From: Closterium sp. NIES-65
Lineage: Eukaryota > Streptophyta > Zygnematophyceae > Desmidiales > Closteriaceae
NCBI GenBank assembly: GCA_948144175.1
Contig: CANXME010002308.1
Location: 232,958 to 296,957 of the forward strand
Length of the DNA stretch: 64,000 nt
Reading direction: 5' to 3'
The notes under the pieces are model-generated. The model worked only from the letters and a program-made list of their open reading frames with translations. It was not told where the DNA came from and made no database searches. Of this stretch, positions 1 through 64,000 are shown one piece after another. Each line of letters opens with the position of its first letter. Within the stretch, counting starts at the first letter, position 1. A program made the translations under genes and the position numbers.

Positions 1-3000
1 CGTGGACATGGACGTGGACGTGGACATGGACATGGACGTGGACGTGGACGTGGACGTGGACATTGACGTGGACGAGGACATGGACGTGGACGTGGACGTG
101 GACATGGACGTGGACGTGGACGTGGACATGGACGTGGACGTGGACGTGGACGTGGACGTGGACGTGGACATGGACATGGACGTGGACGTGGACGTGGACG
201 TGGATATGGACGTGGACGTGGACGTGGACGTGGATGTGAACGTGGAGGACTTGGACGTGGACATGGACATGGACGTGGACGTGGACGTGGACGTGGACGT
301 GGACATGGACGTGGACGTGGACGTGGACGTGGACGTGGTCGTGGACGTGGACGTGGGCGTGGACGTGGACGTGGACGTGGACGTGGACATGGACGTGGAC
401 ATGGACGTGGACATGGACGTTGACATGGACGTGGACGTGGACATGGACGTGGACATGGACGTGGACGTGGACATGGACGTGGAAATGGACGTGGACGTGG
501 ACGTGGACGTAGACATGGACGTGGACGTGGACATGGACGTGGACGTGTACGTGGACGTGGATGGACATGGACGTGGACGTGGACGTGGACGTGGACGTGG
601 ACATGGACGTGGACGTGGACGTGGACGTGGACGTGGACATGGACGTGGACATGGACGTGGACGTGGACATGGACGTGGACATGGACTTGGACGTGGACGT
701 GGATGTGGACGTGGACATGGACGTGGACGTGGACGTGGACATGGACGTGGACATGGACGTGGACATGGATGTGGACGTAGACGTAAACATGGACGTGGAC
801 ATGGACGTGTACATGGACGTGAACATGGACGTGAACATGGACGTGGACATGGACGTGGACATGGACGTGGACATGGACGTGGACGTGGACATGGACATGG
901 ACGTGGACGTGGACGTGGACGTGGACATGGACATGGACGAGGACGTGGACGTGGACGTGGACGTGGACATGGACGTGGACGTGGACGTGGACATGGACGT
1001 GGACGTGGACGTGGACGTGGACGTGGACGTGGACGTGGACGTGGACATGGACGTGGACGTGGACGTGGACGTGGACGTGGACGTGGACGTGGACATGGAC
1101 GTGGACGTGGACGTGGATGTGGACGTGGAGGACTTGGACGTGGACATGGACATGGACGTGGACGTGGACGTGGACGTGGACGTGGACATGGACGTGGACG
1201 TGGACGTGGACGTGGATGGACATGGACGTGGACGTGGACGTGGACGTGGACATGGACGTGGACGTGGACGTGGACGTGGACATGGACGTGGACGTGTACG
1301 TGGACGTGGATGGACGTGGACGTGGACGTGGACGTGGACGTGGACGTGGATATGGACGTGGACGTGGACGTGGACGTGGATGGACATGGACGTGGACGTG
1401 GACGTGGACGTGGACATGGACGTGGACGTGGACGTGTACGTGGACGTGGATGGACGTGGACGTGGACGTGGACGTGGACGTGGACGTGGACATGGACGTG
1501 GACGTGGACGTGGACGTGGACATGGACGTGGACATGGACGTGGACGTGGACGTGGATGTGGACGTGGTCATGGACGTGGACGTGGACGTGGACATGGACG
1601 TGGACATGGACGTGGACGTAGACGTAAACATGGACGTGGACATGGACGTGGACATGGACGTGGACATGGACGTGAACATGGACGTGGACATGGACGTGGA
1701 CATGGACGTGGACATGGACGTGGACATGGACATGGACATGGACGTGGACGTGAACATGGACGTGGACATGGACGTGGACGTGGACATGGACGTGGACGTG
1801 GACATGGACGTGGACATGGACGTGGACGTGGATGGACGTGGACGTGGACATGGTCGTGGACGTGGACGTGGACGTGGACATGGACGTGGACGTGGACGTG
1901 GACGTGGACGTGGACGTGGGCGTGGACGTGGACGTGGACGTGGACGTGGACGTGGACGTGGACGTGGAGGTGGACGTGGAGGTGGACGTGGACGTGGACG
2001 TGGAGGTGGACGTGGACGTGGACGTGGAGGTGGACGTGGACGTGGACGTGGACGTGGTCGTGGACGTGGACATGGACGTGGACGTGGACGTGGACGTGGA
2101 CGTGTACATGGACGTGGACGTGGACGTAGACGTGGACGTGGACATGGACGTGGACGTGGACGTGGACGTGGACGTGGACGAAGACTTGGACGTGGACGTG
2201 GACGTGGACGTGGACGTGGACATGGACGTGGACATGGACGTGGACGTGGACGTGGACATGGACGTGGACCTGGACGTGGACGTGGTCATAGACGTGGACG
2301 TGGACATGGACGTGGACATGGACGTGGACATGGACGTGGACGTGGACGTGGACGTGGACGTGGACATGGACGTGGACGTGGACGTGGACGTGGACATGGA
2401 CGTGGACGTGGACATGGACGTGGACATGGACGTGGACGTGGACGTGGACGTGGACGTGGACATGGACGTAGACGTGGACGTGGACATGGACGTGGACATG
2501 GACGTGGACGTAGACGTGGACATGGACGTGGACATGGACGTGGACATGGACGTGGACATGGACGTGGACATGGACGTGGACGTGGACATGGTCGTGGACG
2601 TGGACGTGGACGTGGGCGTGGACGTGGGCGTGGACGTGGACATGGACGTGGACGTGGACGTGGACATGGACGTGGACGTGGACGTGGACGTGGACATGGA
2701 CGTGGACGTGGACGTGGACGTGGACGTGGACGTGGACATGGACGTGGACGTAGATGTGGACGTAGACGTGGACATGGACGTGGACATGGACGTGGACATG
2801 GACGTGGACATGGACGTGGACATGGACGTGGACATGGACGTGGACATGGACGTCGACGTGGACGTGGACATGGACGTGGACGTGGACGTGGACGTGGACA
2901 TGGACGTGGACGAGGACGTGGACGTGGACGTGGACGTGGACATGGACGTGGACGTGGACGTAAACGTGGACGTGGACGTGGACATGGACGTGGACGTGGA

Positions 3001-3310
3001 CGTGGACGTGGACGTGGACGTGGAGGACTTGGACGTGGATATGGACGTGGACGTGGACGTGGACGTGTACGTGGACGTGGACGTACGTGACGTGGACGTG
3101 GACGTGGACGTGGACGTGGACGTGGACGTGGACGTGGTCGTGGACGTGGACGTGGACGTGGACATGGACGTGGACGTGGACGTGGACGTGGACGTGGACG
3201 TGGACATGGTCGTGGACGTGGACGTGGACGTGGACGTGGACGTGGACGTGGACGTGGACGTGGACGTGGTCGTGGTCGTGGACGTGAACGTGAACGTGGT
3301 CGTGGACGTG
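1..3310 (+). repeat. Higher-order repeat A, left (partial) copy
   Basis: This copy is paired with about 4,204-7,412. Shared landmarks are GGAGGACTTGG at 244/4,447, 1,127/5,322 and 3,022/7,121. A GGATGGACGTGG word recurs at 1,831/6,020, an AGGTGG cluster at 1,966/6,161, and GATGGAACG at 3,311/7,413. The offsets fall from about 4,203 to 4,102 bp, so the copies differ by gains and losses of hexamers. The left end is cut by the window edge. Confidence 0.85.
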
Positions 3311-6300
3311 GATGGAACGTGGACGTGGTCGTGGACGTGGACGTGGACGTAGACGTAAACATGGACGTGGACATGGACGTGGACATGGACGTGGACATGG
3401 ACGTGAACATGGACGTGGACATGGACGTGGACATGGACGTGGACATGGACGTGGACGTGGACATGGACATGGACGTGGACGTGGACGTGGACGTGGACAT
3501 GGACGTGGACGAGGACATGGACGTGGACGTGGACGTGGACATGGACGTGGACGTGGACGTGGACATGGACGTGGACGTGGACGTGGACGTGGACATGGAC
3601 ATGGACGTGGACGTGGACGTGGACGTGGATATGGACGTGGACGTGGACGTGGACGTGGACGTGGACGTGGACGTGGGCGTGGACGTGGACGTGGACGTGG
3701 ACGTGGACATGGACGTGGACATGGACGTGGACATGGACGTTGACATGGACGTGGACGTGGACATGGACGTGGACATGGACGTGGACGTGGACATGGACGT
3801 GGAAATGGACGTGGACGTGGACGTGGACGTAGACATGGACGTGGACGTGGACATGGACGTGGACGTGTACGTGGACGTGGATGGACATGGACGTGGACGT
3901 GGACGTGGACGTGGACGTGGACATGGACGTGGACGTGGACGTGGACGTGGACGTGGACATGGACGTGGACATGGACGTGGACGTGGACATGGACGTGGAC
4001 ATGGACTTGGACGTGGACGTGGATGTGGACGTGGACATGGACGTGGACGTGGACGTGGACATGGACGTGGACATGGACGTGGACGTAGACGTAAACATGG
4101 ACGTGGACATGGACGTGTACATGGACGTGAACATGGACGTGAACATGGACGTGGACATGGACGTGGACATGGACGTGGACATGGACGTGGACGTGGACAT
4201 GGACATGGACGTGGACGTGGACATGGACGTGGACATGGACATGGACGAGGACGTGGACGTGGACGTGGACGTGGACATGGACGTGGACGTGGACGTGGAC
4301 ATGGACGTGGACGTGGACGTGGACGTGGACGTGGATGTGGACGTGGACGTGGACGTGGACGTGGACATGGACGTGGACGTGGACGTGGACGTGGACGTGG
4401 ACGTGGACGTGGACATGGACGTGGACGTGGGTGTGGATGTGGACGTGGAGGACTTGGACGTGGACATGGACATGGACGTGGACGTGGACGTGGACGTGGA
4501 CATGGACGTGGACGTGGACGTGGACGTGGATGGACATGGACGTGGACGTGGACGTGGATATGGACGTGGACATGGACGTGGACGTGGGCGTGGACGTGGA
4601 CGTGGACGTGGACGTGGACATGGACGTGGACATGGACGTGGACATGGACGTTGACATGGACGTGGACGTGGACATGGACGTGGACATGGACGTGGACGTG
4701 GACATGGACGTGGAAATGGACGTGGACGTGGACGTGGACGTGGACATGGACGTGGACGTGTACGTGGACGTGGATGGACATGGACGTGGACGTGGACGTG
4801 GACGTGGACGTGGACATGGACGTGGACGTGGACGTGGACGTGGACGTGGACATGGACGTGGACATGGACGTGGACGTGGACATGGACGTGGACATGGACT
4901 TGGACGTGGACGTGGATGTGGACGTGGACATGGACGTGGACGTGGACGTGGACATGGACGTGGACATGGACGTGGACGTAGACGTAAACATGGACGTGGA
5001 CATGGACGTGTACATGGACGTGAACATGGACGTGAACATGGACGTGGACATGGACGTGGACATGGACGTGGACATGGACGTGGACGTGGACATGGACATG
5101 GACGTGGACGTGGACGTGGACGTGGACATGGACATGGACGAGGACGTGGACGTGGACGTGGACGTGGACATGGACGTGGACGTGGACGTGGACATGGACG
5201 TGGACGTGGACGTGGACGTGGACGTGGACGTGGACGTGGACATGGACGTGGACGTGGACGTGGACGTGGACGTGGACGTGGACGTGGACATGGACGTGGA
5301 CGTGGACGTGGATGTGGACGTGGAGGACTTGGACGTGGACATGGACATGGACGTGGACGTGGACGTGGACGTGGACGTGGACATGGACGTGGACGTGGAC
5401 GTGGATGTGGATGGACATGGACGTGGACGTGGACGTGGACATGGACGTGGACGTGGACGTGGACGTGGACATGGACGTGGACGTGTACGTGGACGTGGAT
5501 GGACGTGGACGTGGACGTGGACGTGGACGTGGACGTGGACATGGACGTGGACGTGGACGTGGACGTGGATGGACATGGACGTGGACGTGGACGTGGACGT
5601 GGACATGGACGTGGACGTGGACGTGGACGTGTACGTGGACGTGGATGGACGTGGACGTGGACGTGGACGTGGACGTGGACGTGGACATGGACGTGGACGT
5701 GGACGTGGACGTGGACATGGACGTGGACATGGACGTGGACGTGGATGTGGACGTGGTCATGGACGTGGACGTGGACGTGGACATGGACGTGGACATGGAC
5801 GTGGACGTAGACGTAAACATGGACGTGGACATGGACGTGGACATGGACGTGGACATGGACGTGAACATGGACGTGGACATGGACGTGGACATGGACGTGG
5901 ACATGGACGTGGACATGGACATGGACATGGACGTGGACGTGAACATGGACGTGGACATGGACGTGGACGTGGACATGGACGTGGACGTGGACATGGACGT
6001 GGACATGGACGTGGACGTGGATGGACGTGGACGTGGACATGGTCGTGGACGTGGACGTGGACGTGGACATGGACGTGGACGTGGACGTGGACGTGGACGT
6101 GGACGTGGGCGTGGACGTGGACGTGGACGTGGACGTGGACGTGGACGTGGACGTGGACGTGGAGGTGGACGTGGAGGTGGACGTGGACGTGGACGTGGAG
6201 GTGGACGTGGACGTGGACGTGGAGGTGGACGTGGACGTGGACGTGGACGTGGTCGTGGACGTGGACATGGACGTGGACGTGGACGTGGACGTGGACGTGT

Positions 6301-7412
6301 ACATGGACGTGGACGTGGACGTAGACGTGGACGTGGACATGGACGTGGACGTGGACGTGGACGTGGACGTGGAGGTGGACGTGGACGAAGACTTGGACGT
6401 GGACGTGGACGTGGACGTGGACGTGGACGTGGACATGGACGTGGACATGGACGTGGACGTGGACGTGGACATGGACGTGGACGTGGACGTGGACGTGGAC
6501 ATGGACGTGGACGTGGACATGGACGTGGACATGGACGTGGACGTGGACGTGGACGTGGACGTGGACATGGACGTGGACGTGGACGTGGACATGGACGTGG
6601 ACATGGACGTGGACGTAGACGTGGACATGGACGTGGACATGGACGTGGACATGGACGTGGACATGGACGTGGACATGGACGTGGACGTGGACATGGTCGT
6701 GGACGTGGACGTGGACGTGGGCGTGGACGTGGGCGTGGACGTGGACATGGACGTGGACGTGGACGTGGACATGGACGTGGACGTGGACGTGGACGTGGAC
6801 ATGGACGTGGACGTGGACGTGGACGTGGACGTGGACGTGGACATGGACGTGGACGTAGATGTGGACGTAGACGTAGACATGGACGTGGACATGGACGTGG
6901 ACATGGACGTGGACATGGACGTGGACATGGACGTGGACATGGACGTGGACATGGACGTCGACGTGGACGTGGACATGGACGTGGACGTGGACGTGGACGT
7001 GGACATGGACGTGGACGAGGACGTGGACGTGGACGTGGACGTGGACATGGACGTGGACGTGGACGTAAACGTGGACGTGGACGTGGACATGGACGTGGAC
7101 GTGGACGTGGACGTGGACGTGGAGGACTTGGACGTGGATATGGACGTGGACGTGGACGTGGACGTGGACGTGGACGTGGACGTGGACGTGGACGTAGACG
7201 TGGACGTGGACGTGGACGTGGACGTGGACGTGGACGTGGACGTGGACGTGGACGTGGTCGTGGACGTGGACGTGGACGTGGACGTGGACGTGGACGTGGA
7301 CGTGGACGTGGACGTGGACATGGTCGTGGACGTGGACGTGGACGTGGACGTGGACGTGGACGTGGACGTGGTCGTGGTCGTGGACGTGAACGTGAACGTG
7401 GTCGTGGACGTG
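3311..7412 (+). repeat. Higher-order repeat A, right copy (about 4.1 kb)
   Basis: This is the second copy of the 4.1-4.2 kb unit, bounded on both sides by the word GATGGAACG (3,311 and 7,413). Its first ~0.9 kb (3,311-4,203) corresponds to sequence left of the window. It also holds a nested duplication: the junction GTGTACGTGGACGTGGATGG lies at about 3,863 and again 893 bp later, and GGAGGACTTGG lies at 4,447 and again 875 bp later. Confidence 0.85.
3440..5330 (+). repeat. Nested ~0.88 kb tandem duplication inside repeat A
   Basis: Two consecutive stretches share the same order of rare words: a GGGCGTGG unit, a GTTGACATGG unit, a GGAAATGG unit, then GTGTACG with GGATGGACATGG, ACTTGG, GTAGACGTAAACATGG and GTGAACATGGACGTGAACATGG, ending in GGAGGACTTGG. 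The GGATGGACATGG words are 893 bp apart (3,881 and 4,774) and the GGAGGACTTGG words 875 bp apart. The edges are approximate. Confidence 0.75.
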
Positions 7413-7622
7413 GATGGAACGTGGACGTGGTCGTGGACGTGGACGTGGACGTGGTCGTGGACGTGGACGTGGACCTGGACGTGGACCTGGACGTGGACGT
7501 GGTCGTGGACGTGGACGTGGACATGGACGTGGATGTGGACGTGGACATGGACGTGGACGTGGACGTGGTCGTCGACGTCGACATGGACGTAGACTTAGAG
7601 GTGGTCGTGGACGTGGACGTGG
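7413..7622 (+). repeat. Left edge of satellite block B before the retroelement
   Basis: After the GATGGAACG word the variant set changes. TCGTGG appears at least five times and ACCTGG twice within 210 bp; these are typical of the array right of the retroelement and essentially absent from block A. A 12-nt palindrome GTCGACGTCGAC lies at 7,571-7,582. The last five bases, CGTGG, are the left half of the target-site duplication. Block B therefore begins about 200 bp before the insertion. Confidence 0.8.
7618..7622 (+). repeat. Target-site duplication, left half (CGTGG)
   Basis: CGTGG immediately precedes the TG of the left LTR and is repeated at 15,164-15,168 after the CA of the right LTR. Removing the element and one copy leaves the hexamer register intact. 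Five bases is the normal Copia duplication length. Because the target is itself a hexamer repeat, a chance match is possible but would need the correct phase. Confidence 0.8.
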
Positions 7623-7755
7623 TGTCAGAACATATAGCTTACTTGTTTCTGTAGGCTATAGTGGGGTATCCCATAGGGGGTACAACCCAATTAGGGTTTC
7701 CTATTTGTACCCACTTTATTTCATAGTCATCCACTCCCGTTCATTCAGTTTCACA
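7623..7755 (+). repeat. 5' LTR of the Copia element
   Basis: This 133-bp terminal repeat starts TGTCAG and ends TTCACA, matching 15,031-15,163 at 132 of 133 positions. It is short for a plant Copia LTR. It is AT-richer than the rest of the element and contains CATATAG and CTATAG words that could serve the promoter, but no core promoter can be fixed by eye. Confidence 0.96.
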
Positions 7756-7773
7756 TGGTATAGAGCGGGTCCC
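7756..7773 (+). promoter_or_regulatory. Primer-binding site resembling initiator tRNA-Met
   Basis: Directly after the left LTR the sequence begins TGGTAT and continues AGAGC. This closely resembles the minus-strand primer site complementary to the 3' end of initiator tRNA-Met, the usual primer of plant Copia elements. The match is approximate. Confidence 0.7.
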
Positions 7774-8075
7774 TTCTAAGGACCGTTTTTTTTTGGGCCC
7801 ACCCACGATCTTTTTTTTCCTGCCCGGAGCGCGCCCTATTCTCCTCGAGGCGCGCTCCCCCTAGTGCGCGTCGAGCTGCCCTTGTGGCGCCCCGAGAGTC
7901 GCGCGCGCGACTCATTTTTTTTTTCGCGCGTGCGGCCCGGGCCCCACTTCGCGCGGCCCTTACAGCCGCGCCGCGCCGCCCTCTCGGCTCTGCCGCGCCG
8001 CGCCGCCCTCAAGACGGCCGCGCGGCCTCTTCGTCGCTGCGGCAGGCCCCCCCCCCCCCCGCTGCACCTCTGTCG
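7774..8075 (+). other. Untranslated leader, first part (homopolymer and GC-rich)
   Basis: No open frame of note is supported here. The stretch holds T runs at 7,786-7,794, 7,811-7,818 and 7,915-7,924, alternating CG tracts around 7,860-8,035, and a 14-base C run at 8,047-8,060. Such a GC-rich leader is likely to be strongly structured in the RNA (inference). Confidence 0.7.
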
Positions 8076-8079
8076 GCCC

Positions 8080-8600
8080 CGCCGCCGCCTTACCTGACGG
8101 CCGCCGCCTCACCTGACGGCCCGCCGCCTCGCCCTCTGGCCCGCCACCTCACCAGACGGCCCTGCTGCCTCACCTGACGGCCCACTGTCTCACCTGCTGG
8201 CCCGCCACCTTACCTGACGGCCCCGCCGCCTCACCTGACGGCCCGCCGCCACCTTACCTGACGGCTTCGCCGCCTCACCTGACGGCCCGCCGCCTCACCT
8301 ACTGGCCCGCCACCTGACCTGACGGCCCCACCGCCTCACCTGACGGCCCGCCGCCTGACCTGCTGGCCCGCCACCTCACTGACGGCCCGCCGCCTCCCTC
8401 GCTGGCCCGCCACCTGATCTGACGGCCCCGCCGCCTCACCTGACGGCTCGCCGCCTCACCTGCTGGCCTGCCACCTGACCTGACGGCCCCGCCGCCTCAC
8501 CTACCGGCTCGCCACCTCACCTGCTGGCCCACTGCACCCTGACGGCCCCACCGTCCACTGTCCCGGCCCCGCCGCTGCACCCTGACGGCCCCGCCGTCCC
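8080..8600 (+). repeat. Leader minisatellite, imperfect 20-21 bp units
   Basis: The leader carries a run of imperfect 20-21 bp units built on GACGGCCCGCCGCCTCACCT. Three unit types (GACGGCCCC..., GACGGCCCG..., GCTGGCCCG...) recur in that order, giving a higher-order period near 62 bp. Towards the right end the units decay into CACCCTGACGGCCCC and CCGTCC forms. The repeat lies upstream of the likely gag start, so it is probably untranslated. Confidence 0.8.
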
Positions 8601-8624
8601 TTGTCCCGGCCCCGCCACTACACT

Positions 8625-8815
8625 GCAGCCGAGCCGCCCAGCAGCAGCCGAGCCGCCCAGCAGCAGCCGAGCCGCTCAGCAGCAGCCGAGCCGCCCAGCA
8701 GCAGCCGAGCCGCCCAGCAGCAGCCGAGCCGCCCAGCAGCACCCGAGCCGCCCGAGCCGCCCGAGCCGCCCGAGCCGCCCGAGCCGCCCGAGCCGCCCCA
8801 CCAGCCCGAGCCGCC
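8625..8815 (+). repeat. CAGCAGCAGCCGAGCCGCC and GAGCCGCCC minisatellites
   Basis: Two short tandem repeats abut here: 18-20 bp units of CAGCAGCAGCCGAGCCGCC up to about 8,740, then 9-bp units of GAGCCGCCC to about 8,800. The frame is open (Gln/Ser/Pro and Glu-Pro-Pro repeats) and runs into gag, but there is no ATG before 8,868, so I regard this as leader. Confidence 0.75.
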
Positions 8816-8867
8816 TGCTGCTGTCCTACCCGACTCTCCTAGCCCGGTGAGACTTTCAGCTGCTGCC

Positions 8868-9651
8868 ATGGCCACCCCCAATGTTCTTACTTTTGACGCT
8901 GAGGGGAGGGCCATTGACTTTGCCGTCTGGATTGAAGACCTGCAGCTGTACTTACTGTGTGATGCGATAGATGAGGTCTCTCTCTTTGACTTTGTCTCTG
9001 GCGCTGTCCCTGCCCCGCCTGCTGATGCTGACTCTGCTGCTCGCTCCAAGTGGGCGACCCGCGATGCTGCTGCACGTCTTGCTGTGCGTCGCCACCTCCC
9101 TTCCTCTGAGCGTGCCCACTTTAGTCAGTGCAAGACCGCTCAGGCCTTGTACGACGCTGTAGTTGCACGCTACTCCTCCCCTTCCTCCGCTACCCTTAGC
9201 CGCCTCATGCTGCCGTTTCTCTTCCCTGACATCGCTTCCTTTCCCACTGTTGCTGACCTAGTTACCCACCTCCGCGCTAGTGACACCCGCTACCGTGCTG
9301 CCCTTCCTGCTGAGTTCCGCGCTGCGAACCCTCCTCCCATGTACATCACTCTCTACTTTCTCGTCACCCGTCTCCCTGAGTCCCTTCGTGTCGTTAGGGA
9401 CCAGTTTCTCTCTGTCTGTCCCACCACTCTCACTGTCGACCTCCTTGAGGAGTCCCTGCTGGCGGCTGAGAAGAGTATTGTCGCTGTAGGGGCCTCTCGG
9501 GGTGACCCTCGCACCCCCATCTTTGAGGGGTGTGGTCCTTCCCCCCTGCTGCCCTCTGTCGCCTCTGCCGCTGCGGCCGACCTCGCTGGTTTTGAGTCGG
9601 TCGGCGCGGCGTCTGCCCCCAGCGGCAGACGCCGCTCTGGCAAGGGCAAGG
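8868..9651 (+). pseudogene. Copia gag, capsid-like domain
   Basis: The likely start is the ATG at 8,868 (MATPNVLTFD), in a strong GCCATGG context and the first ATG of this frame. The product begins with an N-terminal segment typical of plant Copia Gag (FAVWIEDLQLYL). A helical region follows, with KWATRDAAARLAVRRHLP, QCKTAQALYDAVVARYS and TVADLVTHLR. These match the Retrotran_gag/UBN2-type pattern of a W-x-D-A-A start, a hydrophobic helix and a T-A-x-x-L/Y-W/D step. Gag forms the virus-like particle that packages the RNA. The domain ends in a basic segment (SGRRRSGKGKGGKG), probably for nucleic-acid contact. It is part of a broken element. Family assignment is by motif only. Confidence 0.85.
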
Positions 9652-10020
9652 GGGGCAAGGGGGCGGGTGGAGCTAGAGGGGGCGGTGGAGGAGGCGGTGG
9701 GGGTGGAGGGGGGAGTGGGGGTGGCGGTGGGGGTGGTGGCGGGAGTGGAGGTACTAGTGGCGGCAGTGGAGGCGGAGGTGGCGGCGGAGGTGGTAGCGGA
9801 GGAGGCGGTGGGAGCGGTGGGAGCGACGGTCCTGGTGGGGGAGGTGGCGGTGGAGACGGGGGTGGCGGTGGAGGCGGGGGTGGCGGTGGAGGCGGGGGTC
9901 GGAGTGGCTCGTCCCAGCGGAGCAGCTCTGGGGGTGGTCAGCGCCAGCAGTAGCAGCAGCAGCAGCAGCAGCCGCAGCAGCAGCAGCGCTCTCGCACCGT
10001 CCCCGGCCCTCAGCAGCTCC
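9652..10020 (+). other. Gly-rich then Gln-rich tail of the gag region
   Basis: A tract of GGT/GGC/GGA/GGG codons encodes almost pure glycine with occasional serine up to about 9,905. It is followed by a short Ser-rich segment and a CAG/CAA-type glutamine stretch. This low-complexity linker joins the capsid-like domain to the Cys/His motif downstream. It is prone to slippage, so length differences among copies are expected. Confidence 0.8.
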
Positions 10021-10028
10021 GTGAGTGG

Positions 10029-10335
10029 TACTTGCAGCGTCAGCGCGGTGGTGCGCTTGGTCCCTGCCCCTACGTTCTTCGCACCGGTGACCGTGCGGGG
10101 GAGAGGTGTGGAGGCGCCCACACAGCCCGTCGCTGCTTTGGCCGCCTGACCGACGCCTGGCGTCAGCAGTTTCCGGAGGCCGCTGAGATCCCCCGCTGGG
10201 GAGAGCTGTCTAGGGCTGGAGTAGCTATTTATGATCTTGACTTTGATGCTATTCTCTCTGCTATGTATGCTGTGACTGGTAGTGATGAGGATGACTGTTA
10301 CCGGTGTTTCCCGCCCGACCCGGGCATTGGTACTG
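10029..10335 (+). pseudogene. Cys/His motif segment between gag and protease
   Basis: The peptide starts CPYVLRTGDRAGERC and continues to HTARRC, giving C-x13-C-x3-H-x4-C from codon 10,065. The position is that of the nucleocapsid zinc knuckle, but the spacing differs from the canonical C-x2-C-x4-H-x4-C. Beyond it lie FGRLTDAWRQQFPEAAEIPRW and DLDFDAILSAMYAV, which look like a folded helical segment. I infer a zinc-binding nucleocapsid equivalent. No sequence comparison was possible. Confidence 0.6.
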
Positions 10336-10429
10336 CCGCGTCAGGTACTAGTGAGGCTGCAGCTCTAGGTGCCAGTGCGTCTGTGCTCTCAGGTGCTAGT
10401 GAGTCCGCCCTCTCAGGTACTGTGTCGGC

Positions 10430-10800
10430 TTCGGCCTCTCACACCTTCACCCTTGACTCTGGAGCGTCTCGCTCCTTCTTTAGGGACCGCACCACTCTCA
10501 CGCCGCTGAGTCGGCCGGTTGCGGTGTCCCTGGCTGACCCTTCTGGGGGACCTGTCCTGTCTCGCTTCTCCACTGTCCTCCCGTGTCCAGCGGCCCCCTC
10601 TGGCACCCTGACTGGTCTCTACCTCCCCTCGTTCTCGACGAACTTGGTGAGTGGTGCTGACCTCCAGGATGCAGGTGTCCACCAGTTCACCCCTGCTCGT
10701 CAGCGGGTGACCCACTGTACGGAGGCGGATACAGGTCGTCACCTGGCTACGTTTACACGTCGGCCAGGGTCGAGCCTGTACACACTGACCACTGCTTCTC
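10430..10800 (+). pseudogene. Copia aspartic protease
   Basis: HTFTLDSGASRSFF contains the DSGA catalytic loop (codons 10,455-10,466) of retropepsin-type proteases. It is followed by PVAVSLADPSGG, STVLPCP and LYLPSFSTNLVSGADL, which match the flap and the C-terminal hydrophobic strand of Copia proteases. The enzyme cuts the Gag-Pol polyprotein. It lies immediately upstream of the GAG-pre-integrase zinc domain, the normal Copia arrangement. Confidence 0.9.
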
Positions 10801-10869
10801 CTCCAGGTGCTGCGTCTGGTAGAGTCCCTTCGTCTGGTCAGGTGTTTGCTGCAGCGTCCAGGTCTGGTC

Positions 10870-11100
10870 CTGAGTCTGCCCCCTGTTCGTGTCGTCGTCT
10901 GTCTCACGAGACCCTCCTCTGGCACCACCGCCTTGGCCACCCCTCTCTGCTTCGGCTCAGAGGCATGGCCTCGCGGGTCCTTGTGTCTGGTCTTCCCCGG
11001 TCCCTCCCTCCCCTTCCTCCGGGCCCTGGCCCTGCCTGTGTCCCCTGTGTCGAGGGGCGCCAGCGTGCTGCCCCTCACTCCTCCCAGTTTCCTCCGACAG
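10870..11100 (+). pseudogene. GAG-pre-integrase zinc domain
   Basis: LLWHHRLGHPSLLRLRGM supplies the histidines (HHRLGH, 10,923-10,940) and ACVPCVEGRQ supplies the cysteine pair (CVPC, 11,037-11,048). Together they form the HHCC zinc-binding domain that precedes the integrase core. A proline-rich loop sits between the two halves. Confidence 0.9.
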
Positions 11101-11850
11101 AGGCCCCGTTGCAGACGCTTCACATGGACGTGTGGGGCCCAGCCCGCGTCCGTGGACAGGGTCAGGAGCGCTACTTCCTGCTGGTGGTTGACGACTACTC
11201 GCGTTACACCACAGTCTTCCCCTTGCGCAGCAAGGGTGAGGTCACTGAGGTGTTGATCGACTGGATCCGCGCAGCTCGTCTTCAGCTTCGGAGGAGCTTT
11301 GGCTCTGACTTCCCTGTTTTGCGTCTGCACTCGGACAGAGGCGGAGAGTTCTCCCTGGCCTCCTGAGTGCCTACTGTCGTGTGCGAGGCATCCGTCAGAC
11401 CTTCACGCTTCCGGACTCACCACAGCAGAATGGGATTGCTGAGCGCCGCATTGGCATGGTCATGGACGTCGCTCGTACGTCCATGATGCATGCGGCTGCT
11501 CCCCATTTTCTGTGGCCGTTTGCGGTCAGGTACGCTGCGCACCAGATCAACCTCCACCCCAGGGTCTCTCGACCAGAGACCTCCCCAGCCCTGCTGTGGA
11601 CGGGGAAGGTTGGCGATGCGTCGGCGTTCCGGGTCTGGGGATCTCGGGCGTTTGTTCGCGACCTGTCTGCGGACAAGCTGTCCCCTCGTGCTTCTCCCTG
11701 CGTCTTCCTGGGGTTCCCCCCCGACGCCCCTGGGTGGCAGTTTTACCACCCCACCTCTCGACGTGTTCTGTCCTCCCAGGACGTCACGTTCGACGAGTCG
11801 GTACCCTACTACCGCCTCTTCCCCTACCGCACTCCGTCCCTCCCCCCGCC
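11101..11850 (+). pseudogene. Copia integrase core and C-terminal motif
   Basis: The DDE-type core is recognised by LHMDVWGPARV (first Asp), YFLLVVDDYSRYTTVFPL, RLHSDRGGEF (second Asp) and SPQQNGIAERR (Glu). Downstream, SMMHAAAPHFLWPFAVRYA and SRPETSPALLW are standard Copia integrase signatures. The C-terminal part ends with CVFLGFPPDAPGWQFYHP and QDVTFDESVPYY, the usual GKGY-like and DVTFDE motif. Integrase inserts the cDNA and makes the 5-bp staggered cut seen as CGTGG. The region belongs to the broken pol. Confidence 0.92.
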
Positions 11851-13290
11851 CCCGCTCTTCTTGGTACCAGGTCCCCCCCCGGTAGTCCCCCTCCCCCCTC
11901 AGGGTCCTGCCCCTTCAGGTGTGTCCCAGGTAGACGCGGTCGAGCCTGTCGAGGTCACTGGTGACTCTGGTGCTGCTGCGGGAGCTGAGCCTGAGGGTGC
12001 GGAGTCTGGGGGTGCTGAGCCTGGGGGTACTGTGCCTGGGGGTGCTGAGCCTGGAGGTGTTGAGCCTGGGGGTGCTGTGCCTGGGGGTGCTGAGCCTGGG
12101 GGTGCTGAGCCTGGGGGTGCTGAGCCTGGGGGTGCTGAGCCTGGGGGTGCTGTGCCTGGGTGTGCTGAGCCTGGGGGTGCTGAGCCTGGGGGTGCTGTGC
12201 CTGGGGGTGCTCCGTCTCGCCGAGAGCCACTCCCCCCACAGGAGCTGCGTGAGTGGTTTGCCAGGCGCTGGAGGCGTGCTGCTGGTACTGGTGGTTCTTC
12301 GGCTGCAGAGGGTACTGCTGCCACGCGTCCTGGCGGTGCTCGTACTGTGGGTGCTGGAGCTGCTGGGTCTGAGAGTTCTCCTGGAGCTGGTCCTGCTGAG
12401 GGTGTTGGCGCTGAGCCTGCGGTTGGCGGTCCGACTGACAGTGTTCCTGGTGCTGCTGCTGGAGGTTCTGGAGCTTCTGGTGTTTCTGCTGGAGGTGCTG
12501 CTGGAGTGGGTGCTCCGGACGGGGCTGCTGCTGCTGTTCCTGCTGTTTCTGGTGTCGCCGCGCGGCCCCGACCGTACTTCGTTCCGCTCCTGCAGCAGGT
12601 TCTTGGTCTTGCACCTCCTCCTGCTCCCTTAGAGGGTCCGCAGCCTGTTCGGTCACAGCCACAGCTACAGCCTGCCTCCCCTTTGCCTGCTCCTTCTCCC
12701 TACGCTGGTCCGACTGGAGGTCTTACTGAGCGTCGTGAGCCTGCGTCTCGTCCTGCGTCGCCTGTTCGTACTGAGCGCGCTAGTGGTCGTGGTTCGCGTC
12801 AGCGTCCCCCTCCTGTCCCTGGCACGCACCGGATGTTACTGCGTCCGTCCACTGCTCCTCTGCGTGCCCCTTTGCCTTCTCCTCCTGCTTCCTCTCTTCC
12901 TGCTCTTGCCGACCCTGAGTCGGACTCTCTTCGCGCTGCCAGTCCTACTGTCACGCGTCTCCTTGCTACTGCTGTCACTGACCCTTCCTTCGAGTCGTCT
13001 GCTGCGTCTGCCCTTGTCACTGAGCTTGTCGACTTTGCTGCGCGCTGTCGTCTAGACTACGCTGCTCGTCTTGTCACTGAGTCTGAGTCCGCCTGTCCTC
13101 CGTCCGTCGGGGGTGAGTGTGCCCTTGGCACGGACGTCCTTGAGGACAGGCAGGAGGAGTTCTAGTGTCTAGCCGCTGCTTCACCTCGTCTTGCGTCTGT
13201 ACTGCTAGCCCCTGAGGGAGACCCGGATGCACCAGACATCCCGACTCCGCGCTCTTACGCGGAGGCGATAGAGGGTCCCTACTCCTCTCA
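11851..13290 (+). pseudogene. Long low-complexity linker between integrase and RT
   Basis: About 1.4 kb of Pro-, Gly-, Ala- and Glu-rich sequence separates integrase from reverse transcriptase. It contains a 15-bp minisatellite (separate entry), long Gly-Ala stretches near 12,290-12,560, and Pro-Ser-rich segments. In most Copia elements this spacer is much shorter. No domain is recognised in it. Its right end (YAEAIEGPYSSQWMAAMDAEMASW) leads into the RT domain. Confidence 0.75.
11987..12211 (+). repeat. 15-bp minisatellite encoding (EPGGA)15
   Basis: Fifteen consecutive 15-bp units of GAGCCTGGGGGTGCT and close variants encode Glu-Pro-Gly-Gly-Ala, with Val for Glu in several units. Being an exact multiple of three, the repeat can change copy number without shifting the frame. 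It lies in the integrase-RT linker. Confidence 0.92.
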
Positions 13291-13294
13291 GTGG

Positions 13295-14080
13295 ATGGCA
13301 GCTATGGATGCAGAGATGGCTTCCTGGAAGTCCACAGGCACCTACGTTGACGCTGTTCCCCCTCCTGGGGCGAACATCGTCAGTGGCATGTGGATTTTCA
13401 AGGTGAAGCGGCCGCCGGGTTCTCCACCTGTCTTCAAGGCGCGTTACGTGGCTCGTGGCTTCAGTCAGCGGCAGGGGGTTGACTACTTTCAGACCTTCTC
13501 CCCCACCCCGAAGATAACCACTCTTCGGGTTCTGCTGCACGTTGCTGCTCACCGTGACTACGAGCTGCACTCTCTTGACTTCAGCACTGCTTTCTTGCAG
13601 GGCAGCCTGCACGAGGAGATCTGGCTGCGTCGCCCACCTGGCTTCACTGGGTCTTTCCCTCCTGGTACCCAGTGGAGCCTCCGGCGTCCAGTCTACGGTC
13701 TCCGCCAGGCGCCACGTGAGTGGCACGACACACTGAGGACTACGCTCGCGGCACTTGGGTTTGCTCCTTCTACTGCCGACCCGTCGCTGTTTCTTCGCAC
13801 CGACACCTCTCTGCCGCCGTTCTACATCCTCGTGTACGTCGACAACTTGGTCTTTGCCACAGCTGACACTGCTGGACTCGCCTACGTGAAGTCCGAGCTG
13901 CAGAAGAGACACACGTGCACAGACCTGGGTGAACTGCGCAGCTACCTTGGCTTGCAGATCACCCGGGACAGAGCACGCCGCACCATTACCCTGACTCAGT
14001 CACACATGGTGCAGCAGGTCCTTCAGCGCTTCGGCTTCACGTACTCCTCGCCTCAGGCCACTCCTCTGCCTACTCGCCAC
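13295..14080 (+). pseudogene. Copia reverse transcriptase (RVT_2)
   Basis: The domain opens with MWIFKVKRPPG and FKARYVARGFSQRQGVDYFQ. LHSLDFSTAFLQG carries the first catalytic Asp (codon at 13,577). VYGLRQAPREWH and the YVD-type catalytic box at 13,835 follow, then TDLGELRSYLGLQI. These are the ordered blocks of Copia-type RT, which copies the element RNA to cDNA. It is part of a broken pol gene. The length (about 260 residues) is normal for RVT_2. Confidence 0.95.
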
Positions 14081-14818
14081 TCGCTCTCAGCTCTGCCTTC
14101 GGATGAGTCCGTAGAGTCGAGTGGCCCGTTTGCAGAGCTTGTTGGCTGCCTCATGTACCTGATGACCTGCACACGACCTGACCTCGCATACCCTCTTAGC
14201 ATTCTCGCACGCTTTGTTGCTCCTGGGAGACACCGACCAGAGCACATGGCTGCAGCGAAAAGGGTGTTGCGCTACTTGTGCAGTACGTCGGGCATGGGGC
14301 TAGTGCTTGGAGGGCGCAGTCCAGTGGTCCTCACTGGGCACGCAGACGCTTCTTGGGCTGACGACCAGGCTACGCAGCGGTCGTCACAGGGTTACACCTT
14401 CAGCCTAGGTTCCGGCTCTGTCTCGTGGCGGGCTACCCGCTCGTCTTCTGTTCTCGGCTCCAGTTGTGAGGCTGAGATCTACGCTGGGGCTATGGCTGCA
14501 CAGGAGTTACGCTGGCTCACCTACCTGCTGACCGACCTTGGAGAGCAGCCTCGTTCTCCTCCAGTCCTGTACGTAGACAACAAGGCCATGCTGGCCTTGT
14601 GTCGAGAGCAGCGACTGGAGCACAGAACGAAGCACATTGCTCTCCGCTACTTTCTTGCTCGTGAGCTACAGCAGCGTGGACAGCTACGACTTGCGTACGT
14701 GGCCTCTGAGGCCAACACTGCTGATGTGTTCACCAAGGCACTTGCGCCTTGTGATCATCAGCGTTGTTGCACGCAGTTGGGTCTTGTGGCTGTCTTGCCT
14801 CACTTGCTCTCCTCTTGA
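14081..14818 (+). pseudogene. RT connection and Copia RNase H
   Basis: AELVGCLMYLMTCTRPDLAY and RFVAPGRHRPEHMAAAKRVL form the connection. RNase H follows with GHADASWADD (Asp codon at 14,345), SCEAEIYAGAMAAQELRWL, VLYVDNKAMLAL and HIALRYFLARE, ending near ANTADVFTKAL. RNase H removes the RNA strand after copying. The reading frame ends naturally at 14,818, about 200 bp before the right LTR. Confidence 0.93.
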
Positions 14819-15020
14819 CCTTGCTTGTACCTTCGCCTATATATACTCTTGCTCTTGCTTGCTTGATTCTTGTATATCTCTATATATGATCTTGCATGTA
14901 AACTGGCCTTCTGGCCTTTGAACTTGTGCTCGGAATGCGTGGTGACTTTGTGATCCACCCTGAGCTTTGCTTTGCTTTGCTTGACTGGTCTTGTGACCCC
15001 TTGTTCTCCCCCACTTTGCC
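14819..15020 (+). other. 3' untranslated region of the element
   Basis: About 200 bp without a supported reading frame. It is AT-richer than the coding region, with TATATATA-like words near 14,838-14,848 and 14,880-14,890 and repeated CTTGCTTG and TTTGC words. Confidence 0.7.
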
Positions 15021-15030
15021 TATGGGGGTG
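15021..15030 (+). promoter_or_regulatory. Polypurine-tract-like sequence
   Basis: TATGGGGGTG directly abuts the right LTR, where plus-strand priming takes place. It is short and interrupted by T, so it is assigned from position more than from sequence. Confidence 0.5.
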
Positions 15031-15163
15031 TGTCAGAACATATAGCTTACTTGTTTCTGTAGGCTATAGTGGGGTATCCCATAGGGGGTACAACCCAATT
15101 AGGGTTTCCTATTTGTACCCACTTCATTTCATAGTCATCCACTCCCGTTCATTCAGTTTCACA
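15031..15163 (+). repeat. 3' LTR of the Copia element
   Basis: This is a 133-bp copy of the left LTR with a single T/C difference in the CCACTT(T/C)ATTTC segment. One difference in 133 bp means the insertion is young on any usual clock, although one site is too few for a date. Confidence 0.96.
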
Positions 15164-15168
15164 CGTGG
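15164..15168 (+). repeat. Target-site duplication, right half (CGTGG)
   Basis: CGTGG follows the CA end of the right LTR and matches 7,618-7,622. The next bases continue the hexamer in phase. Confidence 0.8.
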
Positions 15169-16290
15169 ACGTGGTCGTGGACGTCGACGTCGACGTGGTC
15201 GTGGACGTGGACGTGGACGTGGACGTGGTCGTGGACGTAGACGTGGACGTGGACATGGTCGTGGACGTGAACGTGGACGTGGTCGTGGACGTGGACGTGG
15301 ACAAGGACTTGAACGTGGACGTGGACGTGGGCGTGGGCGTGGACGTGGACGTGGACGTGGATATGGACGTGGTCATGGACGTGGACGTGGACGTGGACGT
15401 GGACGTGGTCGTGGACGTGGACGTGGACGTGGTCGTGGACGTGAACATGGACGTGGTCGTGGACGTAGACGTGGACGTGGACAAGGACTTGGACGTGGAC
15501 GTGGACGTGGACGTGGGCGTGGACGTGGACGTGGACGTGGACGTGAACGTGTTCGTGGACGTGGACGTGGATTTGGACGTGGACCTGGACGTGGACGTGG
15601 TCGTGGACGTGGACCTGGACGTGGACGTGGATTTGGACGTGGACGTGGACGTAGAATTGGACGTGGACGTGGATGTGGACGTGGACGTGAACGTGCACGT
15701 GGACGTGGACTTGGACGTGGACGTGCACGTGGACGTGGACTTGGACGTGGTCGTGGACATGGACGTGGACGTCGACGTGGCCATGGACGTGGACATGGTC
15801 GTGGACGTGGACGTGGACGTAGACGTGGACGTGGACATGGACGTGGTCGTGGATGAGGACTTGGACTTGGACGTGGACGTGGACCTGGACATGGACGTGG
15901 ACGTGGACGTGGTCGTGGACGTGGACGTGGTCGTGGACGTGGACGTGGTCGTGGACGTCGACGTGGACGTGGTCGTGGAGGTGGACGTGGACGTGGACGT
16001 GGACGTGGTCGTGGACGTCGACGTGGACCTGGACGTGGACGTGGACGTGGAAGTGGACGTCGACGTGGACGTCGACGTGGACGTGGACGTCGACGTGGTC
16101 GTGGACGTGGACCTGGACGTGGACGTGGACATGGACTTGGAGGACGTAGACGTGGACGTGGTCGTGGACGTGGACGTGGACGTGGATGTGGATGTGGTCG
16201 TGGACGTGGAAATGGACGTGGTCGTGGACGTGAACGTGGACATGGTCGTGGACGTGGACGTGGACAAGGACTTGGACGTGGACGTGGACG
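15164..16290 (+). repeat. Truncated, diverged relative of the 2.33-kb unit
   Basis: The order of rare words (GACAAGGACTTGG, GTTCGTGG, GGATTTGG, GTGCACGTGG, GGCCATGGACGTGGACATGG) also occurs about 1.0 kb further right in the first 2.33-kb copy; for example GGCCATGG lies near 15,778 and 16,796. The copy is shorter and more diverged. The 16-nt palindrome ACGTCGACGTCGACGT is at 15,181-15,196. Confidence 0.7.
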
Positions 16291-19200
16291 TGGGCGTGGG
16301 CGTGGACGTGGACGTGGATCTGGACGTGGTCGTGGACGTGGTCGTGGACATGGACGTGGACGTGGTCGTGGACGTGGACGTCGACGTGGTCGTGGACGTG
16401 GACGTGGACGTGGTCGTGGACGGGAACATGGACGTGGTCGTGGACGTGGACGTGGACGTGGACAAGGACTTGGACGTGCACGTGGACGTGGACGTGGGCG
16501 TGGACATGGACGTGGACGTGGACGTGAACGTGTTCGTGGACGTGGACGTGGACGTGGACGTGGATTTGGATGTGGACGTGGATTTGGACGTGGACGTGGA
16601 CATGGACGTGGACCTGGACGTGGACATGGATGTGGACGTGGACGTGCACGTGGACGTGGACGTGGACGATGACGTGGACGTGGACTTGGACGTGGACGTG
16701 CACGTGGACGTGGACTTAGACGTGGACGTGGTCGTGGACGTGGACGTGGACGTGGACTTGGACGTGGTCGTGGACATGGACGTGGACGTCGACATGGCCA
16801 TGGACGTGGACATGGTCGTGGACGTGGACGTGGACGTAGACGTGGACATGGACGTGGTCGTGGACGAGGACGTGGACGTGGACGTGGACGTGGACGTGGA
16901 CGTGGACCTGGACATGGACGTGGACGTGGACGTGGTCGTGGACGTGGACGTGGTCGTGGACGTGGACGTGGACGTAGTCGTGGACGTGGACGTGGACGTG
17001 GACGTGGACGTGGTCGTGGACGTGGACGTGGACGTGGACGTGGACGTGGACGTGGAAGTGGACGTGGTCGTGGACGTGGACGTGGTCGTGGACGTGGACC
17101 TGGACGTGGACGTGGACGTGGACGTGGAGGACGTGGACGTGGACGTGGTCGTGGACGTGGACGTGGACGTGGACGTGGAGGACGTGGACGTGGACTTGGA
17201 GGACGTGGATGTGGACGTGGACCTGGACGTGGACGTGGACGTCTACGTGGACGTGGTCGTGGACGTGGACGTGGCATGGACGTGGACGTGGACGTGGACG
17301 GACATGGACGTGGATGTGGAGGACGTGGACGTGGACGTGGTCGTGGACGTGGACGTGGACCTGGACGTGGACGTGGGCTTGGACGTGGACGTGGACGTGG
17401 ACGTGGACGTGGTCATGGACGTGGACGTGGCAAGGTCGTGGACATGGACGTGGACGTGGACTTGGACGTGGACGTGGACGTGGACGTGGACGTGGAGGTG
17501 GTCTTGGACGTGGACGTGGTCATGGACGTGGACGTGGACGTGGACGTGGACGTGGACGTGGAAGTGGACGTCGACGTGGACGTCGACGTGGACGTGGACG
17601 TGGACATAGACGTGGTCGTGGATGTGGACCTGGACGTGGACGTGGACGTGGACATGGAGGACGTGGACGTGGACGTGGTCGTGGACGTGGACGTAGACGT
17701 GGACGTGGAGGACGTGGACGTGGACGTGGAGGACGTGGACGTGGACGTGGACCTGGAGGACGTGGACGTGGACGTGGACGTGGACGTCGACGTGGACCGG
17801 GACGTGGACGTGGACTTGGACGTGGACGTGGACGTGGACGTGGTTGTGGACGTGGACGTGGACGTGGACGTGGACCTGAACGTGGACGTGGACTCGGACG
17901 TGGACGTGGACTTGGACTTGGACGTGGACGTGGACATCGACCTGGACGTGGTCGTGGACGTGGACGTGGAAAGGTCGTGGACGTGGACGTGGACGTGGAC
18001 ATGGACGTGGACGTAGACCTGGACGTGGACGTGGACGTGGACGTGGACCTGGACGTGGACGTGGACGTGGTCGTGGACGTGGACGTGGTTGTGTACGTGG
18101 ACGTGGATGTGGTCATGGACGTGGTCGTGGACGTGGTCGTGGACGTGGACGTGGACGTAGACGTGGAGGCGGACGTGGACGTGGACATAGACGTGGACGT
18201 GGTCGTGGACGTGGACGTGGACGTGGTCGTGGACGTGGACTAAGACGTGGACGTGGACGTGGTCGTGGACATGGACGTGGACGTGGACGTGGTCGTGGAC
18301 GTGGACGTGGACCTGGACGTGGACCGGGACGTGGACGTGGACGTGGTCGTGGACGTCGACGTGGACGTGGACGTGGTCGTGGACGTTAACGTGGATGTGG
18401 ACGTGGACGTGGACCTGGACGTGGACGTGGACGTGGACCTGGACGTGGACTTGGACGTGGACGTCGACTTAGATGTGGTCGTGGACGTGGATGTGGAGGT
18501 TGTCGTGGACGTGGACGTGGACGTGGTCGTGGACATGGACGTCGACGTGGACGTGGACATGGACCTGGTCGTGGATGTAGACATGAACGTGGTCGTGGAC
18601 GTGGACGTGGTCGTGGATGTAAACGTAGATGTGGACGTGGGCGTGGACGTGGACGTGGACGTGGATCTGGACGTGGTCGTGGACGTGGTCGTGGACGTGG
18701 ACGTGGACGTGGTCGTGGACGTGGACGTCGACGTGGTCGTGGACGTGGACGTGGACGTGGTCGTGGACGGGAACATGGACGTGGTCGTGGACGTGGACGT
18801 GGACGTGGACAAGGACTTGGACGTGCACGTGGACGTGGACGTGGGCGTGGACATGGACGTGGACGTGGACGTGAACGTGTTCGTGGACGTGGACGTGGAC
18901 GTGGACGTGGATTTGGATGTGGACGTGGATTTGGACGTGGACGTGGACATGGACGTGGACCTGGACGTGGACATGGATGTGGACGTGGACGTGCACGTGG
19001 ACGTGGACGTGGACGATGACGTGGACGTGGACTTGGACGTGGACGTGCACGTGGACGTGGACTTAGACGTGGACGTGGTCGTGGACGTGGACGTGGACGT
19101 GGACTTGGACGTGGTCGTGGACATGGACGTGGACGTCGACATGGCCATGGACGTGGACATGGTCGTGGACGTGGACGTGGACGTAGACGTGGACATGGAC

Positions 19201-21030
19201 GTGGTCGTGGACGAGGACGTGGACGTGGACGTGGACGTGGACGTGGACGTGGACCTGGACATGGACGTGGACGTGGACGTGGTCGTGGACGTGGACGTGG
19301 TCGTGGACGTGGACGTGGACGTAGTCGTGGACGTGGACGTGGACGTGGACGTGGTCGTGGACGTGGACGTGGACGTGGACGTGGACGTGGAAGTGGACGT
19401 GGTCGTGGACGTGGACGTGGTCGTGGACGTGGACCTGGACGTGGACGTGGACGTGGACGTGGAGGACGTGGACGTGGACGTGGTCGTGGACGTGGACGTG
19501 GACGTGGACGTGGAGGACGTGGACGTGGACTTGGAGGACGTGGATGTGGACGTGGACCTGGACGTGGACGTGGACGTCTACGTAGACGTGGTCGTGGACG
19601 TGGACGTGGCATGGACGTGGACGTGGACGTGGACGGACATGGACGTGGATGTGGAGGACGTGGACGTGGACGTGGTCGTGGACGTGGACGTGGACCTGGA
19701 CGTGGACGTGGGCTTGGACGTGGACGTGGACGTGGACGTGGACGTGGTCATGGACGTGGACGTGGCAAGGTCGTGGACATGGACGTGGACGTGGACTTGG
19801 ACGTGGACGTGGACGTGGACGTGGACGTGGAGGTGGTCTTGGACGTGGACGTGGTCATGGACGTGGACGTGGACGTGGACGTGGAAGTGGACGTCGACGT
19901 GGACGTCGACGTGGACGTGGACGTGGACATAGACGTGGTCGTGGATGTGGACCTGGACGTGGACGTGGACGTGGACATGGAGGACGTGGACGTGGACGTG
20001 GACGTGGTCGTGGACGTGGACGTAGACGTGGACGTGGAGGACGTGGACGTGGACGTGGAGGACGTGGACGTGGACGTGGACCTGGAGGACGTGGACGTGG
20101 ACGTGGACGTGGACGTCGACGTGGACCGGGACGTGGACGTGGACTTGGACGTGGACGTGGACGTGGACGTGGTTGTGGACGTGGACGTGGACGTGGACGT
20201 GGACCTGAACGTGGACGTGGACTCGGACGTGGACGTGGACTTGGACTTGGACGTGGACGTGGACATGGACCTGGACGTGGTCGTGGACGTGGACGTGGAA
20301 AGGTCGTGGACGTGGACGTGGACGTGGACATGGACGTGGACGTAGACCTGGACGTGGACGTGGACGTGGACGTGGACCTGGACGTGGACGTGGACGTGGT
20401 CGTGGACGTGGACGTGGTTGTGTACGTGGACGTGGACGTGGTCATGGACGTGGTCGTGGACGTGGTCGTGGACGTGGACGTGGACGTAGACGTGGAGGCG
20501 GACGTGGACGTGGACATAGACGTGGACGTGGTCGTGGACGTGGACGTGGACGTGGTCGTGGACGTGGACTAAGACGTGGACGTGGACGTGGTCGTGGACA
20601 TGGACGTGGACGTGGACGTGGTCGTGGACGTGGACGTGGACCTGGACGTGGACCGGGACGTGGACGTGGACGTGGTCGTGGACGTCGACGTGGACGTGGA
20701 CGTGGTCGTGGACATTAACGTGGATGTGGACGTGGACGTGGACCTGGACGTGGACGTGGACGTGGACCTGGACGTGGACTTGGACGTGGACGTCGACTTA
20801 GATGTGGTCGTGGACGTGGATGTGGAGGTTGTCGTGGACGTGGACGTGGTCGTGGACATGGACGTCGACGTGGACGTGGACATGGACCTGGTCGTGGATG
20901 TAGACATGAACGTGGTCGTGGACGTGGACGTGGTCGTGGATGTAAACGTAGATGTGGACGTGGGCGTGGACGTGGACGTGGACGTGGATCTGGACGTGGT
21001 CGTGGACGTGGTCGTGGACGTGGACGTGGA
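16290..21030 (+). repeat. 2.33-kb higher-order repeat, two copies and a stub
   Basis: Shared landmarks are GGATCTGG (about 16,316, 18,663, 20,987), GACGATGACG (16,665/19,012), GGACGGACATGG with GGCATGG (offset 2,335), GGCAAGGTCG (17,430/19,765), GGAAAGGTCG (offset 2,329) and GGACTAAGACG (18,240 minus a few bases, offset 2,329). The period is therefore 2,329-2,347 bp, differing only by hexamer gains or losses. The third copy stops near 21,030, where unrelated word order begins. The edges are approximate. Confidence 0.85.
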
Positions 21031-24000
21031 CGTTGACGTGGACGTGGACCTGGACGTGGACGTGGATTTGGACGTGGACGTGGACGTGGACCTGGACGTG
21101 GACGTGGATTTGGACGTGGACGTGGTCATGGACGTGGACGTGGACGTGGACGTGGACGAACATGGATGTGGACGTGGACGACGTGGACGTGGACGTGGAC
21201 GTGGTCGTGGACGTGGACGTGGACGTGGGCTTGGGCTTGGACGTGGACGTGGACGTGGACGTGGACGTGGTCATGGACGTGGACGTGGACGTGGTCGTGG
21301 ACGTGGACGTGGTCGTGGACGTGGACGTGGACGTGGACGTGGACATGGACATGGACTTGGACGTGGACGTGGACGTGGACAGGACGTGGACGTGGACGTG
21401 GTCGTGGACGTGGACATGGACGTGGAAGTCAACGTTGACGTGGACGTGGACGTGGACGTGGTTCTGGACGTGGACCTGGATGTGGACGTGGACGTGGACG
21501 TGGAGGACGTGGACGTGGACGTGGACGTGGTCGTCGACGTGGACGTGGACGTGGACGTGGACGTGGAGGACGTGAACGTGGACGTGGAGGACGTGGACGT
21601 GGACGTGGACTTGGACGTGGACGTGGACGTCGACGTGCACCTGGCGAGGACGTGGACTTGGACGTGGATGTGGAAGTGGACCTCGTCATGGACGTGGACG
21701 TGGACGTGGACGTGGACCTAGACGTGGACGTGGACGTGGACGTGGACGTGGACGTGGACGTGGACGTGGACCTAGACGTGGACGTGGTCGTGGACGTGGA
21801 TGTGGTCGTGGACGTGGACGTGGACGTGGTCGTGGACGTGGACGTGGACGTGGACCTAGACGTGGACGTGGTCGTGGACGTGGATGTGGACGTGGACGTG
21901 GACCTGGACGTGGACTTGGACGTGGACGTGGACGTGGACGTGGTCGTGGACGTGGACGTGGTCGTGTTCGTGGTCGTGGACGTGGACGTGGACCTGGACG
22001 TGGACGTGGACTTAGACGTCGACGTGGACGTGGACTTAGACGTCGACGTGGACGTGGTCGTAGACGTGGACGTGGTCGTGGACGTGGACGTGGACGTGGA
22101 CGTGGTCGTGGACGTGGTCGTGGACGTGGACGTGGTCGTGGACGTGGACGTGGACGTGGTCGTGGACATGGACGTGGACGTGGTCGTGGTCGTGAACGTG
22201 GACGTGGACGTGGTCGTGGACGTGGACGTGGAGGTGGACGTGGACGTGGACGTAAACGTGGACGTGGACGTGGAGGTGGACGTGGTCGTGGACGTAAACG
22301 TGGACGTGGTCGTGGACGTGGACGTGGACGTGGACGTGGACTTGGACGTGGACGTGGACGTGGACGTGGTCATGGATGTGGACGTGGTCGTGTACGTGGA
22401 CGTGGACGTGGACATGGACGTGAACGTGGTCGTGGACATGGTCGTGGACGTGGACGTAGACGTGGACGTGGACAAGGACGTGGACGTGGACGTGGACGTG
22501 GTCGTGGACGTGGACGTGGTCATGTACGTGGACGTGGACGTGAACGTGGGTGTGGACATGGTCGTGGACGTGGACGTAGACGTGGACGTGGACGTGGACG
22601 TGGTCGTGGACGTGGACGTGGACTTGGACGTGGACGTGGACGTGGTCGTCGACATGGACGTGGACGTGGACGTGGTCGTGGACGTGGACGTGGACCTGGA
22701 CGTGGACCTGGACGTGGACGTGGACGTGGTCTTGGACGTCGACGTGGACGTAAACGTGGTCGTGGACGTTAACGTGGATGTGGACGTGGACGTGGACCTG
22801 GACGTGGACGTGGACGTGGACCTGGACGTGGACTTGGACGTGGACGTGGACTTAGATGTGGTCGTGGACGTGGACGTGGACGTTGTCGTGGACGTGGACG
22901 TGGACGTGGTCTTGGACGTGGTCGTGGACGTGGTCGTGGACGTGGACGTGGTCGTGGACGTGGTTGTGGACGTGGACGTGGTCGTGGACGTGGACGTGGA
23001 CCTGGACGTGGACGTGGACTTAGACGTGGCATGGACGTGGACGTGGTCGTAGACGTGGACGTGGACGTGGACGTAGTCGTGGAGGTGGTTGTGGACGTGG
23101 ACGTGGACGTGGACGTGGACGTGGATGTGGACTTAGACATGGACGTGGACGTGGACGTGGTCGTAGACGTGGACGTGGACGTGGACGTGGTCGTGGACGT
23201 GGTCGTGGACGTGGACGTGGACGTGGTTGTGGACGTGGTTGTGGACGTGGACGTGGTCGTGGACGTGGACGTGGACGTGGACCTGGACGTGGACGTGGAC
23301 TTAGACGTGGACGTGGACGTGGTCGTGGTCGTGGACGTGGACGTGGTCGTGGACGTGGTCGTAGACGTGGACGTGGACGTGGACGTGGACCTGGACCTGG
23401 ACGTGGACGTGGACGTGGACATGGACGTGGACCTGGACGTGGTCGTGGACGTGGTCGTGGATGTGGACGTGGATGTCGACGTGGACGTGGACGTGGACGT
23501 TGACGTGGACGTGGACGTGGACGTGGTCGTGGACGTGGACGTGGACGTGGACCTGGACGTGGACGTGGATTTGGACGTGGACGTGGACGTGGATGTGGAC
23601 GTGGACTTGGACGTGGACATGGACGTGGACGTGAACGTGGACGTGGTCGTGGACGTGGCAAGGACGTGGACGTGGACGTGGAGGACGTGGACGTGGACGT
23701 GGAGGACGTGGACGTGGACGGGGACGTTGACGTGGATGTGGACGTGGACGTGGACGTGGTCGTGGACGTGGACGCGGTCGTGGACGTGGACGTAGACGTG
23801 GACATGGACGTGGACGTGGATGTGGTGGACGTGGACGTGGACCTAGACGTGAACGTGGTCGTGGACGTGGACGTGGACGTGGTCGTGGACGTGGACGTGG
23901 TCGTGGACGTGGACGTGGATGTGGACGTGGTCGTGGACGTGGACGTGGACGTGGACATGAACCTGGACGTGGACGTGGACGTGGACTTGGACGTGGACGT

Positions 24001-24790
24001 GAACCTGGACCTGGACCTGGACCTGAACGTGGACCTGGACGTGGACGTGGACGTCGACGTGGGCGTGGATCTGGACGTGGACGTGGACGTGGACGTGGTC
24101 GTGGACGTGGACGTGGACGTGGACTTGGACGTGGACGTGGACGTGGACGTGGACGTAGTCGTGGACGTGGAAGTGGACGTGGACGTGGTCGTGGATGTGG
24201 ACGTGGAGCTGGACCTGGACCTGGACGTGGACTTGGACGTGGACGTGGACGTTGACGTGGAGGACGTGGACGTGGACGTGGAGGACGTGGACGTGGACGT
24301 GGAGGACGTGGACGTGGACGTGGCGTGGACGTGGAGGACATTGACGTGGACGTGGAGGACGTGGTCATGGACGAGGACGTGGCCGTGGACGTGGACGTGG
24401 TCGTGGACATGGAGGACCTGGACGTGGACGAAGACGTGGACGTGGACGTGGATGGGTCATGGACGTGGACGTGGACGTGGATGTGGACGTGGACGTGGAC
24501 GTGGACGTGGTCGTGGACGTGGACGTGGACGTGGACGTGGAGGACGTGGACGTGGAGGACGTAGACGTCGACGTGGACCTGGACGTGGACGTGGACGTGG
24601 ACGTCGACGTGCACCTGGACGTGGACATGGACCTGGACGTGGACGTGGACGTGGACGTGGACCTGGACCTACACGTGGACGTGGACTTGGACGTAGACAT
24701 GGACTTGGACTTGGACGTGGACGTGGACGTGGTCGTGGACGTGGACGTGGACGTGGACGTAGACATGGACGTGGAAAGGTCGTGGACGTT
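21031..24790 (+). repeat. Left arm of an 8.4-kb spaced duplication
   Basis: This arm matches about 30,070-33,184 in word order. Matching points are CATGTACG (22,521/30,986), GTTAACGTGGATGTGG (22,768/31,239), GGCAAGGACG (23,657/32,009) and GGCGTGGACGTGGAGGACAT (offset 8,369). Offsets range from 8,352 to 8,471 bp. The GTTAAC word also occurs at 18,385 in the 2.33-kb family, so the families share ancestry. Confidence 0.75.
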
Positions 24791-27700
24791 GACATAGACA
24801 TAGACGTAGACCTGGACGTGGACGTAGACGTGGACATGGACCTGGACGTGGACGTGGACGTCGATGTGGACGTGGTTGTAGACGTGGACGTAGTCGTGGA
24901 CGTGGACGTGGACGTGGTCGTGGTCGTGGTCGTGGACATGAACGTGGTCGTGGACGTGGACGTAGACGTGGTCGTGGACGTGGACGTGGACGTGGTCGTG
25001 GACGTGGACGTGGACGTGGTCGTGGACGTGGACGTGGACCTGGACGTGGACTTGGACGTGGACGTGGACGTGGACATGGACGTGGTCGTGGACGTGGACG
25101 TAGACGTGGTCGTGGACGTGGTCGTGGACGTGGACGTGGATGTGGACGTGGTCGTGGACGTGGACGTGGACCTGGACGTCGACGTGGACTTGGACGTGGA
25201 CGTGGACGTGGACGTGGACGTGGACGTGGACGTGGATGTGGACGTGGTCGTGGATGTGGACGTGGACGTGGACGTGGTTGTGGACGTGGACGTGGACGTG
25301 GTCGTAGACGTGGACGTGGACGTGGACGTGGACGTGGACGTGGACGTGGACGTGGACATGGACGTGGACGTGGTCGTGGTCGTGAACGTGGACGTGGACG
25401 TGGTCCTGGACGTGGACGTGGACGTGGACGTGGACGTGGTCGTGGACGTGGACGTGGACGTGGGCGTGGTCGTGGACGTGAATGTGGATGTGGACTTGGA
25501 CGTGGACGTGGACGTGGTCGTGGACGTGGACGTGGACGTGGACGTGGTCGTGGACGTGGACGTGGACGTAGACATGGACGTGGACGTGGACATAGACATA
25601 GACGTAGACCTGGACGTGGATGTAGACGTGGACGTGGACCTGGACATGGACGTGGACGTGGATGTGGACGTGGTTGTGGACGTGGACGTAGTCGTGGACG
25701 TGGACGTGGTCGTGGACATGAACGTGGTCGTGGACGTGGACGTGGACGTAGACGTGGTCGTGGACGTGGACGTGGACGTGGACGTGGTCGTGGACGTGGA
25801 CGTGGACGTGGACATGGTCGTGGACGTGGACGTGGATGTGGACCTGGACGTGGACTTGGACGTGGACGTGGACGTGGACATGGACGTGGTCGTGGACGTG
25901 GACGTAGACGTGGTCGTGGACGTGGTCGTGGACGTGGACGTGGATGTGGACGTGGTCGTGGACGTGGACGTGGACCTGGACGTCGACGTGGACTTGGACG
26001 TGGACGTGGACGTGGACGTGGTCATAGACGTGGACGTGGATGTGGACGTGGACGTGGACGTGGACGTGGATGTGGACGTGGTCGTGGATGTGGACGTGGA
26101 CGTGGACGTGGTCGTAGACGTGGACGTGGACGTGGACGTGGTCGTGGACGTGGTCGTGGACGTGGACGTGGACATGGACGTGGACGTGGTCATGGACATG
26201 GACGTGAACGTGGTCGTGGTCGTGAACGTGGACGTGGACGTGGACGTGGATGTGGACGTGGTCGTGGACGTGGACGTGGACGTGGTCGTGGACGTGGACG
26301 TGGACGTGGGCGTGGTCGTGGACGTGGACGTGGTCGTGGACTTGGACGTTGACGTGGTCGTGGTCGTGGACGTGGACGTGGACGTGGTCGTGGACGTGGA
26401 CGTGGACGTGGACGTGGTCGTGGACGTGGACGTGGTCGTGGACGTGGACGTGGTCGTGGACGTGGACGTGGACGTGGACATGAACCTGGACGTGGACGTG
26501 GACTTGGACGTGGACGTGAACCTGGACGTGGACGTGGATGTGGACATAGAAAGGTCGTGGACGTGGACGTGGACGTGGACATGGACGTGGACGTGGACGT
26601 GGATGTGGACGTGGTCGTGGACGTGGACGTGGACGTGGACATGAACCTGGACGTGGACGTGGACGTGGACTTGGACGTGGACGTGAACCTGGACCTGGAC
26701 CTGGACCTGAACGTGGACCTGGACGTGGACGTGGACGTCGACGTGGGCGTGGATCTGGACGTGGACGTGGACGTGGACGTGGTCGTGGACGTGGACGTGG
26801 ACGTGGACTTGGATGTGGACGTGGACGTGGACGTAGTCGTGGACGTGGAAGTGGACGTGGACGTGGTCGTGGATGTGGACGTGGAGCTGGACCTGGACCT
26901 GGACGTGGACTTGGACGTGGACGTGGACGTTGACGTGGAGGACGTGGACGTGGACGTGGAGGACGTGGACGTGGACGTGGACGTGGAGGACGTGGACGTG
27001 GACGTGGCGTGGACGTGGAGGACATTGACGTGGACGTGGAGGACGTGGTCATGGACGAGGACGTGGCCGTGGACGTGGACGTGGTCGTGGACATGGAGGA
27101 CCTGGACGTGGACGAAGACGTGGACGTGGACGTGGATGGGTCATGGACGTGGACGTGGACGTGGACGTGGACGTGGACGTGGATGTGGACGTGGACGTGG
27201 ACGTGGACGTGGTCGTGGACGTGGACGTGGACGTGGACGTGGAGGACGTGGACGTGGAGGACGTAGACGTCGACGTGGACCTGGACGTGGACGTGGACGT
27301 CGACGTGCACCTGGACGTGGACATGGACCTGGACGTGGACGTGGACGTGGACGTGGACCTGGACCTAGACGTGGACGTGGACTTGGACGTAGACATGGAC
27401 TTGGACTTGGACGTGGACGTGGACGTGGTCGTGGACGTGGACGTGGACGTGGACGTAGACATGGACGTGGAAAGGTCGTGGACGTGGACGTGGACATAGA
27501 CATAGACGTAGACCTGGACGTGGACGTAGACGTGGACATGGACCTGGACGTGGACGTGGACGTCGATGTGGACGTGGTTGTGGACGTGGACGTAGTCGTG
27601 GACGTGGACGTGGACGTGGTCGTGGTCGTGGACATGAACGTGGTCGTGGACGTGGACGTGGACGTAGACGTGGTCGTGGACGTGGACGTGGACGTGGACG

Positions 27701-30040
27701 TGGTCGTGGACGTGGACGTGGACGTGGTCGTGGACGTGGACGTGGACGTGGACCTGGACGTGGACTTGGACGTGGACGTGGACGTGGACATGGACGTGGT
27801 CGTGGACGTGGACGTAGACGTGGTCGTGGACGTGGTCGTGGACGTGGACGTGGATGTGGACGTGGTCGTGGACGTGGACGTGGACCTGGACGTCGACGTG
27901 GACTTGGACGTGGACGTGGACGTGGACGTGGACGTGGACGTGGACGTGGATGTGGACGTGGTCGTGGATGTGGACGTGGACGTGGACGTGGTTGTGGACG
28001 TGGACGTGGACGTGGTCGTAGACGTGGACGTGGACGTGGACGTGGACGTGGACGTGGACATGGACGTGGACGTGGTCGTGGTCGTGAACGTGGACGTGGA
28101 CGTGGTCCTGGACGTGGACGTGGACGTGGACGTGGACGTGGTCGTGGACGTGGACGTGGACGTGGGCGTGGTCGTGGACGTGAATGTGGATGTGGACTTG
28201 GACGTGGACGTGGACGTGGTCGTGGACGTGGACGTGGACGTGGACGTGGTCGTGGACGTGGACGTGGACGTAGACATGGACGTGGACGTGGACATAGACA
28301 TAGACGTAGACCTGGACGTGGACGTAGACGTGGACATGGACCTGGACGTGGACGTGGACGTCGATGTGGACGTGGTTGTGGACGTGGACGTAGTCGTGGA
28401 CGTGGACGTGGACGTGGTCGTGGTCGTGGACATGAACGTGGTCGTGGACGTGGACGTGGACGTAGACGTGGTCGTGGACGTGGACGTGGACGTGGTCGTG
28501 GACGTGGACGTGGACGTGGTCGTGGACGTGGACGTGGACGTGGACCTGGACGTGGACTTGGACGTGGACGTGGACGTGGACATGGACGTGGTCGTGGACG
28601 TGGACGTAGACGTGGTCGTGGACGTGGTCGTGGACGTGGACGTGGATGTGGACGTGGTCGTGGACGTGGACGTGGACCTGGACGTCGACGTGGACTTGGA
28701 CGTGGACGTGGACGTGGACGTGGACGTGGACGTGGATGTGGACGTGGTCGTGGATGTGGACGTGGACGTGGACGTGGTTGTGGACGTGGACGTGGACGTG
28801 GTCGTAGACGTGGACGTGGACGTGGACGTGGACGTGGACGTGGACGTGGACATGGACGTGGACGTGGTCGTGGTCGTGAACGTGGACGTGGACGTGGTCC
28901 TGGACGTGGACGTGGACGTGGACGTGGTCGTGGACGTGGACGTGGACGTGGGCGTGGTCGTGGACGTGAATGTGGATGTGGACTTGGACGTGGACTTGGA
29001 CGTGGTCGTGGACGTGGACGTGGACGTGGACGTGGTCGTGGACGTGGACGTGGACGTAGACATGGACGTGGACGTGGACATAGACATAGACGTAGACCTG
29101 GACGTGGATGTAGACGTGGACGTGGACCTGGACATGGACGTGGACGTGGATGTGGACGTGGTTGTGGACGTGGACGTAGTCGTGGACGTGGACGTGGAAG
29201 TGGTCGTGGTCGTGGACATGAACGTGGTCGTGGACGTGGACGTGGACGTAGACGTGGTCGTGGACGTGGACGTGGACGTGGACGTGGTCGTGGACGTGGA
29301 CGTGGACGTGGACGTGGTCGTGGACGTGGACGTGGACGTGGACCTGGACGTGGACTTGGACGTGGACGTGGACGTGGACATGGACGTGGTCGTGGACGTG
29401 GACGTAGACGTGGTCGTGGACGTGGTCGTGGACGTGGACGTGGATGTGGACGTGGTCGTGGACGTGGACGTGGACCTGGACGTCGACGTGGACTTGGACG
29501 TGGACGTGGACGTGGACGTGGTCATAGACGTGGACGTGGATGTGGACGTGGACGTGGACGTGGACGTGGATGTGGACGTGGTCGTGGATGTGGACGTGGA
29601 CGTGGTCGTAGACGTGGACGTGGACGTGGACGTGGTCGTGGACGTGGTCGTGGACGTGGACGTGGACATGGACGTGGACGTGGTCATAGACATGGACGTG
29701 AACGTGGTCGTGGTCGTGAACGTGGACGTGGACGTGGACGTGGATGTGGACGTGGTCGTGGACGTGGACGTAGACGTGGTCGTGGACGTGGACGTGGACG
29801 TGGGCGTGGTCGTGGACGTGGACGTGGTCGTGGACTTGGACGTTGACGTGGTCGTGGTCGTGGACGTGGACGTGGTCGTGGACGTGGACGTGGACGTGGA
29901 CGTGGTCGTGGACGTGCACGTGGTCGTGGACGTGGACGTGGTCGTGGACGTGGACGTGGACGTGGACATGAACCTGGACGTGGACGTGGACTTGGACGTG
30001 GACGTGAACCTGGACGTGGACGTGGACGTGGACATAGAAA
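24791..30040 (+). repeat. Array of ~0.8-kb units marked GACATAGACATAGACGTAG
   Basis: The word GACATAGACATAGACGTAG starts at 24,791, 25,589, 27,493, 28,291 and 29,077. Intervals are 798, 1,904, 798 and 786 bp, so the basic unit is about 0.8 kb, in groups of two then three. The groups are separated by a segment carrying GGAGGACATTGACG and GGATGGGTCATGG (24,321 and 27,005, 2,684 bp apart). Within each unit the order of GGACATGAACG, GGTCATAGACG and GGTCCTGG words is kept. Confidence 0.8.
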
Positions 30041-30069
30041 GGTCGTGGACGTGGACGTGGACGTGGACA

Positions 30070-33000
30070 TGGACGTGGACGTGGACGTGCACGTGGACGT
30101 AGACGTGGACGTGGACCTGGAGGTGGACGTGGACGTGGTCGTGGACGTGGACGTGGTCGTGGTCGTGGACGTGGACGTGGACGTGGACGTGGTCGTGGTC
30201 GTGGACGTGATCGTGGTCGTGGACGTGGACGTAGACGTAGACGTGGTCGTGGACGTGGACGTGGACGTGGTCGTGGACGTGGACGTGGACCTAGACGTGG
30301 ACGTGGTCGTGGACGTGGATGTGGACGTGGACGTGGACCTGGACCTGGACTTGGACGTGGACGTGGACGTGGACGTGGTCGTGGACGTGGACGTGTACGT
30401 GGTCGTGGACGTGGTCGTGGACGTGGACGTGGACGTGGACCTGGACGTGGACGTGGACTTAGACGTCGACGTGGACGTGGACTTAGACGTCGACGTGGAC
30501 GTGGTCGTAGACGTGGACGTGGACGTGGACGTGGTCGTGGACGTGGACGTGGACGTGGACGTGGTCGTGGACGTGGTCGTGGACGTCGACGTGGTCGTGG
30601 ACGTGGACGTGGTCGTGGACGTGGACGTGGACGTGGTCGTGGACATGGACGTGGACGTGGTCGTGGTCGTGAACGTGGACGTGGACATGGTCGTGGACGT
30701 GGACGTGGAGGTGGACGTGGACGTGGACGTAAACGTGGACGTGGACGTGGAGGTGGACATGGTCGTGGACGTAAACGTGGACGTGGTCGTGGACGTGGAC
30801 GTGGACGTGGACTTGGACGTGGACGTGGACGTGGTCGTGGACGTGGACGTGGTCGTGTACGTGGACGTGGACGTGGACATGGACGTGAACGTGGTCGTGG
30901 ACATGGTCGTGGACGTGGACGTAGACGTGGACGTGGACATGGACGTGGACGTGGACGTGGACGTGGTCGTGGACGTGGACGTGGTCATGTACGTGGACGT
31001 GGACGTGAACGTGGTCGTGGACATGGTCGTGGACGTGGACGTAGACGTGGACGTGGACGTGGACGTGGTCGTGGACGTGGACGTGGACTTGGACGTGGAC
31101 GTGGACGTGGACGTGGTCGTGGACATGGACATGGACGTGGACGTGGTCGTGGACGTGGACGTGGACTTGGACGTGGACCTGGACGTGGACGTGGACGTGG
31201 TCGTGGACGTCGACGTGGACGTGGACGTGGTCGTGGACGTTAACGTGGATGTGGACGTGGACGTGGACGTGGACGTGGACGTGGACCTGGACGTGGACTT
31301 GAAGGTGGACGTGGACTTAGATGTGGTCCTGGACGTGGACGTGGACGTTGTCGTGGACGTGGACGTGGACGTGGTCGTGGACGTGGTCCTGGACGTGGTC
31401 GTGGACGTGGACGTGGTCGTGGACGTGGTTATGGACGTGGACGTGGTCGTGGACGTGGACGTGGACGTGGACGTGGACTTAGACATGGACGTGGACGTGG
31501 ACGTGGTCGTAGACGTGGACGTGGACGTGGACGTGGTCGTGGACGTGGTCGTGGACGTGGACGTGGACGTGGTTGTGGACGTGGTTGTGGACGTGGACGT
31601 GGACGTGGTCGTGGACGTGGACGTGGACGTGGACCTGGACGTGGACTTAGACGTGGACGTGGACGTGGACGTGGTCGTGGACGTGGACGTGGACGTGGTC
31701 GTGGACGTGGTCGTGGACGTGGACGTGGACGTGGACGTGGACCTGGACGTGGACGTGGACGTGGACGTGGACATGGACGTGGACCTGGACGTGGTCGTGG
31801 ACGTGGTCGTGGATGTGGACGTGGATGTCGACGTGGACGTGGACGTGTACGTAGACGTGGACGTGGACGTGGTCGTGGACGTGGAGGTGGACGTGGACGT
31901 GGACCTGGACGTGGATGTGGATTTGGACGTGAACGTGGACGTGGATGTGGACGTGGACTTGGACGTGGACATGGACGTGGACGTGAACGTGGACGTGGTC
32001 GTGGACGTGGCAAGGACGTGGACGTGGACGTGGAGGACGTGGACGAGGACGTGGAGGACGTGGACGTGGACGGGGCGTTGACGTGGATGTGGACGTGGAC
32101 GTGGACGTGGTCGTGGACGTGGACGCGGTCGTGGACGTGGACGCGGTCGTGGATGTGGACGTGGACGTGGATGTGGTGGACGTGGACGTGGACCTACACG
32201 TGGACGTGGTCGTGGACGTGGACGTGGACGTGGTCGTGGACGTGGACGTGGACGTGGTCGTAGACGTGGACGTGGATGTGGACGTGGTCGTGGACGTGGA
32301 CGTGGTCGTGGACGTGGACGTGGACGTGGACATGAACCTCGACGTGGACGTGGACTTGGACGTGGACGTGAACCTGGACCTGGACCTGGACCTGAACGTG
32401 GACCTGGACGTGGACGTGGACGTCGACGTGGGCGTGGATCTGGACGTGGACGTGGACGTGGACGTGGTCGTGGACGTGGACGTGGACGTGGACTTGGACG
32501 TGGACGTGGACGTGGACGTAGTCGTGGACGTGGAAGTGGACGTGGACGTGGTCGTGGTTGTGGACGTGGAGCTGGACCTGGACCTGGACGTGGACTTGGA
32601 CGTGGACGTGGACGTTGACGTGGAGGACGTGGACGTGGACGTGGAGGACGTGGACGTGGACGTGGACGTGGAGGACGTGGACGTGGACGTGGCGTGGACG
32701 TGGAGGACATTGACGTGGACGTGGAGGACGTGGTCATGGACGAGGACGTGGCCGTGGACGTGGACGTGGTCGCGGACATGAAGGACCTGGACGTGGACGA
32801 AGACGTGGACGTGGACGTGGACGTGGATGGGTCGTGGACGTGGACGTGGACGTGGACGTGGACGTGGACGTGGATGTGGACGTGGACGTGGACGTGGACG
32901 TGGTCGTGGACGTGGACGTGGACGTGGACGTGGAGGACGTGGACGTGGAGGACGTAGACGTCGACGTGGACCTGGACGTGGACGTGGACGTGGACGTCGA

Positions 33001-33184
33001 CGTGCACCTGGACGTGGACATGGACTTGGACGTGGACGTGGACGTGGACCTGGACCTAGACGTGGACGTGGACTTGGACGTAGACATGGACTTGGACTTG
33101 GACGTGGACGTGGATGTGGTCGTGGACGTGGACGTGGACGTGGACGTAGACATGGACGTGGAAAGGTCGTGGACGTGGACGTGG
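30070..33184 (+). repeat. Right arm of the 8.4-kb spaced duplication
   Basis: This is the partner of 21.7-24.8 kb, with the same succession of rare words. It differs by scattered substitutions and hexamer gains or losses, for example at the GGGTGTGG/GGTCGTGG difference next to CATGTACG. It is followed by another GACATAGACATAG unit at 33,184. Confidence 0.75.
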
Positions 33185-36070
33185 ACATAGACATAGACGT
33201 AGACCTGGACATGGACGTAGACGTGGACGTGGACCTGGACGCGGACGTGGACGTGGATGTGGACGTGGTTGTGGACGTGGACGTAGTCGTGGACGTGGAC
33301 GTGGACGTGGTCGTGGTCGTGGACATGAACGTGGTCGTGGACGTGGACGTGGATGTAGACGTGGTCGTGGACGTGGACGTGGACGTGGTTGTGGACGTGG
33401 ACGTGGACGTGGACGTGGTCGTGGACGTGGACGTGGACGTGGACCTGGACGTGGACTTGGACGTGGACGTGGACGTGGACATGGACGTGGTCGTGGACGT
33501 GGACGTAGACGTGGTCGTGGACGTGGTCGTGGACGTGGATGTGGATGTGGACGTGGTCGTGGACGTGGACGTGGACGTGGACCTGGACGTCGACGTGGAC
33601 TTGGACGTGGAAGTGGACGTGGACGTGGTCATAGACGTGGACGTGGATGTGGACGTGGACGTGGACGTGGACGTGGACGTGGATGTGGACGTGGTCGTGG
33701 ACGTGGACGTGGACGTGGACGTGGTCGTAGACGTGGACGTGGACGTGGACGTGGTCGTGGACGTGGTCGTGGACGTGGACATGGACATGGACATGGTCAT
33801 GGACATGGACGTGAACGTGGTCGTGGTCGTGAACGTGGACGTGGACATGGTCCTGGACGTGGACGTGGACGTGGACGTGGACGTGGTCGTGGACGTGGAC
33901 GTGGACGTGGGCGTGGTCGTGGATGTGGATGTGGACTTGGACGTGGACGTGGACGTGGTCGTGGACGTGGACGTGGACGTGGACGTGGACGTGGACGTGG
34001 ACGTGGTCGTGGACGTGGACGTGGACGTGGACCTGGACGTGGACTTGGACGTGGACGTGGACGTGGACATGGACGTGGTCGTGGACGTGGACGTAGACGT
34101 GGTCGTGGACGTGGTCGTGGACGTGGACGTGGATGTGAACGTGGTCGTGGACGTGGACGTGGACGTGGACCTGGACGTCGACGTGGACTTGGACGTGGAC
34201 GTGGACGTGGACGTGGTCATAGACGTGGACGTGGATGTGGACGTGGACGTGGACGTGGACGTGGACGTGGACGTGGACGTGGATGTGGACGTGGTCGTGG
34301 ACGTGGACGTGGACGTGGTCGTAGACGTGGACGTGGACGTGGACGTGGTCGTGGACGTGGTCGTGGACGTGGACGTGGACATGGACGTGGACGTGGTCAT
34401 GGACATGGACGTGAACATGGTCGTGGTCGTGAACGTGGACGTGGACGTGGTCCTGGACGTGGACGTGGACGTGGACGTGGACGTGGTCGTGGACGTGGAC
34501 GTGGACGTGGGCGTGGTCGTGGACGTGGATGTGGATGTGGACTTGGACGTGGACGTGGACGTGGTCGTGGACGTGGACGTGGACGTGGTCGTGGACGTGG
34601 ACGTGGACGTAGACATGGACGTGGAAAGGTCGTGGACGTGGACGTGGACATAGACATAGACGTAGACCTGGACGTGGACGTAGACGTGGACGTGGACCTG
34701 GACGTGGACGTGGACGTGGATGTGGACGTGGTTGTGGACGTGGACGTAGTCGTGGACGTGGACGTGGACGTGGTCGTGGTCGTGGACATGAACGTGGTCG
34801 TGGACGTGGACGTGGACGTAGACGTGGTCGTGGACGTGGACGTGGACGTGGACGTGGTCGTGGACGTGGACGTGGACGTGGTCGTGGACGTGGACGTGGA
34901 CGTGGACCTGGACGTGGACTTGGACGTGGACGTGGACGTGGACATGGACGTGGTCGTGGACGTGGACGTAGACGTGGTCGTGGACGTGGTCGTGGACGTG
35001 GACGTGGATGTGGACGTGGTCGTGGACGTGGACGTGGACGTGGACCTGGACGTCGACGTGGACTTAGACGTGGACGTGGACGTGGACGTGGTCATAGACG
35101 TGGACGTGGATGTGGACGTGGACGTGGACGTGGACGTGGACGTGGACGTGGACGTGGACGTAGACGTGGACGTAGACGTAGACGTGGATGTGGACGTGGT
35201 CGTGGATGTGGACGTGGACGTGGACGTGGTCGTAGACGTGGACGTGGACGTGGACGTGGTCGTGGACGTGGTCGTGGACGTGGACGTGGACATGGACGTG
35301 GACGTGGTCATGGACATGGACGTGAACGTGGTCGTGGTCGTGAACGTGGACGTGGATGTGGTCCTGGACGTGGACGTGGACGTGGACGTGGACGTGGTCG
35401 TGGACGTGGACGTGGACGTGGGCGTGGTCGTGGACGTGGATGTGGATGTGGACTTGGACGTGGACGTGGACGTGGTCGTGGACGTGGACGTGGACGTGGT
35501 CGTGGACGTGGACGTGGACGTGGTCGTGGACGTGGACGTGGACGTGGTCGTGGACGTGGATGTGGACGTGGTCGTGGACGTGGACGTGGACGTGGACATG
35601 AACCTGGACGTGGACGTGGACGTGGACTTGGACGTGGACGTGAACCTGGACCTGGACCTGGACCTGAACGTGGACCTGGATGTGGACGTGGACGTTGACG
35701 TGGACGTGGATCTGGACGTGGACGTGGACGTGGACGTGGTCGTGGACGTGGACGTGGACGTGGACTTGGACGTGGACGTGGACATGGACGTGGACGTGGA
35801 CGTAGTCGTGGACGTGGAAGTGGACGTGGACGTGGTCGTGGATGTGGACGTGGACCTGGACCTGGACCTGGACCTGGACGTGGACTTGGACGTGGACGTG
35901 GACGTTGACGTGGAGGACGTGGACGTGGACGTGGAGGACGTGGACGTGGACGTGGACGTGGAGGATGTGGACGTGGACGTGGCGTGGACGTGGAGGACAT
36001 TGACGTGGACGTGGAGGACGTGGTCATGGACGAGGACGTGGCCGTGGACGTGGACGTGGTCGTGGACATG
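33184..36070 (+). repeat. Further GACATAGACATAG units (33,184; 34,647)
   Basis: Two more units of the 0.8-kb class occur 1,463 bp apart, the first lengthened by an internal repeat of the ACCTGGACGTGGACTTGG segment. They lead into the GGCGTGGACGTGGAGGACAT junction near 35,981. Confidence 0.75.
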
Positions 36071-39000
36071 GAGGACCTGGACGTGGACGTGGACGAAGAC
36101 GTGGACGTGGACGTGGACGTGGATGGGTCGTGGACGTGGACGTGGACGTGGACGTGGACGTAGACGTGGATGTGGACGTGGACGTGGACGTGGACGTGGT
36201 CGTGGACGTGGACGTGGACGTGGACGTGGAGGACGTGGACGTGGACGTGGAGGACGTGGACGTAGACGTCGACGTGGACCTGGACGTGGACGTGGACGTG
36301 GACGTGGACGTCGACGTGCACCTGGACGTGGACATGGACTTGGACGTGGACGTGGACGTGGACGTGGACCTGGACCTAGACGTGGACGTGGACTTGGACG
36401 TAGACATGGACTTGGACTTGGACGTGGACGTGGACGTGGACGTGGTCGTGGACGTGGACGTGGACGTAGACATGGACGTGGAAAGGTCGTGGACGTGGAC
36501 GTGGACATAGACATAGACGTAGACCTGGACGTGGAGGTAGACGTGGACGTGGACGTGGACGTGGACGTGGACGTGGATGTGGACGTGGTTGTGGACGTGG
36601 ACGTGGTCGTGGACGTGGACGTGGTCTTGGTCGTGGACATGAACGTGGTCGTGGACGTGGACGTGGACGTAGACGTGGTCGTGGACGTGGACGTGGACGT
36701 GGTCGTGGACGTGGACGTGGACGTGGTCGTGGACGTGGACGTGGACGTGGACCTGGACCTGGACGTGGACTTGGACGTGGACGTGGACGTGGACATGGAC
36801 GTGGTCGTGGACGTGGACGTAGACGTGGTCGTGGACGTGATCGTGGACGTGGACGTGGATGTGGACGTGGTCGTGGACAGGGACGTGGACGTGGACCTGG
36901 ACGTCGACGTGGACTTGGACGTGGACGTGGACGTGGACGTGGTCATAGACGTGGACGTGGAGGTGGACGTGGACGTGGGCGTGGACGTGGATGTGGACGT
37001 GGTCGTGGACGTGGACGTGGACGTGGTCGTAGACGTGGACGTGGACGTGGACGTGGTCGTGGACGTGGTCGTGGACGTGGACGTGGACATGGACGTGGAC
37101 GTGGTCATGGACATGGACGTGAACGTGGTCGTGGTCGTGAACGTGGACGTGGACGTGGTCCTGGACGTGGACGTGGACGTGGACGTGGACGTAGGCGTGG
37201 TCGTGGACGTGGATGTGGATGTGGACTTGGACGTGGACGTGGACGTGGTCGTGGACGTGGACGTGGACGTGGACGTGGACGTGGTCGTGGACGTGGACGT
37301 GGACGTGGACGTGGTCGTGGACGTGGATGTGGACGTGGACGTGGTCGTGGACGTGGTCGTGGACATGGACGTGGACGTGGTCGTGGACGAGGACGTGGAC
37401 GTGGTCGTGGATGTGGACGTGGACGTGGACGTGGAGGACGTGGACGTGGACGTGGAGGACGAGGACGTGGACGTGGACGTGGACCTGGACGTGGACGTGG
37501 ACTTGGACATGGACGTGGACGTGGACGTGGTCGTGGACGTAGACGTGGACGTGGTCCTGGACGTGGACGTGGACGTGGTCTTTGACGTGGACGTGGACCT
37601 GGACGTGGACGTGGACGTGGACGTGGACTTGGACGTGGACGTGGACGTGGACGTGGACATAGACGTGGACCTGGACGTGGTCGTGGACGTGGTCGTGGAC
37701 GTGGACGTTGACGTGGACGTTGACGTGGTCGTGGACGTGGACGTGGACCTGGACGTTGACGTGGATTTGGACGTGGACGTGGACGTGGATGTGGACATGG
37801 ACTTGGACGTGGACGTGGACGTGGACGTGGTCGTGGACGTAGACGTGGACGTCGACGTGGAGGAGGTGGACGTGGACGTGGAGGACGTGGACGTGGACGT
37901 GGAGGACGTGGACGTGGACGTGGAGGACGTGGACGTGGAGGTGGACGTGGACGTTGACGTGGAAGTGGACGTGAACGTGGACGTGGATGTGGATGTGGAC
38001 TTGGACGTGGACGTGGAAGTGGACGTGGACGTGGACGTGGTCATGGACGTGGACGTGGACTTGGACGTGGACGTGGACGTTGACGTGGAGGACGTGGACG
38101 TGGACGTGGAGGACGTGGACGTGGACGTGGAGGACGTGGACGTGGAGGTGGATGTGGTGTGGTCGTGGAGGACGTGGACGTGGACGTGGACGTAGACGTG
38201 GTCGTGGATGTGGAGGACCTGGACGTGGACGTGGACGAAGACGTGGACGTGGATGGGTCGTGGACGTGGATGTGGACGTGGACGTGGACGTGGATGTGGA
38301 CGTGGACGTGGACATGGTCGTGGACGTGGACGAAGACGTGGTCGTGGACGTGGACGTTGACGTGGACGTGGTCGTTGACGTGGACGTGGACGTGGACGTG
38401 GAGGACGTGGACGTGGACGTGGAGGACAAGGACGTGGACGTGGACGTGGACGTGGACCTGGATGTGGACGTGGACGTTGACGTGGACATGGTCGTGGACG
38501 TGGACGTGGACGTGGAGGACGTGGACGTGGACATGGAGGACGAAGACGTGGACGTGGACGTGGACGTGGACCTGGACATGGACGTGGACGTGGACTTGGA
38601 CGTGGTCGTGGACGTGGACGAAGACGTGGACGTGGACGTGGACGTGGATGGGTCGTGGACGTGGACGTGGACGTGGACGTGGACGTGGACGTGGATGTGG
38701 ACGTGGACGTGGACGTGGACGTGGTCGTGGACGTGGACGTGGACGTGGACGTGGAGGACGTGGACGTGGACGTGGAGGACGTGGACGTAGACGTCGACGT
38801 GGACCTGGACGTGGACGTGGACGTGGACGTCGACGTGCACCTGGACGTGGACATGGACTTGGACGTGGACGTGGACGTGGACGTGGACCTGGACCTAGAC
38901 GTGGACGTGGACTTGGACGTAGACATGGACTTGGACTTGGACGTGGACGTGGACGTGGACGTGGTCGTGGACGTGGACGTGGACGTAGACATGGACGTGG

Positions 39001-41134
39001 AAAGGTCGTGGACGTGGACGTGGACATAGACATAGACGTAGACCTGGACGTGGACGTAGACGTGGACGTGGACCTGGACGTGGACGTGGACGTGGATGTG
39101 GACGTGGTTGTGGACGTGGACGTGGTCGTGGACGTGGACGTGGTCTTGGTCGTGGACATGAACGTGGTCGTGGACGTGGACGTGGACGTGGACGTAGACG
39201 TGGTCGTGGACGTGGACGTGGACGTGGACGTGGTCGTGGACGTGGACGTGGACGTGGTCGTGGACGTGGACGTGGACGTGGACCTGGACCTGGACGTGGA
39301 CTTGGACGTGGACGTGGACGTGGACATGGACGTGGTCGTGGACGTGGACGTAGACGTGGTCGTGGACGTGATCGTGGACGTGGACGTGGATGTGGACGTG
39401 GTCGTGGACAGGGACGTGGACGTGGACCTGGACGTCGACGTGGACTTGGACGTGGACGTGGACGTGGACGTGGTCATAGACGTGGACGTGGAGGTGGACG
39501 TGGACGTGGGCGTGGACGTGGATGTGGACGTGGTCGTGGACGTGGACGTGGACGTGGTCGTAGACGTGGACGTGGACGTGGACGTGGTCGTGGACGTGGT
39601 CGTGGACGTGGACGTGGACATGGACGTGGACGTGGTCATGGACATGGACGTGAACGTGGTCGTGGTCGTGAACGTGGACGTGGACGTGGTCCTGGACGTG
39701 GACGTGGACGTGGACGTGGACGTGGACGTAGGCGTGGTCGTGGACGTGGATGTGGATGTGGACTTGGACGTGGACGTGGACGTGGTCGTGGACGTGGACG
39801 TGGACGTGGACGTGGTCGTGGACGTGGACGTGGACGTGGACGTGGTCGTGGACGTGGATGTGGACGTGGACGTGGTCGTGGACGTGGTCGTGGACATGGA
39901 CGTGGACGTCGTCGTGGACGAGGACGTGGACGTGGTCGTGGATGTGGACGTGGACGTGGACGTGGAGGACGTGGACGTGGACGTGGAGGACGAGGACGTG
40001 GACGTGGACGTGGACGTGGACCTGGACGTGGACGTGGACTTGGACATGGACGTGGACGTGGACGTGGTCGTGGACGTAGACGTGGACGTGGTCCTGGACG
40101 TGGACGTGGACGTGGTCTTTGACGTGGACGTGGACCTGGACGTGGACGTGGACGTGGACGTGGACTTGGACGTGGACGTGGACGTGGACATAGACGTGGA
40201 CCTGGACGTGGTCGTGGACGTGGTCGTGGACGTGGACGTTGACGTGGACGTTGACGTGGTCGTGGACGTGGACGTGGACCTGGACGTTGACGTGGATTTG
40301 GACGTGGACGTGGACGTGGATGTGGACGTGGACTTGGACGTGGACGTGGACGTGGACGTGGTCGTGGACGTAGACGTGGACGTCGACGTGGAGGAGGTGG
40401 ACGTGGACGTGGAGGACGTGGACGTGGACGTGGAGGACGTGGACGTGGACGTGGAGGACGTGGACGTGGAGGTGGACGTGGACGTTGACGTGGAAGTGGA
40501 CGTGAACGTGGACGTGGATGTGGATGTGGACTTGGACGTGGACGTGGAAGTGGACGTGGACGTGGACGTGGTCATGGACGTGGACGTGGACTTGGACGTG
40601 GACGTGGACGTTGACGTGGAGGACGTGGACGTGGACGTGGAGGACGTGGACGTGGACGTGGAGGACGTGGACGTGGAGGTGGATGTGGTGTGGTCGTGGA
40701 GGACGTGGACGTGGACGTGGACGTAGACGTGGTCGTGGATGTGGAGGACCTGGACGTGGACGTAGACGAAGACGTGGACGTGGATGGGTCGTGGACGTGG
40801 ATGTGGACGTGGACGTGGACGTGGATGTGGACGTGGACGTGGACATGGTCGTGGACGTGGACGAAGACGTGGTCGTGGACGTGGACGTTGACGTGGACGT
40901 GGTCGTTGACGTGGACGTGGACGTGGACGTGGAGGACGTGGACGTGGACGTGGAGGACAAGGACGTGGACGTGGACGTGGACGTGGACCTGGATGTGGAC
41001 GTGGACGTTGACGTGGACGTGGTCGTGGACGTGGACGTGGACGTGGAGGACGTGGACGTGGACATGGAGGACGAAGACGTGGACGTGGACGTGGACGTGG
41101 ACCTGGACATGGACGTGGACGTGGACTTGGACGT
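36070..41134 (+). repeat. 2.53-kb tandem duplication
   Basis: Two copies, about 36,070-38,600 and 38,600-41,134, share these landmarks: GATGGGTCGTGG (36,126/38,650), GACATAGACATAG (36,504/39,023), GTGATCGTGG, GGACAGGGACG, GGTCTTTGACG (37,578/40,115) and GGTGTGGTCGTGG (offset 2,531). The period is 2,519-2,537 bp. Similarity is high by eye, with few single-base differences (for example in the run after GACCTGGACGTGGAGG) and several hexamer indels. Confidence 0.85.
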
Positions 41135-44100
41135 GGTCGTGGACGTGGACGTGGACGTGGATGTGGACGTGGACGTGGACGTGGTCGTGGACGTGGTCGT
41201 GGACGTGGACGTGGACATGGACGTGGACGAGGTCATGGACATGGACGTGGACTTGGTCGTGGTCGTGAACGTGGACGTGGACGTGGTCGTGGACGTGGAC
41301 GTGGACATGGACGTGGTCGTGGACTTCGACGTGGACGTGGACGTGGTCGTGGACGTGGACGTGGACATGGACTTGGACGTGGACGTGGTCGTGGACGTAG
41401 ACGTGGACGTGGACGTGGACGTGGTCGTGGACGTGGACGTGGACGTGGACGTGGTCGTGGACGTGGACGTGGTCGTGGACGTGGACGTGGTCGTGGACAT
41501 GGACGTCGACGTGGTCGTGGACGAGGACGTGGACGTGGTCGTGGATGTGGACGTGGACGTGGACGTGGAGGACGTGGACGTGGACGTGGAGGACGACGAC
41601 GTGGACGTGGACCTGGACGTGGACGTGGACTTGGACATGGACGTGGACGTAGACGTGGTCGTGGACGTGGACGTGGTCGTGGACGTGGACGTGGACGTGG
41701 TCGTGGACGTGGACGTGGACCTGGACGTGGACGTGGACGTGGACGTGGACTTGGACGTGGACTTGGACGTGGACGTAGACGTGGACCTGGACGTGGTCGT
41801 GGACGTGGTCGTGGACGTGGACGTTGACGTGGACGTGGACGTGGTTGTGTACGTGGACGTGGACCTGGACGTGGACGTGGATTTGGACGTGGACGTGGAC
41901 GTGGATGTGGACGTGGACTTGGACGTGGACGTGGACGTGGACGTGGACGTGGACGTGGTCGTGGACGTGGACGGGGACGTGGACGTGGAGGACGTGGACG
42001 TGGACGTGGAGGACGTGGACGTGGACGTGGACGTTGACGTGGAAGTGGACGTGGACGTGGACGTGGAGGACGTGGACATGGACTTGGACGTGGACGTGGA
42101 AGTGGACGTGGACGTGGACGTGGTCATGGACGTGGACGTGGACTTGGACGTGGACGTGGACGTTGACGTGGAGGACGTGGACGTGGACGTGGAGGAGGTG
42201 GACGTGGACGTGGAGGACGTGGACGTGGAGGTGGATGTGGCGTGGTCGTGGAGGACGTGGACGTGGACGTGGACGTAGACGTGGTCCTGGATGTGGAGGA
42301 CCTGGACGTGGACGTGGACGAAGACGTGGACGTGGACTTGGATGGGTCGTGGACGTGGACGTGGACGTGGACGTGGACGTGGATGTGGACGTGGACGTGG
42401 ACGTGGACGTGGTCGTGGACGTGGACGAAGACGTGGTCATTGACGTGGACGTGGACGTTGACGTGGACGTGGTCGTTGACGTGGACGTGGACGTGGATGT
42501 GGAGGACGTGGACGTGGACGTGGAGGACAAGGACGTGGACGTGGACGTGGACGTGGACGTGGACCTGAACGTGGACGTGGACGTTGACGTGGACGTGGTC
42601 GTGGACGTGGACGTGGACGTGGAGGACGTGGACGTGGACGTGGAGGACGAGGACGTGGACGTGGACGTGGACGTGGAATTGGACGTGGACGTGGACGTGG
42701 ACGTGGTCGTGGACGTGGACGTGGTCGTGGACGTGGACGTGGTCGTGGACGTGGACGTGGATGTGGACGTGGACCTGGACGTGGTCGTGGACGTGGACGT
42801 GGACGTGGATGTGGTCATGGACGTGGACGTGGACGTGGACGTGGACGTGGACATGGACGTGGACGTGGACTTGGACGTGGTCGTGGACGTGGAATTGGAC
42901 GTGGACGTGGACCTGGACCTGGTCGTGGACGTGGACGTGGACGTGGATGTGGACTTGGACGTGGACGTGGACGTGGACGTGGACGTGGACCTGGACGTGG
43001 TCGTGGACGTGGACGTTGATGTGGACGTGGACGTGGACGTGGACGTGGAGGTGGATGTGGCGTGGTCGAGGAGGACGTGGACGTGGACGTGAACGTAGAC
43101 GTGGTCGTGGATGTGGAGGACCTGGACGTGGACGTGGACGAAGACGTGGACGTGGATGGGTCGTGGACGTGGACGTGGACGTGGATGTGGACATGGACGT
43201 GGACGTGGACGTGGTCGGGGACATGGACGAAGACGTGGTCGTGGACGTGGACGTGGACGTTGACGTGGACGTGGTCGTTGACGTGGACGTGGACGTGGAC
43301 GTGGAGGACGTGGACGTGGACGTGGAGGACAAGGACGTGGATGTGGACGTGGACGTGGACCAGGACGTGGACGTGGACGTTGACGTGGACGTGGTCGTGG
43401 ACGTGGACGTGGAGGACGTGGACGTGGACGTGGAGGACAAGGACGAGGACGTGGACGTGGACGTGGACGTGGACCTGGACGTGGACGTGGACGTGGACGT
43501 GGACGTGGTGGTGGACGTGGACGTCGACGTGGTCGTGGACGTGGTCGTGGACGTGGACGTGGACGTGGACGTGGATGTGAACGTGGACGTGGATGTGGAC
43601 GTACTCGTCGACATGGAAGTGGACGTGGACGTGGTCGTGGACGTGGACGTGGACATGGACCTGGACCTGGACGTGGACTTGGACGTGGACGTGGACGTGG
43701 ACGTGGACGTCGACGTGGAGGACATGGACGTGGACGTGGAGGACGTGGACGTGGACGTGGACGTGGAGGACCTAGACGTGGACGTGGACGTGGACCTTGA
43801 CGTGGAGGACGTGGACGTGGACGTGGAGGACGTGGTCATGGACGTGGACGTGGACGTGGTCGTGGACGTGGAGGACCTGGACGTGGACGTGGACGAAGAC
43901 GTGGACATGGAGGGGTCGTGGACGTGGACGTGGTCGTGGTCGTGGACGTGGACGTGGACGTGGACGTGGACCTGGACGTGAACGTGGACGTGGTCGTGGA
44001 CGTGGACGTGGACGTAGACGTGGACGTGGACGTGGTCGTGGACGTGGATATGGACATGGACGTGGAGGACGTGGATTGGACGTGGACTTGGACATAGACC

Positions 44101-44200
44101 TCGACGTGGACTTGGACGTGGACGTGGACCTGGACGTGGACCTGGACGTGGTCGTGGACGTGGTCGTGGACGTGGACGTAGACTTGGACTAAGACGTGGA
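41135..44200 (+). repeat. Shortened copies of the 2.53-kb family
   Basis: The GGCGTGGTCG/GGTGTGGTCG junction followed by GGAGGACGTGG and GATGGGTCG recurs at about 42,242 and 43,062, that is 1,552 and 820 bp after the preceding one. A GGTCATGGACG junction near 43,826 resembles the 24.3-kb one. The order is degenerate and edges are uncertain. Confidence 0.6.
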
Positions 44201-47200
44201 CGTGGACATGGACGTGGACGTGGACGTGGTCGTGGACGTGGACGTGGACGTGGACGTGGTCGTGGACGTGGACGTGGACGTGGTCGCTGATGTGGACGTG
44301 GACGTGGACGTGGACCTGGACGTTGACGTGGATGTGGTCCAGGACTTGGACGTGGATGTGGACGTGGACGTGGACGTGGTCGTGGACGTGGATGTGGACG
44401 TGGACGTGGACGTGGATGTGGACCTGGACGTGGACGTGGACCTGGACGTGGACGTGGATGTGGATGTGGACATGGTCGTGGACGTCGACGTCGACATCGA
44501 CGTGGACGTGGACGTGGATGTGGACGTGGACGTGGACCTAGACGTGGACGTGGAGGTGGACGTGGACCTGGACGTGGACGTGGACGTGGACATGGACATG
44601 GACGTGGACGTGGACGTGGTTGTGGACGTGGACATGGTCGTGGACATGGTCGTGGACGTGGACGTGGACGTGGACATGAACGTGGTCGTGGACGTCGACG
44701 TGAACGTGGACATGGACGTAGATGTGGACGTGGTCGTGGACGTGGACGTGGACATGGACGTGGACGTGGTCGTGGACGTGGACGTAGACGTGGTCGTGGT
44801 CGTGAACGTGGACATGGACGTGGACGTGGACTTGGACGTGGACGTGGACGTGGACATAGACGTTGACGTGGACGTGGACGTGGACGTGGTCGTGGACGTG
44901 GACGTGGATGGGACGTGGACGTGGACGAGGACGTGGAAAGGTTGTGGACGTGGACGTGGACCTGGACCTGGACCTGAACGTGGACATGGACGTGGACGTG
45001 GACGTGGACTTGGACGTGGACGTGGACGTGGACGTGGTGGACGTGGACGTGGACGTGGAGGACGTGGACGTGGACGTGGACCTGAACGTGGACCTGGACA
45101 TGGACTTGGACGTGGACGTGGACGTGGACGTAGATATGGACGTGGACGTGGACATGGACGTGGACGTGGACGTGGACGTGGACATGGACGTGGACCTGGA
45201 CGTGGACGTGGACGTGGACGTGGATGGGATGTGGACGTGGACGTGGACGTGGACGTGGACGTGGACGTGGATGTGGACGTGGACGTGGACGTGGACGTGG
45301 ACGTGGAGGTGGATGTGGACGTGGACGTGGACGTGGACGTGGTCGTGGACGTGGACGTGTACGTGGACGTGGACGTGGACGTGGACCTGGAACTGGACGT
45401 GGACGTGGAGGTGGAGGTGGACCTGGACGTGGACGTGGACTTGGACGTGGACGTGGACGCAGGCGTGGACGTGGTCGTGGACATGGACGTGGACGTGGAC
45501 ATGGTCGTGGACGTGGACGTGGACGTGGACGTGGTCGTGAACCTGGACGTGGACGTCGACGTGGACGTGGACCTGGACCTAGACCTGGACCTGGTTTGGA
45601 CGTGGACGTGGACGTGGACGTGGACGTGGTCGTGGACGTGGACCTGGACATGGACGTGGACGTGGTTGTGGACGTGGTCGTGGACCTGGACCTGGACGTG
45701 GACTTGGACGTGGACGTGGACGTGGACGTGGACGTGGTCGTGGACGTGGACGTGGACGTGGACGTGGACGTGGATGTGGACGTGGTTGTGGACGTGGACC
45801 TGGACGTGGACGTGGACGTGGTTGTGGACGTGGACATGGACGTGGACGTGGACCTGGACGTGGACATGGACGTGGACGTGGACGTTGTTGTGGACGTTGA
45901 CGTCGACCTGGACGTGGACGTGGACGTGGATGTGGTCGTGGACGTGGACGTCGACGTGGACGTGGACGTGGACATGGTCGTGGACGTAGACGTGGACGTG
46001 GACGTGGTCGTGGACGTAGACGTGGACGTGGACCTTGACGTGGACGTGGAGGTGGACGTGGACCTGGACGTGGACGTGGACTTGGACGTGGACGTGGACG
46101 TGGACGTGCTCGTGGACGTGGACATGGATGTGGACGTGGTCGTGGATGTAGATGTGGACCTGGACGTGGACGTGGTCGTGGACGTGAACGTGGACGTGGA
46201 CCTGGACATAGACGTGGACGTAGACGTGGACGTGGTCGTCGACGTGGACGTGGACGTGGACGTGGTCGTGGACGTGGACGTGGACGTGGACGTAGACGTG
46301 GACTTGGACGTAGACCTGGACCTGGACATGGACGTGGACGTGGTCGTGGACGTGGACGTGGACCTGGACGTGGACGTGGACGTTGACGTGGACCTGGACG
46401 TGGACGTGGACTTGGACGTGGAAAGGTCGTGGACGTGGACGTGGAGGTGGACGTGGACGTGGACGTGGACATGGTCGTGGACGTGGACGTGGACGTGGAA
46501 GTGGACGTGGACCTAGACCTGGACGTGGACGTGGAGGTGGACATGGACTTGGACGTGGACGTGGTCGTGGACGTGGACGTGGACGTGGACGTGGACGAGG
46601 TCGTGGACGTGGACGTGGACGTGGACGTGGACGTGGTCGTGCACGTTGACGTGGACCTGGACCTGGACGTGGACGTGGAGGTGGACGTGGACCTGGACGT
46701 GGACGTGGACTTGGACGAGGACGTGGACGTGGACGTGGAGGTGGTCGTGGACGTGGACGTGGACGTGGACGTGGTCGGGGACGTGGACTTGGACGTGGAC
46801 GTGGTCGTGGACCTGGACGTGGACGTGGACGTGGACCTGGACCTGGACGTGGACGTGGACGTGGACGTGGTCGTAGACGTGGACATGGACGTGGACGTGG
46901 TCGTAGACGTGGACGTGGTTGTGAACGTGGACGTGGACGTGGACATGGACTTGGACGTGGACGTGGACATGGACCTGGACGTGGACGTGGATGTGGATGT
47001 GGACCTGGACGTGGAAGTGGACGTGGACGCGGACGTGGACGTGGACGTGGTCGTGGACGTGGACGTGGACGTGGAGGATTTGGACGTGGACGTGGATGTG
47101 GACGTTGACGTGGACGTGGTCGTGGACGTGGACGTGGACTTGGACGTGGACGTGGACGTGGACGAGGACGTGGACGTGGATGTGGACGTGGTCGTGGACG

Positions 47201-50200
47201 TGGACGTGGATGTGGACGTGGACCTGGACGTGGACCTGGATGTGGTCGTGGACTTGGACGTGGACGTGGACTTGGACGTGGACGTGGACGTGGACGTGGA
47301 CCTGGACGTGGACCTGGACGTGGTCGTGGACGAGGTCGTGGACGTGGACGTGGACTTGGACTTGGACGTGGACGTGGATGTGGACGTGGACGTGGTCGTG
47401 GACGTGGACGTGGACGTGGACGTGGTCGTGGACGTGGACGTGGACGTGGACGTGGACTTTGACGTGGACCTGGACGTGGACGTGGACGTGGTTGTGGACG
47501 TGGTCCTGGACGTGGACGTGGACGTGGTCGTGGACGTGGATGTGGATGTGGACCTGGACGTGGACGTGGACCTGGACGTGGACGTGGACGTGGTCGTGGA
47601 TGTGGACGTGGTTTTGGACGTGGACGTGGTCCTGGATGTGGACGTGGACGTGGACGTGGACCTGGACGTGGAGGTGGACGTGGACCTGGACGTGGACTTA
47701 GACGTCGACGTGGACGTGGACGTGGACGTGGTTGTGGACGTGGACGTGGACGTAGACGTGGACGAAGTCGTGGACATGGACGTGGACGTGGACGTGGACG
47801 TGGACGTAGTCGTGGACGTGGACGTGGACGTGTACGTGGATGTGGACGTGGACCTGGACGTGGACCTGGACGTGGTCGTGGACGTGGACGTGGACGTGGA
47901 CGTGGACATGGACGTGGACGTGGTCGTGGACGTGGACGTGAATGTGGACGTGGACGTGGTCGTGGACTTGGACGTGGACAAGGACGTGGACATGGACGTG
48001 GACGCGGTTGTGGACGTGGACGTGGTCGTGAACGTGGACGTGGACGTTGACGTGGACTTGGACGTGGACCAGGACGTGGACATAGACGTGGACGTGGACG
48101 TGGACGTGGTCTTGGACCTGGACGTGGACCTGGACGTGGTCGTGGACGAGGTCGTGGACGTGGACGTGGACGTGGACTTGGACTTGGACGTGGGCGTCGA
48201 TGTGGACGTGGACGTGGACGTGGTCATGGACGTGGACGTGGACGTGGAAGTGGACGTGGTCGTGGACGTGGACGTGGCATGGACGTGGTCGTGGATGTGG
48301 ACGTGGATGTGGACCTGGACGTGGACGTGGACGTGGTCCTGGACGTGGACGTGGACATGGTCGTGGACGTGGACGTGGATGTGGATGTGGACCTGGACGT
48401 GGACGTGGACCTCGACGTGGACTGGACGTGGACGTGGTCGTGGACGTGGACGTGGACGTGGACGTGGTCCTGGACGTGGACGTGGACGTGGACGTGGACC
48501 TGGACGTGGACGTGGAGGTGGACGTGAACCTGGACGTGGACTTGGACGTGGACGTGGACCTGGACGTGGACGTGGACGTGGTTGTGGACGTGGACTTGGA
48601 CGTGGACGTGGTCGTGGACGTGGACGTGGACGTGGTCGTGGACGTGGACGTGGACGTGGTCGTGGATGTGGACGTGGACGTGGACGTGGACGTGGACATG
48701 GACGTGGATGTGGTCGTGGACGTGGACGTGGACGTGGTCGTGAACGTGGACGTGGACATTGACGTGGACATAGACGTGGACGTGGACGTGGTCGTGGACG
48801 TGGACGTGGACGTGGTCGTGAACGTGGACGTGGACATTGACGTGGACATAGACGTGGACGTGGTCGTGGACGTGGACGTGGACGTGGACGTGGACCTGGA
48901 CCTGGACGTGGACGTGGACGTGTACCTGGACGTGGACGTGGACTTGGACGTGGACGTAGTTATTGATGTGGACGTGGAGGACGTGGACGTGGACGTGGAG
49001 GACGTGGACGTGGACGTGGACTTGGACGTGGACCTGGACGTGGACGTGGACCTGGACGTGGACGTGGACGTGGACGTGGTCGTTGACGTGGACGTGGGCA
49101 AGGACGTGGTCGTGGACGTGGACGTGGACGTGGACCTGGACCTGGACGTGGACGTGGAGGTGGACGTGGACCTGGACGTGGACTTGGACGTGGACGTGGA
49201 CGTGGACGTGGACGTGGTCGTGGACGTGGACGTGGACGTGAACGTGGACGTGGTCGTGGACGTGGACGTGGACGTGGACGTGGTCGTGGACGTGGACCTG
49301 GACATGGACGTGGTCGTGGACGTGGACGTGAACGTGGACATGGACGTGGTCGTGGACGTGGATGTGGACGTGGACGTGTACATGGACGTGGACGTGGTCG
49401 TGGACGTGGATGTGGACGTGGACGTGGTCGTGAACGTGGACGTGGACGTTGACGTGGATTTGGACGTGGACCAGGACGTGGACATAGACGTGGACGTAGA
49501 CGTGGACGTGGACGTGGACGTGGACGTGTACGAGGACGTGGACGTGGTCGTGGACCTGGACGTGGACGTGGACGTGGACCTGGACCTGGACGTGGACGTG
49601 GACGTGGTCGTGGACGTGGACGTGGTCGTGGTCGTGGACGTAGACGTGGACGTGGACTTGGACATGGACGTGGACTTGGACATGGACCTGGACATGGACG
49701 TGGACGTGGACGTGGATGTGGACCCGGACGTGGACTTGGAGGTGGACGTGGACCTGGACGTGGACGTCGACGTGGACGTGGACCTGGACCTGGACCTGGA
49801 CGTGGACATGGACTTGGACGTGGACGTGGATGTGGACGTGGACGTGGACGTGGACGTGGACGTGGTCGTGGACGTGGACCTGGACGTGGACGTGGACGTG
49901 GTTGTGGACGTGGACATGGACGTGGACGTGGACCTGGACGTGGACATGGACGTGGACGTGGACGTGGACGTGGTCGTGGACGTTGACGTCGACCTGGACG
50001 TATACGTGGACGTGGACGTGGTCGTGGACGTGGATGTCGACGTCGACGTGGACGTGGACATGGTCATGGACGTAGACGTGGACGTGGATGTGGTCGTGGA
50101 CGTGGACGTGGACGTGGACCTTGAGGAGGACGTGGAGGTGGACGTGGACCTGGACGTGGAAGTGGACTTGGACGTGGACGTGGACGTGGACGTGCTCGTG

Positions 50201-52900
50201 GATGTGGACATGGACGTGGACGTGGTCGTGGATGTGGACGTGGACGTAGACGTGGACGTGGTCGTGGACGTGGACGTGGACGTGGTCGTGGTCGCGGACG
50301 TGGACGTGGACGTGGACGTAGACGTGGACTTGGACGTAGACCTGGACCTGGACGTGGACGTGGACGTGGTCGTGGACGTGGACGTGGACCTGGACGTGGA
50401 CGTGGACGTGGACCTGGACGTGGACGTGGACGTGGACGTGGAACGGTCGTGGACGTGGACGTGGAGGTGGACGTGGACGTGGACGTGGTCGTGGACGTGG
50501 ACGTAGACGTGGAAGTGGACGTGGACCTGGACCTGGACGTGGACGTGGAGGTGGACGTGGACTTGGACGTGGACGTGGTCGTGGACGTGGACGTGGACGT
50601 GGACGTGGACGTGGTCGTGGAGGTGGACGTGGACGTGGACGTAAACGTGGTCGTGGACGTGGACGTGGACTTGGACCTGGACGTGGACGTGGAGGTGGAC
50701 GTGGACCTGGACGTGGCATGGACTTGGACGAGGACATGGACGTCGACGTGGACGTGGTCGTGGACGTGGACGTGGTTGGGGACGTGGACTTGGACGTGTA
50801 CGTGGTCGTGGACCTGGACGTGGACGTGGACGTGGACCTGGACCTGGACGTGGACGTGGACGTGGACGTGGTCGTGGACGTGGACGTGGACGTGGACATG
50901 GACGTGGTCGTGGACGTGGTCGTGAACGTGGACGTGGACGTGGACATGGACTTGGACGTGGACGTGGACGTGGACTTGGACGTGGACGTGGATGTGGACG
51001 TGGACCTGGACGTGGAAGTGGACGTGGACGCGGACGTGGACGTGGACGTGGTCGTGGACGTGGACGTGGACGTGGAGGATTTGGACGTGGACGTGGACGT
51101 GGACGTGGATGTGGACGTTGACGTGGACGTGGTCGTGGACGTGGACGTGGACTTGGACGTGGACGTGGACGTGGACGAGGACGTGGACGTGGACGTGGAC
51201 GTGGTCGTGGACGTGGACGTTGATGTGCACGTGGACCAGGACGTGGACCTGGACGTGGTCGTGGACTTGGACGTGGACGTGGACTTGGACGTGGACATGG
51301 ACGTGGACGTGGACGTGGACCTGGACGTGGACGTGGACGTGGTCGTGGACGAGGTCGTGGACGTGGACGTGGACGTGGACTTGGACTTGGACGTGGACGT
51401 GTATGTGGACGTGGACGTGGACGTGGTCGTGGACGTGGACGTGGACGTGGTCGTGGACGTGGACGTGGACGTGGACGTGGACCTTGACGTGGACCTGGAC
51501 GTGGACGTGGTTGTGGACGTGGTCCTGGACGTGGACGTGGACGTGGACGTGGTCGTGGACGTGGACGTGGTCGTGGACGTGGACGTGGATGTGTACGTGG
51601 ACGTGGACCTGGACGTGGACGTGGACGTGGACGTGGTCGTGGATGTGGACGTGGTTTTGGACGTGGACGTGGTCCTGGATGTGGACATGGACGTGGACCT
51701 GGACCTGGACGTGGAGGTGGACGTGGACCTGGACGTGGACTTGGACGTGGACGTGGACGTGGACGTGTACGTGGTTGTGGACGTGGACGTGGACGTGGAC
51801 GTAGTCGTGGACGTGGACGTGGACGTGGACGTGGTCATGGACGTGGACGTGGACGTCGACCTGGACGTGGTCGTGGACGTGGACGTGGACGTGGACATGG
51901 ACGTGGACGTGGTCGTGGACATGGACGTGAACGTGGACGTGGACGTTGACGTGGACTTGGACGTGGACCAGGACGTGGACATGGACGTGGACGTGGTTGT
52001 GGACGTGGACGTGGTCGTGAACGTGGACGTGGACGTTGACGTGGACTTGGACGTGGACCAGGACGTGGACATAGACGTGGACATGGACGTGGACGTGGAT
52101 GTGGTCATGGACCTGGACGTAGACCTGGACGTGGTCGTGGACGAGGTCGTGGACGTGGACGTGGACGTGGTCGTGGACGTGGACGTGGACGTGGACGTGG
52201 ACGTGGACGTGGGATGGACGTGGTCGTGGACGTGGACGTGGACCTGGACGTGGACGTGGACATGGTCCTGGACGTGGACGTGGACGTGGACGTGGTCGTT
52301 GACGTGGACGTGGATGTGGATGTGGACCTGGACGTGGACGTGGACCTCGACGTGGACGTGGACGTGGACGTGGTCGTGGACGTGGTTGTGGACCTAGACC
52401 TGGACGTGGTCCTGGACGTGGACGTGGACGTGGACGTGGACCTGGACGTGGACGTGGAGGTGGACGTGGACCTGGACGTGGACTTGGACGTAGACGTGGA
52501 CGTGGACGTGGACGTGGACGTGGTTGTGGACTAGACTTGGACGTGGACGTGGTCGTGGACGTGGACGTGGTCGTGGACGTGGACGTGGACGTGGTCGTGG
52601 ACGTGGACGTGGACGTGGTCGTGGACGTGGACGTGGTCGTGGACGTGGTCGTGGACGTGGACGTGGACGTGGACGTGGACATGGACATGGACGTGTTCGT
52701 GGTCGTGGACGTGGACGTGGACGTGGACGTGGTCGTAAACGTGGACGTGGACATTGACGTGGACATAGACGTGGACGTGGACGTGGACGTGGTCGTGGAC
52801 GTGGACGTGGACGTGGACGTGGAAAGGTCGTGGATGTGGACGTGGACGTGGACCTGGACCTGGACGTGGACGTGTACCTGGACGTGGACGTGGACTTGGA
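44200..52900 (+). repeat. 4.0-kb higher-order repeat, about two copies
   Basis: Paired words are GTGCTCGTGG (46,107/50,193), GGAAAGGTCG with GGAACGGTCG (46,421/50,441), GGAGGATTTGG (47,074/51,075), GGTTTTGG (offset 4,043) and GGCATGGACG or GGGATGGACG followed by GTGGTCGTGG (48,279/52,214). Offsets are 3,935-4,086 bp. A 12-nt palindrome GTCGACGTCGAC lies at 44,484-44,495. The left boundary is not sharp. Confidence 0.75.
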
Positions 52901-54990
52901 CGTGGACGTAGACATTGACGTGGACGTGGAGGACGTGGACATGGACGTGGAGGACGTGGACGTAGACGTGGACGTCGACTTGGACGTGGACCTGGACGTG
53001 GACGTGGACCTGGACGTGGACGTGGACGTGGACGTGGTCGTGGACGTGGACGTGGACGTGGTCGTGGACGTGGATGTGGACGTGGACCTGGACGTGGACC
53101 TGGACGTGGTCGTGGACTTGGACGTGGACGTGGACTTGGACGTGGACGTGGACGTGGACGTGGACGTGGACGTGGACCTGGACGTGGACGTGGACGTGGT
53201 CGTGGACGAGGTCGTGGACGTGGACGTGGACGTGGACTTGGACTTGGACGTGGACGTGGATGTGGACGTGGACGTGGACGTGGTCGTGGACGTGGACGTG
53301 GACGTGGTCGTGGACGTGGACGTGGACGTTGACGTGGACCTGGACGTGGACGTGGACGTGGTTGTGGACGTGGTCGTGGACGTGGACGTGGACGTGGACG
53401 TGGTCGTGGACGTGGACGTGGATGTGTACCTGGACGTGGACGTGGACCTGGACGTGGACGTGGACGTGGACGTGGTCGTGGATGTGGACGTGGTTTTGGA
53501 CGTGGACGTGGTCCTGGATGTGGACATGGACGTGGACCTGGACCTGGACGTGGAGGTGGACGTGGACCTGGACGTGGACTTGGACGTGGACGTGGACGTG
53601 TACGTGCTTGTGGACGTGGACGTGGACGTGGACGTGGACGTAGTCGTGGACGTGGACGTGGACGTGGACGTGGTCATGGACGTGGACGTGGACGTCGACT
53701 TGGACGTGGTCGTGGACGTGGACGTGGACGTGGACATGGACGTGGACGTGGTCGTGGACATGGACGTGAACGTGGACGTGGACGTTGACGTGGACTTGGA
53801 CGTGGACCAGGACGTGGACATGGACGTGGACGTGGTTGTGGACGTGGACGTGGTCGTGAACGTGGACGTGGACGTTGACGTGGACTTGGACGTGGACCAG
53901 GACGTGGACATAGACGTGGACATGGACGTGGACGTGGACGTGGTCGTGGACCTGGACGTGGACCTGGACGTGGTCGTGGACGAGGTCGTGGACGTGGACG
54001 TGGACGTGGACGTGGACTTGGACTTGGACGTGGACGTGGATGTGGACGTGGACGTGGACGTGGTCGTGGACGTGGACGTGGTCGTGGTCGTGGACGTGGA
54101 CGTGGCATGGACGTGGTCGTGGACGTGGACGTGGACCTGGACGTGGACGTGGACATGGTCCTGGACGTGGACGTGGACGTGGACGTGGTCGTGGACGTGG
54201 ACGTGGATGTGGATGTGGACCTGGACGTGGACGTGGACCTCGACGTGGACGTGGACGTGGACGTGGACGTGGTCGTGGACGTGGACGTGGACCTAGACCT
54301 GGACGTGGTCCTGGACGTGGACGTGGACGTGGACGTGGACCTGGACGTGGACGTGGAGGTGGACGTGGACCTGGACGTGGACTTGGACGTAGACGTGGAC
54401 GTGGACGTGGACGTGGACGTGGTTGTGGACGTGGACTTGGACGTGGACGTGGTCGTGGACGTGGACGTGGTCGTGGACGTGGACGTGGACGTGGTCGTGG
54501 ACGTGGACGTGGACGTGGTCGTGGACGTGGACGTGGACGTGGTCGTGGACGTGGTCGTGGACGTGGACGTGGACGTGGACGTGGACGTGGACATGGACAT
54601 GGACGTGTTCGTGGTCGTGGACGTGGACGTGGACGTGGTCGTAAACGTGGACGTGGACATTGACGTGGACATAGACGTGGACGTGGACGTGGACGTGGAC
54701 GTGGTCGTGGACGTGGACGTGGACGTGGACGTGGAAAGGTCGTGGATGTGGACGTGGACGTGGACCTGGACCTGGACGTGGACGTGTACCTGGACGTGGA
54801 CGTGGACTTGGACGTGGACGTAGACATTGACGTGGACGTGGAGGACGTGGACATGGACGTGGAGGACGTGGACGTAGACGTGGACGTCGACTTGGACGTG
54901 GACCTGGACGTGGACGTGGACCTGGACGTGGACGTGGACGTGGACGTGGTCGTGGACGTGGACGTGGACGTGGTCGTAGACGTGGACGTG
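51000..54990 (+). repeat. 1.9-kb tandem duplication
   Basis: The words GGTTTTGG (51,654/53,493), the GGATGGACGTGG/GGCATGGACGTGG junction (52,214/54,107), and GTGTACCTGG with GACATTGACG (52,872/54,784) repeat at 1,839-1,912 bp. The unit overlaps the right part of the second 4.0-kb copy, so this is a later duplication within that copy. Confidence 0.8.
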
Positions 54991-55000
54991 GACCTTGACC

Positions 55001-58000
55001 TGGACGTGGACGTGGAGGTGGACGTGGACCTGGACGTGGACTTGGACGTGGACGTGGACGTGGACGTGGTCGTGGACGTGGACGTGGACGTGGACGTGGA
55101 CGTGGTCGTGGACATGGACGTGGAGGTGGACGTGGTCGTGGACGTGGACGTGGACATGGACGTGGACGTGGACATGGACGTGGTCGTGGACGTGGACGTG
55201 GTCGTGGACGTGGACGTGGACATGTACATGGACGTGGACGTGGTCGTGGACGTGGATGTGGACGTGGACGTGGTCGTGAACGTGGACGTGGACGTTGACG
55301 TGGACTTGGACGTGGACCAGGACGTGGACATAGACGTGGACGTGGACGTGGACGTGGTCGTGGACGTGGACGTGGTCGTGGACGTGGACGTGGTCGTGGA
55401 CCTGGACGTGGACGTGGACTTGGACGTGGACGTGGACTTTGACGTGCACGTGGACGTGTAGGACGTGGACGTGGACATGGACTTGGACATGGACCTGGAC
55501 GTGGACGCGGACTTGGACATGGACGTGGACCTGGACCTGGACGTGGATGTGGACGTGGACGTGGACTTGGACGTGGACCTGGACGTGGACGCGGACGTGG
55601 ACCTGGATCTGGACCTGGACGTGGATGTGGACGTGGACGTGGACGTGGATGGGATGTGGACGTGGACGTGGACGTGGACGTGGACGTAGAGGTGGATGTG
55701 GACGTGGACGTGGACGTGGACGTGGAGGTGGATGTGGACGTGGACGTGGACGTGGACGTGGTTGTGGACGTGGACGTCGACGTGGACGTGGATCTGGACC
55801 TGGACGTGGACGTGGAGGTGGATGTGGACCTGGACGTGGACGTAGACGTAGACAAGGACGTGGTCGTGAACGTGGACATGGACGTAAATCTGGACGTGGA
55901 CGTGGAGGTGGACGTGGACCTGGACGTGGACATGGACTTGGACGTGGACGTGGACGTGGACGTGGTCGTGGACGTGGACGTGGACGTGGTCGTGGACCTG
56001 GACGTGGTCGTGGACGTGGATGTGGACGTGGACCTCGACATGGACGTGGACGTGGACATGGATGTGGACCTGGACGTGGACGTGGACGTGGATGTGGACG
56101 TGGACGTGGTTGTGGACGTGGAAGTGGACGTGGACGTGGACGTGGACGTGGTCGTGGACGTGGACGTGGACGTGGACGTAAACCTGGATGTGGACGTGGA
56201 GGAGGACGTGGACCTGGACGTGGACTTGGACGTGGACATGGACAAGGACGTGGTCGTGGACGTGAACGTGGATGTGGACGTGGTCATGGACGTGGACGTG
56301 GTCGTGGACGTGGACGTGGACGTGGACCTCGACATGGACGTGGACGTGGACGTGGACTTGGACGTGGACGTGGACGTGGACGTGGTCGTGGACGTGGACG
56401 TGGACGTGGACGTGGTCGTGGACGTGGACGTGGACATGGACGTGGACGTGGACTTGGACGTGGACGTGGACGTGGGTTTGGACGTGGACCTGGACCTCGA
56501 CGTGGACGTGCACGTGGACGTGGACGTGGACGTGGACGTGGCAAGGACGTGGACCTGGACGTGGTCGAAGACGTGGACGTGGACATGGAGGACGTGGACG
56601 TGGATGTGGACGTGGTCGTGGACGTGGACGTGGACGTGGAGGTGGACGTGAACGTGGACTTGGATGTGGACGTGGACCTGAACGTGGACCTGGACGTGAA
56701 CGTGGACGTGGACGTGGACGTGGACTTGGACGTGGACGTGGATATGGACGTGGACGTGTTCGTGGATGTGGACGTGGACGTGGACGTGGTCGTGGACGTG
56801 GACGTAGACGTGTACGTGGACGTGGTCGTGGACGTGGACGTGGACGTGGACCTGGACGTGGACGTGGACGTGGACGTGGTTGTGGACGTGGACGTGGATT
56901 TGGACGTGGACGTGGACTTGGACGTGGACGTGGACGTGGACGTGGTCCTGGACGTGGACGTGGACGTGGACGTGGACTTGGACGTGGATGTGGACGTGGA
57001 CGTGGAGGTGGACGTGGACCTGGACGTGGACTTGGACGTGGACGTGGACGTGGACGTGGTCGTGGACGTGGACGTGGACGTGGACGTGGACGTGGTCGTG
57101 GACATGGACGTGGAGGTGGACGTGGTCGTGGACGTGGACGTGGACATGGACGTGGACGTGGACATGGACGTGGTCGTGGACGTGGACGTGGTCGTGGACG
57201 TGGACGTGGACATGTACATGGACGTGGACGTGGTCGTGGACGTGGATGTGGACGTGGACGTGGTCGTGAACGTGGACGTGGACGTTGACGTGGACTTGGA
57301 CGTGGACCAGGACGTGGACATAGACGTGGACGTGGACGTGGACGTGGTCGTGGACGTGGACGTGGTCGTGGACGTGGACGTGGTCGTGGACCTGGACGTG
57401 GACGTGGACTTGGACGTGGACGTGGACTTTGACGTGCACGTGGACGTGTAGGACGTGGACGTGGACATGGACTTGGACATGGACCTGGACGTGGACGCGG
57501 ACTTGGACATGGACGTGGACCTGGACCTGGACGTGGATGTGGACGTGGACGTGGACTTGGACGTGGACCTGGACGTGGACGCGGACGTGGACCTGGATCT
57601 GGACCTGGACGTGGATGTGGACGTGGACGTGGACGTGGATGGGATGTGGACGTGGACGTGGACGTGGACGTGGACGTAGAGGTGGATGTGGACGTGGACG
57701 TGGACGTGGACGTGGAGGTGGATGTGGACGTGGACGTGGACGTGGACGTGGTTGTGGACGTGGACGTCGACGTGGACGTGGATCTGGACCTGGACGTGGA
57801 CGTGGAGGTGGATGTGGACCTGGACGTGGACGTAGACGTAGACAAGGACGTGGTCGTGAACGTGGACATGGACGTAAATCTGGACGTGGACGTGGAGGTG
57901 GACGTGGACCTGGACGTGGACATGGACTTGGACGTGGACGTGGACGTGGACGTGGTCGTGGACGTGGACGTGGACGTGGTCGTGGACCTGGACGTGGTCG

Positions 58001-58995
58001 TGGACGTGGATGTGGACGTGGACCTCGACATGGACGTGGACGTGGACATGGATGTGGACCTGGACGTGGACGTGGACGTGGATGTGGACGTGGACGTGGT
58101 TGTGGACGTGGAAGTGGACGTGGACGTGGACGTGGACGTGGTCGTGGACGTGGACGTGGACGTGGACGTAAACCTGGATGTGGACGTGGAGGAGGACGTG
58201 GACCTGGACGTGGACTTGGACGTGGACATGGACAAGGACGTGGTCGTGGACGTGAACGTGGATGTGGACGTGGTCATGGACGTGGACGTGGTCGTGGACG
58301 TGGACGTGGACGTGGACCTCGACATGGACGTGGACGTGGACGTGGACTTGGACGTGGACGTGGACGTGGACGTGGTCGTGGACGTGGACGTGGACGTGGA
58401 CGTGGTCGTGGACGTGGACGTGGACATGGACGTGGACGTGGACTTGGACGTGGACGTGGACGTGGGTTTGGACGTGGACCTGGACCTCGACGTGGACGTG
58501 CACGTGGACGTGGACGTGGACGTGGACGTGGCAAGGACGTGGACCTGGACGTGGTCGAAGACGTGGACGTGGACATGGAGGACGTGGACGTGGATGTGGA
58601 CGTGGTCGTGGACGTGGACGTGGACGTGGAGGTGGACGTGAACGTGGACTTGGATGTGGACGTGGACCTGAACGTGGACCTGGACGTGAACGTGGACGTG
58701 GACGTGGACGTGGACTTGGACGTGGACGTGGATATGGACGTGGACGTGTTCGTGGATGTGGACGTGGACGTGGACGTGGTCGTGGACGTGGACGTAGACG
58801 TGTACGTGGACGTGGTCGTGGACGTGGACGTGGACGTGGACGTGGACCTGGACGTGGACGTGGACGTGGACGTGGTTGTGGACGTGGACGTGGATTTGGA
58901 CGTGGACGTGGACTTGGACGTGGACGTGGACGTGGACGTGGTCCTGGACGTGGACGTGGACGTGGACGTGGACTTGGACGTGGATGTGGACGTGG
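55001..58995 (+). repeat. 1,990-bp tandem duplication, essentially identical copies
   Basis: From 55,001 and 56,991 the sequence reads the same for about 1.85 kb, including all rare words: GGACTTTGACGTGCACG, GTGTAGGACG, GGACGCGGACTTGG, GGATGGGATGTGG, GACAAGGACGTGG, GTAAATCTGG, GGGTTTGG and GGTCGAAGACG. The 331-codon frame that happens to lie across 55,656 and 57,646 translates identically. The first difference I find is one extra hexamer near 58,835. Before 55,001 the flanks differ. This is the most recent amplification in the window, unless it is an assembly artefact. Confidence 0.9.
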
Positions 58996-61900
58996 ACGTT
59001 GACGTGGACGTGGAGGACGTGGACGTGGACGTGGACGTGGCAAGGACGTGGACCTGGACGTGGTCGTGGACGTGGATGTGGACGTGGACGTGGAGGACGT
59101 GGACGTGGACGTGGTCGTGGACGTGGACGTGGACTTGGACGTGGACTTGGACCTGGACGTGGACCTGGACGTGGACGTGGACGTGAACCTAGACGTGGAC
59201 GAGGACGTAAACGTGGACGTGGACCTGGACGTGGACTTGGACGTGGACTTGGACGTGGACGTGGACGTGGTCGTGCACGTGGACGTAGACGTGGACATGG
59301 ACTTGGACTTGGACGTGGACGTGGATGTGGACGTGGACGTGGACCTGGACCTGGACGTGGACCTGGACTTGGACGTGGACTTGGACGTGGACGTGGACGT
59401 GGTCGTGGACGTGGACGTGGACCTGGACGTGGACTGACGTGGTCGTGGACGTGGACGTGGACGTGGAGGACGTAGACGTGGACGTGGATGTGGCAAGGAC
59501 GTGGACCTGGACGTGGTCGTGGACGTGGACGTGGACGTGGAGGACGTGGACGTGGACTGACGTGGACCTGGACGTGGACCTGGACATGGACGTGGACGTG
59601 GACCTGGACGTGGACGTAGACGTGGACGTGGACGTGGACGTGGACCTGGACGTGGACTTGGACGTGGACTTGGACGTGGACTTGGACGTGGACATGGACG
59701 TGGAGGACGTGGACGTGGACGTGGAGGACGTGGACGTGGACGTGGCAAGGACGTGGACCTGGACGTGGTTGTGGACGTGGACGTGGACGTGGACATGGAG
59801 GACGTGGACTTGGACGTGGACGTGGACGTGGTCGTGGACATGGACGTGGACGTGGAGGTGGACTTGAACGTGGACTTGGACGTGGACGTGGACGTGGATC
59901 TTGACGTGGACCTGGACGTGGACGTGGACGTGGACCTGGACATGGACGTGGACGTGGACGTGTTCGTGGACGTGGACATAGACGTGGACTTGGACGTGGA
60001 CCTGGACCTGGACCTGGACATGGACTTGGACGTGGACGTGGACGTGGTTGTGGACGTGGACCTGGACGTGGACGTGGACGTGGTCGTGGACGTGGACGTG
60101 GACGTGGAAAGGTCGTGGACGTGGACGTGGACGTGGACGTGGACCTGGACCTGGACGTGGATGTGGACGTGTACCTAGACGTGGACGTGGACTTGGACGT
60201 GGACGTGGACATTGACGTGGACGTGGAGGACGTGGACGTGGACATGGAGGACGTGGACGTGGACGTGGACGTGGACTTGGACGTGGACCTGGACGTGGAC
60301 GCGGACGTGGACGTGGACGTGGACGTGGACGTGGACCTGGACGTGGACGTGGACGTGGACGTAGACGTGGATGGGATGTGGACGTGGACGTGGACGTGGA
60401 CGTGGACGTGGAGGTGGATGTGGACGTGGACGTGGACGTGGACGTGGACGTGGAGGTGGATGTGGACGTGGACGTGGACGTGGACGTGGACGTGGTTGTG
60501 GACGTGGACGTCGACGTGGACGTGGATCTGGACCTGGACGTGGAGGTGGAGGTAGACGTGGACCTGGACGTGGACGTGGACGTGGACATGGTCGTGAACG
60601 TGGACTTGGACGTAAACCTGGACGTGGACGTGGAGGTGGACGTGGACCTGGACGTGGACGTGGACTTGGACGTGGACGTGGACGTGGACGTGATCGTGGA
60701 CGTGGACGTGGACGTGGTCGTGGACGTGGACGTGGTCGTGGACGAGGACGTGGACGTGGATGTGGACCTCGACATGGACGTGGACGTGGACGTGGACATG
60801 GATGTGGACCTGGACCTGGACGTGGACGTGGACGTGGACGTGGTCGTGGACGTGGAAGTGGACGTGGACGTGGACGTGGACGTGGTCGTGGACGTGGACG
60901 TGGACGTAAACCTAGACGTGGACGTGGAGGTGGACGTGGACCTGGACGTGGACGTGGACTTGGACGTGGACGTGGACGTGGATGTGGACGTGGACGTGGA
61001 CGTGGACGTGGACGTGGTTGTGGACGTGGACGTCGACGTGGACGTGGATCTGGACCTGGACGTGGACGTGGAGGTGGACGTGGACCTGGACGTGGACGTG
61101 GACTTGGACGTGGACGTGGTCGTGAACGTAGACGTGGACGTAAATCTGGACGTGGACGTGGAGGTGGACGTGGACCTGGACTTGGACGTGGACTTGGACG
61201 TGGACGTGGACGTGGTCGTGGACGTGGACGTGGTCGTGGACGTGGACGTGGTCGTGGACGTGGACGTGGACGTGGACCTCGACATGGACGTGGACGTGGA
61301 CGTGGACATGGATGTGGACCTGGACGTGGACGTGGACGTGGACGTGGACGTGGACGTGGTCGTGGACGTGGAAGTGGACGTGGACGTGGACGTGGTCGTG
61401 GACGTGGACGTGGACGTGGACGTGGACGTAAACCTGGACGTGGACGTGGAGGAGGACGTGGACCTGGACGTGGACTTGGACGTGGACATGGACGTGGACG
61501 TGGTCGTGGACGTGGACGTGGACGTGGACTTGGTCATGGACGTGGACGTAGTTGTGGACGTGGACGTGGACGTGGACCTCGACATGGACGTGGACGTGGA
61601 CGTGGACTTGGACGTGGACGTGGACGTGGTCGTGGACGTGGACGAGGACGTGGACGTGGACGTGGTCGTGGACGTGGACGTGGACATGGACGTGGACGTG
61701 GACTTGGACGTGGACGTGGACGTGGACGTGGGTTTAGACGTGGACCTGGACCTCGACGTGGACATGGACGTGCACGTGGACGTGGACGTGGACGTGGACG
61801 TGGACGTGGCAAGGACGTGGACCTGGACGTGGTCGTGGACGTGGACGTGGATGTGGACATGGAGGACGTGGACGTGGACGTGGTCGTGGACGTGGACGTG

Positions 61901-63800
61901 GAGGTGGACGTGAACGTGGACTTGGATGTGGACGTGGACCTGAACGTGGACCTGGACGTGAACGTGGACGTCGACGTGGACGTGGACTTGGACGTGGACG
62001 TGGATATGGACGTGGACGTGTTCGTGGATGTGGACGTGGACGTGGACGTGGTCGTGGACGTGGACGTAGACGTGTACGTAGACGTGGTCGTGGACGTGGA
62101 CGTGGACGTGGACCTGGACGTGGACGTGGACGTGGACGTGGACGTGGTTGTGGACGTGGACGTGGACTTGGACGTGGACGTGGACTTGGACGTGGACGTG
62201 GACGTGGACGTGGACCTGGACGTGGACGTGGACGTGGACGTGGACTTGGACGTCGATGTGGACGTGGACGTTGACGTGGACGTGGAGGACGTGGACGTGG
62301 ACGTGGACGTGGCAAGGACGTGGACCTGGACGTGGTCGTGGACGTGGATGTGGACGTGGACATGGAGGACGTGGACGTGGACGTGGACGTGGTCGTGGAC
62401 GTGGACGTGGACGTGGACTTGGACGTGGACTTGGACCTGGACGTGGACCTGGACGTGGACATGGACGTGAACCTAGGAGTGGACGAGGACGTGAACGTGG
62501 ACGTGGACGTGGACGTGGACCTGGACGTGGACTTGGACGTGGACTTGGACGTGGACGTGGACGTGGTCGTGCACGTGGACGTGGACGTGGACATGGACTT
62601 GGACTTGGACGTGGACGTGGATGTGGACGTGGACGTGGACCTGGACCTGGACGTGGACCTGGACTTGGACGTGGACTTGGACGTGGACGTGGACGTGGAC
62701 GTGATCGTGGACGTGGACGTGGACCTAGATGTGGACGTGGACGTGGACGTGGTCGTGGACGTGGTTGTGGACGTGGACGTGGACGTGGACGTGGAGGACG
62801 TAGACGTGGACGTGGATGTGGCAAGGACGTGGACCTGGACGTGGTCGTGGACGTGGACGTGGACGTGGAGGACGTGGACGTGGACGTGGTCGTGGACGTG
62901 GACGTGGACTTGGACGTGGACTTGGACCTGGACGTGGACCTGGACATGGACGTGGACGTGGACCTGGACGTGGACGTGGACGTGGACGTGGACCTGGACG
63001 TGGACTTGGACGTAGACTTGGACGTGGACTTGGACGTGGACATGGAAGTGGAGGACGTGGACGTGGATGTGGAGGACGTGGACGTGGACGTGGCAAGGAC
63101 GTGGACCTGGACGTGGTTGTGGACGTGGACGTGGACGTGGACATGGAGGACGTGGACTTGGACGTGGACGTGGACGTGGTCGTGGACATGGACGTGGACG
63201 TGGAGGTGGACGTGAACGTGGACTTGGACGTGGACGTGGACGTGGATCTAGACGTGGACCTGGACGTGGACGTGGACGTGGACCTGGACATGGACGTGGA
63301 CGTGGACGTGGACGTGGTCGTGGACGTGGACATAGACGTGGACTTGGACGTGGACCTGGACCTGGACCTGGACGTGGACTTGGACGTGGACGTAGATGTG
63401 GACGTGGTTGTGGACGTGGACCTGGACGTGGACGTGGACGTGGTCGTGGACGTGGACGTGGACGTGGAAAGGTCGTGGACGTGGACGTGGACGTGGACGT
63501 GGACTTGGACCTGGACGTGGATGTGGACGTGTACCTAGACGTGGACTTGGACGTGGACGTGGACATTGACGTGGACGTTGACGTGGACTTGGACGTGGAC
63601 GTGGACGTGGACGTGGACGTGGACGTGGACGTGGACGTGGACGTGGACGTGGACGTGGACGTGGACGTGGACGTGGACGTGGACGTGGACGTGGACGTGG
63701 ACGTGGACGTGGACGTGGATTTGGACGTGGACTGGACGTCGATGTGGACGTGGACGTGGACGTGGACGTGGACGTGGACGTGGACGTGGACGTGGCAAGG
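56540..63800 (+). repeat. GGCAAGG-punctuated ~0.5-kb subunits and 3.3-kb repeat
   Basis: GGCAAGGACGTGGACCTGG occurs at 56,540, 58,530, 59,039, 59,492, 59,744, 61,808, 62,311, 62,820, 63,092 and 63,794. Three of the intervals are 503-509 bp. The series 58,530-59,744 is repeated as 61,808-63,092 at offsets of 3,278, 3,272, 3,328 and 3,348 bp, and GGAAAGGTCG recurs at 60,106/63,466 (3,360). So a 3.3-kb unit is itself made of ~0.5-kb subunits. Confidence 0.8.
63591..63719 (+). repeat. Longest perfect (GGACGT)n tract, 129 bp
   Basis: From 63,591 to 63,719 the hexamer repeats without any substitution, about 21 perfect units. Elsewhere perfect stretches rarely pass 10 units. It begins after a GACTTGG unit and ends at GGATTTGG. 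Confidence 0.9.
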
Positions 63801-64000
63801 ACGTGGACCTGGACGTGGTCGTGGACGTGGACGTGGACATGGAGGACGTGGACGTGGACGTGGACGTGGTCATGGACGTGGACGTGGACGTGGAGGTGGA
63901 CGTGGACGTGGACTTGGACGTGGACGTGGACCTGAACGTGGACCTGGACGTGGACGTGGACGTGGACGTGGACGTGGACTTGGACGTGGACGTGGACGTG
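63720..64000 (+). repeat. Right end of the window, still hexamer satellite
   Basis: GGATTTGG and a GACTGGACGTCG junction follow the pure tract, then another GGCAAGG unit (63,794) with GGACATGGAGGACG. Nothing but the hexamer array is present up to the window edge. Confidence 0.9.

What the first reader, a model, noticed from the sequence alone, without database searches (positions are those of the whole stretch)
1..64000. A hexamer satellite of more than 56 kb with fixed orientation and register
About 56.5 kb (roughly 9,400 units) of ACGTGG run in one direction, nearly all variation being single-base changes that keep the six-base spacing. Hexamer tandem arrays of this length other than telomeric repeats are rare, and the unit is not a known telomere motif. 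Strand asymmetry (G-rich plus strand, one CpG per unit) is kept throughout, and no inverted segment was seen.
Basis: seen in the sequence. Interest (0 to 1): 0.75.

Follow-up and report, generated by a model that had tools for sequence, protein, structure and literature searches.

The report
Subtelomeric hexamer satellite of an alga
This is a very long run of one six-base DNA repeat that, elsewhere in the same (probably green-algal) genome, sits near a chromosome end between other repeats and the telomere; it looks like non-coding satellite DNA that keeps being copied, flipped and exchanged.

Summary
The array is real: 56,459 bp of ACGTGG (about 9,410 units) at window 1-7622 and 15164-64000, all on one strand. 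It is not one block or one register: a 7,541-bp Ty1-copia element (133-bp LTRs, CGTGG duplication) interrupts it, and about 246 phase shifts and several higher-order duplications run through it. The window ends at a contig end, so the array is truncated.

In its own genome (874 Mb) the unit is a major satellite: 101,667 exact 30-mers against 13 for the reversed control; the window holds 222. It occurs in satellite mosaics with a 371-bp satellite (75%-alike halves of about 185 bp) and 31-, 20- and 18-mers. Samples of one contig read hexamer, 18-mer, then TTTAGGG over its last 5 kb. One exact hexamer/18-mer junction recurs on 8 contigs, an exact 371-bp/hexamer junction 82 times on 47 contigs, 23 times as convergent pairs. 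So it is most likely a subtelomeric satellite, spread by exchange between chromosome ends; its orientation is not fixed outside the window.

The host is probably a Closterium alga (recalled resemblance and assembly size; not proved). Telomere repeats between inverted 18-mer arrays at two places hint at old end fusions.

The parts
1..7622 (+). Hexamer array, left part; ACATGG-rich subfamily (24% ACATGG in 1-7000) with higher-order copies at lags of 0.9, 3.3 and 4.1-4.2 kb; ACATGG falls to 7% in 7001-7622
7623..15163 (+). Ty1-copia LTR retrotransposon inserted in the array: 133-bp LTRs (TG...CA), TGGTATAGAGC after the 5' LTR (its likeness to a plant initiator-tRNA primer site is recalled), gag, integrase, SH3-like and RVT_2 matches; reading frame broken by two in-frame TAG codons and a frameshift
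   Evidence: its first 2.9 kb matched at 40 places including itself (43 pieces), the 40 candidates scored out of 12,493 of the first look
7623..7755 (+). 5' LTR, 1 of 133 positions differs from the 3' LTR
15031..15163 (+). 3' LTR
7618..7622 (+). Target-site duplication CGTGG, left copy; removing one copy and the element restores the hexamer phase (only a 5-base duplication does so among 0-6 tested)
15164..15168 (+). Target-site duplication CGTGG, right copy
15164..64000 (+). Hexamer array, right part; TCGTGG/ACCTGG/ACTTGG-rich subfamily in domains with own higher-order periods (2.3 kb at 16-20 kb; 0.8/2.7/3.5 kb at 24-29 kb; 2.5 kb at 36-38 kb; 1.8-1.9 kb at 51-53 kb); runs off the contig end
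   Evidence: contig end
55001..58841 (+). Tandem duplication of period 1,990 bp: 55001-56851 is identical to 56991-58841 (1,851 bp without a difference)

Best explanation
The window is part of a non-coding subtelomeric satellite. Inferred order from the chromosome interior outwards: 371-bp satellite (with LTR elements), hexamer array, 18-mer satellite, TTTAGGG telomere. Shown: linkage of the hexamer to a terminal telomere on one contig (by samples), recurrence of exact junctions on many contigs, local tandem duplications, insertion of a retroelement into the array. Inferred: the array grows by replication slippage and unequal exchange between sister chromatids, and the junctions were copied from chromosome end to chromosome end by exchange between subtelomeres, which also homogenises the unit. 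It probably acts as a passive heterochromatic buffer between genes and telomere; no sequence-specific role is supported. Which chromosome end, if any, the window's own contig belongs to is not shown.
For: Terminal linkage: C131 (135,491 bp) samples read hexamer(-) at 1, hexamer(+) at 10, 14 and 17 kb, an abrupt switch to the 18-mer at 17,250, 18-mer in 10 of 10 samples from 20 to 126 kb and up to 130.4 kb, then TTTAGGG in the samples at 130.4, 131.5 and 135.1-135.49 kb, the contig end. The same hexamer/18-mer junction word occurs on 8 contigs, a second form twice on C754 (10 matches, 9 contigs; reversed control 0); 18-mer was read beyond it on C5 and on C490, C644, C693, C813, C1274 and C1926. 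The 371-bp/hexamer junction 22-mer occurs 82 times on 47 contigs (36 +, 46 -, control 0). Abundance 71,811 + 29,856 exact 30-mers, control 5 + 8. Higher-order copies and an exact 1,851-bp duplication. The window's contig carries the same kind of neighbours: 20-mer, 31-mers, 371-bp satellite, copia elements, hexamer also at 35 and 45 kb. Two larger contigs meet the hexamer at an end: C637 (1.33 Mb) in samples at 1 and 50 kb and a word at 74 kb, not in samples at 85, 100 and 200 kb; C1806 (480 kb) from 375 kb to its end, not in samples at 1 and 300 kb. Non-coding: stops in 11 of 12 frame-by-part readings and 90 of 246 phase shifts not by 3 bases.
Against: Only one contig shows hexamer and a terminal telomere together, and it was sampled, not read through. 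C64, the other contig seen with TTTAGGG at its end, shows no hexamer or 18-mer in six samples (1, 30, 60, 90, 120 and 136 kb); its length, 142,500, suggests an artificial cut. C173 and C1330 carry telomere repeats inside 18-mer arrays, so the 18-mer is not always terminal. Beyond the 18-mer, C5 continues into a 31-mer satellite, C693 has copia at its start and C1926 non-satellite sequence at its end. C2010 shows no telomere or 18-mer word in the window or in the other stretches read. No cytology or read data.
Confidence: 0.67

Rival explanations
1. Centromeric or pericentromeric satellite: the 371-bp nucleosome-dimer satellite is the centromere repeat and the hexamer forms cores between its inverted arms.
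For: 371 bp is two halves 75% alike of about 185 bp; 23 convergent junction pairs bound hexamer between inverted 371-bp arms (interior read in 6 of them), arms 92-97% identical over 210 bp in five, 96% over 48 bp in C5; retroelements sit in the 371-bp arrays.
Against: The hexamer is linked through the 18-mer to a terminal telomere on C131 and to the same 18-mer on 8 contigs by one junction. Desmid chromosomes are described as holocentric (PMC3897674, passages seen), if the host is a desmid. No CENH3 data.
Confidence: 0.15
2. Assembly or read artefact: the array length, the inversions and the contig structure come from mis-joined or fold-back long reads.
For: The array ends at a contig end; an exact 1,851-bp tandem duplication is the kind of thing assemblers can create; 8 of 34 contig lengths seen are exact multiples of 2,500, so contigs seem to have been cut artificially.
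Against: Fold-back reads give symmetric palindromes; in 6 of 6 fetched cassettes one hexamer arm is long and the other about 90-130 bp, and the switch sequence is shared by 5 of 6 at imperfect identity. The junction word recurs on 47 contigs. Phase-shift motifs recur along the array (GTGGCAAGGACGTGG 12 times, GTGGAGGACGTGG 90 times). The LTR element restores phase with a 5-base duplication.
Confidence: 0.08
3. The repeat encodes a dipeptide-repeat protein (RG, VD, TW or VH/ST/PR) and is kept by selection.
For: Long open stretches, e.g. 2,008 aa on the minus strand at 1568-7594.
Against: The hexamer is a stop codon by one change in few frames, so open frames are expected; stops occur in 11 of 12 frame-by-part readings (0 only in one minus frame of the left part); 90 of 246 phase shifts break the frame; the residue pair changes along the 2,008-aa ORF.
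Confidence: 0.02
4. A sink for ACGT-core (bZIP, ABRE-like) transcription factors.
For: Each unit holds ACGT followed by GG, the ABRE core as recalled.
Against: The core is not the conserved part: in the right part A0 is changed in 12%, C1 7%, G2 17%, T3 2% of units against G4 7% and G5 3%. No expression data.
Confidence: 0.04

Closest known systems
Subtelomeric satellites of green algae and plants (Chlamydomonas Sultan and Suber named in PMC10030371, passages seen; plant examples recalled)
   Same: Tandem arrays inside the telomere, sharing among chromosome ends, mixture with transposable elements (the traits of the known families are recalled)
   Different: Simple 6-bp unit instead of a long one; sits inside an 18-mer layer; inverted-arm cassettes with a 371-bp satellite (the comparison of unit sizes is recalled; the primary paper PMC8287924 was not held)
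Simple-sequence satellites of Drosophila heterochromatin (recalled)
   Same: Short unit, long homogeneous arrays, variant subfamilies
   Different: Subtelomeric linkage, GC-rich unit with a CpG, kb-scale higher-order repeats
Human chromosome 2 fusion site (PMC12926204, search listing and start of abstract only)
   Same: Subterminal repeats around a fusion point; opposite orientation around telomere remnants (recalled), as at C173 and C1330
   Different: Here the flanks are the 18-mer satellite on both sides, at two places, with 3 or 10 telomere units
Schizosaccharomyces pombe centromere (central core with inverted repeats; recalled)
   Same: A core between inverted repeat arms
   Different: Core here is a hexamer satellite of variable length, arms are satellite arrays; linkage is to a telomere

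Membership tests
Satellite DNA | Head-to-tail tandem arrays of many kilobases, abundant in the genome | tested here: met
   56.5 kb in the window; 101,667 exact 30-mers genome-wide, control 13
Satellite DNA | Evolves by local amplification (higher-order repeats, subfamilies) | tested here: met
   Domains and lags; exact 1,851-bp duplication
Subtelomeric satellite | Lies near terminal telomere arrays | tested here: met
   C131 order hexamer, 18-mer, TTTAGGG to the contig end in samples; one contig only, about 113 kb from the telomere
Subtelomeric satellite | Present at several chromosome ends with shared junctions | tested here: inconclusive
   Shared hexamer/18-mer junction on 8 contigs, but only C131 was seen to reach a terminal telomere
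Telomeric repeat | Is the terminal repeat at chromosome ends | tested here: not met
   Terminal repeat of C131 is TTTAGGG; hexamer lies about 113 kb inside
Centromeric satellite | Bound by CENH3 / at the primary constriction | not testable with these tools
   No ChIP or cytology
Protein-coding repeat gene | One frame kept open | tested here: not met
   Stops in 11 of 12 frame-by-part readings and frame-breaking shifts
Ty1-copia LTR retrotransposon (the interrupting element) | LTRs, integrase before RVT_2 reverse transcriptase, 5-bp target duplication | tested here: met
   Pfam RVT_2 3.1e-49, gag_pre-integrs 2.3e-9, SH3_retrovirus 5.9e-18; rve 1.4e-7 and Retrotran_gag_2 8.5e-6 just under their cut-offs; LTRs and CGTGG duplication
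Host is a Closterium alga (C. psl. complex, perhaps strain NIES-65) | Sequence identity to a named Closterium record | not tested
   No named eukaryote collection here. Hints: recalled likeness of the polyprotein; assembly 874.1 Mb against 876 Mb for NIES-65 (PMC10407611 Table 1, section 7 read); 8 of 34 contig lengths are multiples of 2,500, which may fit linked-read processing (inference; ARCS scaffolding of NIES-65 in passages); plant-type telomere. rRNA searches gave no answer or met the cap

The most novel reading that the evidence does not exclude
The inverted satellite cassettes (371-bp arm, hexamer core, switch, inverted 371-bp arm) and the telomere relics between inverted 18-mer arrays are scars of end-to-end chromosome fusions, tolerated because the host's chromosomes are holocentric and then copied between chromosome ends. 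Hexamer cores would then be fossil chromosome ends, and the genome would keep a readable record of fusions.
Probability: 0.22. Interest if true: 0.7.

Novelty: new member of a known kind. Interest (0 to 1): 0.45.

Why it matters
In the listings of my paper searches for Closterium or Zygnematophyceae with satellite, centromere, chromosome, telomere or subtelomere terms (listings capped at 8-15 papers, open-licence papers only) I saw no title on chromosome-end architecture in this lineage, which belongs to the closest algal relatives of land plants (recalled) if the host assignment holds. The layered order and the reusable exact junctions make subtelomere exchange and chromosome-end fusion directly testable with a few probes. 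A holocentric host, where fusions could survive, would make such scars informative about karyotype change.

Tried and rejected
Telomere: rejected, the terminal repeat of C131 is TTTAGGG. Coding repeat: rejected. Origin from the gypsy-like element at the array's left edge (C2010:228.7-230.4 kb): 40 places were scored (7,406 candidates in the first look); the 39 that are not the query itself match only up to query position 1722-1763 and none continues into hexamer, so this is a breakpoint, not an origin, as far as those 40 go. Mutation spectrum: 509 discordant sites between higher-order copies mirror the standing variants (A0>T 129, CpG transitions 158), so mutation and conversion could not be separated and I make no methylation claim. 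Single-strand folding: pure hexamer folds better than shuffles on both strands (z -5.3, -6.1), four real array pieces weakly (z -2.06 to -0.35); no conclusion. Other organisms: the 36-mer occurs in 1 viral contig and 79 bacterial stretches with one or two exact matches each; not pursued. Copia RT in viral contigs and phages: none found. Rfam on window 7-16 kb: none. A rarer sampling word gave 4 places on 2 contigs. The sampling word gave 700 hits but only the first 100 places are listed, on 13 contigs of 115-154 kb; contig numbers do not look random in length, so this is no random sample.
Full report
OBSERVATION. The window is 64,000 bases of contig C2010 (232,958-296,957) in a held genome of 874,075,685 bases and 2,400 contigs; the contig is 296,957 bases long, so the window's right edge is the contig end. 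Hexamer ACGTGG fills 1-7622 and 15164-64000, 56,459 bp or 9,410 units, on the plus strand only. Of the units read in phase, 822 of 1,254 (left) and 4,866 of 8,000 (right) are exact; the left part is rich in ACATGG (24% in 1-7000), the right part in TCGTGG, ACCTGG and ACTTGG. A phase model finds 246 register breaks (23 + 223), 156 of them by three bases, so the register is interrupted about every 230 bp. Higher-order copies divide the array into domains, with main lags of 0.8-4.2 kb and one exact 1,851-bp tandem duplication at 55001/56991.

INTERRUPTING ELEMENT. 7623-15163 is a Ty1-copia element with 133-bp LTRs that differ at one position, a CGTGG target duplication and RVT_2 at 3.1e-49. Among target duplications of 0-6 bases only 5 restores the hexamer phase across the empty site, so it inserted into an existing array. 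Its frame is broken by two TAG codons and a frameshift. Its first 2.9 kb matched at 40 places including itself (43 pieces); only 40 of 12,493 first-look candidates were scored.

GENOME CONTEXT. The pure 30-mer occurs 71,811 + 29,856 times, reversed control 5 + 8; the window has 222. Each match start marks its own 6-bp unit, so at least 0.61 Mb; scaling by the window's own density would give about 26 Mb, by a pure array 0.6 Mb, and I do not narrow this. The 120-mer occurs 23,654 + 632 times, so some arrays, such as parts of C296, are almost pure. C2010 was read outside the window in 23 stretches: a 20-mer at 1-10 and 15-16 kb, hexamer at 35 and 45 kb, two 31-mers at 50-58 kb, a 371-bp satellite from 58 kb on with copia-like pieces between, a gypsy-like LTR piece at 228.7-230.4 kb broken against the hexamer, then hexamer to the end; the stretches at 25 and 135 kb matched none of these. 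The 371-bp unit is two 75%-identical halves of about 185 bp.

CHROMOSOME POSITION. TTTAGGG x6 occurs 2,042 + 610 times. On C131 the samples read hexamer (minus at 1, plus at 10, 14 and 17 kb), an abrupt switch at 17,250 to an 18-mer satellite (CCGGACGCATGCTTGTGT), 18-mer in 10 of 10 samples from 20 to 126 kb and up to 130.4 kb, then TTTAGGG in the samples at 130.4, 131.5 and 135.1-135.49 kb, the contig end. The junction word GTGGACATGGTCGCATGCTTG recurs on 8 contigs and a second form twice on C754. 18-mer was read beyond it on C5 and on C490, C644, C693, C813, C1274 and C1926; the end sample of C754 is 18-mer too. Not fitting a simple terminal layer: C693 begins with copia, C1926 ends in non-satellite sequence, and C5 goes on into a 31-mer. 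C637 (1.33 Mb) has hexamer at 1 and 50 kb and a hexamer word at 74 kb, and none in its samples at 85, 100 and 200 kb; C1806 has it from 375 kb to its end at 480 kb. I read this as a subtelomeric layer: 371-bp arrays, hexamer, 18-mer, telomere. Against: only one contig shows hexamer and a terminal telomere together; C64 ends in TTTAGGG without hexamer or 18-mer in six samples, but is exactly 142,500 bases long, an artificial-looking end; C2010 itself has no telomere or 18-mer word in what was read.

INVERTED CASSETTES. The exact 22-mer joining the 371-bp satellite to the hexamer occurs 82 times on 47 contigs (36 +, 46 -; reversed control 0). Among the 35 pairs of neighbouring matches on one contig, 23 are convergent (+ then -, 850 bp to 25.3 kb apart), one is divergent (224 kb apart), one is + +, and ten are - -. 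In the 6 cassettes fetched (C5, C873, C903, C1216, C1235, C2125) one arm of hexamer is long and the other only about 90-130 bp, the 371-bp arms are 92-97% identical over 210 bp in five (96% over 48 bp in C5), and the switch sequence is shared by 5 of 6 (C2125 differs); C903 and C1216 are 99.65% identical over 3.1 kb. So these cassettes probably share one origin and differ in core length; the other 17 pairs were not read inside. C5 also has a second, divergent switch at 114,726.

FUSION HINT. At C173:107.2 kb the order is 18-mer(+), CCCTAAA x3, 18-mer(-); at C1330:8.0 kb 18-mer(+), TTTAGGG x10, 18-mer(-). These look like old chromosome-end fusions or telomere repeats captured during break repair. 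A fused pair of ends losing its middle would give the convergent cassettes. This is inference. Desmids are described as holocentric (PMC3897674, passages), which would let fusions survive, if the host is a desmid.

HOST. Not proved. I recall copia polyproteins of this kind from Closterium; the assembly size (874.1 Mb) is near the 876 Mb given for strain NIES-65 (PMC10407611, section 7 read); the telomere is plant-type; 8 of the 34 contig lengths seen are exact multiples of 2,500, which may fit linked-read processing. Ribosomal RNA searches gave no answer or met the cap.

NOVELTY. A new member of a known kind (subtelomeric satellite DNA) with an unusual layered and inverted arrangement. A literature search for the words GTGGAC, tandem repeat and satellite together found no paper. 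PMC10407611 (passages, section 7) speaks of tandem-duplicated genes and repeat proportions; its main text holds no word beginning with centromere or telomere. Interest is moderate: the array itself is ordinary satellite biology, the junctions and possible fusion scars are the part worth testing.

The telomere of C131 is now given as sampled rather than read through, and contrary contig ends were added; confidence in the main reading went from 0.68 to 0.67 for that reason.

Noticed in passing
G000 C173:106901-107500 (L176) and C1330:7801-8300 (L180): Short telomere repeats between inverted 18-mer satellite arrays, possible end-fusion or break-repair scars.
   Followed up: partly
G000 contigs C64, C185, C199, C644, C813, C1274, C1330, C2125: Contig lengths that are exact multiples of 2,500 bases (142,500; 120,000; 115,000; 75,000; 67,500; 35,000; 35,000; 232,500), 8 of 34 seen: the assembly seems to have been cut at fixed windows, so these ends may not be natural.
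   Followed up: no
L012, L013 (C2010): 371-bp satellite made of two about 185-bp halves 75% alike, a nucleosome-sized candidate centromere or subtelomere repeat; not counted genome-wide.
   Followed up: partly
L130 (C101:1) and L171 (C173:30 kb): A 17-mer tandem repeat (GAGCTTGCCTGGTCCAG-like) in contigs that also carry these satellites.
   Followed up: no
L138, C296:46-63 kb: Stretches of nearly pure ACGTGG (many exact 120-mers), much more homogeneous than the window.
   Followed up: no
JAHBWH01 contigs (Myxococcales MAG ACE_MYX12): 20 of 79 bacterial stretches with the exact 36-mer come from one Myxococcales MAG: a short hexamer spread over its contigs.
   Followed up: no
window 8586-14818: The copia element is young by its LTRs (1 of 133 differs) yet its reading frame is broken, as if a defective copy was moved or the breaks are recent.
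   Followed up: no
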